Of a DNA stretch of 64,000 bases, positions 1 to 64,000 are shown in pieces. Source of the stretch: Sedimentibacter sp. SX930. Its GTDB lineage: Bacteria; Bacillota; Bacilli; Lactobacillales; Aerococcaceae. Position numbers and translations under genes: made by a program. The stretch spans positions 124,001 through 188,000 of the forward strand of contig MUZD01000006.1 of NCBI GenBank assembly GCA_002155105.1, read 5' to 3'. The notes beneath the pieces were generated by a model that made no database searches, was not told the DNA's origin, and saw nothing but the letters and a program-made list of their open reading frames with translations. Numbering within the stretch: the first letter of the stretch is position 1; every line of letters begins with the position of its first letter.

Positions 1-515
1 AGAGGAATCACAACTGAGATAATCGGCGTCCAGACTATATCAGTACCGCTTGATAAGGAATAAACCAACAGAGGGACAGCAGGCACACAAAACACACCCG
101 CTAAACCAAATGCCAATGCATCGTCTTTTTCTGACAAGTCTTTAACCAGAGCCATATACAACGCTGGATTTGTACTGGTAAGAACGACAATAATCGCCAA
201 AGACGAAAGTCCGAGAATCGTTCCCCCACCCAAATACTTGATCATCAGGAATCCCAAGACATACGCTATCATAAATTTGATCACCAGTAACATGCCTTGT
301 TTTTTCATTATTTGAGCCAAGCTTTTAACATCCAAACCCATAGCTGAGACAAAACATAAAAATCCTACAATATAGTTGGTTCCCTGAGCGGAGAAAAAAG
401 CTTGGCTAATCGATCCTACATAAAGCCCTTCCGGAAAAGCCGTGTTCAACAGCGCACTTAAAAACATCGGGATCAATAAAGTTCCTCCGGGAACTCTTCT
501 CATAAGTTTTAGCAT
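1..515 (-). CDS. kdgT: 2-keto-3-deoxygluconate permease family protein (partial)
   Basis: This is the N-terminal part of an integral membrane transporter that runs off the left edge of the window. The translation begins MLKLMRRVPGGTLLIPMFLS and continues with several hydrophobic segments. It includes the family-like stretch around VVLTSTNPALYMALVKDLSE, which resembles the DMTNGGLYA region of KdgT permeases that import 2-keto-3-deoxygluconate with protons. The ATG at 515 follows an AAGGAG site by about 8 bases, so the start is well supported. No pectin or uronate genes are visible beside it; they may lie outside the window. Family assignment is from remembered sequence pattern, and the exact substrate is inferred. 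Confidence 0.75.
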   Translation of the reverse strand, partial: MLKLMRRVPGGTLLIPMFLSALLNTAFPEGLYVGSISQAFFSAQGTNYIVGFLCFVSAMGLDVKSLAQIMKKQGMLLVIKFMIAYVLGFLMIKYLGGGTILGLSSLAIIVVLTSTNPALYMALVKDLSEKDDALAFGLAGVFCVPAVPLLVYSLSSGTDIVWTPIISVVIP

Positions 516-680
516 GACCCTTACTCCTTTGCCTGGCATATTTTTTGCTGTGCTTGAAAGTGTTCACTTTTGTTCCTGGAAATCTGTTCAACTTCATTTG
601 GTTCTGATCGTTGTATATGCTTACTTAAATTGTAGCATATCTCCTTTCATTCCTCATTTTTTCCATGCTTACGTTCATTC

Positions 681-733
681 AAAAAAAGGATCGGAACAAA
701 GTGTTTTTGATACACTTTGTTTCGATCCTTTTG
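681..733 (-). terminator. Rho-independent terminator after ilvD-DUF59
   Basis: A near-perfect 20-base inverted repeat (AAAGGATCGGAACAAAGTGT and its complement, one G-U pair) is followed on the minus strand by seven T. It sits directly after the DUF59 gene and before kdgT, separating the two transcripts. Confidence 0.85.
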
Positions 734-734
734 C

Positions 735-1079
735 TTATCTGCCTGGATTGATTCCAAGCGAAATGCGGCCGTAGCGGGTGATGCGATCCAGCACCCAGGC
801 CGGACTCCAGACGATTTTGATTTTGACCTCTGTGATGAACCCCAGCGGATCCAGCTGCTCATGGACCCCCTTCAAAATATGCTCCGAGCAAGAACAGCCG
901 GCACCCGTGAAGGTTAGGCGGATGTTGCAAACCCCTTCATCATCTAAATCGATGCCATAAATCAATCCGAGATTGACGATATCGAGGCCGATTTCCGTAT
1001 CCATGACGTTCATCAGTTTTTCTTCCAGTTCTTCCTTGTGCTGGCCCGCTTGACCAGTGTACGTGATGGCTTGTTCCAC
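735..1079 (-). CDS. DUF59/MIP18 family iron-sulfur assembly protein
   Basis: A 114-residue protein of the MIP18 (DUF59, SufT/PaaD-like) family, whose members help mature Fe-S proteins. Visible features are the leader DTEIGLDIVNLGLIYGIDLD and the cysteine-containing loop TGAGCSCSEHI, where the family normally has a TxPGCP-type site; here two cysteines are two residues apart. The start is a GTG at 1079, chosen because AAAGGAGGG lies 9 bases upstream and overlaps the ilvD stop codon; a longer reading would run into ilvD. It is co-transcribed with ilvD, an Fe-S enzyme, which suggests a role in loading or repairing that cluster. The family is fairly sure; the partner is inference. Confidence 0.8.
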   Translation of the reverse strand: MEQAITYTGQAGQHKEELEEKLMNVMDTEIGLDIVNLGLIYGIDLDDEGVCNIRLTFTGAGCSCSEHILKGVHEQLDPLGFITEVKIKIVWSPAWVLDRITRYGRISLGINPGR

Positions 1080-1095
1080 TATGCGGCACCCTCCT

Positions 1096-2808
1096 TTATT
1101 TTTCCTCAAATGGATTGCGGTTGAAAAAGTCGGTAACGGCACCTTTTGATGCGGATGACACGATGTGTGCATATTTACCCAGGACACCCCGTGTTTGCAA
1201 AGGCGGTAATACCAATTTTTCGCGTCGCTGAGCCAACTCTTCATCAGATACTTTCATCGTCAATTCACGCGTATCCTGGTCAATGATGACCGTATCATTC
1301 GTTTCCAGCAAGGCAATCGGGCCGCCGTCTTGTGCTTCCGGTGCGACATGCCCAACCACGAATCCATGTGAACCACCTGAAAAACGGCCATCTGTAATCA
1401 GGCACACTTTGATGCCTTTTCCTGAAATGATGCTCGATAAGGACAACATTTCTGGCATACCTGGCCCACCTTTTGGCCCGACAAAGCGGACAACCACCAC
1501 GTCACCGTCAACAATCTCTCCGTTCAGCGTCGCTTCGATCGCCGCTTCTTCGGTGTTGAAAACCTTCGCCGGCCCTTCATGGCGTCGTTCCTTCAGCCCG
1601 GAAACTTTTACGACAGCGCCATCAGGAGCAAGATTGCCTTTCAGGACAATCAACGGACCATCTTTGCGTTTGGGATTTTCAAGCGTCATAACCACGTCCT
1701 GACCTTCTGCTAAAGGTGCTACATTTTCCAAGTTTTCCGCCAGTGTCTTTCCGGTTACGGTCAAACAGTCACCGTGCAACAAGCCGTTATCAAGCAAGTA
1801 TTTTTGAACGGCGGGTACCCCTCCGACATTGTATAGATCTTGGAAGACATATTTTCCCGAAGGTTTCAGATTTGCCAAATGCGGTACCCGTTTTTGGATA
1901 TCATTGAAGTCCTCAATCGCAAAGTCCACCTCAGCGGCATGGGCAATCGCCAATATATGCAAGATGGCATTAGTCGATCCGCCCAATGCCATCGTGATCA
2001 CCACGGCATTCTCTAGAGATTTACGCGTGATGATGTCGCGCGGACGGATATTTTTTTCAATCAAGCCGATGATTGCTTCTCCTGCCTCGAAGACATCTTT
2101 CAATTTATCACCGGTTGCCGCAGGGTTTGACGATGATCCTGGCAAGCTCAGCCCCATTGTTTCGATTGCCGATGCCATTGTGTTGGCCGTATACATCCCG
2201 CCGCAAGCCCCTGGTCCAGGACAGGCGTTGCATTCGATCGCCCGTACTTCTTCTTCCGTCATTTCGCCGTTGTTCCACTTTCCGATGGCTTCAAAAACGG
2301 ATACGAGATCGATGTCATTGCCATCCTCATCTTGCCCCGGAGCAATCGTGCCCCCATAAACAAAAATGGATGGAATGTTCGCATTGGCCATCGCGATGAC
2401 AGAGCCCGGCATGTTCTTGTCGCAGCCGCCGATGCTGATGAATGCGTCCAGATTTTGCCCGCCGACCGCAATTTCGATTGAGTCCGCAATCAGATCGCGC
2501 GAAGGCAACGAATAGCTCATTCCCGGTGTGCCCATGGCGATGCCGTCCGAAACGGTCACTGTCGTAAACTGGATCGGCCAACCGCGCTGCTTTTTGATGC
2601 CGTCTTTTGCGATTGCAGCCAGGTCATTCAAGTGTATATTGCAAGGTGTGTTCTCAGCCCAAGTGCTGATCACTCCTACCATAGGCTTTTTAAAGTCTTC
2701 GTCATGCATCCCTGTCGCGCGCAGCATCGCACGGTTCGGCGACTTCACAACCCCATCGTAAACGAAGCTGTTGATGCGTAAATCTTTTTTGTTTTTTGCA
2801 TTATCCAT
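1096..2808 (-). CDS. ilvD: dihydroxy-acid dehydratase
   Basis: This enzyme dehydrates dihydroxyacids to 2-keto acids in valine, leucine and isoleucine synthesis. The 570-residue length is normal. Fe-S ligand cysteines are recognisable in [16 protein letters not shown] and [17 protein letters not shown]. The C-terminal signature is [21 protein letters not shown] at 2808 is preferred over the upstream TTG at 2814 because the GGGGGG site sits about 8 bases before the ATG but only 2 before the TTG. No ilvB, ilvC or leu genes are adjacent, so it is a solitary pathway gene here, paired only with the DUF59 gene downstream. Confidence 0.95.
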
Positions 2809-2957
2809 TCCCAAAGCCCCCCGTATTTTTTATGAGTAAATGGTACTTACTATTAATCGAATTTTAACATTTTTGTACACAAAAGACTATCAGGGTCCCT
2901 CCGTAATTAAGTATTGGACGGGAAACCATCCATATTTCCGGGGTAAAAGTGGAGTCC

Positions 2958-3707
2958 TCAATTTATAATTTCGCCTTTATTATCGGCCAATTTTTCTTGC
3001 CACCGACGAAGGTCCTCAGGCGTCTGCCGCAACCACTCTGTTGCTTCGCCGACAATTTTTAAAGGTTCTTGTGAGCGGTAGGAACGTGTCAGATTTCCCG
3101 GGAATTTCTTGTCTGTAACATTTGGGTCGTTCTCAAATTCCCCTGTCGGTTCTACGATATAAACGCGTTCATTGCAATCACCTTTTGCTAATGCGGCTGC
3201 AAGTCCCGCACCACTGACCAAGGCCGTGAAATAAATGTGGTTCATTTTAAGTCCGGATTTGTAATTCGATTCCTCCTTTGCGGTCAGCAGATCACCAACC
3301 CGCAAATCTGCTTTTGTCCCATGAAAAAAAGGGCCTGGATCAGAAGGCGTAAGCTTATACGAATTTGATAGTTCGTAATTCTCTTTTGCCTTGTCAGGAT
3401 CGGATAACGCCTCATAGCATTTCGCAATGTTCAAATATAACGTTGGAAAAGCGCTCTTAACCGCCTCATCGTTCACTTTCAGCGCAAACCGCAAAGAGGT
3501 TTCGAACCATTTTAATTTTTCCGAACTATTTTTTTGATGTCTGGCTACAAAATAAGCCGAAATAAATTTTTCAAAATCGTCTGTTGCTTCACTCCAGGCT
3601 TTTAGAAACAGCAAGCTTGCCTCTTCAGGTTTGCCGCTGTCTTCCATGCCCATCCCCTGAAGGAGTAGTTGAATGATTTTGTTGTTCGGATTAAATTGAT
3701 TATCCAT
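2958..3707 (-). CDS. arr: TPR-fused rifampin ADP-ribosyltransferase (Arr)
   Basis: Residues about 125-245 match the Arr family, which inactivates rifamycins by ADP-ribosylation using NAD. Signature pieces are FFHGTKADLRVGDLL, HIYFTA, RVYIVEPTGEFENDPNVTDK and KFPGNLTRSYRS. By position, His129, Tyr159 and Asp194 correspond to the catalytic residues described for Arr-ms (His, Tyr, Asp). Classical Arr proteins are about 140 residues; this one has roughly 120 extra N-terminal residues rich in helices with a tetratricopeptide-like spacing (LYLNIAKCYEALSDPDKAKENYELS). The ATG at 3707 has GAGGTG 7 bases upstream. The Arr domain is confident; rifampin as the natural substrate is not shown. Confidence 0.88.
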   Translation of the reverse strand: MDNQFNPNNKIIQLLLQGMGMEDSGKPEEASLLFLKAWSEATDDFEKFISAYFVARHQKNSSEKLKWFETSLRFALKVNDEAVKSAFPTLYLNIAKCYEALSDPDKAKENYELSNSYKLTPSDPGPFFHGTKADLRVGDLLTAKEESNYKSGLKMNHIYFTALVSGAGLAAALAKGDCNERVYIVEPTGEFENDPNVTDKKFPGNLTRSYRSQEPLKIVGEATEWLRQTPEDLRRWQEKLADNKGEIIN

Positions 3708-3839
3708 CTAATTTCACCTCTTCATTATTGAACGGCTAACGGGCCTATAATGATACCCTGCTCCTCAAAAAAACACTGCTTTTTGCAGCACATAAATGTA
3801 GATTACAAAAGCTATGAAAGTGAGAATGCTGACTCTTAC

Positions 3840-4559
3840 TCACTTTTTCTTCTCTCTTTTCATTGCCTCCTGCTTCATTGGCTTTGGCATTTTTTCAATA
3901 GCATATCTTAATGCAGTTCTGGGCATTGTGTCCCGCTTGCTTAACACATACTGGTATACCTCATCTTCATACTTGGTGCATAAGGACTTCAGCATCCAGC
4001 CATACCCTTTTTGCACCAAATCATCAGTATCCAATAATAAACTGTCGGCAATTTCAAAAATATCGTCTTTAAATAGACCCTTTTTGGCTGGTATGATAAG
4101 CGATACAGCTGACGCCCGCCTAACCCATCTGTTTTGGGATTTCGTCCAATCTTTTAATTTTTCTATATGCAACGGATACATTTCCAAGAATGTTCCAATA
4201 GTGTGGTTACATAAAGTATCACAAGTTGCCCAGTTGGTCACGTATTCATTTACCCATTTTTCAAACAGAGGAAAATCATCTTCAGTGTACTGCTTTTTGA
4301 TTGCATATGCCCAATTGCAGGCAATGAAAGCTTCCTCCATCATTCCGGAACTCCACAGTTGTTCGCATAAATCAAATATTTCTTTTTTGGAAAGCTTCTT
4401 GATGCTTTTAAATGCTTCTTTGGAAATTTTCGAGACTGTCATCGTTTTTACGCCATAAAATCTTACTTCTTCTTTAAAAAATCTTTTGCCGCTTTCCTTT
4501 GTCGTTTCGTCTGAATTATTGATTAGTTCCTGACTTACCTGTTCGATTATGTTAGACAT
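3840..4559 (-). CDS. DNA alkylation repair protein (AlkD-like HEAT repeat)
   Basis: A 239-residue all-helical protein of the AlkC/AlkD-like HEAT-repeat family, whose members excise alkylated bases without base flipping. Family-like features are the NRWVRRASAVSLI helix after a WTKSQ motif and the segment LLDTDDLVQKGYGWMLKSLC (the family KGxGWxLR signature). ATG at 4559 is used because AGAGGG lies 9 bases upstream; ten residues further upstream lack support. It stands alone between arr and rlmH on the same strand, with its own upstream terminator boundary. Family is confident, enzymatic specificity is not tested. Confidence 0.85.
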   Translation of the reverse strand: MSNIIEQVSQELINNSDETTKESGKRFFKEEVRFYGVKTMTVSKISKEAFKSIKKLSKKEIFDLCEQLWSSGMMEEAFIACNWAYAIKKQYTEDDFPLFEKWVNEYVTNWATCDTLCNHTIGTFLEMYPLHIEKLKDWTKSQNRWVRRASAVSLIIPAKKGLFKDDIFEIADSLLLDTDDLVQKGYGWMLKSLCTKYEDEVYQYVLSKRDTMPRTALRYAIEKMPKPMKQEAMKREKKK

Positions 4560-4688
4560 AGCCCACCACCCTCTCAAACTTTTACCCAATCTTTTTTATC
4601 AGTACGTTGAAGTAAAAACATTTCGCTTCATTATCTCAACACCGGTGAATTTAATCAATATGTTGTAATTATCATTTTTTAAGTAAAA

Positions 4689-4724
4689 AAAAACGAAAAA
4701 CTTAACTCAAAATTTTTCGTTTTT
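4689..4724 (-). terminator. terminator after rlmH
   Basis: A perfect 12-bp inverted repeat (AAAAACGAAAAA / TTTTTCGTTTTT) flanks an inner loop and has A and T runs on both sides, so it can work in either direction. It lies between the end of rlmH and the start of the alkD-like gene. Confidence 0.8.
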
Positions 4725-4788
4725 CCAGTTCTATTCTGTTGCTTAACAAACGTGTTGTCAGTGTTGTAAAAGTGCTCCTCAAAAAACC

Positions 4789-5268
4789 TCATTTATGATA
4801 TGCATGCCCATGGATAATCCGGAACGCGCGGTAGATCTGTTCGACGAGCACGAGGCGCATGAGTTGGTGCGGGTAAGTCAGTTTTCCGAAAGAGATGTGT
4901 TGGTTGGCGCGGGACAGGACAGCTTGGCTGAGGCCGAGCGAGCCGCCGATGATGAAGACGATGTCGCTTTTGCCGGAGGTGCCGAGTTTGTCGATTTCGT
5001 TGGCGAATTCCACTGAATCGTACTGTTTACCCTGGATTGCCATAGCGAAGACGTAGCTCTGTTCCGGGATTTTCGCGAGGATCTTTTCACCTTCTTTGTC
5101 CTTGATGATTTCCATCTCTTTATCGCTCAGGTTTTCGGGCGCTTTTTCGTCCCCGACCTCGATGATCTGCAGTTTGCAGTAGCTGCCGAGCCGTTTCGTG
5201 TATTCGGCAATCCCCTCCTTCAGATATTTCTCCTTCAGTTTTCCGACCGTGATGATTTTTATGTTCAT
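4789..5268 (-). CDS. rlmH: 23S rRNA pseudouridine-1915 N3-methyltransferase
   Basis: RlmH methylates pseudouridine 1915 in helix 69 of 23S rRNA. The 159-residue product begins [20 protein letters not shown] and ends with the conserved [11 protein letters not shown] tail. The SPOUT-fold cofactor loop [10 protein letters not shown] is present. The ATG at 5268 is preceded by AAAGGAG with good spacing; the longer upstream reading is unsupported. In streptococci and relatives rlmH lies near htrA, parB and dnaA; here ktrBA and a DnaA-box cluster separate it from htrA. Confidence 0.95.
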
Positions 5269-5515
5269 TGGATTTCGCTCCTTTTTGTTCTCATCTACTA
5301 TCCTATGGGAACAAGTGCGATTTCGCAACCGTCTATTTTTTCTGACGGCTTGTTGACGGAAATATATCTAGGATTCCCTGTTTATCTTATTATTAACCAA
5401 CATGGTTGTACAGTCTTATTATAATATGAAGAAAAGTGCAATTTTCGTCTGAAAAAGGCATGAAAATCAGTTGCTTTTTTCTGTAAATGATTTAAGATAC
5501 TGTTATGCTTTTGAG

Positions 5516-5543
5516 TTGCTTAATCATGCAGTAGCATTATAAT
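5516..5543 (+). promoter_or_regulatory. probable sigma-A promoter of ktrBA
   Basis: A -35 TTGCTT and a perfect -10 TATAAT are separated by 16 bases, about 50 bases before the ktrB start. The rest of the 5269-5594 gap between divergent rlmH and ktrB is AT-rich and shows no other clear element. Confidence 0.65.
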
Positions 5544-5594
5544 GAAGTTACAAATCCTATTCGCATGCTATTTGAGAGGAGAATTGGAACCATT

Positions 5595-6974
5595 GTGTTA
5601 AAGAAATTTTCGAGTTGGTCTGTTTCGCAAAAGATCGCAACAAGCTTTGCTTTTGTCATATTTACCGGATCAATTTTATTGACGCTGCCGATCAGTCAGC
5701 TGCCCACTTCGAATGCAACCTATTTCGACAACTTATTCACTGCTATATCGATGGTGTGCGTGACCGGCCTATTCACCGAATCTGTCCATGATTCCTACAC
5801 CATCTTCGGCCAAGTCGTTGGGATGGCCCTGATGCAGATTGGGGGCTTGGGGTTGATGACCTTGATCGCTTCCGTCATCACGCGCCTGAAAGGCAGGATG
5901 GGACTGAAAAACCGACTGGCCGTTCAGGAAGGGATCAACCGCGGGGATGCGCGCGGCTTCAAGGAATATCTTTCGGATATCCTTAAGTATACCGCCGTCA
6001 TCGAATTGACCGGTTTCCTTCTGCTTTCCATCCGCTTTGTGCCGGAAATGGGATGGTCGCTTGGCCTGTTCACTTCCCTGTTCCTGGCGATATCCGCATT
6101 CTGTAATGCCGGATTCGATCCGATGGGAAATGTCAGTCTCGTCGATTATGTCCATGACCCGTTGGTGAACTATGTCATCACCTCGCTCATCATCCTGGGG
6201 GGCATCGGTTTCTCAGTCTGGTTCGATGTATCGAAAAGCGTAAAATGCTATTTTGGCAAAAAATGCAGACCTAGCCTGAAAGTCTTTTTCCGTGGCCTGT
6301 CGTTGCATAGCCGCCTTGCTGTCAGCGTTTCGCTTGTTATCATCCTTGTTGGTCTTGTCTTCTTTGTTGCGGTTGAATACAATAACCCGAACTCAATCGG
6401 AACATTCACCTTCCCGCAAAAACTTATGGCCGGTTATTTCCAGACCGTCACCATGCGTACAGCCGGTTTCGCGACAATCGACTATACGACCGTTTATCCT
6501 TTTACACTCTTCTGGTTTGTGTTGACCATGTTTGTCGGTGGTTCTCCAGGGGGTACCGCGGGCGGTCTGAAAACTACGACATTCGCAATCATCTTCCTGA
6601 CACTCTACAACGAGTTGCGCGGACAGAGCAATGTGAATATCGCGAACCATACAATCAGTCGCCAGCAAGTCCGTCAGGCTTTCGTCATCTTTATGGCGCT
6701 GCTGGGAACTTTGATTCTCGGTACAAGCGTATTGAGTATCCTGAATCCTGAAGTAGATTTCATTTACATTCTTTTTGAAGCAGTCTCTGCGCTTGCGACG
6801 GTGGGCGTCAGCGCCAATCTTACCCCTACTCTAGGGGAATTGAGCCAATCCGTGATTATGGTACTGATGTTCGCAGGGCGTATCGGACCGATCACAATGT
6901 TGGACAGCCTAGTCAGACGCACGCAGAAAGTCCATGATGTTGAATTTTCTAAAGGAACTATCCTAATCGGATAA
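5595..6974 (+). CDS. ktrB: potassium uptake channel subunit KtrB
   Basis: KtrB is the sodium-dependent K+-translocating membrane subunit of the Ktr system (TrkH/HKT family). The 459-residue protein has four membrane-pore-membrane repeats, each with its selectivity-filter glycine visible: VCVTGLF, AFCNAGFD, MRTAGFATI and LATVGVSAN. The GTG at 5595 is preferred: AGGAG lies 13 bases upstream, while the ATG at 5565 would put that site inside the gene. The spacing is a little long, so the start has some doubt. ktrA follows 24 bases later, forming the usual KtrAB pair. Confidence 0.93.
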   Translation: MLKKFSSWSVSQKIATSFAFVIFTGSILLTLPISQLPTSNATYFDNLFTAISMVCVTGLFTESVHDSYTIFGQVVGMALMQIGGLGLMTLIASVITRLKGRMGLKNRLAVQEGINRGDARGFKEYLSDILKYTAVIELTGFLLLSIRFVPEMGWSLGLFTSLFLAISAFCNAGFDPMGNVSLVDYVHDPLVNYVITSLIILGGIGFSVWFDVSKSVKCYFGKKCRPSLKVFFRGLSLHSRLAVSVSLVIILVGLVFFVAVEYNNPNSIGTFTFPQKLMAGYFQTVTMRTAGFATIDYTTVYPFTLFWFVLTMFVGGSPGGTAGGLKTTTFAIIFLTLYNELRGQSNVNIANHTISRQQVRQAFVIFMALLGTLILGTSVLSILNPEVDFIYILFEAVSALATVGVSANLTPTLGELSQSVIMVLMFAGRIGPITMLDSLVRRTQKVHDVEFSKGTILIG

Positions 6975-6998
6975 TAGCAAAGAGGAGCGTATCTACAT

Positions 6999-7667
6999 AT
7001 GAGTAAATTGGTTGGAATTTTGGGGCTTGGTATTTTCGGATCGACGATCGCAAAAACATTGAGTGAATTCGATTCGGATGTTATCGCTGTCGACAAGGAT
7101 CCTGAGAACGTGAACCGTCTGGAACCCTTCATCACAAAAGGCATCATCGGGGACGTAACCGATCTCGCCTTGTTGGAATCGATCGGACTTGCCGACTGCG
7201 ATGTGGTCGTGATCGCTACCGGTACCGTATTAGAAGCAAGCGTGCTGGCCGTCATGAACTGCAAAAAACTTGGCATCAAGCATATCATCGCAAAAGCCAA
7301 AAACAAAAATTATCGTGAGGTTTTGGAGGCGATCGGTGCCGACACTGTCATCCTTCCTGAAAAAGAAACCGGGATGCGCGTCGCCAAAAACATCCTCCGT
7401 ACAAACATTGAAGATGTGGTGAACTTGGATGACCAGACTTCAATCATCGAATTCTATCCTCCAGCTAAATGGGTGGGCAGAACGCTGGGTGATTTGGATC
7501 TGCGCAACAAGTACGACATCAACATCATCGGCCTCCGCAAACACCGCGGTGAGCACCTGAACGTATCCTTCTCGGGCGATTATATTGTGGACAAAGATAT
7601 CGTGCTTGTGGGCATCACTGAATCTGATGTTTTTGAACGTTATGACTATTTGAACCAACTGACTTGA
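6999..7667 (+). CDS. ktrA: potassium uptake regulatory subunit KtrA
   Basis: KtrA is the cytosolic RCK ring that gates KtrB. Residues 1-130 form a Rossmann RCK_N domain with GILGLGIFGSTIA and the acidic VIAVDKD end that binds adenine nucleotides. Residues 140-222 form an RCK_C domain, the site that binds c-di-AMP in studied Gram-positive KtrA proteins. The ATG at 6999 has AGAGGAGCG upstream. A strong terminator follows immediately. A c-di-AMP-binding CbpA-like protein is encoded 16 kb away, so c-di-AMP control of K+ uptake is plausible here by inference. Confidence 0.94.
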   Translation: MSKLVGILGLGIFGSTIAKTLSEFDSDVIAVDKDPENVNRLEPFITKGIIGDVTDLALLESIGLADCDVVVIATGTVLEASVLAVMNCKKLGIKHIIAKAKNKNYREVLEAIGADTVILPEKETGMRVAKNILRTNIEDVVNLDDQTSIIEFYPPAKWVGRTLGDLDLRNKYDINIIGLRKHRGEHLNVSFSGDYIVDKDIVLVGITESDVFERYDYLNQLT

Positions 7668-7674
7668 TTTATCA

Positions 7675-7706
7675 CAGCATCCCGTTTTTGGGATGCTGTT
7701 TTTTTG
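7675..7706 (+). terminator. terminator after ktrBA
   Basis: A perfect 9-bp stem (CAGCATCCC / GGGATGCTG) with a six-base loop is followed by seven T on the plus strand, a few bases after the ktrA stop. Confidence 0.92.
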
Positions 7707-7760
7707 CTTTTATGATCGGAATCAGCTTTTTGGTACATAGGTTTTGGATTTCGGCTTTGG

Positions 7761-8112
7761 TTATACCCACTTCACACACCCAACTCACACCTTATCCACA
7801 AAAGTTATGCACATGTACACACGTTCCCCCGTTATCTAGTGGTAGCAATATTTTTGGACACATCATCTTGATTATCCTTAAAACGAATTATCCTCCTACC
7901 AGCACAGTTATGCACATGCCCTGTTGAGCAAGCGAATCGTTAAAAACTCCTTATTCACCAACGATTAATCACTACTTTTCACATGTAGGCACATTTTTAT
8001 GCACAGGTTTATCCGTTTCCTGTGGATAACTCCCATTTTCAGAAAGCACCGCTCCCATCATCATTTACGCGTTTTGCACACAAAAACTTTTTTTCCACAG
8101 AAATTATCCACA
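7761..8112. other. oriC: DnaA-box cluster, possible replication origin
   Basis: Six perfect TTATNCACA boxes lie in about 320 bases: 7792-7800, 7805-7813, 7908-7916 and 7997-8005 (plus), 8021-8029 (minus) and 8104-8112 (plus). One-mismatch boxes occur at 7761, 7951, 8072 and 8091. The stretch between the ktrA terminator and the htrA terminator has no convincing gene. Chance would give about 0.01 such boxes here. The htrA-rlmH neighbourhood is origin-proximal in related cocci. However, no dnaA or parB is adjacent, and genes on both sides run mostly on the minus strand, so a DnaA-titrating or ancestral origin site is also possible. Confidence 0.75.
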
Positions 8113-8190
8113 CTCATGTGGATTTCTGCTCTTTCCGGATCCAATCCCCTTCCTAGCCTCCTGTCACCAACAACTACAGATCACAAATCC

Positions 8191-8236
8191 AAAACACCCC
8201 GCGCAGCTGCTCTCAAGAGCCGCCATGCGGGGTGTT
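8191..8236 (-). terminator. terminator after htrA
   Basis: AACACCCCGC at 8193 pairs with GCGGGGTGTT ending at 8236. The minus-strand reading then enters TTTT, so it serves the htrA transcript and bounds the DnaA-box region. Confidence 0.75.
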
Positions 8237-8264
8237 CAACATTACATTCATTTATCTTTTCAGC

Positions 8265-9764
8265 TTATTCGGCTGAAGTCTGTCCTTCAGTCAGGGTCAC
8301 GGTCGTTGACTGCAGCGTGCCGGCACGGTAGTAGGAGATTTCCACATCGGTTCCCACTTCCAGTGCATACAGGATTTTGCGCAAGTCGACGATGCTCGTT
8401 ACCGCTTCGCCGTTCATTTCTGTGATGACGTCGTATTGTTCCAATCCGCCCAATTCGGCTGCGGATAAAGCCTGGACCTCGGCGATGACGACGCCTGCCG
8501 TCACATCCTCAGGCAGAGTCAGTACCGAACTTTGTTGGGACGCGGAGATCTGGGAGAGATCCAGCATGGATACGCCCAGGATTGGTCGGATGATTTCGCC
8601 GTTTTGTTCCAGTTCATTAATGATGGTCAGGACGTCATTACTCGGGATCGCGAAGCCCATCCCCTCAACATTCGAATCGGATATCTTCATCGAGTTGATG
8701 CCGATGACCTGACCGGCGATATTGATCAGGGCGCCGCCGGAATTACCCGGGTTGATAGCAGCATCCGTCTGCAGCGCCGTCACATCCCAGTCGACGATGC
8801 TGTCCCCATCCACATCTGTGGATACGGAACGGTTTTTGGCTGAAATGATGCCTTGCGTGACCGAAGTCGCAAACTCGGTTCCAAGCGGAGAGCCGATTGC
8901 GATGGCAGGTTCACCGACATTCACGGCGTCCGAATCACCGAAGGAAGCCACGGCGGTGACACTTGTTGCAGGGATCGTCAAGACGGCCAAATCGGTCCAT
9001 ACATCACTGCCGACGACAGTCGCCACTTCTTTGGTGCCGTCCTTCATCAGGATCTCCAGCTCATCCGCCCCGTCGATGACATGGTTGTTCGTCACGATAT
9101 AGGCAAGGTCATCTTCGATCTTATAGATGACACCGCTGCCCTCACTCGATGTCTCCAAAGTTCCGTTTGTGGTATCGGAAGAGTTCTGCGGCAAGTCGAA
9201 GCCGAACATGTTCGTGTTGCCTGCCTGCATATTGATGATGGAAACAACCGCATCCTGCACCTTCTCCACAGCGGCAGTCGTATCGGTCGTCACATTGACG
9301 GCGACATCCGTCACGGTTTCGTTTACGGTGGGGTTTCCGGTATCGCCTGTCCCGGATCCGTTGCCGAGGATGCCTGAACCGAAGAGCAAACCCGCTCCGA
9401 TCAGGGCGACCATACCGCCGCCTATCAATCCGCCGACGATGCCGTTCCTGATCGGTGAATTTTTGCGGTCTTTCGGGCGCCTCGAGATTTCTTCGGTTTC
9501 GCTTACGCTGTTGTATACGCGCGCGCGTTCCTCTTTGTTCATCGTCGGCCTTGTGCTTGCGGTTGGTTCCACAACCGACTCTTCTTCGCTGGCCGTTTCT
9601 CCTACCTCAGTGTATTCGGCTTCTATTTCTGTTGCTTCGGATAAGTCTTCTTGCTTGTGATCAGCAGATGAAGCGTCGGTGACAGTCGATTCAATTTCAG
9701 TTTCCGTTTCATTGTACGTTTCTTGATCGATCGGATTTTTTTTATTTTCTTCGTCCCTGTCCAT
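8265..9764 (-). CDS. htrA: HtrA-like serine protease with PDZ domain
   Basis: A membrane-anchored surface quality-control protease of 499 residues. It has an acidic, low-complexity cytoplasmic N-terminus (1-100), one membrane helix at about 107-134 (rich in glycine), a trypsin-like domain and a PDZ domain at about 395-495. The catalytic triad is visible: His228 in TNNHVIDG, Asp258 in WTDLAVL and Ser342 in INPGNSGGAL. The ATG at 9764 has AAGGAGG 7 bases upstream. It follows yycJ on the same strand, as in other Lactobacillales, but with its own intergenic region and an apparent terminator upstream. Confidence 0.95.
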   Translation of the reverse strand: MDRDEENKKNPIDQETYNETETEIESTVTDASSADHKQEDLSEATEIEAEYTEVGETASEEESVVEPTASTRPTMNKEERARVYNSVSETEEISRRPKDRKNSPIRNGIVGGLIGGGMVALIGAGLLFGSGILGNGSGTGDTGNPTVNETVTDVAVNVTTDTTAAVEKVQDAVVSIINMQAGNTNMFGFDLPQNSSDTTNGTLETSSEGSGVIYKIEDDLAYIVTNNHVIDGADELEILMKDGTKEVATVVGSDVWTDLAVLTIPATSVTAVASFGDSDAVNVGEPAIAIGSPLGTEFATSVTQGIISAKNRSVSTDVDGDSIVDWDVTALQTDAAINPGNSGGALINIAGQVIGINSMKISDSNVEGMGFAIPSNDVLTIINELEQNGEIIRPILGVSMLDLSQISASQQSSVLTLPEDVTAGVVIAEVQALSAAELGGLEQYDVITEMNGEAVTSIVDLRKILYALEVGTDVEISYYRAGTLQSTTVTLTEGQTSAE

Positions 9765-9891
9765 GATGATTCCTCCTTGTCGTTCTACAAGATCAGTATA
9801 GTTCCTTATTTTGAATAAATTATGAAGATAGTAAGAGAATATTTCGGAAAATGCTTTCTCGGTGAGCTTATTGTATCATATCCGCGTATGC

Positions 9892-9928
9892 AAAAAGGAG
9901 CGGAATCACTCGATCCACCCCTCCTGTG
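9892..9928 (-). terminator. possible terminator after yycJ
   Basis: An imperfect stem built on AGGAG / CTCCT with a second inner pairing segment is followed on the minus strand by TTTTT. It lies between yycJ and htrA. Confidence 0.5.
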
Positions 9929-9948
9929 CTTGCAATACCGCCTGTCGA

Positions 9949-10764
9949 CTAAACTCTGAAAAGTTCGGTCGGCTCGTCCGGATCGGTATCATATACAAAA
10001 AAATCTTCATTGACGCCCATGCCTTTTTGCATCAAGATGCTTTCGGCCGTATGGTGTGCCAAGGTCTTGATGTTGTTGTCCTTGCTCAAATGCCCGAGAT
10101 AGATGCGCTTCGTCCGGTCGCCCAGCATTTCGGCGATGGCGGCAGCCCCATCTTCATTGGAAAGATGGCCTTCATCCCCCAAAATACGCTGCTTGAGTGA
10201 CCATGGATACCCGCCCATGCGCAGCAATTCCAGATCGTGGTTGCTTTCGATAAGGTACGCATCCGCATCCCGCAAAAGGCCACGTAAGCGATCGCTGACA
10301 TAGCCGGTATCGGTCAACATGACCATTTGCTTGCCTTCATGATGGAAGGAGTAGAACTGCGGCTCGGCAGCATCATGGGAAACGCCGAAGCTTTGGATGT
10401 CGACATCGCCCAAGGTCAGCACCTGGCCCATCTCGAAGATGTGCTTCTGCTCGGTCTTGACGTTGCCGATGATGTGGTCCATCGCCTTCCAGGTCGCTTC
10501 GTTCGCATACAGATCCATGTGGTACTTGCGCGCCAGGACGCCCAATCCGTGCACGTGATCGCGGTGTTCATGCGTGACGAGGATCGTGTCCACATCCGCA
10601 AGGTTGCGGTCGATTTTCGCCATCAATCCGGCGATTTTCTTGCCGCTCAGTCCGCAGTCCACCAATATTTTCCGTTTGGGTGTCTCGATATAGGTGCAGT
10701 TGCCGGAACTGCCGCTCGCCAGATAGCTGACATGCATACCCTCTTTTTCTATTGTTTCGATCAA
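9949..10764 (-). CDS. walJ: MBL-fold hydrolase YycJ/WalJ
   Basis: A 271-residue metallo-beta-lactamase-fold protein of the YycJ/VicX family, conserved beside WalRK in Firmicutes and linked to coordination of cell division and replication. Metal-binding motif VTHEHRDHVHGLGVLARKY is clear, as is the family start VSYLASGSSGNCTYIET. The TTG at 10764 is chosen because GGAGGGG lies 6 bases before it; the ATG at 10737 (262 residues) also fits family length. Unlike most relatives, it is separated from walRK-yycHI by two other genes and a terminator. Confidence 0.9.
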   Translation of the reverse strand: MIETIEKEGMHVSYLASGSSGNCTYIETPKRKILVDCGLSGKKIAGLMAKIDRNLADVDTILVTHEHRDHVHGLGVLARKYHMDLYANEATWKAMDHIIGNVKTEQKHIFEMGQVLTLGDVDIQSFGVSHDAAEPQFYSFHHEGKQMVMLTDTGYVSDRLRGLLRDADAYLIESNHDLELLRMGGYPWSLKQRILGDEGHLSNEDGAAAIAEMLGDRTKRIYLGHLSKDNNIKTLAHHTAESILMQKGMGVNEDFFVYDTDPDEPTELFRV

Positions 10765-10884
10765 AATTAGCCCCTCCAATACACCCATAAGTGTAACTTA
10801 TTTTTTGGGAAATGCCAGTAATTTTTCTCCATGTTAGGAAAAGTTAATCTTCGGCACTGCTGGGGAGGCCAAGCCGAAATCCGC

Positions 10885-12405
10885 TTATTTTTTTGTTTTG
10901 CGCCAAGCCTTCTTGGCGATTTTGAGCGCACGCAGCTGGGCTGTCTTCTTCGATCGGTTCTGCTGGCTCTGTACGAGGATCGCATCCAACAAGGCGATCC
11001 CTTCTTCCACGAAATCGCCCTTGTTCAGCATGACGCACTCCGCCTGCCCGGCCATCGTCGCATCCGACATCTCCGCCCGCGTCGGCACGCCATTCTTCAC
11101 CATGTTCTCGAGTACTTGTGTGCTCCAGATGACGGGAATGTGGGCAGCTTCACAGATCCAGAGTATTTCCTCCTGCAGTTCCGACAGCCTCAAGAAGCCG
11201 GCCTCCGCAGCCAGGTCTCCACGGGCGATCATGATCGCCAACGGATTTTTGCTGGCTGCAGCCACGATCAACTCCGGCAGATGGTTCACGGCTTCTACCG
11301 TTTCGATCTTGATTACAAGTGGGATGGCCAGCGCTGCTTCGCTTCCTACTTGTTCTGCCAATGTGTTTTGGATGGCCACGATGTCCTTGCTTCCGCGGAC
11401 AAAGGAGAAGCCCAGGATATCGGCCTCGATTTCGGCAACCAATAAGTCTTCGCGGTCCTTATCCGTCAATATCGGCATCCTAAAGGTCGACTCCGGGAAA
11501 TTGAGCCCTTTCTGCGGCTTTATTCTGATCCCTTTAGCTTTTGCAGTCTTCCCTACCTGCACGACGACGCCTTGCGATTTTTGCTCCACAACACGGCCTT
11601 CCAGGACGCCATCATCCAAAATGACCGGACTGTCGACCTTCAGCTCATCAAAGAGGTTCAGGCTTTCGCTGAACACAATGGCCGGATAGTGCTTCAGATC
11701 TTTGAAGGAAGCATCCGCCGTCAGGAAGAACAAGTCCCCAACTTTGAGGCGTGGCTTCTCCTTTTCACTGCTGACGGCATCCACCCGGATTTTCGGACCT
11801 GCGATATCAAAATAGATGCGGCAACTCTTGCCGGCAGTCTTTTGGGCTTCCTTCAGATTTTCGATCATCTTCAGCCAGACGCCACTGTCGTCATGGGCGC
11901 AGTTGATACGGGCGATGTCCATGCCGCGCTCCAGCAGGCGGACGAGGAAGTCTTTGTCGGTTGCGGCCTGCTCCGGAAGGGTGACCATGATCCGGGTCGT
12001 CCGGTGCTTCGGCGCATCGCCCAATAAGGCGGTCGCCTCGGTCGCCAGTTTTTTCCGGCCCGGGAATTTCTCGGGCGTCTTCGGATAGTCGGACAGCTGC
12101 TTGATCGCCCCTGACATCAGCGCCAAGTTGCGCACAATCGCATCCAGTTGTTGGAGTACTTTCGATTCCGTCCTTCCCAATGAGGACAAGCCCCATTTCG
12201 ACAGTCGGTTCTGCAACGGGCGGATATCCCTTCTGCGCAGCGCCAGATAGTAGGCCAAGTTTTTGGCGCTCAACTCAAACGCTGTCCGGGAAATACCCGA
12301 CTTCCATTCCGCATAAAGGCCATTGCCTTCCTCATAGACCGCCTGACGGAGCGCCTTCATCTCCTCGTATAATGACAGCAATTCATTCCGTTCTTTTTCT
12401 TTCAT
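10885..12405 (-). CDS. pyruvate kinase-like barrel protein
   Basis: Residues about 135-480 resemble the pyruvate kinase TIM barrel: RINCAHDD, YFDIAGPKIR, GFSFVRGSKDI, PLVIKIETVEAV, MIARGDLAAE and VPTRAEMSDA. The usual allosteric C-terminal domain is missing, and about 130 residues of a helical N-terminal region with LSSLGRTESKVLQQLD are present instead. It is therefore unlikely to be the main glycolytic enzyme. ATG at 12405 has AGGTGG 7 bases upstream. It lies between yycJ and a DUF2207 gene. Catalysis is possible, since barrel residues look kept, but the substrate is unknown. Confidence 0.8.
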   Translation of the reverse strand: MKEKERNELLSLYEEMKALRQAVYEEGNGLYAEWKSGISRTAFELSAKNLAYYLALRRRDIRPLQNRLSKWGLSSLGRTESKVLQQLDAIVRNLALMSGAIKQLSDYPKTPEKFPGRKKLATEATALLGDAPKHRTTRIMVTLPEQAATDKDFLVRLLERGMDIARINCAHDDSGVWLKMIENLKEAQKTAGKSCRIYFDIAGPKIRVDAVSSEKEKPRLKVGDLFFLTADASFKDLKHYPAIVFSESLNLFDELKVDSPVILDDGVLEGRVVEQKSQGVVVQVGKTAKAKGIRIKPQKGLNFPESTFRMPILTDKDREDLLVAEIEADILGFSFVRGSKDIVAIQNTLAEQVGSEAALAIPLVIKIETVEAVNHLPELIVAAASKNPLAIMIARGDLAAEAGFLRLSELQEEILWICEAAHIPVIWSTQVLENMVKNGVPTRAEMSDATMAGQAECVMLNKGDFVEEGIALLDAILVQSQQNRSKKTAQLRALKIAKKAWRKTKK

Positions 12406-12480
12406 TCCGTACCCACCTCGGCCTTTCATCATCTTTAAAACAAAGGATTGCCTGCTGAAATATAACTCGGTATCTGAAAC

Positions 12481-12517
12481 AAAAACACCCTGCTCTGCTT
12501 CAGAATAGGATGTTTTT
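12481..12517 (-). terminator. terminator after DUF2207 gene
   Basis: AAAACACCCT pairs with AGGATGTTTT (one G-U) and, on the minus strand, runs into TTTTTGTTT. It separates the DUF2207 gene from the pyruvate kinase-like gene. Confidence 0.75.
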
Positions 12518-12537
12518 GAAAGTATGGATGACGCTCG

Positions 12538-14403
12538 TCAGAACGCCCCTCCGCCTGAACCGCCACCGGAACCGCCGGATGAACCACCGCTGAAACCGCC
12601 GCCGAAGCCGCTGCTGTTCGAGGAAGTCGGCATCGATTTGGTTACACCTGTGTTGATGCTGTTGTTCAGCGAAGACAGGAAGATGGCGTTGTTCATGTAA
12701 TAATAGCTGCCGAATGCGGAAGCCTGGATTTCATTCACCGGGAATTCGACCTGCATCTGTTTCATGACTTTGTCGGCCACGCCCAGAGAAACAGCATAAA
12801 CCAAGAAATGATCCCATAAAGCGATGGATCCGACTTCACGCATCGGGAAATCACCCACGTCCTTCAGCATATTGCGGAAGCCGTTCCATTCCTGCTTCGT
12901 CCGTTCACCTTCCGCAGTCATGATCGGCTTGACAGCCACTGCCATAAGCTGGATGAAACTGAAAGCCGCACCCAAAACTGCGAGGACAATCGCCCAAGCG
13001 GTAAAGTTTCCGCTCATGATACCGAAGAACACGACAGCGAACAAAAGGAGAATGTTTGCGACCAACGCCAGGGCGGCAAAGGCTACAGCTTTTTTGTTGT
13101 CCTTCGAACGATAGTTCTGGCGTTTCGGCGAGGCGACATCCATTACGCGCTCTTGCCATTTGACCCGATTCTCATTGAAGCGTTTGGCTTCAGCCGAATT
13201 GTCGGCGATGTTCTCGATATCATCGAGCGTGACGCTTTCCCCATCCCCGACATCGCTGATGAACCAATCCAAAAGCAGCTTTTCATGGCTCAGGAGCGGG
13301 GCATTTTTTGTGTCCTTGATCTGCGTCAGGCGGAAGGAGTCTTCCGGCGCTTTTTCCCGCCCGAAAATCCCTTTTTGGGGAATCTGTACCGGCAGAATCG
13401 TCAGATAGCCTTTCCGCACCAGATCCAGGATAGTCGCCGAAATGTCGGCAGCCTGCACATTTCCGGTGAAGACGGCACCATTCATGACGGCAGGAGTCAT
13501 GTCCTCAGGCAATTCGTAGATATGATCCGGCAGATGGATTTCCTGCGGAATCTCTTTTCGCCTTGCTTTCCTTACCCACAAGAACACCAGAATCGGCAGA
13601 ACCGGAGCGATTACAGCTAAGACCGCGCTTAGAATTCCGAAAAGCCATGCATTGCGTTGCTCCTCTTCAGCCAATGCGGCTTCCTGCGCCAATATTTCAT
13701 CAAATTTATCCTCGTTCACCACATTCGAATTGTCTGCGGTGATGCTGGTCGGGAAGATCACATGGGCCTCCACGAACTGATTGGCCGGATTCTGCGGGAC
13801 ATACAGCAGGACTTTTTGATTGTCTTGCAGCGTCACTGTGCTGTTTTCATCGCCACCGTGGCCCCAAGCGCGCAATTCCTCTTCCCCCGTTGCTTCCGGC
13901 AAGAGAACGGTGACGTCCACATCGTTCAACGGATCCTCCCAGGCAGAACCGATGACTTTGCGGTTGAACTCAGCGATATCGTTGTAATTCGTGACGATTT
14001 CGGGGATGCGGTATTGATAGATGACCGTCTGGATCTCATCGGTCATTTTGTTGTAGACGGTGAAATTCAGGAAATCGCCGGTGTTTTCCAGTTTGAACGT
14101 CCCCGATTCCTCCGTATCGCTCAAAGCAAAAGGGAAGGGATTTTCCGACAGATAGCCTTGCATCGAAACTTTGACGTCTGTCGGATCCGTTACCTCTGAA
14201 ATATCCAAATCGTACAGCACCCCGTTGAATTCCCCTTCAAAATCGTAAGTGATGCTCTCGGTGAAAAAAGCGCTACCATCCCGCTGTATTTCGACCAACA
14301 CATCATAATTCGTAATTTCATAGGAACGGGCCTGGACTTCCTTCTGTCCAAATCCGATCAAAAAAAAGAACATGAACAGCACAATCGAGCCTATCCGTTT
14401 CAT
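12538..14403 (-). CDS. DUF2207 domain membrane protein
   Basis: A 621-residue exported membrane protein with an N-terminal signal peptide (to about residue 26, ending QARS). An extracellular beta-rich DUF2207 domain follows, beginning YEITNYDVLVEIQRDGSAFF. A membrane helix lies near residues 255-275, a cytoplasmic region follows, two more helices lie near 440-490, and the tail is almost only glycine, serine and phenylalanine. That Gly-rich tail is typical of the family. No enzymatic role is known to me. It is bounded by terminators on both sides, so it is probably its own transcript, inserted between the two parts of the wal cluster. Confidence 0.85.
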   Translation of the reverse strand: MKRIGSIVLFMFFFLIGFGQKEVQARSYEITNYDVLVEIQRDGSAFFTESITYDFEGEFNGVLYDLDISEVTDPTDVKVSMQGYLSENPFPFALSDTEESGTFKLENTGDFLNFTVYNKMTDEIQTVIYQYRIPEIVTNYNDIAEFNRKVIGSAWEDPLNDVDVTVLLPEATGEEELRAWGHGGDENSTVTLQDNQKVLLYVPQNPANQFVEAHVIFPTSITADNSNVVNEDKFDEILAQEAALAEEEQRNAWLFGILSAVLAVIAPVLPILVFLWVRKARRKEIPQEIHLPDHIYELPEDMTPAVMNGAVFTGNVQAADISATILDLVRKGYLTILPVQIPQKGIFGREKAPEDSFRLTQIKDTKNAPLLSHEKLLLDWFISDVGDGESVTLDDIENIADNSAEAKRFNENRVKWQERVMDVASPKRQNYRSKDNKKAVAFAALALVANILLLFAVVFFGIMSGNFTAWAIVLAVLGAAFSFIQLMAVAVKPIMTAEGERTKQEWNGFRNMLKDVGDFPMREVGSIALWDHFLVYAVSLGVADKVMKQMQVEFPVNEIQASAFGSYYYMNNAIFLSSLNNSINTGVTKSMPTSSNSSGFGGGFSGGSSGGSGGGSGGGAF

Positions 14404-14480
14404 TGTTACCTTCCCCTTCCAATACCCTCCATCAAGCTTCTCGCTTCTGATACCCCCATTTTAACAAACTTAACCAAGTT

Positions 14481-14517
14481 AAAAAAGGAAGAACCTCATT
14501 TCGGGGTTCTTCCTTTT
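14481..14517 (-). terminator. terminator of the walRK-yycHI operon
   Basis: An 11-bp stem (AAGGAAGAACC / GGTTCTTCCTT) is followed on the minus strand by TTTTT, 30 bases after yycI. It shows the wal operon ends here, before DUF2207, PK-like and yycJ. Confidence 0.9.
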
Positions 14518-14548
14518 GCTTGTGTTCGTTAAAAAAGCAATAACCGCT

Positions 14549-15460
14549 TCAATCCAGTGCGTTGTCTGTTTCGGTAGACTCCTCTTCCTCCATCAGCAAG
14601 GCACTACTATTGGCTGTCTTCACCTTGATTTGCGCTTCGGCTGATGGAAGCGAAATACTGGACGTCGTGATGATGCTGCCGGTCAAGGCGTCCACCCGTC
14701 TGATTTCCACAGGCGCGTTTTCGATCTCGATCTCGATGTACCACATCGGGCTGTAGATATCCATATCCGACAGACTCAACGTGCGGTAATACGTCAGCTG
14801 CACCATCCGCACGGTGGAATTCGCAGGGATTTGGTTGTTGAGGTACAACGCTTCGACCGCCCGCTTCTGCGAAATAACGGTCCGGCTGCTGCCTTGCACT
14901 TCAGCCACACCCGCAAATGTCTGTTCATAAGAAATGACCTCATAATCGGGATCCAAGTTGAACGTGATGCTGCCCGTACTGTCGCCGATGGGAATACTGT
15001 TTGCGACTTGCGCGTAAACAAGTTGTCTTTTGAGCGGCAAATACGTAAGGAAGGAATATTCAGCTCCGTAGAGGACGTTGCCTTGCAAGATGAAATCCGT
15101 AATCGGCGTTCGGTCGACAATCGTCAAATCTTCCGCATCGATTTCAAGCGGGATCGGATTGGACAGGATACTGGACAGCACCCCATCCTCAAAGACAGTC
15201 GTCTGATTCACCAGTTTTGATTGATCGGTTTCCAGCGTGACGCCTTTATCCGTCTTCAGCAAAGGGATTTTCTCCTGATCGGTCGATAAAGTCGGGAAGC
15301 TGATGTCATCTGCCTTCATTGCCTCTTCGATGTTCAGCGTTGTGCTTTCGCTGCCGAAGCTCAATGTCGTCGCATTTTTTTCCAACAGCACGCTGAGCAG
15401 ATAGATGTTCAAGGCTGCGAAGGTGAGGATAAAAATGATTTTGATGCGTCTAAAGTCCAC
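14549..15460 (-). CDS. walI: WalK accessory regulator YycI
   Basis: A 303-residue bitopic membrane protein: one helix at residues 8-25 (KIIFILTFAALNIYLLSVLL), then a large extracytoplasmic domain. Its size, topology and place right after yycH identify YycI, which with YycH binds and modulates the kinase WalK in the membrane. The start is GTG at 15460 behind GGAGGCGG; it overlaps the end of yycH by 11 bases, suggesting coupled translation. Sequence conservation in this family is low, so gene order carries much of the call. Confidence 0.9.
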   Translation of the reverse strand: MDFRRIKIIFILTFAALNIYLLSVLLEKNATTLSFGSESTTLNIEEAMKADDISFPTLSTDQEKIPLLKTDKGVTLETDQSKLVNQTTVFEDGVLSSILSNPIPLEIDAEDLTIVDRTPITDFILQGNVLYGAEYSFLTYLPLKRQLVYAQVANSIPIGDSTGSITFNLDPDYEVISYEQTFAGVAEVQGSSRTVISQKRAVEALYLNNQIPANSTVRMVQLTYYRTLSLSDMDIYSPMWYIEIEIENAPVEIRRVDALTGSIITTSSISLPSAEAQIKVKTANSSALLMEEEESTETDNALD

Positions 15461-16766
15461 TATCAGCCGCCTCCGTTTCCGTTGCGCCGATCCATTGATC
15501 CAGCGACTTCCATGAACCGTCGATCTGAATGAACCACTTAGGCGTCAGATTGACGAGCCGGTTGGATTCTTCACTGAAGGTCCAATCATACCCCAAGGCG
15601 ATCATCTGAATCTCCTGGCTGGTATAACCACCGGCATCCAGCGTAGCCAAAAGATCTTTCCCGCTCAACAGGGTGACATCCTCTCCGCGATCCGTCAGCG
15701 GTGTCTGGATGACTTGCGTCAGGAATTGCAGTTCCGTCAAGGATGATCCGGACATATGGATCCGCGTCAGGCCGTAATCGACTTCCCCGAAAATCGGGTA
15801 GCCGTTCACGTATCTGCGGTAGTACACATTGTCCGTTTCCTCATCAAACCCATAAAAGTAAAAAGGATTCGTCCAATTGTCCAACATCTTGATTTCATGG
15901 AAACTGTCGCGTATCAGGCGGTAATCAGGCAGCTCTTCGGCATCCAGAATGTTGCGGTAATAGCTCAACTGCCCGGTTGTCTTCTCGATGCTCAATTCGG
16001 AGATATTATCACTGTAGCTCACGAATTCATCGCTTCCGTTATCCTTCAGGTCGGTCGTATCATCGAAAAGCAGATCGATGAAATAGCTGTTCGAAGGCTT
16101 TTCAACCAGATAGACCAACTTTTGGACCGTGATTGCCTCTGTCGGAAGGTAGGAGATGGCTGATTCCGATTCATACGATTCGACTTCCATATAGACATCC
16201 TTTTGTCCTTCGTAAAGGTCCACCAACGGCTGCAGCACATTATCCGGCCGCGCTACGGTAAACACTTGCTTCGTCTCATCATTCAACAGATAGATGGGAT
16301 CTTCCTCCTTCGAATTAAAGATGATCCGGTCGATCCCGTCGTCGTAATAGTCCTCCTGGAGATTCGTGAAATAACGCGAAAGCAGCTCCAGCGGAACCGC
16401 CTCGGCAAAGCGGATTTCCACCTGCGTAGGGGAAAGGATGAGCGCGTCAAACTCCTCCTGCGTGTAGGTGGAGACATCTTCGATCCCATCAAGTAAACTC
16501 TCGCCCAACAGTTCATTCACGCTTTGCATGATTTCCGGCGTTTGCGTCAAGTAGAGGCGCTTATCCGTATGGACGATCATCCTGATCGGCGCAAAGACAT
16601 CCTCTATCTTCTTCGTGTTGGTCAGGTTAGCAGAGACCGACGTCGTCGAATTCTGGCCTAAACCGCTCGTACTCGGAGTGGAAAGGATCCTGACCGTCAG
16701 GAACAGACTGACTGCGACCAACGTGTATAACACTGCACTCAACATCGGTGATTCTTTTTGTTTCAT
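15450..16766 (-). CDS. walH: WalK accessory regulator YycH
   Basis: A 438-residue bitopic membrane protein with a helix at about residues 8-30 and a large outer domain, fitting YycH, a modulator of WalK. The ATG at 16766 is chosen: it overlaps the walK stop as ATGA, and GAGGAGG lies 10 bases upstream, inside walK. A GTG at 16772 is possible but too close to that site. Third gene of the walR-walK-yycH-yycI operon. Confidence 0.92.
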   Translation of the reverse strand: MKQKESPMLSAVLYTLVAVSLFLTVRILSTPSTSGLGQNSTTSVSANLTNTKKIEDVFAPIRMIVHTDKRLYLTQTPEIMQSVNELLGESLLDGIEDVSTYTQEEFDALILSPTQVEIRFAEAVPLELLSRYFTNLQEDYYDDGIDRIIFNSKEEDPIYLLNDETKQVFTVARPDNVLQPLVDLYEGQKDVYMEVESYESESAISYLPTEAITVQKLVYLVEKPSNSYFIDLLFDDTTDLKDNGSDEFVSYSDNISELSIEKTTGQLSYYRNILDAEELPDYRLIRDSFHEIKMLDNWTNPFYFYGFDEETDNVYYRRYVNGYPIFGEVDYGLTRIHMSGSSLTELQFLTQVIQTPLTDRGEDVTLLSGKDLLATLDAGGYTSQEIQMIALGYDWTFSEESNRLVNLTPKWFIQIDGSWKSLDQWIGATETEAADSGL

Positions 16767-18610
16767 CCCCACTCATCCTCCTCGTCCATCGGAATGTAAG
16801 GCAAGGAAATAAAGAAGGTGGATCCTTTATTCTCCACGCTGGTAACCCAGATTTTTCCGCCGTGCAATTGGACGACCTCTTTGGAGATGGCCAATCCCAG
16901 TCCGGTGCCGCCCATCGAACGGGCGCGGGCCTTATCGACCCGGTAGAATCGGTCAAAAACATGGCCGATGTCCTTGCGCGGAATGCCCAAGCCTTCATCG
17001 GTGATGCTGATGACGATACTGTTGTGCGTCTCCATCAACCTGCAGGTGATTTTCCCGCCGTCCGGAGAATATTTGATGGCATTGTTCATGATGTTGTCGA
17101 TCACTTGGATAAATTTATCCTGATCGATTTCGACCCATAGCGTACGCTGCGTAAAGTCCCGCTCAATCTTGTATTTTTTGTTGCGGTACTGTTCCGATTT
17201 CAACACCATTTCGAAGCGGTCGATGATATGCGCGACCAATTCGTTGATGCTGACGAACTCCAGGTTCAGTTCCTGTTTGCCTTGGTCCATCCGCGACAAG
17301 TTCAGCAGGTCGGTGATCATCCGGATCATCCGATCTGTCTCCGTGGAGATGACCTTCAGGAATTCCGGGGCGATTTCTTTGTCTTCCCAAGCACCCTCGA
17401 TCAGCGACTCCGTGTAACTTTTGACGCTCGTCAACGGTGTCCGCAGTTCATGGGACACATTCGAAACGAAGCTGCGGCGTTCCTGCTCGACTTTTTCCTG
17501 TTCCGTGATGTCGGAAAGCACGCAGACCAATCCGCTGATGAAGCCGGATTCCCGCTGGATGACGGAAAATTCTCCGCGCAGGATCGTATCCTGATCGTCT
17601 GTCGGGATGTTGAGGATCAATTCGTCCTGTGTCTCCAATAACTGGCGGAAAGTGAATTTCTCACCTAGCTTCAACACCTTCATGATCGATTGTCCGATCG
17701 CTCTGTCTTGTGAAATCGAGAGCAGATCCATCGCCCGGCTGTTGATGATGATGATCTTGCCGCGGCGGTCGGTGGCCAACACGCCATCGGTCATATGCCG
17801 CAGGACACTGTCCAACCTTTGGCGCTCGGATTCTGTTGTTTCCTGAGCGTCCTTGACTTTATAGGACAGATCATTGATGGTCTCAGCCAATTCACCCAAT
17901 TCGTCCGCCCCATAGACCGTCACCTTTCCTGAATAATCCCCATCGGCAATATTGGCCGTCTGCCTGCGCATCTCGGAGATGGGACGCGTGAGTCCGCGTG
18001 AGATGATCACAGCCAGCACAATCGTGATGATGATCGCCACTACCGAAGCGTTCAGAAAGATGCTCACCGTCTGGCTCATCTGTGAATAGACCGATTCGAT
18101 ATTCGATTCCATCACCAATACCCCGATAAGGGTACCCGTGTTGTCCGTCGAATAGATCGGACTGATGTTCTTCAGCACGCGGCTGTTCGTGTCTTCCTTC
18201 ACATATTGATAGGACGAAGGTGCATCCAGAAGAATGACTTGTTGGACATCCCGATCGGTAGACTTCGTTCCGATCAAAGATTGCAGCGTTTGGTCATTGA
18301 TTCCGATAATATACCCCTGCTCATCCATGACTTGCGTTTCCAGGATATTGGCGCCAGTAAAATCGCTGAGTATGGTCTGCACTGACGCCTCAAGTTGTTC
18401 CGCATCATCATCCATCAGGATTGGCTGCAGCGTTTTCTCCAGAAAACCCGCATTCAGACTCATCTGGCTGTCGAAGTTGCTGATCATTTTCGTTTCCAGT
18501 TCACGGATAAAATAAGCCCCGATCAGTTGCAGGGATACCAAAAGGAGGAGAATGAACAGCATCGGTATCTTGAAATGAATGGAGTGAACCAAACGTATCT
18601 TTTTGTTCAT
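16763..18610 (-). CDS. walK: cell-wall sensor histidine kinase WalK
   Basis: A 615-residue sensor kinase of the essential WalRK system that controls cell-wall hydrolases. Two membrane helices (about 14-33 and 183-204) flank an extracellular Cache/PAS-like domain. A HAMP domain (205-257), a PAS domain (265-370), HisKA with phospho-accepting His387 in FVSNVSHELRTPL, and an HATPase follow with NIMNNAIKYSPDGG, DEGLGIP and GGTGLGLAIS. The full PAS-containing form matches Bacillus/Enterococcus rather than the short streptococcal kinase. It starts six bases after walR and shares its promoter. Confidence 0.96.
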   Translation of the reverse strand: MNKKIRLVHSIHFKIPMLFILLLLVSLQLIGAYFIRELETKMISNFDSQMSLNAGFLEKTLQPILMDDDAEQLEASVQTILSDFTGANILETQVMDEQGYIIGINDQTLQSLIGTKSTDRDVQQVILLDAPSSYQYVKEDTNSRVLKNISPIYSTDNTGTLIGVLVMESNIESVYSQMSQTVSIFLNASVVAIIITIVLAVIISRGLTRPISEMRRQTANIADGDYSGKVTVYGADELGELAETINDLSYKVKDAQETTESERQRLDSVLRHMTDGVLATDRRGKIIIINSRAMDLLSISQDRAIGQSIMKVLKLGEKFTFRQLLETQDELILNIPTDDQDTILRGEFSVIQRESGFISGLVCVLSDITEQEKVEQERRSFVSNVSHELRTPLTSVKSYTESLIEGAWEDKEIAPEFLKVISTETDRMIRMITDLLNLSRMDQGKQELNLEFVSINELVAHIIDRFEMVLKSEQYRNKKYKIERDFTQRTLWVEIDQDKFIQVIDNIMNNAIKYSPDGGKITCRLMETHNSIVISITDEGLGIPRKDIGHVFDRFYRVDKARARSMGGTGLGLAISKEVVQLHGGKIWVTSVENKGSTFFISLPYIPMDEEDEWG

Positions 18611-18616
18611 ATACTG

Positions 18617-19324
18617 TTACTCCTGATCCGGATTCTTCAAGAAGTAGCCTACTCCTCTTCGCGTGATCAACCAAGTCGGATGGCTCGGTGTATCTTCGAT
18701 TTTTTCGCGCAGTCTGCGGACCGTCACATCGACAGTGCGGACATCGCCGAAATAATCATATCCCCATACGGTCTGCAGCAAATGTTCCCGCGTCATCACT
18801 TGGCCGATGTGTTTCGCCAAATAATGCAATAATTCGAATTCGCGGTGGGTCAACTCGATCTCTACCCCGCGCTTCGACACGATGTAGGCATCTTCATGGA
18901 TGATCAGTGCTCCGATTTTGATTTCGTTCGTATCGTCTTCTTCAGGCGGTGCCGCAACCGGAGAGGCTTGTCTCCTCAAGTTCGCTTTTACGCGCGCGAC
19001 CAATTCCCGGTTAGAAAATGGTTTCGTGACATAGTCATCCGCACCCAATTCAAGCCCAAGCACTTTGTCGATTTCGGAGTCTTTTGCCGTCAGCATGATG
19101 ATCGGTACATCGCTCGTCTTGCGGATTTCCCGGCAGACTTCCAATCCGTCCATCTTGGGCAGCATCAGATCCAGCAGGATGATATCCGGACCCACTTCCG
19201 CAAACTGCGTCAAGGCTTCTTCACCATCAAATGCAGTGAAGACATCATAACCTTCTTTGGTCAGATTAAACTTGATTATATCTGAAATTGGTTTTTCATC
19301 GTCTACCACTAATACCTTTTTCAT
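18617..19324 (-). CDS. walR: cell-wall response regulator WalR
   Basis: An OmpR-family regulator of 235 residues. The receiver domain holds Asp8-Asp9, phospho-acceptor Asp52 in [11 protein letters not shown], Thr79 and Lys101. The C-terminal winged helix includes [30 protein letters not shown], nearly invariant in WalR. ATG at 19324 is chosen because GGAGG lies 7 bases upstream. First gene of the wal operon behind a strong promoter. Confidence 0.97.
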
Positions 19325-19380
19325 CTTCAAACCTCCTTATTTCTTGCAACTCTCGGTCCCATTCGGAACGTCTACTCTTT

Positions 19381-19409
19381 ATTATACAATTGCAGCCGAT
19401 TATGTGCAA
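19381..19409 (-). promoter_or_regulatory. promoter of the wal operon
   Basis: On the minus strand TTGCAC and TATAAT are separated by 17 bases, about 55 bases before walR. This is a near-consensus sigma-A promoter. Confidence 0.85.
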
Positions 19410-19442
19410 AGCGTTCCTGAATTAACCATCCGCACGACTGTA

Positions 19443-19484
19443 CAAAAAAGGACAAGCCATCAATCGTTTTCCTGACTGATGGCT
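19443..19484 (-). terminator. terminator after L,D-transpeptidase gene
   Basis: GCCATCAATC pairs with GACTGATGGC, and the minus-strand reading continues into six T. It separates the transpeptidase from the wal promoter. Confidence 0.8.
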
Positions 19485-19525
19485 CATCCCCCTATTTGAC
19501 GTTATGGCATTCGTTCATTGATTCA

Positions 19526-20902
19526 TCAGCTGTGGATGACTACCGGAACCCCGATACCGATCATACCGAACAGTTCAGCCATTACCCCCGGTGGCGTATT
19601 GACACACCCGTTCGATCCGGCAGTAAGCCAATATTCACCGCCATAAGCCGGCTGCCAAGAGGAGTCGTGGATACCGATTCCCGTCCAATCGACTGGCATC
19701 CAGTATTCAACTGGCGATTCGTAATCCTTCTCGGATCTCGGATTGTAACCTTTCAAAACAGCGTCCTCTTCTTTGTTCCAGATATAGAAGACGCCAGTCG
19801 GAGTCGGTGACATCGGGTGGCCGGAGACAATATCCGTCTCGAGCGCGACGACGCCCTCCTTGTAATACCACATGCGTTGGCTTGAAAGATCCACTTCGAC
19901 ATAGGTAGTGCCGATGTCCGCGCCATCCGCATGATAGCCGGTGCCGTTATAATTCGGCGTAACCGTCAGGTCTTCCCCTGTCAAAACATAGCTGATCAGG
20001 TTGTCCGTTTCGGCTGCGACAGCCAGCGTCCATCCGTACGTGCCGGATGGGACCTGGACCGTTTCTCCGTCCGTTGCCAAGAAATCCCGCGTACGGGAAT
20101 AGGTGCTGTATTTATCGCTCAGTCCCTGCAGATAGGCTGCAACACCTTCGCGATTCACGGACACTTCGCCGTTCTCATCTATGCCCAACCATTCGATGAT
20201 GGCTGTTTGCGGCACAGTCTCTGTCTGTCCGGAAATGGTATATTGGATAACCGTATCCGTCAAATCATCCAATTTCTGCAATGTTTCCGCCAGGATTGGA
20301 TCGTCCGCCGTCAAGGTCGGTTGCTGATAGGCATCTGCCAGATCGATTTTGGTTTCTCCGGCGATGACTGCTTCCAGCATCGTTGCCTTCAACAATTCCA
20401 AATCGACCCTATTCCCTGCCGTTTCAGGCGAAATTTCGTAACCGTCTGTCCCTTTGACGACTGTAGCGTTCACGGGGGCCGTGCGACTGTCGTTCTCCAA
20501 CGGCATCGCCGCCAAAATATTCCCTAAAGCCGTTTCGTCAACGGATACGCCGCTAAGGTCGGTTTCTTCCTGTTTTTCTTGGAACAGTAGAATCGGCCAA
20601 TTCCAACCACTTTGTTCTGCTTTCATCGTTTCCAATTTCTCGGTGTTGTCGATGGAAACACCTAGGTCAGCAGGTGTGAACGCATGGATAGTCTCTCCAT
20701 TTTCGACGATTTGGATCTGCGCTTGGGCAATTGCTGCGGTTGTTTCTTCTTTTGCTTGGGCTACGGTATCATTCGATATGTCAATGCCATCCAGCATCGT
20801 ATTCGGTAAGAATTTATTCTCATAATAGCTACCTGCACCAAAGTATCCGGCTGCGATCAATACGACCGCTGTAGCGCCAATGATGATGGGTTTCTTTTTC
20901 AC
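19526..20902 (-). CDS. L,D-transpeptidase with YkuD domain
   Basis: A 458-residue membrane-anchored enzyme: helix at about 6-25, two VanW/PG_binding_4-like regions (about 45-310), then a C-terminal YkuD domain (about 330-458). YkuD enzymes form 3-3 peptidoglycan cross-links or anchor proteins. The catalytic cysteine is in SNGCVNTPP, with an upstream His in GIGIHDSSW. The usual motif is S-H-G-C; here the His next to the Cys is Asn, which is odd. The start is GTG at 20902, 8 bases after AAGGTGG; an upstream in-frame GTG overlaps that site. It lies upstream of walR on the same strand but with its own terminator. Confidence 0.88.
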   Translation of the reverse strand: MKKKPIIIGATAVVLIAAGYFGAGSYYENKFLPNTMLDGIDISNDTVAQAKEETTAAIAQAQIQIVENGETIHAFTPADLGVSIDNTEKLETMKAEQSGWNWPILLFQEKQEETDLSGVSVDETALGNILAAMPLENDSRTAPVNATVVKGTDGYEISPETAGNRVDLELLKATMLEAVIAGETKIDLADAYQQPTLTADDPILAETLQKLDDLTDTVIQYTISGQTETVPQTAIIEWLGIDENGEVSVNREGVAAYLQGLSDKYSTYSRTRDFLATDGETVQVPSGTYGWTLAVAAETDNLISYVLTGEDLTVTPNYNGTGYHADGADIGTTYVEVDLSSQRMWYYKEGVVALETDIVSGHPMSPTPTGVFYIWNKEEDAVLKGYNPRSEKDYESPVEYWMPVDWTGIGIHDSSWQPAYGGEYWLTAGSNGCVNTPPGVMAELFGMIGIGVPVVIHS

Positions 20903-21159
20903 TGTCCAGACCACCTTCTCTTTTTGTTACAAAAAGATTGCATTTGTGTTACAAAAATTCGCAACTTACTTTTTATTACTTTACCATGTTTCCCTCGAAA
21001 AGCAACCTATTTTATCTTAATTTTTTTATAATAGCCCGCTTCTTAGACACTTATCATAATACCAATGCGGAAGAAATGCAAACAGACACGCCCGCATTTT
21101 CATAAGTTGGGACCAGCAAAAAGGTTGCATCCGGAAATAAAATATGTGCTCAAAAATAA

Positions 21160-21293
21160 CCCGCCAAAACCACGTTGGCGGGCAAACTCAGTTCAAATTA
21201 CCGGCAGAAAACCCGCCAAAACAGCCTTGGCGGGGAATAACATCAGCGGACAACACGAGATTCCCCGCGAAAGCAGTTTTGGCGGTGAATCTC
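21160..21293. repeat. hairpin array A (three hairpins, 52-bp period)
   Basis: Three inverted repeats are centred near 21171, 21223 and 21275. The first two use CCCGCCAA / TTGGCGGG; the third uses GAGATTC-CCGC / GCGG-GAATCTC with a single mismatch inside the stem. The surrounding gap 20903-21380 holds otherwise only AT-rich sequence upstream of the transpeptidase. No gene is supported. Confidence 0.75.
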
Positions 21294-21380
21294 GCCACAA
21301 TCGCGACCCGCGGAACGGATAATCATACCGTCAAACCACAAAGAAGGGCCATCCCATTTTCGAGACGGCCCCTGTGGTTC

Positions 21381-22109
21381 TTATGCGCGATTTTGGGTCT
21401 CTGCTTTGATTTCATCGAGGATGTAGCCGAAATCAAAGTCTTCTTTTTTGACGATCAGCAAGAGGCCATCACCAAGAGGCACGAGGGAGGTTTCCAATGC
21501 CGGGTGGTCCAATACGGTATCCATCAGTTTGTTCAGACGGCGGTGAATTTTGCGGACCCTTTTGGGAACGTCCGCTTCATCATCCAGGATGGTTCCGCCT
21601 TGGAAAACATCATCGATGACTAGCATGCCGTCTTTCTTCAGAAGCCGGATGCAGTGGGGCAAAAATTCATAATATTTTGATTTCGCGCTGTCCATAAAGA
21701 TGAAATCATACGGTCCTTCCAAAGTAGGCAGGACTTCCGCCGCATCGCCTTCCAGCAGCGTCACTTTGTCCGCGATGCCGAGTTTCTCAAAATTCGCTTT
21801 GGCGTGGTTGATCATGACTTCAAAACGATCGATGGTCGTGACGTGGCCTTCCGGTCCGACATGCTGCGCCATCAGGCTGCCTGAGAAGCCGATCGCCGCT
21901 CCTATTTCCAATATTTGTTTCGGTTTGATCTGGCCCAGCAGCATATTCAGGAAAACAGCTGTTTCGTGCGGGATGATCGGCACGCCTCTTTCATTCGCGG
22001 TCTTTTCCAGTTCCCCCAATTCTCCAGGGAAACGCTTCAGTCTGTCGCGCATAAAAACGACCAGTTCTTTCTTTACGACGGGTCTGTCCATCATTTCGTT
22101 CAATGCCAT
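21381..22109 (-). CDS. trmR: tRNA 5-hydroxyuridine methyltransferase (O-methyltransferase family)
   Basis: A 242-residue class I SAM-dependent methyltransferase of the COMT-like family. The SAM motif ILEIGAAIGFSGSLMA, the acidic TTIDRFEVM, the metal-site region FIFMDSAKSKYYEFL and VIDDVFQGG are present. The length and N-terminal pattern (RGVPIIPHETAVFLNMLL) match TrmR/YrrM, which methylates ho5U34 in tRNA to mo5U. The ATG at 22109 has AAGGAG 9 bases upstream. The subfamily is likely but other small-molecule O-methyltransferases share the fold. Confidence 0.8.
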   Translation of the reverse strand: MALNEMMDRPVVKKELVVFMRDRLKRFPGELGELEKTANERGVPIIPHETAVFLNMLLGQIKPKQILEIGAAIGFSGSLMAQHVGPEGHVTTIDRFEVMINHAKANFEKLGIADKVTLLEGDAAEVLPTLEGPYDFIFMDSAKSKYYEFLPHCIRLLKKDGMLVIDDVFQGGTILDDEADVPKRVRKIHRRLNKLMDTVLDHPALETSLVPLGDGLLLIVKKEDFDFGYILDEIKAETQNRA

Positions 22110-22180
22110 ACTTTTTTTCTCCTTATCAGATACTCTTTTATCAATGGCAACAAGGCTGGGAAGGGATCCCAGCCTTGCGC

Positions 22181-23515
22181 TTATTCATCTTCAACAACCA
22201 CTGTTTGGACGGGCTCTCTCGTGACACGGATGCCACGGATCCGGCCGCTTTCGACCTGAGTAGTCGTCAGCAGGTACTCTCCAGTCTGAATCGTCGCATG
22301 CTCATCATCTTTCGGAAAATAGCCGAGTTCCTCGATCATATAGCCGGCGATCGTATCCACTTCTTCGGAAGCGAGCGCTGTTTTGAACAATTGATTGAAC
22401 TTGTCCAACGGCATGCGTCCATTCACGACATAGTGATTGTCATCGATTTTTTTCGACAGGCGGTAAATTTCATCATATTCATCTTCAATGTCCCCAACGA
22501 TTTCCTCCAGAAGGTCCTCAAGGGTGATGATCCCCTCCACGCCGCCGTATTCATCCTTGATGATGGCCATATGCGTGTGGGTCTTGCGGAACTCGACCAA
22601 GAGATCATCGATATAAATAGTGGAAGGGACAAACAAAGGCGTATTGACCAACTCACGGAAAGCGATCCGCTCGAAACCGACTTCCTTTGACGCCTTCAAA
22701 ACATTTTTCATATGCAGAACGCCGATGATATTATCCTTATCTTCCTCATAGACCGGAATCCGGGAATATTGGCTGTTCAGGACCAGCGCAATGTTGTATT
22801 CCAGATCATCATCCAGATCCATCATCAAGGTGTCGGTACGCGGCACCATCAATTCGCGGGCAAGCTTCGTGTCCAACGAAAGCACCCCCTGCATCATCGT
22901 GAACTCGGATGGGTCGATGACCCCTTCGCCTCGGCTCTGTGCCAGGATGGCCTTCATTTCATCACGGGTGAGCTTCTCTTCCTCATTCGTGAATTCGATC
23001 GGCGTCAGCTTCTTCAGGATACCGGTCGAAAATGACAAAAGCCAAACAAACGGCTTGAAGAGGGTCTTGACGACAACGATCGGGCCAGCAGTGTGGCGCG
23101 CAATCGTTTCAGGCATCTGCAAGGCAATCTGTTTAGGGTACAGCTCACCAAACACGAGCGTGATGTAGGAAAGGACAACGGTGATGATGATCATCGCTAT
23201 CGTTTTGCCACCGGCTACGCTTACCAACAAAGGTTCGATATATCCGACAAAATTGGCTGAAGCTGAAGCACTGCTGAAGAATCCGGCAAAAGTGATGGCA
23301 ACTTGGATAGTTGCCAAGAAATCATCCGGATTCTCTAAGAGACGCAAAACTTTCTGTGATTTCTTGTCGCCGTCTTTGGCCAGCTTCTCGATTTTGGAAC
23401 GGTTGATGGAAACAAATGCCAATTCGGCTGAGGCGAAATAAGCATTCAGTAAAGTCAGGGTTAGGATCAATGCTATTTTTGATAGTAACGACTGGCCTTC
23501 GGGGTCTGGGTTCAT
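22181..23515 (-). CDS. CNNM/CBS domain hemolysin-family membrane protein
   Basis: A 444-residue protein with an N-terminal DUF21/CNNM domain of about four membrane segments (residues 10-190). A CBS pair follows (about 210-335), including VPRTDTLMMDLD and DEYGGVEGIITLEDLLEEIVGDIEDEYD, and a C-terminal CorC_HlyC domain (350-435). The family includes Mg2+ exporters and was historically called hemolysin; ion efflux is the more likely role. ATG at 23515 follows GGAG by 11 bases. It lies 70 bases upstream of trmR on the same strand. Confidence 0.9.
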   Translation of the reverse strand: MNPDPEGQSLLSKIALILTLTLLNAYFASAELAFVSINRSKIEKLAKDGDKKSQKVLRLLENPDDFLATIQVAITFAGFFSSASASANFVGYIEPLLVSVAGGKTIAMIIITVVLSYITLVFGELYPKQIALQMPETIARHTAGPIVVVKTLFKPFVWLLSFSTGILKKLTPIEFTNEEEKLTRDEMKAILAQSRGEGVIDPSEFTMMQGVLSLDTKLARELMVPRTDTLMMDLDDDLEYNIALVLNSQYSRIPVYEEDKDNIIGVLHMKNVLKASKEVGFERIAFRELVNTPLFVPSTIYIDDLLVEFRKTHTHMAIIKDEYGGVEGIITLEDLLEEIVGDIEDEYDEIYRLSKKIDDNHYVVNGRMPLDKFNQLFKTALASEEVDTIAGYMIEELGYFPKDDEHATIQTGEYLLTTTQVESGRIRGIRVTREPVQTVVVEDE

Positions 23516-23833
23516 ATGATTTTTTTCTCCTTTTTTATGGTGAATCACGCAACTGGGTCATGCCCTGAAAAAAGGCTTTGTGCAGTTGCATAAAAATATA
23601 TAGATTCTGTTCAATTATATACTACTAAATATAGTGAACTCCGTTCGAAAAATCAAGAGATTTTTCATACGGTGCCTGCTGGAGCTTTCCGGCTCTTCTT
23701 CCTTCAGCCTTCCGGCACCGACAAGTGTTCTCATTCCAATCTAATGTTTAGCGGAGGCTGCCATGATCTTGGAAGGGCTTTACTGCTTGGTTTATCAAAT
23801 GTTTAAGAATTTCCAACTATGCGTTTATAACCG

Positions 23834-23861
23834 TTGCTTTTTTTTATTTTAATGTTATTAT
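23834..23861 (+). promoter_or_regulatory. probable promoter of cbpA-like gene
   Basis: TTGCTT and TATTAT are separated by 16 bases, 40 bases before the gene and followed by an AGGAGG site. The rest of the 350-base gap (23516-23833) shows a short hairpin-prone GC patch but no gene or element I can name. Confidence 0.55.
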
Positions 23862-23900
23862 CACATTAGACAACCGCGTTTTTAGGAGGATTTTAATAAT

Positions 23901-24542
23901 ATGCTTATCCGCTCACTTGCCATCCCCAAAAGGGAGTTGACCATCGTCAAAGAGTCAGCCACACTTCGGGATGCACTGGATATCCTTGAAGATTCCGGCT
24001 ACCGTTGCGTTCCGATCTTGGACGAAACAGAAACCATTTTTCGTGGAAATATCTATAAAATGCATATCTATCGGCATAAAGCGAACGGCGGGGACATGAA
24101 CCTGCCTGTCACGCATCTGCTGAAAAATGCCACAAAATTCATTTCGATAGACAGTTCATTCTTTAAGGTGTTTTTTACCATCAAAGAATTGCCCTACATT
24201 TCCGTTTTGAATAAGGACATGACCTTTTACGGCATCCTGACCCACAACGCCTTGTTGAACATGCTGGCCCAATCATGGAGCATCGATGTCGGCAGTTATG
24301 TGCTGACGGTCATCGCGCCCGGCCAGAAAGGCGATCTGTACCATATCACCAAAATCATCAACCGCTACTCCTCCATCGCCAGCTGCATTTCCTTGGACAT
24401 AAACCGGGAAGACGCGTTGCGCAGGGTATTGGTCACTTTACCAGCTGGCACGCCCAAACAGGTGCTGGACTCCATCGTAAAGGCGCTGGAGCGTAAGGAT
24501 TTCCGCGTGACGGAAATCGAAAATCTGCAAGTCGATTTCTGA
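23901..24542 (+). CDS. cbpA: CBS-ACT domain protein, CbpA-like c-di-AMP binder
   Basis: A 213-residue soluble protein: a CBS pair in the first 130 residues (TLRDALDILEDSGYRCVPILDE; MTFYGILTHNALLNML) and an ACT-like domain in the last 80 (GSYVLTVIAPGQKGDLYHITKIINRYSSIASCISLD). This order matches the Lactobacillales/Listeria family called CbpA, shown elsewhere to bind c-di-AMP. It stands alone on the plus strand with AGGAGG before its ATG. The domain reading is good; nucleotide binding is inferred from the family. Confidence 0.8.
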   Translation: MLIRSLAIPKRELTIVKESATLRDALDILEDSGYRCVPILDETETIFRGNIYKMHIYRHKANGGDMNLPVTHLLKNATKFISIDSSFFKVFFTIKELPYISVLNKDMTFYGILTHNALLNMLAQSWSIDVGSYVLTVIAPGQKGDLYHITKIINRYSSIASCISLDINREDALRRVLVTLPAGTPKQVLDSIVKALERKDFRVTEIENLQVDF

Positions 24543-24573
24543 AATCCAACCCGTCACATTAAGTGTCCGGAGC

Positions 24574-24772
24574 GGCATTTTCCCGGTGAGGCGGCCTTCA
24601 TCGGGAATTCCGCTCCGGACGGGTGGCGTTTTCCCGGCGAGGCGGCTTTCATCGGGAATTCCACTCCGGACGGGTGGCATTTTCCCGGCGAGGCGGCTTT
24701 CATCGGGAATTCCGCTCCGGACGGGTGGCGTTTTCCCGGCGAGGCAGCCTTCATCGGGAATTCCGCTCCGGC
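24574..24772. repeat. hairpin array B (four 51-bp units)
   Basis: Four tandem 51-bp units start at 24574, 24625, 24676 and 24727. In each, CCCGG-n-GA pairs with TC-n-TCGGG around a loop, at cores 24582, 24633, 24684 and 24735. Units are about 90 percent identical. Because 51 is a multiple of three, several frames stay open, but none has a ribosome site, so these are not genes. The array lies between convergent cbpA and an MBL gene. Confidence 0.9.
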
Positions 24773-24802
24773 TCCAGACGCCCGCTCGATCTAATGATTA
24801 AT

Positions 24803-24843
24803 AAAAAAAGTCGGACAAAGCCTTGTGCTTGTCCGACTTTTTT
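24803..24843. terminator. bidirectional terminator between cbpA and MBL gene
   Basis: A 15-bp stem (AAAAAAGTCGGACAA / TTGTCCGACTTTTTT) has A and T runs on the two sides, so it can stop both converging transcripts. Confidence 0.92.
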
Positions 24844-24857
24844 CGCGTGTACTCGGA

Positions 24858-25505
24858 TCAGCGAGTAGCGCCATTCAAATAGGGGTTTGAATAGATTTCT
24901 TCCCTCACTGTCGTAGGATCGCCGTGTCCCGGGAACAGGACCGTTTCCCCTGGAAGAGGTACGATATATTTCTGGATTCCTTCGATCAAAGTTTCATGGC
25001 TGCCGCCCGGCAAATCGCTGCGTCCGACGCTGCCTTTAAAGATGACGTCCCCAACGATTGCGAACCCGTTCTCGCGGAAAATGAAGACGGTGCTTCCTGG
25101 CGAATGCCCGGGAATGTGTTGCATCTCAAAACGGAATTCGCCGATTTCGTAAGGCCCCATCTCCTCGAAAAAGACATCCGCTTCCTTCGCCAGTCGGACA
25201 TCCGGAACGTTCGGATTGCGTGCTGATCCGTTCAGTTCCGGATCCAACAGCCATTCCCGTTCGATAGGATTTTGATAGACGGGAACGTCGTATTTTTCCC
25301 GGATTGTTTCGAGGGCCCCTATGTGATCATAGTGCGCATGGGTCAACACGATCGCTATCGGATGCAACTCATTCTCTTCGATGGCTGCGATGATGTCCTC
25401 CGCTTGCTCACCTGGATCAAAGATGATTGTGTCATTCTCATGGTCGCCGATCAAAAAATAACAGTTTTCCTGGATAGGACCGACTGTAATTGCGTACATT
25501 TCCAT
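24858..25505 (-). CDS. MBL-fold hydrolase (glyoxalase II-like)
   Basis: A 215-residue metallo-beta-lactamase-fold hydrolase of the YqgX/GloB-like group. Metal ligands are in LTHAHYDHIG, the later HIPGHSPGS, IVGDVIFKGSVGRSD and LFPGHGDPTT. The YqgX type lacks the C-terminal domain of true glyoxalase II, which fits the short length. The ATG at 25505 has GGAGG 9 bases upstream. Thioester or other small-ester hydrolysis is likely; the substrate cannot be read. Confidence 0.88.
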   Translation of the reverse strand: MEMYAITVGPIQENCYFLIGDHENDTIIFDPGEQAEDIIAAIEENELHPIAIVLTHAHYDHIGALETIREKYDVPVYQNPIEREWLLDPELNGSARNPNVPDVRLAKEADVFFEEMGPYEIGEFRFEMQHIPGHSPGSTVFIFRENGFAIVGDVIFKGSVGRSDLPGGSHETLIEGIQKYIVPLPGETVLFPGHGDPTTVREEIYSNPYLNGATR

Positions 25506-25647
25506 ATATTGTTTCCTCCCTCTTTTTCGATTACCTCTCTATTATAAGAGAACGATGAGAAATATCCTAGCAAAAAAACAGGAGTCTGTGCTGTTCATCC
25601 AGCAAAAGCCCCCGTTCTCCAGTTTTTTCATATGAAATTTTAATGGA

Positions 25648-26136
25648 TCAGGCCATTTTCTCGGCAAAACCGATAATTTTGTTCATGTATTTCATGAGCG
25701 GTGCTGAGACAACCAGCACGACGGCTTCACCGAATGCCGCTGTCACAAAGCTGAACCAGAAAGGCAAATCAAGAACGATGTAGAGTTCGATCGCGACAAG
25801 GACCATCGTCATCGTGAAGACGAACGCGGTCATCATCATGCGTTTCATTTCAGAATCGTTGGGTTTGAATAATTTTTCCAGAATAAGGAAAGAGATCAAC
25901 GTCTGGCCAAATCCGAACACCAAGTCCCAAGCCCCTAATGTTGAAAAAATCAGATTGGCGATAAAAACACCCGCCAAAACACCGTATTTATAATCTTTGT
26001 GGTAGCCCACCAAATGATTCAGCATTTCTGAAACGCGGAATTGGACTGCACCGAACGACATAAAAGCAAAAATCCCTGTCAACGCAACATAAAGCGCTGC
26101 GATAATTGTATTGATAACCATTTTTCTTGTACTCAA
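25648..26136 (-). CDS. queT: queuosine precursor ECF transporter S component QueT
   Basis: A 162-residue membrane protein with about five hydrophobic segments and the QueT/DUF988 pattern (FGAVQFRVSEMLNHLVGY; FIANLIFSTLGAWDLVFG). QueT is the substrate-binding component of an ECF transporter for queuosine precursors; the energising EcfAAT genes are elsewhere. The start is a TTG at 26136, 8 bases after AGGAGG; the next ATG is 23 bases away. A preQ1-type riboswitch directly precedes it and overlaps the ribosome site, supporting the function. Confidence 0.92.
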   Translation of the reverse strand: MSTRKMVINTIIAALYVALTGIFAFMSFGAVQFRVSEMLNHLVGYHKDYKYGVLAGVFIANLIFSTLGAWDLVFGFGQTLISFLILEKLFKPNDSEMKRMMMTAFVFTMTMVLVAIELYIVLDLPFWFSFVTAAFGEAVVLVVSAPLMKYMNKIIGFAEKMA

Positions 26137-26154
26137 CCTAATAACCTCCTAGTT

Positions 26155-26184
26155 TTTTTTCGTGGGATGGTAGACGAACCACGC
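26155..26184 (-). promoter_or_regulatory. preQ1-I riboswitch upstream of queT
   Basis: On the minus strand CGTGG and CCACG form P1 around a loop starting TTCGTCTACCATC. An A-rich tail ending AACTAGGAGG follows, with the Shine-Dalgarno inside it. This is the preQ1 class I layout, giving translational control of queT. In place of the usual UAG-CUA pairing, the loop CUA seems to pair with tail UAG. Confidence 0.85.
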
Positions 26185-26314
26185 ACTCCTTCGAGAGCTC
26201 AAACAGTTTACCATACATGTTCTCTTTTGAAAACGACTAATGGCGCATTTTCATCTGATTTTCATTACCTAAAGGAAAGAGCGGCAGAGATGCGGATTCC
26301 CCGTATGACTGTTC

Positions 26315-26447
26315 TTCTCCGGTGAAGCGCTTCTGGACGGAGGTGGGATTCCGTTCGGCAGCGCTCCTCCGGCGAAGGGATGCTGGCCGGAGTTAGGATC
26401 CCATTCGGGCAACTCACCTCCGGCGAACCTGCTTCTGGCAGGAGGTG
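26315..26447. repeat. hairpin array C (three hairpins, 50-51 bp period)
   Basis: Hairpin cores start at 26317, 26367 and 26418. The first is CTCCG...CGGAG with an inner GAAGCGCTTC. The second is CTCCGG...CCGGAG. The third is CACCTCC...GGAGGTG. Stems differ between units but remain self-complementary. The array lies between the alr terminator and the queT riboswitch; the rest of 26185-26484 shows nothing else. Confidence 0.8.
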
Positions 26448-26484
26448 ACGCTCTCAGGTGACTTCGCTCCGTCTTTCGCGCAGC

Positions 26485-26531
26485 AAAAAATCTGTGGAAT
26501 GCCTTCCCTTGTCAGGCACCCCACAGATTTC
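26485..26531 (-). terminator. terminator after alr
   Basis: AAATCTGTGG and CCACAGATTT form the outer stem with a secondary inner pairing, followed on the minus strand by a T run. Confidence 0.88.
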
Positions 26532-26539
26532 CCATTTTT

Positions 26540-27661
26540 CTATTTGTAGACGCGCGGAACGCGGGCGTTGATTCCCGTCAAGAGTTCATAGCCAATCGTA
26601 TCGATCGTTACCGCCATTTCGGAGGGATTGTTGACGAGTCCGCCGTTTTCCCCCAAGAGCGTCACTTTTGTTCCGACCGGATATTCTTTCGGCAGGCTGA
26701 TCATGCATTGATCCATGCAGATGACTCCCCGGATCGGACAACGCTGGCCATCCACAATGACAGTCTGATGGCGAAGATCCCGTCTCCACCCGTCGGCATA
26801 GCCGATCGGAAGCGTAGCGATCCATTCTCCCTCAAAAGCACGGTAGCGGGCGCCGTATGCGATTGTGTCGCCTTCATGCATCTGTTTGACGTAGCTGATC
26901 TGGGTATCCAACTGTACGGATGGCTTCAGTTCATAAGGAAGCTCCAACACGGTGTCGGAAGGGTTGTAGCCGTACATTGCGATTCCGACGCGGACCGCAT
27001 CCGTCCGGAACGCTTCATGCCAAAGCGAAATCGCGGAATTCGCCAGATGCACAATCGGCGGTCGTTGCGCCATCGCCTGCAAAATCTCTTCAAATAAAGT
27101 CAGCTGGCGCTCCACCAATGTCGGATCTTCCCCATCGGCCGTTGCGAAGTGGGTAAAGATACCTTCGAAAACAAAGCCATCCAATTCGGCAATACGCGCT
27201 TCGAAGGCCTGGACCTCCTCGACCGTACGCAGACCAATGCGACCCATACCGGTGTCGATCGCCAAATGCACACGGACCGGCAGCTCCGTTTTCCGTTCCT
27301 GCAGATACGGCAAAGCCGCTTCCAGCCATTCCGCTGCCGTGACGGCCACGCTGATTCCGTTATCCGCTATAAGCGCAGCGTCTTCTGCCTCCGTTGGGCC
27401 AACAACCATGATGAAATCATCGGACAGACCATTCTCCCGCAGCTCCATTGCCTCATCCAACAGCGCGACACAAAAACCGTCCACGCCAGCTTCCTTCGCC
27501 TTTTTCGCAACCGGGACGGCTCCCAGTCCATAGGCATCCGCCTTTACGACCGCGAAAAATTTCTTTCCAGGCGACAGACCCTTCCTGATTTGTTGGATGT
27601 TCCACGAAATAGCTTCCAAATCGACAGTTTCTATTGTGGGACGGTGCTTTCCTACTACCAT
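26540..27661 (-). CDS. alr: alanine racemase
   Basis: A 373-residue PLP enzyme that makes D-alanine for peptidoglycan. The PLP lysine lies in FFAVVKADAYGLGAV. Fold type III features are the RVHLAIDTGMGRIG segment and the second catalytic tyrosine in TIAYGARYRA. The C-terminal motif MDQCMISLP is present. ATG at 27661 has AAAGGGG 10 bases upstream. It follows acpS by 15 bases, the usual acpS-alr operon of Firmicutes. D-Ala is used by ddl, encoded 4 kb upstream. Confidence 0.96.
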   Translation of the reverse strand: MVVGKHRPTIETVDLEAISWNIQQIRKGLSPGKKFFAVVKADAYGLGAVPVAKKAKEAGVDGFCVALLDEAMELRENGLSDDFIMVVGPTEAEDAALIADNGISVAVTAAEWLEAALPYLQERKTELPVRVHLAIDTGMGRIGLRTVEEVQAFEARIAELDGFVFEGIFTHFATADGEDPTLVERQLTLFEEILQAMAQRPPIVHLANSAISLWHEAFRTDAVRVGIAMYGYNPSDTVLELPYELKPSVQLDTQISYVKQMHEGDTIAYGARYRAFEGEWIATLPIGYADGWRRDLRHQTVIVDGQRCPIRGVICMDQCMISLPKEYPVGTKVTLLGENGGLVNNPSEMAVTIDTIGYELLTGINARVPRVYK

Positions 27662-27676
27662 TTGTAAAAGACCCCT

Positions 27677-28027
27677 TTACTTTTCTAATACCACTTGCGC
27701 GGCAATGATGTTCCCCGAATGGGTGATGGAAACGAATCCTGTCCCATCAAACGGAGATTTGGTTATTTCAGGCTTCCGGTTCTCTCCGGGCAAAATTTCG
27801 ATATCTTGGAAAGACAGCTTGCCGATGCCTGTGCCATAAGCCTTCGAGAAAGCTTCCTTCGCGGCATAGCGACCGGCCAAAAATTCCATTTGGCGTGATC
27901 CGCTAAGAGCCAGGAACAACTTCAGTTCCGCTTCGGTCAGAACCCGCTCCGCAAAATCCGAACGCCGATCGTAGGCTTTTGTGATGCGGTCCAGCTCGGT
28001 TACGTCCAATCCTATTCCATAAATCAT
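27677..28027 (-). CDS. acpS: holo-[acyl-carrier-protein] synthase
   Basis: A 116-residue 4'-phosphopantetheinyl transferase that activates acyl carrier protein. It carries the two family motifs GIGLDVTELDRI and FLAGRYAAKEAFSKAYGTG with the metal-binding Asp and Glu. ATG at 28027 is preferred over an upstream GTG at 28036 for its position after GGCGGTG. It forms an operon with alr. Confidence 0.95.
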   Translation of the reverse strand: MIYGIGLDVTELDRITKAYDRRSDFAERVLTEAELKLFLALSGSRQMEFLAGRYAAKEAFSKAYGTGIGKLSFQDIEILPGENRKPEITKSPFDGTGFVSITHSGNIIAAQVVLEK

Positions 28028-28094
28028 TCCAATCACCGCCTATTCTGCATGCATTGTTCTCATTTTACCAAAAACAACATAAATTTTCACCATA

Positions 28095-28218
28095 AGAAAA
28101 GCGGAACGGGTTCGTTCAGCCCTGAAAGAAATTTAGGAAATCGTGCCGACTGAGCATCGTAGAGCGCAATAGGTACGATTTATCTAATTTCCGAAGGGCT
28201 TACCCGTGCAGCTAGACA
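28095..28218. repeat. 124-bp structured dispersed element, copy 1
   Basis: Begins AGAAAAGC and ends GCTAGACA, like the copies at 43243 and 55327. Inside are an outer stem (ACGGGT / ACCCGT, AGCCCT / AGGGCT), the segment GAAATTTAGGAAAT pairing with ATTTATCTAATTTC, the stem AAATCGT / ACGATTT, and the conserved loop TGAGCATCGTAGAGCGCAAT. Similarity to copy 2 continues for about 50 bases beyond the right end. It lies between acpS and cshA. Confidence 0.85.
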
Positions 28219-28312
28219 TCTTTTTAATTGCATGAAACAGCTTGGGAACCTATGTAACACCAACGGTGATGCACTTTTAGCTCAAATATATTAGACTTTT
28301 CAAGCAAATAAG

Positions 28313-28357
28313 AAAAACCTCTTCCCCAATTGGCCTACGCCAGGGGAAGAGGTTTTT
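28313..28357 (-). terminator. terminator after cshA
   Basis: A 15-bp stem (AAAAACCTCTTCCCC / GGGGAAGAGGTTTTT) with U-rich flanks follows the cshA stop by ten bases. Confidence 0.92.
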
Positions 28358-28366
28358 GATCATGAA

Positions 28367-29935
28367 TTAGTCGTTGTTGCTGCGGATAGTGAAGCTATGG
28401 CTGCTTTTTTTAGGTGCGCCGGCACTGCCGCCGCCACGTTTGTCATCATAGCGTTTGCCGCCGGAGCGTGGTTTGCTGTCGCTTGAGCGATTTTTGTTGC
28501 CACTGCGTTCTCCGCTGCGTTCGCCGCTTCCGCGTCTTTCTGATGAACCACGGTTACCTTTGTAGCCGCCGCCGGTGCTCTTACCTTTGTAACCACCGCC
28601 GCCTTTACCTTTTCTTGAAGGCAATGGGCGTTCTGGTGTGATCTTAACAGGAACATCAGTAGCATCTTTAGAAAGACTCTTCAAGAATGCTGCTACCAAA
28701 TCTTCAGCTGTGTGCTCTTCAAGCAAACGAACAGCAGCACGTTGATATTTGTCTGTTTCTGTTTCTTTAACCAATGTTTCCACTTCATCCATAGCTGTTT
28801 TCACTTGGCCACGGAAAGCTTCTTCGTCACTTGGTGGTTGTAATGGAGTGATCGGTTTTTTGGTTAAGTTTTCGATTGTACGCAAGTAATCCATTTCGTT
28901 TGGTGTAACGAAAGTCACTGACATACCTTCTTTACCGGCACGACCAGTACGGCCGATACGGTGAACATAGCTTTCTGGATCTTGAGGGATATCGTAGTTG
29001 TACACGTGTGTAACACCTGTAACATCCAATCCACGAGCAGCAACGTCAGTCGCTACTAAGAAATCCAATTCGCCAGTCTTGAAAGCATTCAATACACTCA
29101 TACGTTTTTGTTGTGTCAAATCGCCATGGATTCCTTCTGCGCGGTAACCGCGTAGTTCCAAACCTTTAGACAATTCATCAACACGACGTTTTGTACGGCC
29201 GAAAACGATAGCCAATTCCGGATTTTGAACATCGAACAAACGAGTCATTGTATCGAATTTTTCAAAGTCTTTACATTTGACGAAATATTGATCAATTAAG
29301 TTAGCTGAAGCGTGAGATGCCTTAATTTTTACGTGTTCTGGAGCATGCATGAATTTAACACCGATTTTTTTGATCTGGTCAGGCATCGTTGCTGAGAACA
29401 ACAATGTTTGACGCTCAGACGGTGTTTCACTAAGGATGCTTTCGATGTCTTCCAAGAAGCCCATGTTCAACATTTCATCTGCTTCATCCAAAACTAGCGT
29501 TTCAATATGATCCAAACGAATTGTTTTGCGTTTGATGTGGTCCAAAAGACGACCAGGTGTCCCAACAATAATTTGCGGTTTGTTTTTTAAAGCGCGAATT
29601 TGACGGCTGATATCTGCTCCACCATAAACAACTTGTACGGATACACGTTTGTCTTTGCCTAAGCGATAAAGTTCTTCTTGTGTTTGAATCGCTAATTCAC
29701 GTGTTGGCGCGATAACAATCCCTTGGATAGCTTTGTTTTCTGTGTTGATTTTTTGCAACATCGGCAATCCAAAAGCAGCTGTTTTACCAGTACCTGTTTG
29801 TGCTTGGCCGATAACGTCTAGTCCTTTGAGCGCCAAAGGAATAGTTTCCGTTTGGATGGGTGTTGCTTCCTCGAAGCCCATTGTCTCAATCGACTGTAAT
29901 AATACTGCATCTAAACCTAATTCTGAAAATTTCAT
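28367..29935 (-). CDS. cshA: DEAD-box RNA helicase CshA
   Basis: A 522-residue ATP-dependent RNA helicase linked to mRNA decay, ribosome assembly and cold growth. Motifs in order: GFEEATPIQ (Q motif), [11 protein letters not shown] (I), PTRELA (Ia), TPGRLLDH (Ib), VLDEADEML (II), SATMP (III), [12 protein letters not shown] (V) and [13 protein letters not shown] (VI). A 90-residue basic tail rich in G, R, S and K (from about 430) is typical of CshA and binds RNA. The ATG at 29935 has AGGAGG upstream. Codon use is biased towards few codons, suggesting high expression. A leader of about 185 bases precedes it. Confidence 0.95.
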
Positions 29936-30126
29936 GTTTCCTCCTAATTTTGAGAAACTAAAATTTAGAGAGTCTTTTCTTTTACCCGTATCTAAATACG
30001 GTTCATAATCTTATAAATAAAAGATAAACCTTTTTTACTTAATCCCTTGAATAGAAAGCTTGATAAATCAAACATTCTGCACTTCGCAGAAAAAACCCTC
30101 TTATTTCTCTATTCTTACCATCAGCA

Positions 30127-30155
30127 ATAATAACACGTTCCGCAAAGTATTACAA
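30127..30155 (-). promoter_or_regulatory. promoter of cshA with long leader
   Basis: TTGTAA and TATTAT are separated by 17 bases on the minus strand. Transcription would begin about 185 bases before the cshA ATG. The leader contains small hairpins TTCTGC / GCAGAA and CCGTAT / ATACGG. Nothing else is recognised in 29936-30339. Confidence 0.65.
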
Positions 30156-30339
30156 ATCATTTTCTCTTAAAATAATGGAATTTCTTACAAAAAAACCTTG
30201 TTGTAAGGATATTTCTAATGAAAATGACAAGTAGTTCTACAATTTACCGACAATTGACAGATGCGCTCCAAATTGGCTGAAAAGGGGATAACCTTGCTTA
30301 TGCGACGACACGACTCATCCAAATCCTTTACATTTCCTA

Positions 30340-31716
30340 TTATACACGCAAAGCGGCCACAACCGCCAATAAATCGGTGCCGAAACTGGATTTGATCAGC
30401 ACTTGATCGGCTTGCTGAAGCTCTGCCTTCAGCTTATCGATCAATGGCGCCTTCTCCCCAACATAATGATAAAGTTTTCCTTCCGGAAAGGCAGACTTTA
30501 AGTTTTCATAAAGAGCGGCCATTTCCGTTCCGTAAAGATAGACCTGATCGAAGTCTGCAGGGGAAATTTCAGCCGCCAAGGCAGCGTGCATTTCAGCAGA
30601 ACGTTCACCCAATTCCCGGATATCCCCGAGCACCGCAATTTTCTTGCCCTCACGCGGTAGATGTGCGAATGAACGCAATACGGCCGTCATCGAAGTCGGG
30701 CTGGCATTGTAGGCATCGTTCAACAGTTGCGAGCCATTTACGCCATCCAACCACTGCGTGCGGTTGGCGGTCAGCTGAAAGGCCGCCAAGGCTTCCTTCA
30801 CTTCGGCGATTGTCATGCCCAACACCTGTGCAGCTGCTAATGCGGCCAAGGCATTCCGGACATTGTAAACACCCAATACAGGGATCTCCAGATCGACATT
30901 CGGATCCAGACTCACATGGAAAGTTGTTCTGGTTTTACCGGGAACAATGGCAAAGGCATAGACCGTATCCGTTTCGTCCGTGCCGAAAGTCAGCTGGCGG
31001 AAGTTGCTTCCCTGAGGCAGCTCTTCGGCGATCAACGGCTCATCACCAGGATAAATGAGCGTCCCTTCCGGCTTCAGCCCCTCCAAAATTTCCAACTTGG
31101 CTTTGGCGATGCCGCGGCGGCTCCCGAGGAACTCCAGATGGCTGTCCCCTATCAACGTGATGATGGCCACATCCGGTTTGGCCAATCGGCTCAACAAGCT
31201 GATTTCACCGAAGTTGCTCATGCCCATTTCAAGCACCAACACTTCAGTGTCTTCCGGCATATCCAGGATGGTCATCGGCATGCCGATTTCATTATTGTAA
31301 TTGCCCTCCGTTTTGTGGACACGGAACCGCGAGGACAGGACGGCCGCCGTCATGTCTTTGGTGGTCGTTTTCCCGTTGCTGCCCGTGATCGCGACCACTT
31401 TTGGTTGGATCATATTCAGGTAGGCTTCCGCCAGTTTTTGCAAAGCCTCTAGCGTGTCATCAACGAGAATGACGGCAATATCTTCAGGCGCTTCCCCTGC
31501 TTCACGGCTCCATAAAGTTGCTGCCGCGCCGTTCTTGATTGCCGATTGGACATAATCATGACCATCCGTTTCCCCCTGCAAAGGCACAAACAAACTGTCG
31601 GGCGTTGCTTTGCGGGAGTCGAAGACAACAGCAGTTATTTCAGCGAAGCGATTAGCGGACGTATAGTCGATCGCTCCGACAGCTTTCACAACATCGATGA
31701 TGCGTAATGGTTTCAT
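30340..31716 (-). CDS. murF: UDP-MurNAc-tripeptide:D-Ala-D-Ala ligase
   Basis: MurF adds D-Ala-D-Ala to the UDP-MurNAc tripeptide, the last cytoplasmic step of the precursor peptide. The 458-residue protein has the three Mur-ligase domains: an N-terminal domain with FDSRKATPDSLFVPLQGE, the ATP loop ITGSNGKTTTKDM, EMGMSNFGEI, and the C-terminal DAYNASPTSM and VLGDIRELGE. ATG at 31716 has GAGGAAC upstream. It follows ddl on the same strand, but a branched hairpin lies between them. Confidence 0.96.
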   Translation of the reverse strand: MKPLRIIDVVKAVGAIDYTSANRFAEITAVVFDSRKATPDSLFVPLQGETDGHDYVQSAIKNGAAATLWSREAGEAPEDIAVILVDDTLEALQKLAEAYLNMIQPKVVAITGSNGKTTTKDMTAAVLSSRFRVHKTEGNYNNEIGMPMTILDMPEDTEVLVLEMGMSNFGEISLLSRLAKPDVAIITLIGDSHLEFLGSRRGIAKAKLEILEGLKPEGTLIYPGDEPLIAEELPQGSNFRQLTFGTDETDTVYAFAIVPGKTRTTFHVSLDPNVDLEIPVLGVYNVRNALAALAAAQVLGMTIAEVKEALAAFQLTANRTQWLDGVNGSQLLNDAYNASPTSMTAVLRSFAHLPREGKKIAVLGDIRELGERSAEMHAALAAEISPADFDQVYLYGTEMAALYENLKSAFPEGKLYHYVGEKAPLIDKLKAELQQADQVLIKSSFGTDLLAVVAALRV

Positions 31717-31764
31717 ATTTGGTTCCTCATTTCCAATTATTTCTCAGAAGCCCGATCTAAAAAA

Positions 31765-31841
31765 GGCCGTCCTTCCCTGGGTTCGCAGCAAGCATTCCAT
31801 GCTTTTGGTGCTGCTGGCGATCAGGGAAATCACGGCCTTTC
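31765..31841 (-). terminator. branched terminator between ddl and murF
   Basis: The outer stem AAAGGCCGT / ACGGCCTTT and the next stem TTCCCTG / CAGGGAA enclose a further small hairpin (CAGCAGCA / TGCTGC region). The minus-strand reading ends in six T. Confidence 0.75.
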
Positions 31842-31846
31842 ATTCA

Positions 31847-32932
31847 TCATTCTACAAATTGATAGGATAGTTTTTCTTCATGGCGTTTTAAAGCCAATTG
31901 GATCAACTCTTCCACCAGATCACTGTACTTCAATCCAGTGTGTTCCCAAAGCAACGGATACATGCTGCGGGAAGTGAAGCCAGGCAAAGTATTGACTTCA
32001 TTAATGTAGATTTCATTGTTTTTGGTCACAAAGAAATCACAACGGCTCAACCCGCTGCCGTCAAGCGCTCGGAAAGCGATCGTTGCATAATTCTGCAATT
32101 TGGCAGTGATTTCTTCCGGTAATTCAGCCGGAATCTGCAGCAGCACTTCTTCATTGCCGTACTTCTCTTCGTAGTCATAGAAATCTTTGGTTTTAACGAT
32201 TTCACCGGGTACGGAGGTATGAACATCGTCATTACCCAATACCGCGATTTCGATTTCACGGGCTTCGATGCCTTGTTCAACGACCACGCGACGGTCATAG
32301 CGGAAAGCCGTTTCGATCGCTGCAGTCAACTCTTCAAGATTCGTAGCTTTAGAAATGCCGACGCTTGAGCCCATATTGGCTGGCTTGATGTACATCGGAT
32401 AAATCAGGCTGCCTTCGCATTGGATAAAGATCTTCTCGCGGTCATTTTTCCAGTCGTTACGGGTAACGGCCACGTAAGGCACTTGCGGCAACCCTGCTTG
32501 TTGGAAAAGATGCTTGCTGACGATTTTGTCCATTCCGCTGGCGCTGGCAAGGACACCACAGCCGACATACGGCATATTAAGGACTTCAAAAAGCCCTTGC
32601 ACCGTTCCATCTTCTCCGTTGGGGCCATGCAATACGGGGAAAATGACAGCATCCTCAGACTGGATGTCTGCAGGGGAAATAAGTTCGCCGTAGGATTTGC
32701 CATCTTGCGAATCAGCAAAACGCTTCTCGGAACCCGGCTCTAAATAAAGGTTCTCAGAGAATGCCACCGGTTCAGAAAGGGATTGCCCTTGAATCCATGC
32801 GCCTGCCTTGGTGATGTAGACGGGCACAACTTCATAATAGTTGAAATAAATCGCCTTTATGATTGAATGTGCTGTCAGGATCGAGATATCGTGCTCAGCG
32901 CTCTTTCCGCCGTAAATCAAATAAATTTTCAT
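31847..32932 (-). CDS. ddl: D-alanine--D-alanine ligase
   Basis: Ddl joins two D-Ala residues for peptidoglycan synthesis. This 361-residue ATP-grasp protein starts MKIYLIYGGKSAEHDISILTA. It has VFPVLHGPNGEDGTVQGLFE, the KPANMGSSVGISKA loop, EIEIAVLGN and the metal site YINEVNTLPGFTSRSMYP. A tyrosine at the position linked to D-Ala-D-Ala (rather than D-Lac) ligases is not confidently assignable by eye. ATG at 32932 has CGGAGGA upstream. It lies next to murF, the next user of its product. Confidence 0.95.
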   Translation of the reverse strand: MKIYLIYGGKSAEHDISILTAHSIIKAIYFNYYEVVPVYITKAGAWIQGQSLSEPVAFSENLYLEPGSEKRFADSQDGKSYGELISPADIQSEDAVIFPVLHGPNGEDGTVQGLFEVLNMPYVGCGVLASASGMDKIVSKHLFQQAGLPQVPYVAVTRNDWKNDREKIFIQCEGSLIYPMYIKPANMGSSVGISKATNLEELTAAIETAFRYDRRVVVEQGIEAREIEIAVLGNDDVHTSVPGEIVKTKDFYDYEEKYGNEEVLLQIPAELPEEITAKLQNYATIAFRALDGSGLSRCDFFVTKNNEIYINEVNTLPGFTSRSMYPLLWEHTGLKYSDLVEELIQLALKRHEEKLSYQFVE

Positions 32933-33080
32933 CGAGAAATCCTCCGAATTTTTTGATAACTACCTTAATCAAGAAACATTGTACCATATTTATTTTTTAC
33001 CTAAAACGATTTTTGTGAAAAGTGGCTTGGCCGCCCTCTTGCTGGGGCCAAGATGGCTTATTCCGGCTCAATGGATACAG

Positions 33081-33107
33081 AAAAAGCCTAAGTTCCGGCT
33101 TAGGCTT
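33081..33107 (-). terminator. terminator after the gene at 33108
   Basis: AGCCTAAG and CTTAGGCT form a stem with a six-base loop, followed on the minus strand by TTTTT. A second hairpin (CTTGGCC / GGCCAAG, 33026-33054) lies just downstream without a clear T run. Confidence 0.85.
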
Positions 33108-33857
33108 TCAATCAAAGTCTATGTCAATTTTCCACTCATTGCGTTCCATGTCATAACAGATGGTGCCCACCGAATCCTTTTCGTTGAAACGGCCGCCGAT
33201 GCTGGCGTAACGGTCTTCCGCGATGAACAAGGGGATGCAGTATGTATTTTCTTCGATGCTCATCTGCCTGAAGGAGATTACGGCCCCTTCTTTGAAGATC
33301 GGAATGAATTCCTTCACGCGTTCGATCGGGAATGGCGCAATTTCTTTGTCTTTCTGATAAAAGCGCTTCTTCTCATTCACTTTTTCCTTCAACTTGACGG
33401 TGATGGCTTCGGCGAACAGCTCATGGAATTGTTCCAGGTAGCGATAGTACATTTTTATGAAGCCATTCGGCAACGTGAGGTAGATGTAGTTGTTTTGTAA
33501 TTTATAATAGAACGGTGAGTGCAGGTGCGTATGCGCATGGGCGATATACAGGATCTCGGATATTTCGATTGGGGTGAGGAGATGCAACATATCCACATTC
33601 ACAAAATCAATCCATTTTCCCATAGCGGTTTGATTGTCCGTCCCTTTTTGGAAGAACGCTTTTACATTTTCTTGGCCTTTGATCACCTGAAAACCGGTAT
33701 GATTATCATATGTTCCAATACTTTTTCTTCCATCCACCAACAATAAGTTTTCCGGAAGCTTCCGGGCTAACTTTGTGTAATCCTTCACCGCTATCCCTTT
33801 GCTCAAAACATAATTGCTGACTGTTTCATAATGAACATATAACATATCTTCGCTCAT
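33108..33857 (-). CDS. uncharacterised protein
   Basis: A 249-residue soluble, mixed-charge protein I do not recognise. It begins MSEDMLYVHYETVSNYVLSK and has a His-rich stretch IAHAHTHLHSPFYYK near the middle, a possible metal or active site. The C-terminus (SIGGRFNEKDSVGTICYDME) is beta-rich. There is no signal peptide or membrane helix. ATG at 33857 has GGGGGG 7 bases upstream and a terminator follows the stop, so it is a real monocistronic gene. It lies between htpX and ddl with no informative partner. Confidence 0.75.
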   Translation of the reverse strand: MSEDMLYVHYETVSNYVLSKGIAVKDYTKLARKLPENLLLVDGRKSIGTYDNHTGFQVIKGQENVKAFFQKGTDNQTAMGKWIDFVNVDMLHLLTPIEISEILYIAHAHTHLHSPFYYKLQNNYIYLTLPNGFIKMYYRYLEQFHELFAEAITVKLKEKVNEKKRFYQKDKEIAPFPIERVKEFIPIFKEGAVISFRQMSIEENTYCIPLFIAEDRYASIGGRFNEKDSVGTICYDMERNEWKIDIDFD

Positions 33858-34070
33858 GAATGTTCCCCCCCTTTCCGAAATATCCCTTATTATCATTCTA
33901 CTACGTGCAAATCCGATTAAGGTATCAGTACCATGTTAATATTATTACAAATCCGTATCTTTTACAAAGATAATTTGCCTTTTTCCCCTATTTTTTTTCA
34001 TAGCAACAAATTGAAAGGGTTTTCACATCAGAAACCGAACTTTATTTGTACAATTTGCATAAAATGTCCG

Positions 34071-34097
34071 AAAAAAGAAGCTATTTACATAGCTTCT
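34071..34097 (-). terminator. terminator enclosing the htpX stop codon
   Basis: AGAAGCTAT and ATAGCTTCT form a 9-bp stem whose loop is GTAA, part of the htpX stop TAA at 34085-34087, followed by six T on the minus strand. The last codons of htpX encode the left arm. Confidence 0.85.
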
Positions 34098-34990
34098 AAT
34101 CGTTTGATTCGGTTTGCCGTTGAAGGGTGGGTCGAAAACAAGCCATCATTTTCTGCTTCGCCCTCCTTCATCCGTTTGAAAGGATTCACAATATAGAGCG
34201 AGGCACTGGCTGCATTCGCTGCCTCCATCGGGTCGCTTGTCGCTATTTTGATTAAAGCGGATTTCAGTCCTTCCGGATTGCGTGTGAACTCAATCGCACT
34301 CGCATCAGCCAGATACTCCCGGTTGCGGGAGAGTGCCAAGCGGATGATGGTGGCCACAAAGGGCGAAAGAACCAGGATCAGCAAGGAAAGGATCAGCAAT
34401 ATGATGCCCGCCCCTCCGCTGTTATCGCTTCTGCGTCGGCGACCGCCACCCCAAAACATCATCCGGGTGCTGAACTGGGCCAAAAACGCAATCAGCCCCG
34501 CTATCGCCAAAGCGACAGTGGATAAGCGGATGTCATAGTTGCGGATATGCGCGAATTCATGCGCCAAGACCCCAGTCAGCTCTTCCCGGTTCAGTTTCTT
34601 CAGCAATCCCGTCGTCACGGCGACAGATGCTTTTTCCGGCGAATTTCCGGCCGCAAACGCATTCGGGCTTTCATCCTCGATGATGAAGATTCTCGGAAAA
34701 GGCAACCGTGTCACGATAGTCATTTCCTCGACGATATTCCAGAGCATCGGGTATTGCGCCTTATCCGTTATTTCCTTGGCATTGTTCAGGCTCATGACCA
34801 CTTGTGTGGATTGTGCAACCATGATGACGACGTAGGCCAATCCGATGATCAAAGCAAGCGCAACACCGGACAAAGCGTTGTCCCAATTCAGATAGCCGAT
34901 GGCCGCCCCCAATGCCGCAAATAGGAGAAAGAATAAGAATACGATCAGCACGGTGCGCCGTTTATTCTGCTCAATTTGTTGATGGAGCAA
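34085..34990 (-). CDS. htpX: membrane zinc metalloprotease HtpX
   Basis: A 301-residue M48 protease for membrane protein quality control. The zinc site is VLAHEFAHIRNYD, with the third ligand in NREYLADASAIEF. Four hydrophobic segments flank the catalytic domain (about 17-37, 42-60, 160-180, 198-218). The start is TTG at 34990 (GGTGAG 5 bases upstream), giving LHQQIEQNKRRTVLIVF, which matches the usual HtpX N-terminus; no suitable ATG exists. It follows lemA by 36 bases; lemA-htpX is a common pair. Confidence 0.95.
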   Translation of the reverse strand: MLHQQIEQNKRRTVLIVFLFFLLFAALGAAIGYLNWDNALSGVALALIIGLAYVVIMVAQSTQVVMSLNNAKEITDKAQYPMLWNIVEEMTIVTRLPFPRIFIIEDESPNAFAAGNSPEKASVAVTTGLLKKLNREELTGVLAHEFAHIRNYDIRLSTVALAIAGLIAFLAQFSTRMMFWGGGRRRRSDNSGGAGIILLILSLLILVLSPFVATIIRLALSRNREYLADASAIEFTRNPEGLKSALIKIATSDPMEAANAASASLYIVNPFKRMKEGEAENDGLFSTHPSTANRIKRLEAM

Positions 34991-35026
34991 AGGTACTCAC
35001 CAACTTTCCGTCTAAATCATATTTTC

Positions 35027-35584
35027 TCAGAACGATACTTTCGGTACATTTTTTTCTTCTTCCGGGGTAGCCAAAACGACTTCCGGACGGAAACCATGGA
35101 CGTTTGCCACAACATTGCTCGGGAATGTCCCTAATTTGATGTTGTATTGCGTAACACTTGAATTGTACAATTGGCGGGCATAAGCGATCTTATTTTCAGT
35201 TGCGGACAATTCTTCCTGTAATGCCAAGAAATTTTGGTTCGCCTTCAGATCGGGATACGCTTCCGCCAAAGCAAAAACAGTCCGCAATTGGCTCGAAAGT
35301 TGATTGGACAGTTCCATCTTCTTGGCCGGATCTTCGGTTCCCATATCCGAAATCATGTTCCGCAAATTGATGACTTTTGTCAAAGTTTCCTGCTCATGTT
35401 TTGCATAGCCTTTAACTGTCTCAACGATGTTCGGTATCAGATCGTTCCTGCGTTTCAACTGGACATCGATCTGGCTCCAAGCTTCCGTTACCCACAATTT
35501 ATTTTTCACAAGACTGTTATACAACGAGATCCATACTGCCCCGATGATCGCTGCCACTACAATGATTCCTATTATCCACTCCAT
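35027..35584 (-). CDS. lemA: LemA family protein
   Basis: A 185-residue protein with one N-terminal membrane helix (WIIGIIVVAAIIGAVWISLY) and a long helical domain with the family pattern LVKNKLWVTEAWSQIDVQLKRRNDLIPN and YNSSVTQYNIKLGTFPSNVVA. Function is poorly known; it often precedes htpX, as here. ATG at 35584 lies 11 bases after AAGGAG; a GTG at 35593 is only two bases from it. Confidence 0.92.
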   Translation of the reverse strand: MEWIIGIIVVAAIIGAVWISLYNSLVKNKLWVTEAWSQIDVQLKRRNDLIPNIVETVKGYAKHEQETLTKVINLRNMISDMGTEDPAKKMELSNQLSSQLRTVFALAEAYPDLKANQNFLALQEELSATENKIAYARQLYNSSVTQYNIKLGTFPSNVVANVHGFRPEVVLATPEEEKNVPKVSF

Positions 35585-35655
35585 TTTGCTCACAGCTCCT
35601 TTTCTCTCTCACCGACCTAACGGCTAACCTAGACAAATTTCCGTCTACACCATTC

Positions 35656-35684
35656 ATTATAGAAGAGTCTATTCATTTTGTAAA
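35656..35684 (-). promoter_or_regulatory. promoter of lemA-htpX
   Basis: TTTACA and TATAAT are separated by 17 bases on the minus strand, about 70 bases before lemA. On the plus strand an extended -10 (TGATATTAT at 35728-35736) could serve the divergent SUKH gene. Confidence 0.75.
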
Positions 35685-35766
35685 AAAATAGACTAACTGC
35701 CTCTTCGCCGAAAAGTGTTGGCTTATGTGATATTATGAAGGAAAGAAAATCAGATGAGGTGTAATT

Positions 35767-36546
35767 ATGTATTTCATCCCGCAACACACTTTCAAAAATC
35801 TGCCCATCCTATTCAAAGCCGATCCGCTGTACAAAGACATCACCGCAGCCGAACTGCCTCGGGCCTATCTTGATCTGTTGGCGGAACAGAACGGCGGCTA
35901 CCTGTTAAGTTCCCGCATCCAGACCAAAGAGCCGACATCGGATGGAATCGATTATGCAGCTGTCCATGCCATCCTGGGACTTCACGACGATCCCAAGAAT
36001 AGCCTGTATGCCCAACAAGAAATTGCCCGTTCAGCGGGTCTGCCGGACTATTTTGTGCTTTTCAGCAGCAACGGCAACCAGCTATTTGCCTTCGATTATT
36101 CAAAACTGTCCCCGTCCGGCGAGCCGAGCATCCGGCACATCGACATCGAAACGGACAATTGGCAGACTGTCGCTGCCGATTTTGGTCAATTCCTGCGTAG
36201 TCTGATCGTGGCGCCCATGAATGTTCCTGAAGAGATCCGGCTCACGCACACTGAAGGAGAGCACGCCTTTTTGTTGGCCGATGCCGCGGAATTGCCTGAG
36301 CTGTTTCTGCATTTTGAGGATGACCCGGACAAACAATGGTATCTCCAATGGATAGCGCATTTTTCCGACCATCCCGATGCGGCCTGCCGGACAGTCGCTT
36401 GCGAAGCGCTGGAAACGCAGATCCTCTACTTCAGGAACGAGCTGCCGGATACGGTACACGCTGTGCTGGCGAACTTTCTTGCCGATGCTGACCCTACAAT
36501 CCAAGCGCTGGCGAGAACGCTGGAAAAAGAACTCGCGGATGAGTGA
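35767..36546 (+). CDS. SMI1/KNR4 (SUKH) family protein
   Basis: A 259-residue protein whose first 160 residues match the SUKH fold: ELPRAYLDLLAEQNGGYL near the start, LPDYFVLFSSNGNQLFAFDYS in the core and a DFGQFLRSL helix. SUKH proteins include immunity proteins against nuclease and other polymorphic toxins. The last 100 residues are helical with HEAT-like spacing (HPDAACRTVACEALETQI). ATG at 35767 has GAGGTG upstream. No toxin gene is adjacent, so an immunity role here is only a possibility. Confidence 0.75.
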   Translation: MYFIPQHTFKNLPILFKADPLYKDITAAELPRAYLDLLAEQNGGYLLSSRIQTKEPTSDGIDYAAVHAILGLHDDPKNSLYAQQEIARSAGLPDYFVLFSSNGNQLFAFDYSKLSPSGEPSIRHIDIETDNWQTVAADFGQFLRSLIVAPMNVPEEIRLTHTEGEHAFLLADAAELPELFLHFEDDPDKQWYLQWIAHFSDHPDAACRTVACEALETQILYFRNELPDTVHAVLANFLADADPTIQALARTLEKELADE

Positions 36547-36584
36547 ATGCGTGCGGGTGCGCGCGGACAGTACCCACTCGTCCC

Positions 36585-36746
36585 GCTCGCCGGAGAAGGG
36601 CTCACAGAATCGGCACCAGCTCCGATGAGGAATCGCTCGCCGAAGCTGGTGCCGCGAAAATGCCGTCACTTCCGACGGGGAAGGGCTCGTCGGAGGTGGA
36701 CCCAAAAAAGCAGTCGGAACTCCGGCGAAGCCTCCGTTCACCGGAG
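36585..36746. repeat. hairpin array D (three hairpins, 50-bp period)
   Basis: Hairpin cores begin at 36620, 36670 and 36720. They are CTCCGATGAG / CTCGCCGAAG extended by ACCAG / CTGGT, then TCCGACG / CGTCGGA, then CTCCGG-c-GAA / TTC-a-CCGGAG. It lies between the convergent SUKH and DUF1801 genes. Open frames across it have no ribosome sites. Confidence 0.8.
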
Positions 36747-36760
36747 AAGACAGGAACCTT

Positions 36761-36818
36761 ATAACAAAAGCTAAAAGCAGGGGGTTGCCGCAATGCGGCA
36801 CTCTCCTGCTTTTGTTAT
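36761..36818. terminator. bidirectional terminator between SUKH and DUF1801 genes
   Basis: The outer stem ATAACAAAAG / CTTTTGTTAT encloses AGCAGG / CCTGCT and an inner TGCCGCATTGCGGCA palindrome. Both converging genes end close to it. Confidence 0.85.
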
Positions 36819-36820
36819 TA

Positions 36821-37951
36821 CTATTGTTCCTTCAGCCACTGTTGATAAAGGTTCTTCGTCTTGTGGCCTTTGCCGAGGATATCGAGCATCTCCGTTTTGC
36901 GTTTTTCCTGCGTAGCGGCTTGTTTGGCGCTGTAGATGTAGCGCGCCCAATCCCGCTGATAGCCCGGCGTCAGTTCCGCATACAGCTTCGCGGCATCACG
37001 ATGCTCTGCCTCCAGATATCCCTGCAAATCCGGGATGAATTGCTCATAGTCGGCCACATTGCCGCTGCTCGCTTTGGTTGGCTTGCCTTTTCCTTTGACA
37101 TCATTTTTCATCCCGACGAGCGTGAACGTATCATCTAACTTGATCATCCGCGCAAATTTCAGGGTGCTTTCGCCGACATAGCCGCTGCCGTCGTCCACTC
37201 CCAGACTCGGGAAGATGGCATCTCGATGCACGGATGTGTCATAGGTCTTGTTCCCGATTTTCGGATAAGCGATGTAAAGATAGCCTTCCGGATTCAGCCG
37301 CTCCGCCTTGATCGTATCCCAGACGCGTTCGTTCAATTCCTCCAGCGTCAGGACGTAGGAAAAAATCAGATCGTATTTCCCGGAATCCAGATCCGTATCG
37401 TAGGAGTCCAAATCCGCAAAGTCGTCAGACATGGCGCGCTCTTTCCCCAGAACGGCGCGCTTTTGGAATTTATCCAACCCCAGCCGCTTCGTGAGGGAAG
37501 TCGAAGACGGGAGCGGTTTGTCAGCGGCTTGTTCACCGTAAAGTTTGTGCGCATGAGCGATGTCTTCCCGGATCATCTCCTTCAGTACAGCCGTATCGAT
37601 ATCGGAAAGTTTATTGACGTACACGCACCCCTTTCCGATTTTGTGTTTTCCGAGCTTCGCAAGCAACTCTTCCCGTTTTCCATCAGGCAGCATAAAATAA
37701 AACGTCAGCGCCGTCTTTCGCGGCGAAAAGGCAGCCAGCGGGGCATCGCCTTCATGGCCGCTCGCGTACCGATAATGATATTTCCCGAATCCGATGATGC
37801 TCGGCCCCCACATTTTGGCTTCCTCTCCGGTCACTTCCGCAAACAACTTCAGCAGCGCATATGCATCCTCTTTCTTTTGCGGCTGCTGGATTTCCTCGAT
37901 GAACTCCTGTACGGATACTTCCGTGGGTTTGGTCTTAGGTTCGTATGCCAT
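36821..37951 (-). CDS. DUF1801-YdeI/OmpD-associated fusion protein
   Basis: A 376-residue soluble protein. Residues about 10-130 match DUF1801 (YdhG-like; MWGPSIIGFGKYHYRYASGHEGD and LGKHKIGKGCVYVNKLSDID). The C-terminus (about 310-376) matches the YdeI/OmpD-associated pattern (YEQFIPDLQGYLEAEHRDAAKLYAELTPGYQRDWARYI). A middle region of about 150 residues (KYDLIFSYVLTLEELNERVWDTI) is probably a DUF3052-like domain. ATG at 37951 has GGGAAGCGGAG upstream. Family members are annotated as bacteriocin or detergent tolerance; the actual role is unknown. Confidence 0.8.
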   Translation of the reverse strand: MAYEPKTKPTEVSVQEFIEEIQQPQKKEDAYALLKLFAEVTGEEAKMWGPSIIGFGKYHYRYASGHEGDAPLAAFSPRKTALTFYFMLPDGKREELLAKLGKHKIGKGCVYVNKLSDIDTAVLKEMIREDIAHAHKLYGEQAADKPLPSSTSLTKRLGLDKFQKRAVLGKERAMSDDFADLDSYDTDLDSGKYDLIFSYVLTLEELNERVWDTIKAERLNPEGYLYIAYPKIGNKTYDTSVHRDAIFPSLGVDDGSGYVGESTLKFARMIKLDDTFTLVGMKNDVKGKGKPTKASSGNVADYEQFIPDLQGYLEAEHRDAAKLYAELTPGYQRDWARYIYSAKQAATQEKRKTEMLDILGKGHKTKNLYQQWLKEQ

Positions 37952-38059
37952 CTCTCCGCTTCCCCTCTCGTTCCTTGTTAAAGCTATCATAGCAAACCCA
38001 ACGACCACCCGCAAAATCCAAGCCTCGACGATAGACGATTCACGGGAAAGATACCGTTT

Positions 38060-38190
38060 CTCCGGGGAACAAAGGCTTCGCCGGAGTTCGGCCACATCTA
38101 TAGACTTCAACTACGACGAGGCGGTGCTCATCGGAGCTGGGCCCATCAAATTACCGGCGTCCTCCGGGGAGCGGGCTCTCACCGGAGGAC
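38060..38190. repeat. hairpin array E (three hairpins, exact 51-bp period)
   Basis: Cores start at 38060, 38111 and 38162. They are CTCCGG-g-GAA / TTC-g-CCGGAG, then CTACGA-c-GAG / CTC-a-TCGGAG, then GTCCTCCGG-g-GAG / CTC-a-CCGGAGGAC. All keep the same single internal mismatch. It lies between rpmE2 and the DUF1801 gene; no gene is supported in 37952-38225. Confidence 0.85.
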
Positions 38191-38225
38191 GCAACCACCA
38201 AGGGAAACCCAAAATAAAATGCAAA

Positions 38226-38260
38226 CAAAAAAAGAGCCCTCCCGAAACCGGGAAAGCTCT
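38226..38260 (-). terminator. terminator after rpmE2
   Basis: AGAGC / GCTCT and CCCG / CGGG form a stem, followed by seven T on the minus strand, eight bases after the rpmE2 stop. Confidence 0.9.
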
Positions 38261-38268
38261 CACGAAGA

Positions 38269-38532
38269 TTATGCTTGTTCTTCGTTGTTTTTGAAACCAT
38301 ATTTTTTGTTGAAGCGGTCCACACGGCCATCGGCTTGCGTGAATTTTTGACGTCCAGTATAGAATGGGTGTGAATCAGAAGAAATTTCTACACGGATCAT
38401 TGGGTAAGTGTTGCCATCTTCCCATTCAACTTTTTCGCTTGAACCTTTAGTTGAACCTGATAAAAATTTGAATCCTGTAGTTGTATCCATGAACACAACT
38501 GTTTGGTAATTTGGATGGATTTCTTGTTTCAT
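38269..38532 (-). CDS. rpmE2: 50S ribosomal protein L31 type B
   Basis: An 87-residue L31 starting [20 protein letters not shown], with [25 protein letters not shown] near the end. The zinc-binding cysteines of the type A protein are absent, so this is the zinc-free form. In some bacteria that form is induced by zinc starvation through Zur; I see no clear Zur box. It lies downstream of rho and the thioredoxin-like gene, a common order. Confidence 0.96.
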
Positions 38533-38602
38533 GTCTCTTTCGCTCCTTTTTGCCCTGGATTATTTACTAAGCCAGAGTTGTCTTTTTGTAATAAAAGGTA
38601 TA

Positions 38603-38636
38603 CCGCAGGGTAATCCTTTTTAACGTTAAAAGGATA
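38603..38636 (-). promoter_or_regulatory. possible rpmE2 leader hairpin
   Basis: GGTATCCTTTT pairs with AAAAGGATTACC around AACG, about 70 bases upstream of rpmE2. A TTGCAT / TATCCT pair with 17-base spacing overlaps it. It could be an L31 leader or simply promoter sequence. Confidence 0.35.
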
Positions 38637-38721
38637 CCACGCAAACCGCAAGAATGCAATGGTAAATTTAAATAATGCGTTTTTCTCCTGCAGCCCGTGC
38701 CGAGAAAGAAGCACCTTTCAA

Positions 38722-39087
38722 TTATTTATCCAGAATGGCTGCAATCTCTTCTTCGGAAAGGCTGCTGTCGGCATTCAGATTCGTGAATTGACCTGGGCCA
38801 TCGATCGTCACAAGCGCAGGCACTGTACGGACGCCCATTCTGTCGCGCAGACTTTGGATCGCAGGGTCTGTCGGTGTGTTCAGGCTGTCCAGATAATGGA
38901 TCGTCAGGTTCTTTTCTTTGCGGACTTTGTCTAATTTAGGGACAAATTTCCGGCAATACGGGCAAACGGCTTTCCCAAGATAAACGACCGTTTTTTCGCC
39001 GGCAGCCAGTTTTTCTTCAAACTCTTCAGCCGTGATCTCTATAAATTCTTTTGTGTCTTCTTCGTAATTCCCTTTATTGAAAAACAT
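38722..39087 (-). CDS. thioredoxin-like protein with CPYC site
   Basis: A 121-residue single-domain thioredoxin fold with the redox site VVYLGKAVCPYCRKFVPKL and the cis-proline segment VRTVPALVTID. It resembles the PedC/BrcD-type accessory proteins and other small disulfide reductases of lactic acid bacteria. There is no signal peptide, so it is cytoplasmic. ATG at 39087 has GGAGG 7 bases upstream. It lies between rho and rpmE2. No bacteriocin genes are near, so a general thiol role is likelier. Confidence 0.82.
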   Translation of the reverse strand: MFFNKGNYEEDTKEFIEITAEEFEEKLAAGEKTVVYLGKAVCPYCRKFVPKLDKVRKEKNLTIHYLDSLNTPTDPAIQSLRDRMGVRTVPALVTIDGPGQFTNLNADSSLSEEEIAAILDK

Positions 39088-39181
39088 TTTAAAACCTCCA
39101 GTTTTGCGATTTGATAGTCCCACTATACCGGGAAGCTTTAAAAAATGCTCATGATTTGCTCACTTGCCGTACGGCACGCTT

Positions 39182-40432
39182 CTATTTCATCAACGCAATC
39201 CGGGTCAGCAAAGCTTCATTATTTTCGGTCGTGTTCATTTGTTTCAGGAAGCTCTCAGTGTATTCCAAAGCATCTCCGCGCATGCCGCGGCGGACTTTGT
39301 AGATATTCTCCATCGTTTTTGCATCCAGCAGGAGGTCTTCTCTGCGGGTGCCCGATTTTTTGATGTCGATGGCCGGGAAGATGCGTCGTTCCGCCAATTC
39401 ACGGGAAAGCACAAGTTCCATGTTTCCTGTTCCCTTGAATTCTTCGTAGATGACTTCATCCATCCGGCTGCCGGTGTCGACAAGCGCAGTTGCGATGATC
39501 GTCAGACTGCCGCCATCCTCGATATTCCGGGCTGCACCAAAGAAACGTTTCGGACGATAAAAGGCTGCCGGATCAATACCACCGCTTAAAGTACGGCCGC
39601 TTGGCGGTATGACCAAGTTATAGGCACGGGCCAAACGCGTCAGGCTGTCCATCAGGATGACCACATCACGCTTGTCCTCGACAAGGCGCATGGCTCTTTC
39701 CAGGACGAGTTCCGCCACCCGGACATGGTTTGCCGGTTGTTGGTCGAAAGTCGAGGAGACGACATCCCCCTTCACACTGCGTTCGATATCCGTCACTTCT
39801 TCCGGACGCTCATCGATGAGCAGCATGATCAGTTCGACATCGGGATGATTAGTGGTGATGCCGTTCGCGATCTCTTTCAGCAAAGTCGTTTTCCCTGCTT
39901 TCGGAGGCGCAACAATCATCCCACGTTGACCGAAGCCGATGGGCGAGAACAAATCGACCATCCGAGCGGTTACGTTTGTCCGGGTATTTTCCAACTTCAT
40001 CTGATGGTTCGGATAAATGGGCGTCAACCCAGGGAAATGCGAGCGTTCTTTGGCTTGATCAGGCCGTTTTCCGTTCACTGTGCTGACTTGCATCAGGCCG
40101 TAATAACGTTCGGATGCTTTCGGAGGCCGGGCTTTTCCGGCTACTTTGTCCCCATTGCGCAGATCGAAGCGTCTGATTTGCGATGTCGATATATAAATGT
40201 CTTCTTGGCTCGGCGAATAGTTGATCGGCCTTAAAAAACCGAAGCCTTCCTGAGCAACGATATCTAAAATGCCCTCTGTCATGAAGAACCCTTGTTTTTC
40301 CTCTTGGGCACGGATGACCGCCAAGGACAGCTCTTTTTTGTTCATTTGGCTGTAATAGGGAATCTTCAATTCTCTGGCATAGGTGTATATTTCTTTCAGC
40401 GTCTTACTTTCCAACTCATGCAAGGTAAGCAT
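39182..40432 (-). CDS. rho: transcription termination factor Rho
   Basis: A 416-residue hexameric RNA helicase that ends transcription. An N-terminal helix-extended region, the RNA-binding cold-shock domain with [20 protein letters not shown], the Walker A loop [12 protein letters not shown], the Walker [16 protein letters not shown] and the Q/R loops near [21 protein letters not shown] are present. ATG at 40432 is used. A TTG at 40441, closer to the AGGTGGAG site, is a fair alternative. It follows murA and its terminator. Confidence 0.95.
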
Positions 40433-40513
40433 ATCTTCCAAACAGCTCCACCTTCCTCTCTTATCATTCTGATGATGCTTGTTTCTGGCAAAGGCAATAT
40501 ACAAAATATTCAA

Positions 40514-40549
40514 AACACCTCCAAAGTCGGTTGCTGCTTTGAAGGTGTT
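40514..40549 (-). terminator. terminator between murA and rho
   Basis: AACACCTTCAAAG and CTTTGGAGGTGTT (minus strand, one mismatch) form a 13-bp stem followed by TTTT. It ends the murA transcript and could attenuate rho. Confidence 0.8.
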
Positions 40550-40576
40550 CCTTATTATCGTGTTGCGCGAAGAAGT

Positions 40577-41848
40577 TTATTCTTCGTCTTCGATCATTTT
40601 GATGTCCGCACCCAAAGCAGTCAGTTTTTCGACGATATGATCATACCCGCGCAGGATATTCTCGATACCGGAAATTGTGGTTGTGCCTTCCGCCATCAAT
40701 CCGGCGATGACAAGACAGGCTCCAGCACGCAGATCGCTGGCAGTAACTTCCGCACCGGTCAATTTGTTGGGGCCTTGCATGAAGATCATGTCACTTTCCA
40801 CCTTGGCCTTCGCACCCATCCTGCGGAGTTCCGGGATATGGTTGACGCGCTTCGGATAGATTGTATCGATGATAGTGCCGTCACCACTCGCTTTCAACAA
40901 GAGCGGAGTCAGTGGTTGCTGAAGGTCCGTCGCAAAACCAGGATAAGGCAACGTCTTGATATGAACCATCTTCAGGTTTTCGGATTTTTTGACCAGGATG
41001 CTGTCCTCGCCGATTTCCATATCTACGCCCATTTCTTCCATTTTTGCGATAAGGCTTTCGATATGCTCGACGATCACATTTTTCACCAACACACGCTCGC
41101 CCATTGCAGCGGCAGCGGCCAAGTATGTCCCTGCTTCGATGCGATCAGGTATCACGGTGTGTCTGCAGCCATGCAAGCTTTCCACGCCTTCGATTCGGAT
41201 GATATCCGTACCGGCTCCGCGGATTTTCGCTCCCATGTTATTCAACAAGATACAGACATCAATGATTTCCGGCTCTTTAGCCACATTTTCAATGATTGTC
41301 CGTCCTTTAGCTTTGACCGCCGCCAAGATGATGTTGATGGTCGCTCCGATCGAAACCACGTCAAGATAAATGCGGTCGCCTTTCAGCCCTTCTTCTGGTG
41401 TAGTCAGGTAGATGGCACCCATTTCATTGCGCACTGTCGCACCCAACGCCTCGAAACCTTTGATATGCTGATCGATCGGTCTTGGGCCTAAGAAACAGCC
41501 ACCAGGCAGCCCGATGACGCCTTCACCAAATTTCGAAAGGATGGCTCCCATGAAATAATACGACGCACGTAAGCTTTTGATTTTTCCGGTAGGCATCGGA
41601 ATGGAAATCATGTTGGTTGGATCGATCGTGACGATGCCCTCATCCTCATCAAAAGACACTTCTACGTTGAAGTCCTCAAGGATATCAATAAGGGAGTGCA
41701 CATCCTGAATGTTAGGGATGCCTTCCAAGATGACTGGGGAGTCCGCCAAAATGGCAGCCGGAATCAGCGCAACCGTACTGTTTTTCGCTCCGCTGATGGT
41801 GATTTCACCGTTCAACGGTTTATTCCCCTCTATAACTAATTTTTTCAT
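40577..41848 (-). CDS. murA: UDP-N-acetylglucosamine 1-carboxyvinyltransferase
   Basis: MurA transfers enolpyruvate from PEP to UDP-GlcNAc, the first committed step of peptidoglycan. The 423-residue protein starts [20 protein letters not shown]. It has the catalytic cysteine in [15 protein letters not shown] (the fosfomycin target), the [10 protein letters not shown] segment and [13 protein letters not shown]. Its neighbours fba, rho and rpmE2 match the position of the second Firmicute paralogue (MurAB/MurZ), so another murA probably exists elsewhere. A strong hairpin lies in its leader. Confidence 0.95.
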
Positions 41849-41912
41849 AAAAAAGCCTCACTTCATGTGTAGTTGCCGAACGACAAATCGCCCGGAAATA
41901 AATGGAATCGTT

Positions 41913-41945
41913 CGCACGTTTTTCTTGCCACAAGAAAAACGGTGC
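41913..41945. promoter_or_regulatory. hairpin in the murA leader
   Basis: A perfect 11-bp stem (CGTTTTTCTTG / CAAGAAAAACG) with a CCA loop is extended by GCAC / GTGC. It lies 65 bases before murA and lacks a T run on the minus strand, so it is not an obvious terminator. The remaining 41946-42203 gap shows no gene. Confidence 0.55.
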
Positions 41946-42203
41946 TCCGATACCTAAATAACATTATTTTTTAGTTTCATTTGATTGTCGGTTGATCACC
42001 TACAATTCTAACAAAAATACAGGGTCCATTACTAGTTTTTTTATGCAAACGTCTGCTTTCCGCTATATTTCTCAATTTGATACGGCCAAACAGCGCAATA
42101 AGATGACAACTGTCCTTATCTTATGGTCTTATGGTAACACAAACTCAGGAATATATGGAAAACGACGCGCCAGTGTATACATGCGTAGGGGAAAAATAAG
42201 TAC

Positions 42204-42241
42204 AAAAAAGGAGATCTGGAACATAGGCCCCAGACCTCCTC
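42204..42241 (-). terminator. terminator after fba
   Basis: AGGAGATCTGG pairs with CCAGACCTCCT (one mismatch), followed on the minus strand by six T. Confidence 0.88.
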
Positions 42242-42259
42242 AAAGATCGTTTGATTAAA

Positions 42260-43117
42260 TTAAGCTTTGTTGCTTGAACCGAAAACTTGCATTCTTTCTT
42301 TAACGACAGCAACGATTGCTTCTTTACCAGGTCCGATAACTTTACGAGGATCGTAAACGTTAGCGTCTGTAGCTAATTTTTCTCTTACAGCAGCTGTAAA
42401 GACTTGTTGGCATTCAGTGTTCACGTTGATTTTTGAATGTCCGAACTCGATAGCTTTTTTGACTTGGTGTTCTGGAATTCCTGAACCACCGTGTAATACT
42501 AATGGTTTGTGAGTCAATTCAGAAATTTCTTTCATTTCGTCGAAACCAAGTACAGGTTCGCCAGAGTAAGGTCCGTGTACAGAACCTAAAGCAGCAGCCA
42601 ATGCATCGATACCTGCCTCAGTTGTCATGCGTAAGCATTCAGCTGGGTTAGCGTATTGAATTCCGCCAGTGATTCCGTCTTCAGTTCCGCCGACAGTTCC
42701 AACTTCAGCTTCAACAGAAGCGCCTTTAGATTTAGCATATTCAACTACTAATTTAGTTTGAGCAATGTTTTCATCGATAGGGTAATGTGATTTGTCGATC
42801 ATTACAGACGAGTAACCAGCATCGATAGCGGATTTGCAGCTTTCAAAGCTTGTACCGTGGTCAAGATGCAATGCTACAGGAACAGTGATGTCCATAGTTT
42901 CTAGTAAAGCATTAGTCATAGCTGCAACAACTAAATGTCCGCCCATGTATTTTGCTGCGCCTTCAGAAACACCCAAAATAACTGGAGATTTTTCTTCTTG
43001 TGCGGCTTGCAATACAGCTTGCGTCCATTCAAGGTTGTTGATATTGAATTGTCCTACGGCATACTTTCCTTCTAACGCTTTGTTTAACATATCTGTCATA
43101 CTTACTAAACGACTCAT
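42260..43117 (-). CDS. fba: fructose-bisphosphate aldolase class II
   Basis: A 285-residue zinc-dependent aldolase of glycolysis. Visible motifs are [60 protein letters not shown] and [30 protein letters not shown] with the metal-binding His residues. ATG at 43117 has AGGAGGC upstream. AT-biased, restricted codon use like cshA suggests high expression. Order pyrG-fba-murA-rho-rpmE is common in Firmicutes. Confidence 0.96.
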
Positions 43118-43242
43118 TCTTGTTGCCTCCTTGGAATCCATTGGTCTATATTTCTTACAACACACCTATTTTAGCAGAAACTGAAAATATTTACTACCTT
43201 TTCAGTCAAACCTGCTCATTAAAATACAATATCAGTCAAATC

Positions 43243-43366
43243 AGAAAAGCGAAACGGGTTCGTTCAGCCCTGAAAGAATTTTAGGAAATCGTGCCGTATG
43301 AGCATCGCAGAGCGCAATAGGTACGATTTATCTAAATTCCGAAGGGCTTACCCGTGTAGCTAGACA
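43243..43366. repeat. 124-bp structured dispersed element, copy 2
   Basis: Nearly identical to copy 1 at 28095 from AGAAAAGC to GCTAGACA, with the loop TGAGCATCGCAGAGCGCAAT and the stem AAATCGT / ACGATTT. Similarity extends to about 43425 (ATGCATGAAACA, GGTGATGC). It lies between pyrG and fba. Confidence 0.88.
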
Positions 43367-43468
43367 ACTTTTTTATATGCATGAAACATTTTACAAATCT
43401 ATAAAACACCTGCGGTGATGCGCAATTATTTTTATACTTCCGTATAATATAGCAAATGAATGTCCCGC

Positions 43469-45112
<1,644 letters not shown>

Positions 45113-45144
45113 TTATGTCCGAAGGATTCTCCAACGCTGCAATA

Positions 45145-45231
45145 AACAAAATAAAGCTCCCTGTTCTTAAGAACAGGGAGCCGTAGAAATTCAACGTATA
45201 CTTTCCAAAAAGAAATACTTTTTGGGAGCCC
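45145..45231 (-). promoter_or_regulatory. pyrG CTP-sensing attenuator leader
   Basis: The predicted transcript begins GGGCTCCC at 45231. It later forms the perfect 13-bp hairpin GCTCCCTGTTCTT / AAGAACAGGGAGC (45156-45181), followed by TTTATTTTG. In B. subtilis low CTP makes polymerase add extra G at the GGGC start; the poly-G tail then blocks the CU-rich terminator arm. All needed parts are here. An extra small hairpin (CCAAAAAG / CTTTTTGG) follows the start. Confidence 0.88.
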
Positions 45232-45238
45232 AATGAAG

Positions 45239-45267
45239 ATGATACCTCCAATTACATAAGGTGTCAA
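45239..45267 (-). promoter_or_regulatory. promoter of pyrG
   Basis: A perfect TTGACA and TATCAT are separated by 17 bases on the minus strand; the GGG initiation site follows after 7 bases. Confidence 0.9.
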
Positions 45268-45293
45268 GAAAGAATTGGATACCGGGGGAATGA

Positions 45294-45902
45294 TTACTCT
45301 TCTTCGCCCTTTTCTTCCGCAACGAACTCTTCTTCATCTTCGAACTCTTCTTCATCTTCAAGATCTTCCTCTTCGATGATCAAGGTCAAGTCTTCTTCGA
45401 TGCCACTCGTGATGTCATCATCGTCATCCGTGATATCCACAGCGTCGACATCATCGACTTCATCCTCATCCACATCGATTTCTTCGTCTTCATCAGCAAC
45501 GTCGATATCTTCCGGATCGTCATCATTATAATCGATCACATCATCATCATCTTCTGATGTAGCGAATGCATTCAGCTTCTTGCGTTTCTTGCGGCGGACT
45601 TTCACTTCATCCTCATCGATACTGGAAAGAATCTCTTCATCGATTGAATCAATTGGATACCATGAACGCAATCCCCAACGATTTTCTCCTAAAGAAATAA
45701 AGCTGCCATCAATGTTCAAGTCAGTGTAGAAACGTGTCATCTTACTTTCTAATTCTTCTTCCGACATTTCAAGATAGTCCTGTATCTGAACCAATAATTG
45801 GTTAAAGTCCAGTACGTCACCGTTTTCTTCGAAAATTGCGTGTGCAACTTCTATCATTGACAATTCGTTTTTGCTAGTACCATCTAATTGCTTCAATTTC
45901 AA
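45294..45902 (-). CDS. rpoE: RNA polymerase delta subunit
   Basis: A 202-residue protein specific to Firmicutes that helps RNA polymerase recycle and release DNA. The N-terminal HARE-HTH domain (LSMIEVAHAIFEENGDVLDF; FYTDLNIDGSFISLGENRWGLRSW) is followed by an extremely acidic tail of Asp and Glu from about residue 90. TTG at 45902 is chosen, 10 bases after AAAGGA; a GTG at 45911 is only one base from it. Adjacent to pyrG as in most relatives. Confidence 0.95.
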   Translation of the reverse strand: MKLKQLDGTSKNELSMIEVAHAIFEENGDVLDFNQLLVQIQDYLEMSEEELESKMTRFYTDLNIDGSFISLGENRWGLRSWYPIDSIDEEILSSIDEDEVKVRRKKRKKLNAFATSEDDDDVIDYNDDDPEDIDVADEDEEIDVDEDEVDDVDAVDITDDDDDITSGIEEDLTLIIEEEDLEDEEEFEDEEEFVAEEKGEEE

Positions 45903-45946
45903 TGGTGTCACGTCCTTTCAAAAGTTTACTCTTAATCATACAATAC

Positions 45947-46372
45947 TCAGGTGGTAAATTGCAATTCAATTCGATAATCTCCCAATTTTTGTTCGTTCAT
46001 TTGGAGTTCGTAATGCAAGGTAACTTTTCCGGCAAACGGCTTTTCCTTGAATTCCAGCAACATCTCATGGGTGATCGTTTCGATTTCCATCAGTCCGGCC
46101 GGCGTCGGAAGCATAGCCATGCCTTTTCCTTCTGCATTGAAGGTCATGCGGCTCGTCTGTTCCATTCTGCGGATAATCGTCATTTTCCCTTCACGGGACA
46201 ATTTGAAAGTGACCGGTACAGCTGTGTCGGCTTCGATATAGCGCAGATAGAGCCAGTTGCCCATTTCCACGATTTGACCCATTCCTTCATATAGGAAGCT
46301 TTCCTGCTCCCCTTCTTGCTTCACCAGCGTTTCCAATTGGAACTCGATGGGCATTCCTTCTTTTAAAGACAA
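45947..46372 (-). CDS. DUF1934 beta-barrel protein (YwiB-like)
   Basis: A 141-residue protein of the DUF1934/YwiB family, predicted to be a small calycin-like beta-barrel. Patterns include the GNWLYLRYIEADTAVPVTFKL strand pair and the KVTLHYELQMNEQKLGDYRIEL end. The start is TTG at 46372 because AGGTGG lies 6 bases before it; the next ATG at 46354 has its only purine-rich site touching it. It precedes rpoE-pyrG, as ywiB does in Bacillus. The function is unknown. Confidence 0.82.
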   Translation of the reverse strand: MSLKEGMPIEFQLETLVKQEGEQESFLYEGMGQIVEMGNWLYLRYIEADTAVPVTFKLSREGKMTIIRRMEQTSRMTFNAEGKGMAMLPTPAGLMEIETITHEMLLEFKEKPFAGKVTLHYELQMNEQKLGDYRIELQFTT

Positions 46373-46545
46373 GCTTTTCCACCTCATTGACCCTCGTGCT
46401 GAATCCTTGCGGCCGCACGTGTTTTTCAAGTACAGTATAGCGGTACAAATAAGCGCTGGTCAATCATTTACGGGCTGATTTTCCAAAATGCGAAGAAATC
46501 CTGCCTTTTGCTGCAATTCACACTCAAATCTTGCCTGAACTTTGC

Positions 46546-46551
46546 TATAAT
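46546..46551 (+). promoter_or_regulatory. extended -10 promoter of lipL
   Basis: TGCTATAAT, an extended -10, lies 37 bases before the lipL ATG; the -35 is poor. It marks the point where the coding strand changes from minus to plus. Confidence 0.6.
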
Positions 46552-46587
46552 GGGAGCAGAAACAACCCCAAAGATAAGGAAGCGAAT

Positions 46588-47430
46588 ATGACAAACTATT
46601 TAAAAAACAACATTTATCATATCTACGATACTTCAAATACAGCATTCGGCGCCGACCCTCTCGCACACTTCGCGATGGGCGATGCTTTGATCCGCTTGGT
46701 AGGGAACGCTGAAGCTCCGGCTGCCTTGCATTTTTGGCCGATGGAAAAGCTGGTCATCCTGGGCATGATGGACACGCGCCTGCCCCATCTGGAGGACGGC
46801 TTGCGGTATTTACGGAGCGTTCCGACCGATATCGTCGTCCGCAATGCCGGCGGACTGGCCGTCGTAGCCGATGAGGGGATCCTGAATTTCTCTCTGGTGC
46901 TTCCCGAAACCGAAAATGCCAAACTCACCATCCATGACGGTTATGTCCTCATGAAGGAGCTGGTTGAGCAGGCTTTTTCAGATTCCGAACAGGTGATCGA
47001 AGCTTTCGAAATCAGCGACTCCTATTGTCCGGGCGACTTCGACCTGAGCATCAACGGCAAAAAATTCGCCGGCATCGCGCAGCGCCGTTTCAAAAACGGC
47101 GTGGCCATCATGATCTACATGAGCGTAAACGGCAAGCAAGAGCAGCGCGGAGAAATGATCCGCCGTTTCTATGAAGAAAGTCTGCAAGGCGAAGAGACCC
47201 GCTGGCATTTCCCGACCGTCGATCCCGGATCCATGGAAAACTTGGCGGAATTGCTGGACAAACCGTTGACGGTAGCCGATGTGAAAGAACGGATCTTGTC
47301 CGTCTTCAACCGCAACGGCAACACACTCCTGCCAGGGGAATACACGGAGCGTCTGATGTCAGAGTATGAAACGGCTTATGCGAAAATGAAAAAACGCAAT
47401 GAACAAGTCAATAAGGAACAGCAGTCCTAA
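46588..47430 (+). CDS. lipL: octanoyl-[GcvH]:protein N-octanoyltransferase
   Basis: A 280-residue lipoyl-ligase-fold amidotransferase. LipL moves octanoyl groups from GcvH to the E2 subunits of 2-oxoacid dehydrogenases, via a cysteine. The motif VVRNAGGLAVVADEGILNFSL and the catalytic cysteine in DSYCPGDFDLSINGKKFAGIAQRR set it apart from LplA. ATG at 46588 has AAGGAAG upstream. It is followed by the HD and HAD genes, probably as one transcript. Confidence 0.9.
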   Translation: MTNYLKNNIYHIYDTSNTAFGADPLAHFAMGDALIRLVGNAEAPAALHFWPMEKLVILGMMDTRLPHLEDGLRYLRSVPTDIVVRNAGGLAVVADEGILNFSLVLPETENAKLTIHDGYVLMKELVEQAFSDSEQVIEAFEISDSYCPGDFDLSINGKKFAGIAQRRFKNGVAIMIYMSVNGKQEQRGEMIRRFYEESLQGEETRWHFPTVDPGSMENLAELLDKPLTVADVKERILSVFNRNGNTLLPGEYTERLMSEYETAYAKMKKRNEQVNKEQQS

Positions 47431-47458
47431 AGGGAATGACAGAAAGAGGCGATGCGAT

Positions 47459-48844
47459 TTGAGTACACACTATACCGCGGAATTATTGCCGAAAGAAAAA
47501 GTATTTCGTGACCCTGTCCATGACTACATCCATATCCAATACCGGATCATCATGGACCTGATCAATACACCTGAATTCCAGCGTTTGCGCCGGATCAAGC
47601 AATTAGGGACCTCTTCCTATACTTTCCATGGCGCTGAACACTCCCGCTTCAATCATTCTTTGGGAGTCTACGAAATCGCCCGCCGCATCTGCGATAAATT
47701 TGTCCGGAATTACCCCAGCAAAGAGCCTGGGGACGGCCTTTGGGATGATAGGGAGCGGCTCGTGACGCTTTGCGCCGCTTTACTGCATGACATCGGCCAT
47801 GGACCGTTCTCGCATACCTTCGAAAAAATATTCGATACGGACCATGAAGCCATCACAATCGAGATCATTACCTCCCCTGATACCGAAATCAATCGGATCC
47901 TGCAGCAGATCGGTCCTGATTTTCCGAATCAAGTGGCCGCCGTCATCGCCAAAACCTACGATAATCCGCAAGTGGTGCAGCTGATTTCCAGCCAGATCGA
48001 TGCGGACCGGATGGATTACCTGCTGCGCGACGCCTATTATTCCGGCGTCACTTACGGCAATTTCGACCTGACGAGGATTCTGCGTGTCATCCGGCCTTAC
48101 GAGAACGGCATCGCCTTTGACATTTCCGGCATGCATGCGGTGGAGGATTATATCGTCAGCCGCTATCAGATGTATATGCAGATCTATTTCCATCCGGTTT
48201 CCCGCGGCATGGAGGTCGTTCTCAGCCATCTGCTGAAGCGCGCGAAGGATGTCTATTTGGATGAACAAGCCGAATTCCGCCATACCGCCACATTCCTGAC
48301 GCCGTTCTTCAAGCAGACATGGACGCTGAAAGATTACTTGCGTTTGGATGATGGGGTCCTGACTACCTACTTCAACCATTGGCTTGATGAAAAGGATCCG
48401 ATTCTGAACGATCTTGCCCATCGCTTCGTCAACCGCCATCCTTTCAAATCGGTCCGCTACACAAAAGGACGCGATGATGCTACACTGGAACACATGAGTG
48501 CACTCGTTGAGCGCATGGGCTTCAACAGGAATTACTACACCGCAGTAAACAACAGTTATGACCTGCCGTATGATCTTTACCGGCCGCATCAGGCCACGAC
48601 CCGGACCCAGATTGAGCTTGTCCAGAAAAATGGCAGTTTCCTGGAGCTTTCGCAAGCAAGTTCGATTGTTTCAGCTTTGACGGGAAAGGTCCGCGGGGAT
48701 GAGCGTTTCTACTTCCCGCGTGAAATTACCCATGGCGACGAGGAAGCGGGCATCAATCTGTTCGAGTCCCTTTCGCAGGAATTTTCAGCTTTTTTCGAGA
48801 ATGACGAAATTTTACCAACCCAACAAACAGGAGGCACACTATGA
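47459..48844 (+). CDS. HD-domain phosphohydrolase (YwfO-like)
   Basis: A 461-residue HD protein of the dNTPase-like YwfO family. The metal motif is in GAEHSRFNHSLGVYEIARRI and LCAALLHDIGHGPFSHTFE, with a later QIDADRMDYLLRDAYY. The start is TTG at 47459, 9 bases after AGAGG; in-frame ATG codons further upstream lie in lipL. Relatives hydrolyse nucleoside triphosphates, but a specific substrate cannot be read. It overlaps the next gene by four bases. Confidence 0.88.
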   Translation: MSTHYTAELLPKEKVFRDPVHDYIHIQYRIIMDLINTPEFQRLRRIKQLGTSSYTFHGAEHSRFNHSLGVYEIARRICDKFVRNYPSKEPGDGLWDDRERLVTLCAALLHDIGHGPFSHTFEKIFDTDHEAITIEIITSPDTEINRILQQIGPDFPNQVAAVIAKTYDNPQVVQLISSQIDADRMDYLLRDAYYSGVTYGNFDLTRILRVIRPYENGIAFDISGMHAVEDYIVSRYQMYMQIYFHPVSRGMEVVLSHLLKRAKDVYLDEQAEFRHTATFLTPFFKQTWTLKDYLRLDDGVLTTYFNHWLDEKDPILNDLAHRFVNRHPFKSVRYTKGRDDATLEHMSALVERMGFNRNYYTAVNNSYDLPYDLYRPHQATTRTQIELVQKNGSFLELSQASSIVSALTGKVRGDERFYFPREITHGDEEAGINLFESLSQEFSAFFENDEILPTQQTGGTL

Positions 48845-49653
48845 GCATCAAATTAATCGCCATCGACATCGACGGCACCTTGGTGGACAAGGAATTCAAA
48901 ATCACCCCGGAAGTAAAGGCAGCCATCACGGAAGCGCGTGAACAAGGGGTCAAAATCGTGCTCTGCACCGGCAGACCGTTCCCTGGCGTCAAACGCTACA
49001 TCAAAGAATTGGATTTGGATCAGGATGAAGATTACGTCATCACCTACAACGGCTCTTTGGTTCTGTCTACCGCAACAAATGAAGTGCTTGTTTCGCACAC
49101 GTTGGATTACAGCGACTTCGTCAGAATCAACGAATTGGCCGATAAGTTCAACGTGCATACGCACGGGATCGACAATGAAGCCATCTATACCGCAAACAAA
49201 GACATCAGCATCTTCACGACACGCGAGTCTTTCATTACGACGATGCCGATCCGTTATCGCTCGTTGGCTGAATTGCCGGAAGATAAACTGTTCACGAAAA
49301 TCATGTTCATCGACCAGCCAGAGTTGTTGGATATCTTGATTCCAGCGATTCCAGCGCAGTTCCATGAAGACTATGTGATTGTCCGCAGCGAACCGCATTT
49401 CCTGGAAGTGCTGAACAAAGACGCTGGTAAAGCCAGCGCTTTGGCCGAATTGGCTGCATTATTGAATATCGACGCGGAAAACATCATGGCCATCGGCGAC
49501 AACGAGAACGACCTGAGCATGATCGAATACGCAGGCGTCGGCGTAGCGATGGGCAATGCCGTCGACAAAGTGAAGGAAGCCGCGGATTTCATCACCAAAT
49601 CAAACGCTGAAAGCGGCGTAGCCCACGCAATCAGAACTTACTTGAATAAATAA
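48841..49653 (+). CDS. Cof-type HAD-IIB phosphatase
   Basis: A 270-residue haloacid-dehalogenase phosphatase of the Cof/YidA group. Motif I is AIDIDGTLVDKEFKI, motif II VLCTGRPFPGV, the lysine of motif III is in the DAGKASAL region, and motif IV is MAIGDNENDLSMIEYAGVGVAMGNA. A C2B cap sits between motifs II and III. These act on sugar phosphates or flavin precursors; the substrate is not deducible. ATG overlaps the HD stop as ATGA, so translation is coupled. Confidence 0.93.
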   Translation: MSIKLIAIDIDGTLVDKEFKITPEVKAAITEAREQGVKIVLCTGRPFPGVKRYIKELDLDQDEDYVITYNGSLVLSTATNEVLVSHTLDYSDFVRINELADKFNVHTHGIDNEAIYTANKDISIFTTRESFITTMPIRYRSLAELPEDKLFTKIMFIDQPELLDILIPAIPAQFHEDYVIVRSEPHFLEVLNKDAGKASALAELAALLNIDAENIMAIGDNENDLSMIEYAGVGVAMGNAVDKVKEAADFITKSNAESGVAHAIRTYLNK

Positions 49654-49670
49654 ACCGGAAAAAGGTATGC

Positions 49671-49702
49671 ATGGGGCTGTCTCATTGAGACAGCCCCATT
49701 AT
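49671..49702 (+). terminator. terminator after the lipL-HD-HAD genes
   Basis: A perfect 13-bp stem (ATGGGGCTGTCTC / GAGACAGCCCCAT) with a three-base loop is followed by TATTTT. Confidence 0.92.
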
Positions 49703-49731
49703 TTTAATCAAGCGTGAAGCAGGTGCATGAT

Positions 49732-50610
49732 ATGGATAACCATTCTGCAGGGTTCGGCAAAACCCTCCTAAGGATAAGAAAAAACAAACGCTATTCCCAA
49801 CAATACATGGCGGAAAACAAAATCCACCAGTCGACCTATTCCAAGATGGAAAGGGATCTGATCGAGCCGACGCTGGGAAACTATCGGCATCTTTTGAGCA
49901 GGCTGGACATGTCCGATGAAGAACTCCAGTACATCATGAATGATTACAATCATTCCGAAAAGGAACAGCTGCTGACGGCTTTCATGAATCTCTCTTTCAA
50001 CGATGTCGCATTGTTGGAGGAACTTCGCGAAAAAGCCCGGAAATATCTGAAAGCACATGCCGATTACATCATCGCTGACATCATCCATCTGACGGATGCG
50101 CTGATCATTATGGCAAAAACCGGAGACGTTGTGGGCGCCCGTAAAGAAGTACGGCCTGTATGGGAAAGGCTCGAGAAGCTTGATGGCTGGTATCTGGTCG
50201 AATTAAGGATGATCAATGCGATGCTGTTTCTGTTCCCTATCGACGAAGCCATCCTGATTTCCGGGACCGCATTGGCGCAGATACAAAAATACGCCGGTCA
50301 TCCCTACGCAAGCAAAATCGCCGTCTCCTTACGCTACAACCTGTGCTTGTTGCTGTTGAAGAACGGGCGTTACGCAGAGACGATCACCCGCATCAATGAA
50401 CTGATCCCAGCTGCAAAGGAAGCAGGCTCCTACCGGCATCTATGTGTCTGCTACCTCAGGAAAGGCTTCGCCTTAGCGAAGACAGGCAATCTCGAAGGCC
50501 AGCTGCTGATCGACCAGGCCTTCCGCTTGATCGAAGCAGCGGACGACCAGGCCTTCAAAGCCAATCTCAAAAATGAATACAACCTTCTGGAAGAGGCGGC
50601 CTCTAGTTGA
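49732..50610 (+). CDS. Rgg/MutR-like transcriptional regulator
   Basis: A 292-residue protein with an N-terminal XRE helix-turn-helix (FGKTLLRIRKNKRYSQQYMAENKIHQSTYSKMERDLIEP, residues 6-45) and a C-terminal helical repeat region of about 220 residues. This matches Rgg/GadR/MutR regulators, many of which bind short hydrophobic peptides. ATG at 49732 has AGGTG 6 bases upstream. A terminator overlaps the stop codon. Downstream, on the same strand, are a small membrane protein and a 14-residue peptide gene, which may be its targets. Confidence 0.85.
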   Translation: MDNHSAGFGKTLLRIRKNKRYSQQYMAENKIHQSTYSKMERDLIEPTLGNYRHLLSRLDMSDEELQYIMNDYNHSEKEQLLTAFMNLSFNDVALLEELREKARKYLKAHADYIIADIIHLTDALIIMAKTGDVVGARKEVRPVWERLEKLDGWYLVELRMINAMLFLFPIDEAILISGTALAQIQKYAGHPYASKIAVSLRYNLCLLLLKNGRYAETITRINELIPAAKEAGSYRHLCVCYLRKGFALAKTGNLEGQLLIDQAFRLIEAADDQAFKANLKNEYNLLEEAASS

Positions 50611-50624
50611 GGTCGTCTTTTTGC
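50592..50624 (+). terminator. terminator overlapping the Rgg-like stop
   Basis: AGGCGGCCTC pairs with GAGGTCGTCT (G-U allowed) around the stop codon and is followed by TTTTT. Confidence 0.7.
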
Positions 50625-50762
50625 ATACATGAGATACCTAATTATGCTTATAGGAATATTTCGTGGAAGGACGAACCATCTGTATTAAAATGAAAGCAAC
50701 CATGGGAAAACTGTCCTGACAATTCCCGAAATGACCATTTTTTCAAGGAAGGGGGGAAGTCC

Positions 50763-51077
50763 ATGAATCCAAAAAAATGCAACTTATGTGCTTATATATT
50801 GGGTTCCGCTTGCCTGATCGGAATAGCCCGGTATCCGGAAGTGCCTACAAATTGGTGGCTCACAATCGGCATATGCAGCGGTCTCTTGTTTATTTCCAGC
50901 AACTGCATGGAATCCACGCAACATTGGACTTTCCTTGGCATCGATGTCTTGAATCTGATCGTGCTGGCCTTGCTTATTCAGATCCTTCCGCCAAGTTTGG
51001 GACTGGCTTTGAATGTCGTTGTCCTCTTGGCAATCTTCCTACTTCTCTATGTCAAAAGTACCTTTTACGAAAAATAG
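50763..51077 (+). CDS. small membrane protein of unknown function
   Basis: A 104-residue protein with three or four hydrophobic segments (about 8-22, 28-46, 57-75 and 79-97). I recognise no family. It begins MNPKKCNLCAYILGSACLIG, and a Cys is embedded in the first segment. AAGGAAGGGGG precedes the ATG. It follows the Rgg-like regulator by 152 bases, with a possible -10 (TATTAAAAT) near 50682. It is followed by the 14-codon ORF and a terminator, so the three could form a regulator-controlled cassette. Confidence 0.7.
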   Translation: MNPKKCNLCAYILGSACLIGIARYPEVPTNWWLTIGICSGLLFISSNCMESTQHWTFLGIDVLNLIVLALLIQILPPSLGLALNVVVLLAIFLLLYVKSTFYEK

Positions 51078-51140
51078 CTGCTTTTGTATTCATTGTTTCC
51101 GGTCGCAAGCTTGCCTGTACTGTGAAAGGGGGCATCACCC

Positions 51141-51185
51141 ATGAATTGGATCCGTCTGATCATCGGCGATATATGGTTTCTGTAG
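51141..51185 (+). CDS. candidate 14-residue hydrophobic peptide
   Basis: A tiny ORF encoding MNWIRLIIGDIWFL, with AAAGGGGG 8 bases before its ATG, the strongest ribosome site in this stretch. The peptide is hydrophobic with one Arg and one Asp, and it has two Trp. It lies 63 bases after the small membrane protein gene and just before a terminator. Near an Rgg-like regulator such peptides can be signals; a toxin-like or leader role is equally open. Coding is not proven. Confidence 0.45.
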   Translation: MNWIRLIIGDIWFL

Positions 51186-51198
51186 CAAATCGGTTACG

Positions 51199-51246
51199 AA
51201 AAAAATAAGCCAAGGTTGGGGTTTTCATTCCCGCCTTGGCTTATTT
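51199..51246. terminator. bidirectional terminator near 51.2 kb
   Basis: AAATAAGCCAAGG pairs with CCTTGGCTTATTT; A and T runs on both sides let it end both the plus-strand cassette and the minus-strand tautomerase gene. Confidence 0.88.
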
Positions 51247-51256
51247 GATGGAATCC

Positions 51257-51445
51257 TTAAGCTTTTTCGCCTATGAATTCTCCATTTTTGGTCAAATGTT
51301 GTTTCGAAATCTCATTCAGGATCACGTGCACGCTTTCCTTCGATACATTGGCATTTTTTACGACAGCATCCACGACATCGCGCATCAACGCTTGTTTCTG
51401 CTCGTCGGTTCTGCCTTCCAGCAATTCGATGTGAACATATGGCAT
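51257..51445 (-). CDS. 4-oxalocrotonate tautomerase family protein
   Basis: A 62-residue tautomerase beginning MPYVHIELLEGRTDEQKQAL; after Met removal, Pro1 is the catalytic base of the family. The spacing to the hydrophobic VHVILNEIS strand fits the family. Such proteins are hexamers of small subunits acting on keto-enol substrates. ATG at 51445 has AGAGGG upstream. No catabolic operon is adjacent, so the substrate is unknown. Confidence 0.92.
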   Translation of the reverse strand: MPYVHIELLEGRTDEQKQALMRDVVDAVVKNANVSKESVHVILNEISKQHLTKNGEFIGEKA

Positions 51446-51517
51446 TTCAATTCCCTCTTTTCGCTTTATGGTTTCGACTCAGGTCCATTTTATCAATGTT
51501 TGGATTGGATTGCACCT

Positions 51518-52675
51518 CTATTTGGAGGCGATGTAAGTCTTCAGGCGTTCAGCCGCCTCGGCGACCATCTCCGTGCTCAACGCATAGCTCATGCGGACAT
51601 AGCCTTCTCCGCCTGGTCCGAAGATCGATCCAGGCAGCATGCCTACTTTGGCGTTCATGCCGATTTCGCGGCAGAAAGCCTTGTCGTCCGTACCGAATTT
51701 CACCGGAATCTTCGCAAAAGCATAGAAGGCCCCTTTCAGCGCGGGAACCTCAAAGCCGGCTTCCTGCAAAGCGGGAACGAGGATGTTTCTTCTTTTTTCA
51801 TATTCGGAACGCATCTTTTCGACATCCGGCGCGCTGTTGCGGAACGCCTCCTCGGCAGCCCGGTTGGAAACCGTAACGCCAGTCGTCACCAACTGCTGGT
51901 GGGCCAAGAACAAGGTCTTCATCCATTTCGCATCCGCTGCGAGCACACCGACGCGCCAGCCTGTCATCGCAAAGGCTTTCGAAGCACCTTGGAACAGGAT
52001 CGTGCGGTCGCGCAGCATGGTCGCGATCGAAGTATGCTTTTCCCCGTAGGTGATTTCGCTGTAGATTTCATCGCTCAAAACAAAGATATCGTACTGCTTG
52101 ATTGCGTCGGCCAAAGCCGTCAGTTCTTCTTTTGTATAGGTAGCTCCCGTCGGATTGCTCGGATAGTTCAAAAAGATCGCTTTGACATTTTTGTTTTCGG
52201 CCATCGTCTTGTGCAGCAACTCCGGTGTCATCAAAAAGCCGGTGTCGGAAGTATCGACGAGGATGCACTCGCCGCGGTTCAGTTCCACTGCATAACTGTA
52301 TAATGGAAAGAACGGCGACGGGATGATGACCTGATCGCCCGGATTCAACAAGCCGAAAGCCGCGGCAAATAGCCCTTCAGTGGCACCCACAGTCATCACG
52401 ATCTCCGTTTCAGGATCGTAGTGCAGATCATATTGCTTTTCCAGGAATTCGCTGACTGCTTTCCGGACGCCGATTTCGCCGGAAGTGTGCGCATAATGGG
52501 AGGCATTGTCCTCGATCGCCTTGATGGCGGCCTGCTTGACGTTTTCGGGCATATCAAAATCCGGTTCCCCGATCGTCATCGGAATGCAGCCTTCCACACT
52601 GCGGAAAAGTTCATCAAATTCGCGGATCTGCGAAGGTTTGATGCGGGAAAATAGTTCATTCGTTGTCAAAGCCAT
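51518..52675 (-). CDS. PLP-dependent aminotransferase class I/II
   Basis: A 385-residue fold-type I aminotransferase. It has TIGEPDFDMPENVKQAA, the FLNYPSNPTGATYTKEEL segment, LSDEIYSEITYG and the PLP lysine in GASKAFAMTGWRVG. These match the PatA/aspartate aminotransferase-like group that acts on aromatic or N-acetyl-diaminopimelate substrates; the exact substrate cannot be read. ATG at 52675 has GGAGG upstream. It is transcribed away from the divergent methionine operon, and might serve methionine or keto-acid metabolism, which is inference. Confidence 0.9.
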   Translation of the reverse strand: MALTTNELFSRIKPSQIREFDELFRSVEGCIPMTIGEPDFDMPENVKQAAIKAIEDNASHYAHTSGEIGVRKAVSEFLEKQYDLHYDPETEIVMTVGATEGLFAAAFGLLNPGDQVIIPSPFFPLYSYAVELNRGECILVDTSDTGFLMTPELLHKTMAENKNVKAIFLNYPSNPTGATYTKEELTALADAIKQYDIFVLSDEIYSEITYGEKHTSIATMLRDRTILFQGASKAFAMTGWRVGVLAADAKWMKTLFLAHQQLVTTGVTVSNRAAEEAFRNSAPDVEKMRSEYEKRRNILVPALQEAGFEVPALKGAFYAFAKIPVKFGTDDKAFCREIGMNAKVGMLPGSIFGPGGEGYVRMSYALSTEMVAEAAERLKTYIASK

Positions 52676-52900
52676 GTATTACATCCTCCATCCAAGTTTG
52701 CATCACTGCCGGAAAAACTATCGGCACATGCTTTTTTATAGATCATATCCTTTTTCTCACATAATTTTAATATTAATCAGAATACGACTATTCAGTCCAT
52801 AAGTCAAGCGTACCATGGCATCTCCCAATTAAAGAGAGCGTTTTCCATTTCGAAAAATGAGAAATCTCGAAAATTTTATGTTTCTTTTTAATCTTAACTG

Positions 52901-52929
52901 TTGACAAAGAAAGCGGGATTGGGTATATT
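52901..52929 (+). promoter_or_regulatory. promoter of the methionine operon
   Basis: A perfect TTGACA and TATATT are separated by 17 bases, just upstream of the first T-box. Confidence 0.9.
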
Positions 52930-52944
52930 AATCACATCAAAAAC

Positions 52945-53246
52945 ACAGCGAAGAGAAGAGTAAATCATTCCACTCCTTCATTAGAGAGCTTGGTCAGGTG
53001 AAAGCAAGCAAGGAAGTGTTGGTTGAAGATGGTCTCAGAGTGGCTTGTCCGAAGAGTAACTTCTTAAGACAGGACGGGAACGCCCGTTACAGTGTCTCAG
53101 TATGACTTGCAGCAATATGCAGGCGCACTGGCTAAGGCGGATGCAGCGATGCTTTCGTGAACTAAGGTGGTAACACGAGATCGAACTTTGACCTCTCGTC
53201 CTTATCTTGCGCATAGATGATGCAGCAGATAAGGCGAGAGTTTTTT
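52945..53246 (+). promoter_or_regulatory. T-box riboswitch 1 (Met specifier)
   Basis: The stem I region contains AGAGAGCTTGGTCAGGTGAAAG, and the specifier loop GAAGATGGTCTC offers ATG at 53029-53031. The antiterminator core AAGGTGGTAACACG is at 53164-53177. The terminator pairs CTCTCGTCCTTATC with GATAAGGCGAGAG (53193-53240) and ends in six T. Uncharged tRNA-Met would prevent termination. Confidence 0.93.
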
Positions 53247-53282
53247 GATTTTATGATAAAATGTAAACGCAAGGAAGAGGAA

Positions 53283-53551
53283 AGTAAAAATCGAAACGTA
53301 TCACAGCGAGCCTGGATGGATGAGAACAGGTATACGGAACGGTTTTGAAGATGGCCTCGGAGCGGGAAGGATGAGCTGCACAAGCGGTAAATCCTTCAAG
53401 GGAGCACCCTTTATCGTGTACGAGTGAAGCAAGCCTTCACTCATGGAGGAATCCTGCCGTGAGGGGGATTCGAACAAAGGTGGTAACACGAAGCGTCCGC
53501 ATTCGTCCTTAACGTCATAATTTTTTGATGTAGGATGGATGCTTTTTTTAT
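53283..53551 (+). promoter_or_regulatory. T-box riboswitch 2 (Met specifier)
   Basis: A second T-box directly follows the first. The AGCGAGCC stem I region, specifier GAAGATGGCCTC with ATG at 53351-53353, and core AAAGGTGGTAACACG at 53476-53490 are clear. The terminator pairs GCATTCGTCCT with AGGATGGATGC and ends in seven T, just before metN. Confidence 0.93.
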
Positions 53552-53568
53552 TAGAGGAGGAAAGATAC

Positions 53569-54645
53569 ATGATCAGTCTACAGGATATCTCAGTGACTTT
53601 TAAAACTGACAAAAACAAAGCCATCCATGCCGTACAGCATGTTTCGTTGGAAGTCGATAAAGGCGACGTCTACGGCATCGTCGGATACAGCGGCGCCGGC
53701 AAAAGTACATTAGTAAGGACCATCAATCTTCTGCAGCGTCCGTCCGAAGGAAAAGTCATCGTGAGCGGAAAAGACATGATGGCATTGAACGACAAGGACT
53801 TGCGTGAGTCGCGCAAAAAAATCGGGATGATTTTCCAGCATTTCAACCTGATGCGCTCCCGCACCATTCACGACAACGTCGCATTTCCCTTGAAGAATTC
53901 TTCCTTAAGTAAACAGGAAATCCACGACAAGGTAACGGAACTTCTTTCATTAGTGGGGTTGTCCGAAAAAGCCAAAGCTTACCCTTCCCAATTATCCGGG
54001 GGACAAAAGCAGCGTGTGGCCATCGCCCGCGCCTTGGCTAATGACCCGGAAGTGCTGCTTTGCGACGAAGCGACCAGCGCTTTGGATCCGAAGACGACTT
54101 CTTCGATACTGGCTCTGTTGAAAGAGCTGAACAAAAGATTGAATCTGACGATCGTCATCATCACCCATGAGATGCAGGTCGTGAAGGAAATCTGCAACAA
54201 AGTGGCTGTGATGGAAGACGGTGGCGTGATCGAGTACGGCTCGATTCTGGACATCTTCACGAAGCCGCAGAACCAATTGACGAAGGACTTCATCGATACA
54301 GCAACGCATGTCGAACACGGCATCGAGACAGTCATCACCCACCCTACCATCCTGAATCTGAACGAACATGATGTGCTGACAAAGCTTTCATTCGTCGGCG
54401 GTTCCACAGGCGAACCACTCATCGCCAAACTGGCCAATACGTTCAATGTCCAAGGCAACATCCTCTTCGGCAACGTCGAGATACTGCAGGACACGCCAGT
54501 AGGCACCCTGCTCCTCGTCCTGAGCGGGACACCCGAAGCGATCGCGAAAGCCGTCCGCTACCTGCAGGACAATGGCGTGACGGTGGAGATCATCACCGCT
54601 GAAATCATCGCCGAAAAGAAAAATAAAGGAGGCGACGAAGAATGA
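53569..54645 (+). CDS. metN: methionine ABC transporter ATP-binding protein
   Basis: A 358-residue ABC ATPase that powers methionine import. Walker A GYSGAGKST, the Q-loop IGMIFQHFNLM, signature LSGGQKQRVAIARAL and Walker B VLLCDEATSALDPKT are present. A C-terminal NIL domain (about 275-355) gives feedback inhibition by methionine in E. coli MetN. ATG at 53569 has AGAGGAGG 8 bases upstream. It is controlled by two Met T-boxes and overlaps metI by four bases. Confidence 0.97.
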   Translation: MISLQDISVTFKTDKNKAIHAVQHVSLEVDKGDVYGIVGYSGAGKSTLVRTINLLQRPSEGKVIVSGKDMMALNDKDLRESRKKIGMIFQHFNLMRSRTIHDNVAFPLKNSSLSKQEIHDKVTELLSLVGLSEKAKAYPSQLSGGQKQRVAIARALANDPEVLLCDEATSALDPKTTSSILALLKELNKRLNLTIVIITHEMQVVKEICNKVAVMEDGGVIEYGSILDIFTKPQNQLTKDFIDTATHVEHGIETVITHPTILNLNEHDVLTKLSFVGGSTGEPLIAKLANTFNVQGNILFGNVEILQDTPVGTLLLVLSGTPEAIAKAVRYLQDNGVTVEIITAEIIAEKKNKGGDEE

Positions 54646-55322
54646 ACACATTCATGACAACCTTTCTCCCTAACGTCTCTGAGATTTGGGATGAAGTGCT
54701 TCTGAGCACATGGGAAACCTTATATATGACACTCATTGCCGGACTGATCGCCGGTGGGCTGGGCGTCATCCTGGGGGTCATCTTACTGGTCACAGAAGAT
54801 GGCGGCATCCTGGAGAACAAACACCTGTACAACGTTCTCGATAAGCTGGTCAACATCTTCCGGTCGCTGCCTTTCATCATCCTGATGGCACTGATCGTAC
54901 CGTTCACCCGCTTCGTGGTCGGCACTTCGATCGGAACGACCGCATCGATCGTACCGCTAGTTGTAGCGACCGTTCCCTTCTATGCCCGTCAGATCCAAAA
55001 TGCCTTGGTTGAAGTCGATCCCGGCGTCATCGAGGCGGCCCAATCAATGGGTGCCAGCCCTTGGGAAATCATCTTCCGCGTCTACCTGAAAGAAGGCTTG
55101 GCCGGCATCATCCGCGTGTCATCCGTAACGATCATCAACCTGATCGGTTTGACGGCAATGGCAGGAGCCATCGGCGGCGGCGGATTGGGTAACCTGGCCA
55201 TCACCCGCGGCTATAACCGATTCCAGAACGACGTGACCTTGGTCGCAACCATCATCATCCTGATCATCGTATTCATCAGCCAAGCCATCGGAAATGCCTT
55301 GGTGAAGAAAGTCAGCCATTAA
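54642..55322 (+). CDS. metI: methionine ABC transporter permease
   Basis: A 226-residue permease with five hydrophobic segments and the EAA loop VEVDPGVIEAAQSMGASPWEIIFRVYLKEG that docks on MetN. The C-terminal GGLGNLAITRGYNRFQ is typical of MetI. The ATG overlaps the metN stop as ATGA. A structured 126-bp element separates it from metQ1. Confidence 0.96.
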   Translation: MNTFMTTFLPNVSEIWDEVLLSTWETLYMTLIAGLIAGGLGVILGVILLVTEDGGILENKHLYNVLDKLVNIFRSLPFIILMALIVPFTRFVVGTSIGTTASIVPLVVATVPFYARQIQNALVEVDPGVIEAAQSMGASPWEIIFRVYLKEGLAGIIRVSSVTIINLIGLTAMAGAIGGGGLGNLAITRGYNRFQNDVTLVATIIILIIVFISQAIGNALVKKVSH

Positions 55323-55326
55323 AAAA

Positions 55327-55452
55327 AGAAAAGCGTTCCAAGCCCGCTTTGCCTCGAAAGAAATTTAGGAAATCTGGCCCTGAATGAGCATCGCAGAGCG
55401 CAATGGGTCAGATTTATCTAATTTCCGAGAGGAAGGCTTGGAACGCTAGACA
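55327..55452. repeat. 126-bp structured dispersed element, copy 3
   Basis: Starts AGAAAAGC and ends GCTAGACA like copies 1 and 2. It keeps GAAAGAAATTTAGGAAAT, the loop TGAGCATCGCAGAGCGCAAT and ATTTATCTAATTTCCGA. The outer stem is a different but perfect pair (AGCGTTCCAAGCC / GGCTTGGAACGCT), and the inner stem is AAATCTG / CAGATTT instead of AAATCGT / ACGATTT. It lies between metI and metQ1 and may process or partly terminate the mRNA. Confidence 0.88.
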
Positions 55453-55504
55453 ATATTATTATTGGAAACTTCTATACTACTAAAAAAATCGGAGGAAACA
55501 AATC

Positions 55505-56359
55505 ATGAAAAAGAAAAACGTATTATTCTCAGGTGTTGCAGCACTTACTTTATTTTTAGCAGCTTGCGGAAGCAGCGACTCGAACACGGACTCAGCAGCG
55601 GACACTGCTTCTTCAGATAACGAAACAGTAAAAATCGGCGTAGTCAGCGAAGTCGAAGTTGAAGTCTGGGAAGATGTAGCCAGCCGTTTGGACGCAAAAG
55701 GGATCGAATTGGAAATCGTCCAATTCACCGACTATGTACAACCTAACGTCGCGTTGGAGAATGGCGACATCGACCTGAACGCATTCCAGCACGTTGCTTA
55801 TCTTGAAGATTTCAACGCCAATAACAAGTCTGATCTGACTCCTATCGGCTTCACTTATGTTTCTCCACTTGGTTTGTATTCCGAAAAAGTTACCGACTAT
55901 GCGGACATCGCCGATGGAGCGAAGATCGCCATCCCTAACGATGTGACAAACGGCGGACGCGCACTCCTGTTGTTGCAAGCAATCGGCCTGATCAAAGTCG
56001 ACGAAGCAAAAGGAACAACACCGACAGTCAGCGACATCACAGAAAACCCGAAGAACATCAGCTTTGAAGAATTGGATGCTGCACAAGTTGCACGCTCCCT
56101 TCCTGATGTGGACGCAGCAATCATCAACACGAACTACGCTACTGATGCAGACCTGAATCCTAAAGAAGACGCCCTCTTCCTTGATACTGACAACATTGCA
56201 AGCGTTGCTGACGTTTACAAAAACATCGTAGCGGCACGTGCAGCAGATGTAGACAACGAAACCTACAAACAAGTTGTTGCGGAATACCAAACATCCGAAA
56301 CAGCAGCGATCTTGGACGATGTCACAGAAGGCAACGACGTACCCGCTTGGGAACAGTAA
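55505..56359 (+). CDS. metQ: MetQ/NlpA methionine-binding lipoprotein 1
   Basis: A 284-residue surface lipoprotein; signal peptide with lipobox LAAC and lipidated Cys21. The mature NlpA domain contains VCRFTDY-like IVQFTDYVQPNVALENGDID, LNAFQHVAYLEDFN and IAIPNDVTNGGRALLLLQAIGL. It delivers methionine or a related compound to MetNI. GGAGGA precedes the ATG. First of three tandem paralogues. Confidence 0.93.
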   Translation: MKKKNVLFSGVAALTLFLAACGSSDSNTDSAADTASSDNETVKIGVVSEVEVEVWEDVASRLDAKGIELEIVQFTDYVQPNVALENGDIDLNAFQHVAYLEDFNANNKSDLTPIGFTYVSPLGLYSEKVTDYADIADGAKIAIPNDVTNGGRALLLLQAIGLIKVDEAKGTTPTVSDITENPKNISFEELDAAQVARSLPDVDAAIINTNYATDADLNPKEDALFLDTDNIASVADVYKNIVAARAADVDNETYKQVVAEYQTSETAAILDDVTEGNDVPAWEQ

Positions 56360-56437
56360 GACCCCTTAACTTGTTTACAAAAATCACGTTTGCAGACGTG
56401 ATGTAAAAATATAAAAAACAAATCGGAGGAAATACAT

Positions 56438-57301
56438 ATGAAAAAGAGTAAATTATTTGGTAGCCTTGTCCTTACAGCTTCATTATTCCTGGCAGCATGC
56501 GGAAACGGCGGAACAACCGCTGATTCATCCGCTGCAGAGTCCAGCAGCACAGTGGCAGCAGAACCGACTACAGTCAAAATCGGTCTGGTCAGCGAATCCG
56601 CAGTCGAAATCTGGGAAGCCGTCGCAGAGCGTCTGGCAGACGAGAACATCGAACTTGAAATCGTCAAATTCACTGACTACAACCAACCGAACATCGCGTT
56701 GGATAACGGCGAGCTCGACTTGAACGCCTTCCAGCACGTGGCCTTCCTGGAGAACTACAACGCAAACAACGACGCAGACTTGACACCGATCGGATTCACT
56801 TTTGTTTCTCCATTGGGGATCTATTCTAACAATTATACAGAGTACAGCGAAATTCAAGACGGCGACACGATCGCTATCCCGAATGACGTAACCAACGGCG
56901 GACGCGCTTTGTTGCTGTTGCAAGCCATAGACTTGATCACTTTGGACAACGCAACCGGCACAACACCAACCGTAGGTGACATCGTCGAAAATCCTAAGAA
57001 CCTGAACATCGAAGAATTGGATGCAGCTCAATTGCCGCGTTCGCTTGAAGATGCAGGCGCTGCAGTCATCAACACCAACTTTGCCGTCGATGCTGGACTT
57101 GTACCGACTGAAGATGCCCTTTACTTGGATACAGACAACATCCAGGAAGTCTTGGACATCTACAAAAACGTTGTAGCTGCACGTGCAGAAGACGTTGACA
57201 ATGAAGTCTACAAAAAAGTTGTAGCGGCATACCAAACCGAAGAAACAAAAGCTTTGATCGCAGAAACAACTGCTAACACAGATATCCCTGCTTGGGACTA
57301 A
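56438..57301 (+). CDS. metQ: MetQ/NlpA methionine-binding lipoprotein 2
   Basis: A 287-residue paralogue of the preceding gene, with lipobox LAAC and Cys21, then KFTDYNQPNIALDNGELDLN and IPNDVTNGGRALLLLQAI. It resembles metQ1 much more closely than metQ3, suggesting the more recent duplication. A 7-bp hairpin (ATCACGT / ACGTGAT, 56383-56402) lies between the two genes. GGAGGA precedes the ATG. Confidence 0.93.
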   Translation: MKKSKLFGSLVLTASLFLAACGNGGTTADSSAAESSSTVAAEPTTVKIGLVSESAVEIWEAVAERLADENIELEIVKFTDYNQPNIALDNGELDLNAFQHVAFLENYNANNDADLTPIGFTFVSPLGIYSNNYTEYSEIQDGDTIAIPNDVTNGGRALLLLQAIDLITLDNATGTTPTVGDIVENPKNLNIEELDAAQLPRSLEDAGAAVINTNFAVDAGLVPTEDALYLDTDNIQEVLDIYKNVVAARAEDVDNEVYKKVVAAYQTEETKALIAETTANTDIPAWD

Positions 57302-57354
57302 GCGAAACCCTTTCTTCATCTTCAATAGCCTGAAAACATACTAAATATACGAGT

Positions 57355-57397
57355 AGCATCAAGCCGGTGCGTTTCTTTTCGCGCCGCTCTTGATGCT
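57355..57397 (+). terminator. hairpin between metQ2 and metQ3
   Basis: AGCATCAAG pairs with CTTGATGCT, with an inner GGTGCG / CGCC pairing. The T run is weak (ATCTTTATA), so it may partly terminate or stabilise the upstream mRNA. A similar GC hairpin (GGGGCT / AGCCCC, 58304-58331) lies between metQ3 and the M20 gene. Confidence 0.55.
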
Positions 57398-57426
57398 ATC
57401 TTTATATACTAAGGAGCCCTTTACTA

Positions 57427-58284
57427 ATGAAAAATAAGACATTTCTAGCAACCTTGACCCTTTCAGCCAGCCTTTTCCTTGCCGCTTGCGGCACCGCAGC
57501 CTCCGATCCCTCCAGCGATTCTTCCACTGCGGACGCGAATGAACCCGTCAAAGTAACGCTGGGCGTCGTCGGCGAAGTCAATGAGCCTTGGGATTACGTC
57601 ATCGAAGAGCTGAAAGAAAAAGAGAACATCGAAGTCGAACTGGTCAAATTCACCGACTACACAACCCCTAACAATGCCTTAGCCGAAGGGGAGATCGATC
57701 TGAGTTCATTCCAGACAGAAGTCTTCATGGACAACTACAACAGAGATCATGGAACGGAATTGACGACCATCGGCTATACGGTAATGGCTCCCTTAGGACT
57801 TTATTCTGAAAAAATCACAAGCATCAACGAACTGAAGGACGGCGACACGTTTGCCATCCCGAACGACGTCTCCAACGAAGGACGCGCTTTGATCCTGCTG
57901 CAGACAGCCGGACTGATCAAGCTTGACACTGCGGCCGGTTTGGTTCCGACAACCGAAGATGTCATCGAAAACAGATTGAACCTGCAGTTCCAGACACTTG
58001 AATCCAATCAGACTGCCCGCGCTTTGCAGGACGTGACCGCTTCTGTCATCAACAGCGGCATGGCCGTGGATGCCGGATTCATCCCGAGCGAAGATGCCGT
58101 CTTCCTTGAGCCGGTAACCGCAGACTCAAAACCTTATTACAATGTCATTGCGGCGCTTTCCGAAGATGTCGACAACGAGGTCTTCCAAACGATCGTAGCC
58201 TACTACCAATCCGAAGGAACGGCCAAAGTCATCGAAGAATCTTCAAAAGGCTCGCAGTTCCCGGTTTGGAACGAAGCTGAATAG
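57427..58284 (+). CDS. MetQ/NlpA family lipoprotein 3 (divergent)
   Basis: A 285-residue NlpA-family lipoprotein with lipobox LAAC and Cys21, but clearly divergent: ELVKFTDYTTPNNALAEGEIDLSSFQTEVFMDNYN, where the other two read LNAFQHVA. IPNDVSNEGRALILLQTAGL is kept. The change in the ligand-pocket region suggests a different ligand, sharing MetNI. AAGGAG precedes the ATG. Confidence 0.9.
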   Translation: MKNKTFLATLTLSASLFLAACGTAASDPSSDSSTADANEPVKVTLGVVGEVNEPWDYVIEELKEKENIEVELVKFTDYTTPNNALAEGEIDLSSFQTEVFMDNYNRDHGTELTTIGYTVMAPLGLYSEKITSINELKDGDTFAIPNDVSNEGRALILLQTAGLIKLDTAAGLVPTTEDVIENRLNLQFQTLESNQTARALQDVTASVINSGMAVDAGFIPSEDAVFLEPVTADSKPYYNVIAALSEDVDNEVFQTIVAYYQSEGTAKVIEESSKGSQFPVWNEAE

Positions 58285-58361
58285 AAAAGCTGAACTATTT
58301 CGAGGGGCTTGGGCCATTTGCCCACAGCCCCTTTCCTATACAGATCCAAGGAGGAACCACT

Positions 58362-59549
58362 ATGACAATCAACCAAAAACAGATCCACGAAGAAGTTAGC
58401 GATATCTACGACTACATCATCGCCCTGCGCCGCCATTTCCACCGTCATCCGGAGCCGAGCCTGAAGGAATTCGAAACGATCCAACGCATCATGGAAGAAG
58501 TCGAAGAAATCGGCGTACCTTACATAAATGTCGGCGAGACCGGCATCTTGGCCACCTTGATTGGCGGAAAAGGAGCAGGCAAGACCATTCTGCTGCGCGC
58601 CGATATCGATGCACTGCCACTACCGGATGAGACCGGAAAACCCTACGCTTCCGTCAACCCCGGTTTCAACCATGCCTGCGGGCACGACGGGCATACCGCT
58701 TCCCTGTTGGGCGCGCTGAAAATCCTGAAGGAACATCAGGATGAGTTCTCCGGGACAATCCAATTCGCCTTCCAGCCCGCGGAAGAAATCGGCGGCGGAG
58801 CACGCCAATTCGTGCGCGGCGGCTATATCGACGGCATCGACCATGTCTTCGGCATCCATCTGCAATCGGGTACGCAAGTGGGCAAAATCGTCGCTACACC
58901 AGGCCCTTCCAATGCGTCCTGCGACATCTTCAAAATCAAAGTTTCCGGCAAGAGCGGGCATGTCTCGCGTCCGGATCTGGGACGCGACGCTTTGGTCAGC
59001 GCAGCCGCCATCGTCACCGAACTCCAGACCATCGTTTCCCGTGAAGTGAAACCGACAGATGAAGTCGTCGTCGGCATCGGGGTATTGCGTGCCGGAACGA
59101 ACTACAACATCATCGCCAACGAAGCCGAAATCGAAGGAACTGTCCGCACCTTCAGCCATGAAGTCCGTGCCCAGGTGTTGGAGGCTGTGGAAAGGATCGC
59201 CCGTAATGTTTCCGATGCGCACCGCACCACCATTGAGTTCTCCAACTACGATGCCGCGGCACCGCTGATCAATGACATCCAGGCCGCTAACCATGCCATC
59301 AAGGTCGCCTCGGACATCGTCGGATTGGAGAACGTAATCACCGATAGCCCGAAAAGCATGGGCGCAGATGACTTTGCAGATTACTTGGCGGTCGCGCCTG
59401 GAGTCTACTGTTTCATCGGCACGCAGAGCAGCGAAGAGACAGCCTACGGACATCATCACGAGAAATTCGACATCGATGAAAAAGGGTTGGCCATCGCCAC
59501 GGAGTTGCATATTTCCTATGCATTGTCCTACTTGAAAGAGCCATTTTAA
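58362..59549 (+). CDS. M20 family amidohydrolase
   Basis: A 395-residue zinc amidohydrolase of the M20D group (hippurate hydrolase / N-acyl amino acid deacylase-like). Metal ligands lie in NHACGHDGHTASLLGAL, QPAEEIGGGARQ and GIHLQSGTQVG, and the late AYGHHHEKFDIDEKGL. The lid domain lies at about residues 185-295. Methionine transport operons of streptococci also carry an M20 gene, so it may release methionine from acylated or peptide forms taken up through MetNIQ; this is inference. AAGGAGG precedes the ATG. Confidence 0.9.
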   Translation: MTINQKQIHEEVSDIYDYIIALRRHFHRHPEPSLKEFETIQRIMEEVEEIGVPYINVGETGILATLIGGKGAGKTILLRADIDALPLPDETGKPYASVNPGFNHACGHDGHTASLLGALKILKEHQDEFSGTIQFAFQPAEEIGGGARQFVRGGYIDGIDHVFGIHLQSGTQVGKIVATPGPSNASCDIFKIKVSGKSGHVSRPDLGRDALVSAAAIVTELQTIVSREVKPTDEVVVGIGVLRAGTNYNIIANEAEIEGTVRTFSHEVRAQVLEAVERIARNVSDAHRTTIEFSNYDAAAPLINDIQAANHAIKVASDIVGLENVITDSPKSMGADDFADYLAVAPGVYCFIGTQSSEETAYGHHHEKFDIDEKGLAIATELHISYALSYLKEPF

Positions 59550-59552
59550 TGC

Positions 59553-59604
59553 AAAAAAACGCGTCGCTCAGCTGGAATGATCCAACTGAGCGACACGTTT
59601 TTTT
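59553..59604. terminator. bidirectional terminator after the methionine operon
   Basis: A long stem (AAAACG, GTCGCTCAG, TGG with complements CCA, CTGAGCGAC, CGTTTT) with A and T runs on both sides ends the M20 and the convergent mgsA transcripts. Confidence 0.9.
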
Positions 59605-59624
59605 GTAAACAGCCTGTTACCAGC

Positions 59625-60044
59625 TTACCCGAAATCAATGCTGCCTTCCGCATTGTAGAATTCGCGCCAATCGACGAAGCCAGCATCCAATCCGCGGAGC
59701 AGCACTTCGGCTGTGCCGATATTGGTAGCCAACGGGATTTCATAGACATCGCTCAAACGGATCAAAGCGGTTACATCCGGTTCATGGGGCATAGCGGCCA
59801 AAGGATCACGCAGGAAGATCACCATATCCATTTTATTTTCCGAAATCATGGCGCCGATCTGTTGGTCCCCTCCGAGTGGGCCCGACTTGAAACGGTGTAC
59901 GCTCAATCCTGTCGCTTCCATGATGCGGGTGCCGGTCGTACCGGTCGCGAACAATTCATGTTCTTCAAGGATTGCTTTATAGGCGGTACATAATTGAATC
60001 ATCAAATCTTTTTTACGGTCATGCGCAATTAATGCTACTTTCAT
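59625..60044 (-). CDS. mgsA: methylglyoxal synthase
   Basis: A 139-residue enzyme converting dihydroxyacetone phosphate to methylglyoxal, a glycolytic overflow route. It has [11 protein letters not shown], the phosphate-binding [25 protein letters not shown] and the catalytic Asp in [22 protein letters not shown] precedes the ATG on the minus strand. It is monocistronic. Confidence 0.96.
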
Positions 60045-60203
60045 CTGATTTCCTCCCTAAAATTTTTATAAGAACAGTATATCATTTCGCCGGTTTGATG
60101 GTCGAACCGGTCGCAATATTTTTCTTTTCTGTACCGAAATAACCAAAATATATACGGATTTCTTCATATTGTCTTCACAATTGAGGACTATTATACAGAT
60201 AGG

Positions 60204-60293
60204 CCAATCACAACAATCTTTTACTCTTCTTTACTCCTCCAAAGTAAAGAACAACTCCTTTATGCCACCGCTCTTATGAGCGGTGGTTTTTTT
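60204..60293 (+). ncRNA. candidate small RNA with CCUCC loop
   Basis: A strong orphan terminator (CCACCGCTC / GAGCGGTGG plus seven T, 60265-60293) has no gene before it on the plus strand. A perfect 9-bp hairpin TTCTTTACT / AGTAAAGAA (60227-60251) exposes the loop CCTCCAA, complementary to Shine-Dalgarno sites. TTGTCT at 60169 and TATACA at 60192 with 17-base spacing could start a transcript of about 90 bases. Confidence 0.5.
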
Positions 60294-60344
60294 GAGCAAG
60301 CGGGTCGCTATTGCACGGATAAAAATAGACTACTTGAACACGCA

Positions 60345-60561
60345 GCACGCATCGGTGGGTGTGGTTGTCCGATATTGCCGAAGAATCGGACATGTAGCAC
60401 GCATCAGAGACAGTGGTTGTCTGATATTACCAAAGAATCGGACAAGCAACATGCGGCGGCGTCACTGGTTGTCCGATATTGCCGAAGAATCGGACATGTA
60501 GCACGCATCAGAGACAGTGGTTGTCCGATATTACCAAAGAATCGGACAAGGACCACATTAC
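60345..60561. repeat. hairpin array F (four hairpins, exact 52-bp period)
   Basis: TGTCCGAT / ATCGGACA hairpins start at 60366, 60418, 60470 and 60522. Units 1 and 3 are identical over the full 52 bases. Units 2 and 4 use ATTACCAAAGA loops, unit 2 having one G-U stem change. Spacers after units 1 and 3 read ATGTAGCACGCATCAGAGAC. It lies between mgsA and the GH1 gene with no cas genes. Confidence 0.9.
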
Positions 60562-60567
60562 CGAATA

Positions 60568-60607
60568 CAAAAAGCCCAGCGGGGATCGCGATCCCGCTGA
60601 GCTTTTT
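60568..60607 (-). terminator. terminator after the GH1 gene
   Basis: AAAAAGC-CAGCGGG-GATC pairs with GATC-CCGCTG-GCTTTTT; the minus-strand side runs into TTTTT. Confidence 0.9.
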
Positions 60608-60619
60608 CATGTATGCAAT

Positions 60620-62310
<1,691 letters not shown>

Positions 62311-62538
62311 TTTTTTCTCCCCCTACCGATATGGATGTGCGGCTCGAATGACCAGCGAAGCGGCTACATTCTTTTACTACTCGATTATAATGGATAGCAG
62401 AACAGAAACAATAACTTCTGGACACTCCGTAACACCGTTTACAAATTCCCCATTTTTTTGATCCGGATTATCAAATAACATTCACAAATATGATAGGATA
62501 ATAGTGAGGTTCAGAAGAAACACGTGAGGGGGATGCGG

Positions 62539-63432
62539 ATGCTCATCAGAGAACGGCTGGAGAATTTTGATTTCTCGAACAGCGAACAAAAGATAGTGAC
62601 CTATATACTTGAGAAAAAAGCGGCCATCGAGGAAATGACCACAAAAGAGATTGCCGAGGCGACTTACACTTCCCCTTCCACATTGGTAAGGATTGCCCAT
62701 AAGATGAACTTCAGCGGCTGGAGCGATTTGAAGGAAGCCTTCCTGAAAGAAGAGGAATATTTGCAGAAACATTTCAGTGAAATAAACGCCAATCTGCCTT
62801 TTCACCGTAATGATACCATCATGTCGATTGCAAGTAAAATTGCTGCCTTGGAAAAGGAATCCATCGACGATACCTTGTCGCTGATCACCCATGACGACCT
62901 GCAGAAGGCCATCCAGATCATCAGGAAGTCTTCCTATACCAGTCTTTTTGCAGTCAGCAACAACCTTTTGATCACGCAAGAATTCCAACACAACATGTCA
63001 CGGATCAAAAAACGAGTGGAAATCTGCTTGTTGCAGGGCGAAACGATCTTCAAGGCGCACCTGGCGGATCCTTCCTCTTGCGCAATCATCGTCTCCTATT
63101 CCGGAGAAACTTCGATATTGAACGAAACAATCCAATACTTAAAAGCGAACAATATCCCCATCATCGCCATCACCAATATCGGGGACAATACGACCGCCCG
63201 GCTTGCGGATTGCGTGCTCAGAATTTGCACAAGGGAGAAGCTCTATTCAAAAATCGCCACCTTCTCCACCGACAGCGCCATCGTATACCTGCTGGACGTA
63301 CTCTATTCCTGCATCTTTGCACTCGATTACGATGCCAACCTGCAACTGCGGATCAGCACTTCCAAGATGATTGAAGCCGGCCGATCCTCAACGGTTGATA
63401 TCATCAAGGAAGAGGATCACGTTTCGAGATGA
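62539..63432 (+). CDS. RpiR family transcriptional regulator
   Basis: A 297-residue regulator with an N-terminal RpiR helix-turn-helix (ENFDFSNSEQKIVTYILEKK; TTKEIAEATYTSPSTLVRIAHKMNFSGW, to about residue 75) and a C-terminal SIS sugar-phosphate domain (about 110-260; AIIVSYSGETSILNETIQYL). ATG at 62539 lies 6 bases after GAGGGGG. It is divergent from the SemiSWEET-GH1 pair and probably regulates it in response to a sugar phosphate. The 62311-62538 gap holds the divergent promoters. Confidence 0.92.
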   Translation: MLIRERLENFDFSNSEQKIVTYILEKKAAIEEMTTKEIAEATYTSPSTLVRIAHKMNFSGWSDLKEAFLKEEEYLQKHFSEINANLPFHRNDTIMSIASKIAALEKESIDDTLSLITHDDLQKAIQIIRKSSYTSLFAVSNNLLITQEFQHNMSRIKKRVEICLLQGETIFKAHLADPSSCAIIVSYSGETSILNETIQYLKANNIPIIAITNIGDNTTARLADCVLRICTREKLYSKIATFSTDSAIVYLLDVLYSCIFALDYDANLQLRISTSKMIEAGRSSTVDIIKEEDHVSR

Positions 63433-63452
63433 TAAAATATCAGTTGTGTCCG

Positions 63453-63490
63453 CAAAAAACCATCGCTCCCAAACCGGCGATGGTTTTTTT
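63453..63490. terminator. bidirectional terminator after rpiR-type gene
   Basis: AAAAAACCATCGC pairs with GCGATGGTTTTTT around a ten-base loop, ending both the RpiR gene and the convergent GNAT gene. Confidence 0.92.
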
Positions 63491-63499
63491 GTATGCTGG

Positions 63500-64000
63500 T
63501 CAGCCCAGTTTCTTAGTCATGATGAAGTCGGTCTGTTCATCGTCGCCCATAAAGAACGAATGCGAACCGGTATGGACGAAGCCCATCTTTTCATAAAAAG
63601 CAATGGCATTCACATTGTGCTCCCAAACCCCTAGCCAGATCAGTTGCTTGCCTTGAGCGCGGGCTATTTCGATCGCTTTGTCGATCAGATATTTCCCGAG
63701 CCCTCTGCGCTTGAAGGCCGGCCGGATGTAGATCCGCTCCACTTCCAACGAATCAGCATCCGTTTTTTCCGTCAAGGCTGCCTCGACATTGATCTTCATG
63801 TAGCCCGCAAGTTCCGCCCCGTCATACAGAAAGTAGAAGGTCGAACCTTCAGCCGAAAGTTCCTCCTTCAGCTTTTCCGGATCGTAGGCCTTGTCCAGGT
63901 AAGCCTGCAGATTTTCCGGCGTGTTGTGGGCCGCGAATGTATCCGTGAACGTTTCGATGCCGACTGCTTGAAGATCCGCCAAATCTTCGATGCCGCATTT
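63500..64000 (-). CDS. GNAT acetyltransferase (partial)
   Basis: The C-terminal part of an N-acetyltransferase that continues past the right edge; the frame is open upstream of 63982 (CGIEDLADLQAVGIETFTDTF), so the true start is outside. Acetyl-CoA site VERIYIRPAFKRRGLGKYLIDKAI and the late NVNAIAFYEKMGF are clear. The FTDTFAAHNTPENLQAYL start resembles PaiA-type spermidine/spermine acetyltransferases. The substrate is uncertain. Confidence 0.88.
   Translation of the reverse strand, partial: KCGIEDLADLQAVGIETFTDTFAAHNTPENLQAYLDKAYDPEKLKEELSAEGSTFYFLYDGAELAGYMKINVEAALTEKTDADSLEVERIYIRPAFKRRGLGKYLIDKAIEIARAQGKQLIWLGVWEHNVNAIAFYEKMGFVHTGSHSFFMGDDEQTDFIMTKKLG

Follow-up and report, generated by a model that had tools for sequence, protein, structure and literature searches.

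The structured element that occurs three times in the window, i.e. in the whole 64,000-nucleotide stretch of DNA analysed here, is a recently active mobile repeat and not a conserved RNA gene, as follows from empty sites at the corresponding positions in related genomes, one of them from the same species. Nevertheless, its fold is conserved and its structure is under constraint, so that the first-pass annotation, which proposed either an RNA that folds or a palindromic element that moves, is supported both by the empty sites (8 of 32 in the same species) and by covariation. Sequence comparison establishes insertion polymorphism, fold conservation, site context and a class-wide range, and these observations underlie the mechanism suggested below.

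The three copies lie at 28095-28218, 43243-43366 and 55327-55452 and have a common start, AGAAAAGC, and a common end, GCTAGACA, as first annotated. The letters between these motifs are less uniform than had been claimed: copy 1 shares the start and end motifs, but carries TGAGCATCGTAGAGCGCAAT (T, not C), and copy 2 is not identical either, its GAATTTTAGGAAAT being paired with CTAAATTCC, which constitutes a further compensatory change. The exchange of the inner stem from CGT/ACG to CTG/CAG and the replacement of the whole outer stem between copies are both real. The insertion at copy 1 comprises 216 bp and not 124, because a 3' domain of about 90 nt comes after GCTAGACA. The first-pass annotation recognized neither this domain nor the inserted modules, and it did not cover the placement relative to stop codons and terminators or the class-wide range.

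All parts of the window copies are given on the + strand. The palindromic core of copy 1 (GAAAAGC ... GCTAGACA; 28096-28218; 149.6 bits with model R1) has a stem of type A and is followed by the 3' domain (GCATGAAACA...CACC/GGTG...GATGCACTTTT; 28219-28307), which is missing along with the core in all ten relatives examined. Left of copy 1 stands ATAA (28092-28095), which recurs at 28308-28311 but occurs only once at the nine empty sites whose flanks join directly; ATAAGAAAAACC (28308-28319) forms the right junction and, at the same time, the A-tract of a terminator-like hairpin, AAAAACCTCTTCCCC...GGGGAAGAGGTTTTT. Copy 2 also has a core of stem type A (43244-43366), with a compensatory GAATTT/AAATTC change, and a 3' domain (43367-43457, up to ...TAGCAAAT) whose right limit was set by empty-site comparison. 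The core of copy 3 (55328-55452), between the genes for a BPD_transp_1 permease and an NlpA lipoprotein, has a stem of type B and only a short 3' tail (55453-55480, right limit approximate), the 3' domain being largely missing. The sites of copies 2 and 3 are empty in genomes G089, G003 and G005.

The expectation of many copies in the genome was correct. The 3.13 Mb Trichococcus genome (G000) contains 33 exact matches to the loop, with none for the reversed loop as control, and a covariance-model search yielded 34 matches at 33 places, one being the opposite strand of another. Both lists combined give at least 34 distinct copies; a two-module copy (L393), which scores 48.6 bits alone, was missed by the genome-wide model search and is outside the counts of 33. 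Elements measure 120-220 bases and are built around a bulged hairpin of about 120 nt with the fixed ends GAAAAGC ... GCTAGMCA. In Trichococcus the core is often followed by the 3' domain of about 90 nt ending ...TTTATAnnTTCCTATATGT; by the criterion GATGC at +45 to +90, a domain of this kind belongs to 65 of 116 copies, almost all of which come from this genus. Stem types are swapped among copies, optional modules of 60-70 nt are inserted near the loop in 12 of 33, and some copies form head-to-tail arrays with a spacing of 114-124 nt. None of the 33 copies contains a closed ORF over 57 aa. Terminal inverted repeats are absent from the full form (left GAAAAGC, right ...TTCCTATATGT), the palindrome being confined to the core.

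Empty sites provide the evidence for mobility. Copy 1 is without counterpart in all ten other Trichococcus genomes examined, including one of the same species; in nine of them the flanks join directly and the gap of 216 bp spans the element, and in G009 the region has diverged. When the sites of G000 were compared with the same-species genome G089, the element was present at 23, present in part at one and absent from 8 (n = 32 comparable sites). The corresponding numbers are 4, 2 and 26 for G003 (n = 32), 3, 2 and 26 for G005 (n = 31) and 2, 0 and 6 for G002, where the sites were hand-picked (n = 8). We infer from this pattern gain of the element and not its precise loss.

As RNA of the + strand, copies 1, 2 and 3 fold with -45.4, -45.4 and -54.2 kcal/mol (z = -4.61, -4.19 and -5.97), and for each of them 0 of 200 shuffles folds as well. 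The reverse strands fold slightly more weakly (-40.7, -36.8 and -48.6 kcal/mol; z = -3.81, -3.26 and -4.80). The refuting outcomes named in the first-pass annotation were not observed: no Rfam family matches, and covariation, recommended there as a check, grows stronger with more copies. The covariation score is 0.609 (0.193 shuffled) in 37 cross-genus copies and 0.752 (0.207 shuffled) in 37 distinct class-wide copies, which are outside model building but were aligned to that model. Every helix of the element shows compensatory change. One G.U pair is near-invariant (46/48 cross-genus rows, 79/79 rows from Trichococcus loci). With this fixed column left out, G.U exceeds A.C by 27 to 13 in the cross-genus rows; within Trichococcus there is no clear preference (9 vs 5 column-level events, fixed columns left out). 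Thus, fixed columns aside, G.U is only mildly preferred over A.C, and both strands fold.

The location between co-oriented genes, noted initially, is true of the three copies in the window but does not extend to the genome as a whole, where 13 copies lie between ++, 11 between convergent, 5 between -- and 4 between divergent genes (n = 33). By simple ORF calls, 24 of the 33 copies lie in sense behind the left gene and 9 do not; 21 of these 24 begin 0-15 bp after the stop codon, 8 of them at a distance of exactly 0. The triplet left of the element is TAA in 49 of 116 copies, and a hairpin of at least 12 pairs is found within 200 nt on the 3' side of 19 of 33 copies, compared with 0-6 in five shuffles. 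The genes adjoining the three window copies have no common pathway. The placement bias may reflect survival and not target choice.

Target duplications are variable. ATAA or ATGA is duplicated at three loci (L007, L024, L026) and approximately ATAA at a fourth (L002); L023 has a duplication of 7 bp, the matching site in G008 (L061) carrying only TAA, and the inspected junctions of L003, L027 and L028 have none. Duplications at inspected junctions are 0, 4 or 7 bp long, with no consistent length. Genome-wide, a permutation test finds no excess of duplications when k is 4-6 (at k = 4, 31 of 65 compared with 30.8 by permutation) and a slight one at k = 7 (6 compared with 1.7, the permutations reaching 6 at most).

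The element is not restricted to Trichococcus. Model R1 has matches in 89 of 395 genomes of the order, a tally that may include false rows from one genus (g24), and the cross-genus covariance model R2 detects this fold in 69 of the 398 Bacilli genomes sampled, corresponding to 24 of 146 genera, where covariation is very strong and copies also stand in head-to-tail arrays; in these relatives the fold is the same and the letters differ. Sister species can differ in carriage, Granulicatella seriolae, for example, contrasting with element-free genomes of its own genus. In g24, R1 gives single matches (e.g. L079, E about 1e-6), whereas R2 gives several in most genomes, and L373, L389 and L391 have the full architecture; g24 was therefore kept in the class tally. 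Its matches had been considered chance matches in coding sequence, a reading dropped after the R2 result. In Rfam, no family exceeds the gathering threshold for the window, copy 1 or 18 loci from relatives. With E up to 10, four families match the copy 1 query at the level of chance (E 6 to 8) and score far below gathering, and some of these matches overlap the copy. With E up to 0.1 the 18 loci give four weak matches, including Ref70 in L078 (27-119), none of which lies within an element. Collections of plasmids and phages contain no match for Trichococcus, Enterococcus-like or Bacilli-type copies; the only match type is a Streptococcus-type copy, which matches nine S. agalactiae prophages. 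Among the matches listed from a literature collection with few subscription papers, none describes this repeat, the motifs in it or others like it.

Taken together, we consider it probable, with good though not full confidence, that the element is a non-autonomous mobile repeat that is copied in trans, directed by its hairpin, and settles behind stop codons. It would be copied to new sites by an enzyme encoded outside the copies, and this enzyme probably recognizes the folded hairpin, because the stems change their letters but preserve their pairing, and bulges and the letters of internal loops are retained. New copies would settle in A-rich DNA, typically just past a TAA stop codon and 5' of a terminator-like A-tract with hairpin, the left end facing the stop codon. 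They may also land beside old copies, giving rise to head-to-tail arrays, since the left end of the element (GAAAA plus hairpin) resembles the target. Most copies are predicted to be transcribed in 3' UTRs and may alter mRNA decay or read-through. More tentatively, we speculate that there may be a Bacilli-wide superfamily defined by fold and not by sequence, whose bulged hairpin, as RNA or single-stranded DNA, would be moved by a novel enzyme into terminator A-tracts that the left end mimics, thus seeding arrays.

Other explanations share part of this evidence. Strong covariation, the near-invariant G.U pair and the sense orientation of 24/33 copies behind stop codons would suit a conserved family of regulatory or small RNAs whose copies serve the host, e.g. 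in mRNA stability or attenuation, and are not chiefly selfish; yet 26/32 sites are empty in G003 and 8/32 in the same species, 9/33 copies do not follow a gene in sense orientation and the neighbours of the window copies, three copies only, have no common pathway, which makes this reading very unlikely. A classical MITE, derived from a DDE insertion sequence by internal deletion, would account for size, coding content, intergenic placement, polymorphism and some duplications of the A(T/G)A type. However, the ends are not inverted repeats, and conservation of the fold across genera is unexpected of a simple deletion derivative. Moreover, a transposase between the ends was never seen: a right-end search in five genomes yielded no autonomous copy or IS in the 30 loci read of 43 matches, 28 being short elements, one a solitary right end without core and one cut by a contig end. 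We thus regard a MITE as unlikely.

Candidate enzymes were compared in the 20 element-bearing genomes among 60 relatives, and neither Y1 transposases nor reverse transcriptases track the element. A SINE-like retroelement, whose transcribed hairpin RNA would be reverse-transcribed into T-rich nicks behind terminators, could explain right ends adjoining A-runs, duplications varying from 0 to 7 bp together with one small target loss, a fold retained despite sequence turnover and the cross-genus excess of G.U. Against it, RVT_1 is absent from 10 of the 20 genomes (G002-G007, G009, G019, G054, G059; 11 with the doubtful G053), an absence weakened by the incompleteness of G006 and G007 (63% and 51% complete), intact right ends without core are rare (the single locus above and the one at a contig end), and G.U is not clearly above A.C within Trichococcus; we consider it quite improbable. 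The same low likelihood applies to a non-autonomous IS200/IS605 or REP-type element mobilized by a Y1 (HUH) transposase that would act on the hairpin in single-stranded form, to which the bulged hairpin, the ends without inverted repeats, the constant motif at the left end, the very small remnants of the left hairpin (GAAA(A)GCTGAACGGGTTCGTTCAGC) present at some sites and an at least partial Y1 match in 11 of 12 Trichococcus genomes would point. However, Y1_Tnp is missing in G008, despite 21 model matches to the element, and in G044, G054, G058 and the doubtful G053, the other element-bearing relatives having a match; in G000, one match is full-length and another is split into two pieces, and a Y1 mechanism would not be expected to produce the short duplications found at several junctions. 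Later loss of the enzyme is possible for Y1 transposases and reverse transcriptases.

With about 100-250 bp, intergenic location, many copies, no sizeable ORF, polymorphism and a conserved fold, the element has the features of small interspersed repeats, and the best reading is a probably new family of the BOX/ERIC/bcr1 kind that extends across the class. ERIC sequences of Enterobacteria are palindromes of about 127 bp with optional insertions of about 70 bp at fixed sites and are transcribed in 3' regions; they differ from the element in being proteobacterial and in their TA duplications, and probably also in their letters. REP/BIME sequences are extragenic, hairpin-based palindromes associated with RAYT transposases. 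REPs have 20-40 bp and a GTAG/CGTC tag (PMC3733652) and are linked to Y1 transposases (PMC2817692). They share extragenic location and a hairpin with the element, which Y1 does not track. BOX, RUP and SPRITE of Streptococcus pneumoniae are described as small, intergenic, RNA-folding and strain-polymorphic repeats that are enriched between convergent genes and hardly occur beyond pneumococcus and S. mitis, apart from BOX-type relatives in S. suis; BOX is modular (boxA-boxB-boxC, boxB optional), and both BOX and RUP carry inverted repeats at their ends and are flanked by target duplications (PMC3049150). By these descriptions, the element resembles them in small size, intergenic location, fold, polymorphism and, for BOX, modules, whereas its fold spans Bacilli, its stems are swapped and its ends lack inverted repeats. 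The repeats bcr1-bcr18, described as specific to the Bacillus cereus group and in this unlike the class-wide element, are mobile, 100-400 bp long and often located in UTRs, bcr1 having a mean of 39 copies per strain and a tie to the motif TTTAT (PMC6542083, PMC3446304). TTTAT resembles the ATAA of the element on the opposite strand. Efa-1 of Enterococcus faecalis is an intergenic, structured repeat of 163 bp with 65 (18) copies in a Lactobacillales genome and is described as two adjacent stem-loops (PMC2267715). Like the element, Efa-1 is intergenic, structured and multicopy in Lactobacillales, and it differs in the two stem-loops described; it may or may not belong to the family.

Small palindromic repeats are usually known per species or group, and their movers are rarely hinted at. 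Here, one fold joins repeats across 24 of 146 sampled Bacilli genera, with recent insertions and matching empty sites. The element is also a feature of the 3' ends of genes that the annotation of these genomes lacks, and it could be proposed to Rfam as a new family. The repeats offer a handle on which enzyme mobilizes such repeats and on whether this enzyme reads the shape of a nucleic acid.

The three copies of the element in the window (28095-28218, 43243-43366 and 55327-55452) have the coordinates and end sequences reported by the first-pass annotation, and for each copy none of 200 dinucleotide shuffles folds equally well; the reverse strands also fold, slightly less well. Copies 1 and 2 have stem type A (CGGGTT/ACCCG) in common, with a compensatory pair change (GAATTT/AAATTC) in copy 2 relative to copy 1, and copy 3 carries stem type B (CCAAGCC/GGCTTGG). 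Allowing one free position, the loop pattern has 33 exact matches in the same genome and the reversed pattern none, while R1, a covariance model built from 19 simple copies, gives 34 hits at 33 places. Combined, both searches yield 34 distinct copies, R1 contributing the divergent L060 and missing L393 (contig C34), a two-module copy of 48.6 bits that is left out of all per-copy counts, which rest on 33 copies. None of these 33 contains a closed ORF longer than 57 aa.

The search for empty sites in relatives, proposed in the first-pass annotation to assess mobility, found the copy-1 locus without the element in each of the 10 other Trichococcus genomes that were examined, i.e. those other than the incomplete G006 and G007, with both flanks of the query locus matched in all 10. 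The flanks join directly in nine, and the region has diverged in the tenth (G009). The empty junction in G089, a genome of the same species, is CACCATAAGAAAAACC; in the window's genome CACCATAA and GAAAAACC are 216 bp apart. Among the 32 comparable copies of the 33, 23 are present, 1 is partial and 8 are absent in G089, as compared to 4, 2 and 26 of 32 sites in the relative G003, 3, 2 and 26 of 31 in G005, and 2, 0 and 6 of 8 selected sites in G002. Copies 1, 2 and 3 are each absent from G089, G003 and G005, and despite their empty sites G003 and G005 have 19 and 7 R1 hits of their own. As the relatives share the same uninterrupted site, we infer that the direction would be gain and not precise loss.

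According to simple ORF calls around the 33 copies, 24 have their left neighbour in sense, and in 21 of these GAAAAGC follows the stop codon by 0-15 bp, with exact abutment in 8; the remaining sense copies are L018 (59 bp) and L012 and L011, where the called frames enter the element. At L011 (contig C7, at ~22 kb) the upstream frame continues into the element and relatives without the element differ there; judged from the reading frame, the protein seems to gain a new C-terminus from the element. Five copies, copies 1 and 2 of the window among them, run opposite to the genes on both sides, and four lie between divergent genes. Copy 1 is flanked by DEAD-box helicase and ACPS-family genes, copy 2 by CTP synthase and fructose-bisphosphate aldolase genes and copy 3 by permease and NlpA lipoprotein genes, and no pathway common to these neighbours was found. 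The ABC transporter genes surrounding copy 3 have two adjacent T-box leaders upstream (52939-53513; RF00230; 97.7 and 96 bits), and the - strand has a PreQ1 riboswitch match at 26143-26188 (39.9 bits against a gathering threshold of 39).

Downstream of 19 of the 33 copies, a hairpin with 12 pairs or more is found within 200 nt, as compared to 0-6 in five shuffles. At eight sites (L004, L008, L010, L017, L018, L020, L024, L026) the empty junction of at least one relative contains GAAAA, which resembles the element's own left end, and this end looks like a small terminator on the other strand. Selection against harmful insertions could be an alternative source of the placement bias. The resemblance of left end and target junction would account for the arrays with 114-124 nt spacing (L075, L076, L077, L078, L094, L096, L102, L104, L162, L374, L379, L382, L383, L388). 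In one Bacilli genome L382 (1501-2238) comprises six head-to-tail 123-nt units, three of which score identically, suggesting that the array grew recently.

The junctions themselves are mixed: ATAA is duplicated at L007 and L026, ATGA at L024, about ATAA at L002 and AGGCTAA at L023, where the same site in G008 (L061) has only TAA; no duplication was found in the inspected junctions of L003 and L028, and copy 2 (L027) shows an apparent loss of ~6 bp of target. The triplet to the left of the element is TAA in 49 of 116 copies, each with a left flank of its own and nearly all from Trichococcus (one is L072); orthologous copies whose flanks differ are counted separately. Since a permutation test on 65 full copies found duplications no more often than expected for k=4-6 and slightly more often at k=7, we claim no fixed duplication. 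Regarding candidate movers, Y1_Tnp is found in 29 of 60 relatives and not in the element-bearing G008, G044, G054 and G058, and RVT_1 in 26 of 60 and not in the element-bearing G002-G007, G009, G019, G054 and G059 (G006 63% and G007 51% complete). Neither is a consistent partner of the element, although such absence is not decisive, as a host may lose the enzyme later. Right-end loci were read at 30 places in five genomes: 28 belong to short elements, and the remaining two are an isolated right end and a locus truncated by the edge of its contig.

The core starts with GAAAAGC, followed by the outer stem of either type, an internal loop with conserved sides GAnA and CGA, a stem with one bulged base per side, and the loop, and ends with GCTAG(A/C)CA. 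A G.U pair in the bulged stem is nearly invariant (46/48 cross-genus rows, 79/79 rows in Trichococcus loci). Behind the core, 65 of the 116 copies, scored by GATGC at +45..90, carry a 3' domain of ~90 nt, GATGCATGAAACA...CACC-GGTG...GATGCACTTTT...TTTATAnnTTCCTATATGT. A 5'-arm module (~66 nt) is present in 9 of 33 copies and a 3'-arm module (~60 nt) in 4, both together in two; one copy has a third kind of module and 21 have none. In L018 and L019 a type-A outer stem is combined with a type-B inner stem, so the stem types are shuffled. In G022 (L074, 1628-1710) a second copy begins behind the first, its middle, CAACGTTCTCTGTC, resembling how the Trichococcus 5'-arm module begins; by sequence, modules may predate the genus. 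L302, L272 and L303, sites that carry the full element in the window's genome, have tiny left-hairpin remnants alone, GAAA(A)GCTGAACGG(A/G)TTCGTTCAGC or similar, which may be scars left by deletion or units that move separately.

With R1, hits occur in 20 of 60 relatives, among them all 12 Trichococcus, and across the order in 89 of 395 genomes and 20 of 80 genera, the hits in genus g24 being doubtful. R2, a covariance model from 37 cross-genus copies, hits 69 of 398 genomes and 24 of 146 genera across the class at E <= 1e-4 (E-values are rough), 39 of the 69 genomes lying outside the order. In its training set 92.8% of cells pair vs 70.0% when shuffled and at most 54.3% in slid registers, with both-side changes in 208 cells vs 58.6. 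In 39 class-wide matches (37 distinct) outside the training set, whose alignment is fitted to R2, the values are 97.1% vs 66.3% and at most 42.4%, with both-side changes at all 25 pairs. G.U exceeds A.C at pairing positions (73 vs 13 in cross-genus rows, 27 vs 13 without the fixed column; 9 vs 5 column-level events in Trichococcus), which weakly favours the + strand as the folded strand. A weak relative occurs in nine S. agalactiae prophages (72% over 65% of the query); one of these, run with R2, scored 28.8 bits, the score of the doubtful locus L079. In Streptococcus phage Javan29, one of the nine, it has no annotation and sits between the tape-measure gene and the gene that follows (L392, 1501-1603).

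No Rfam family matched the element in the window, in copy 1 or in the loci of 18 relatives, and literature text searches returned no published description among the matches listed. The element is one of the small interspersed structured repeats, a known kind, from which it is set apart by its range and fold-level conservation as well as by its missing end repeats and terminator-like target; it may or may not be identical with bcr1, BOX or Efa-1. As bcr3, a comparable repeat of the B. cereus group, is correlated with mRNA half-life (PMC3446304), an effect of the element on mRNA decay is, by analogy, plausible.
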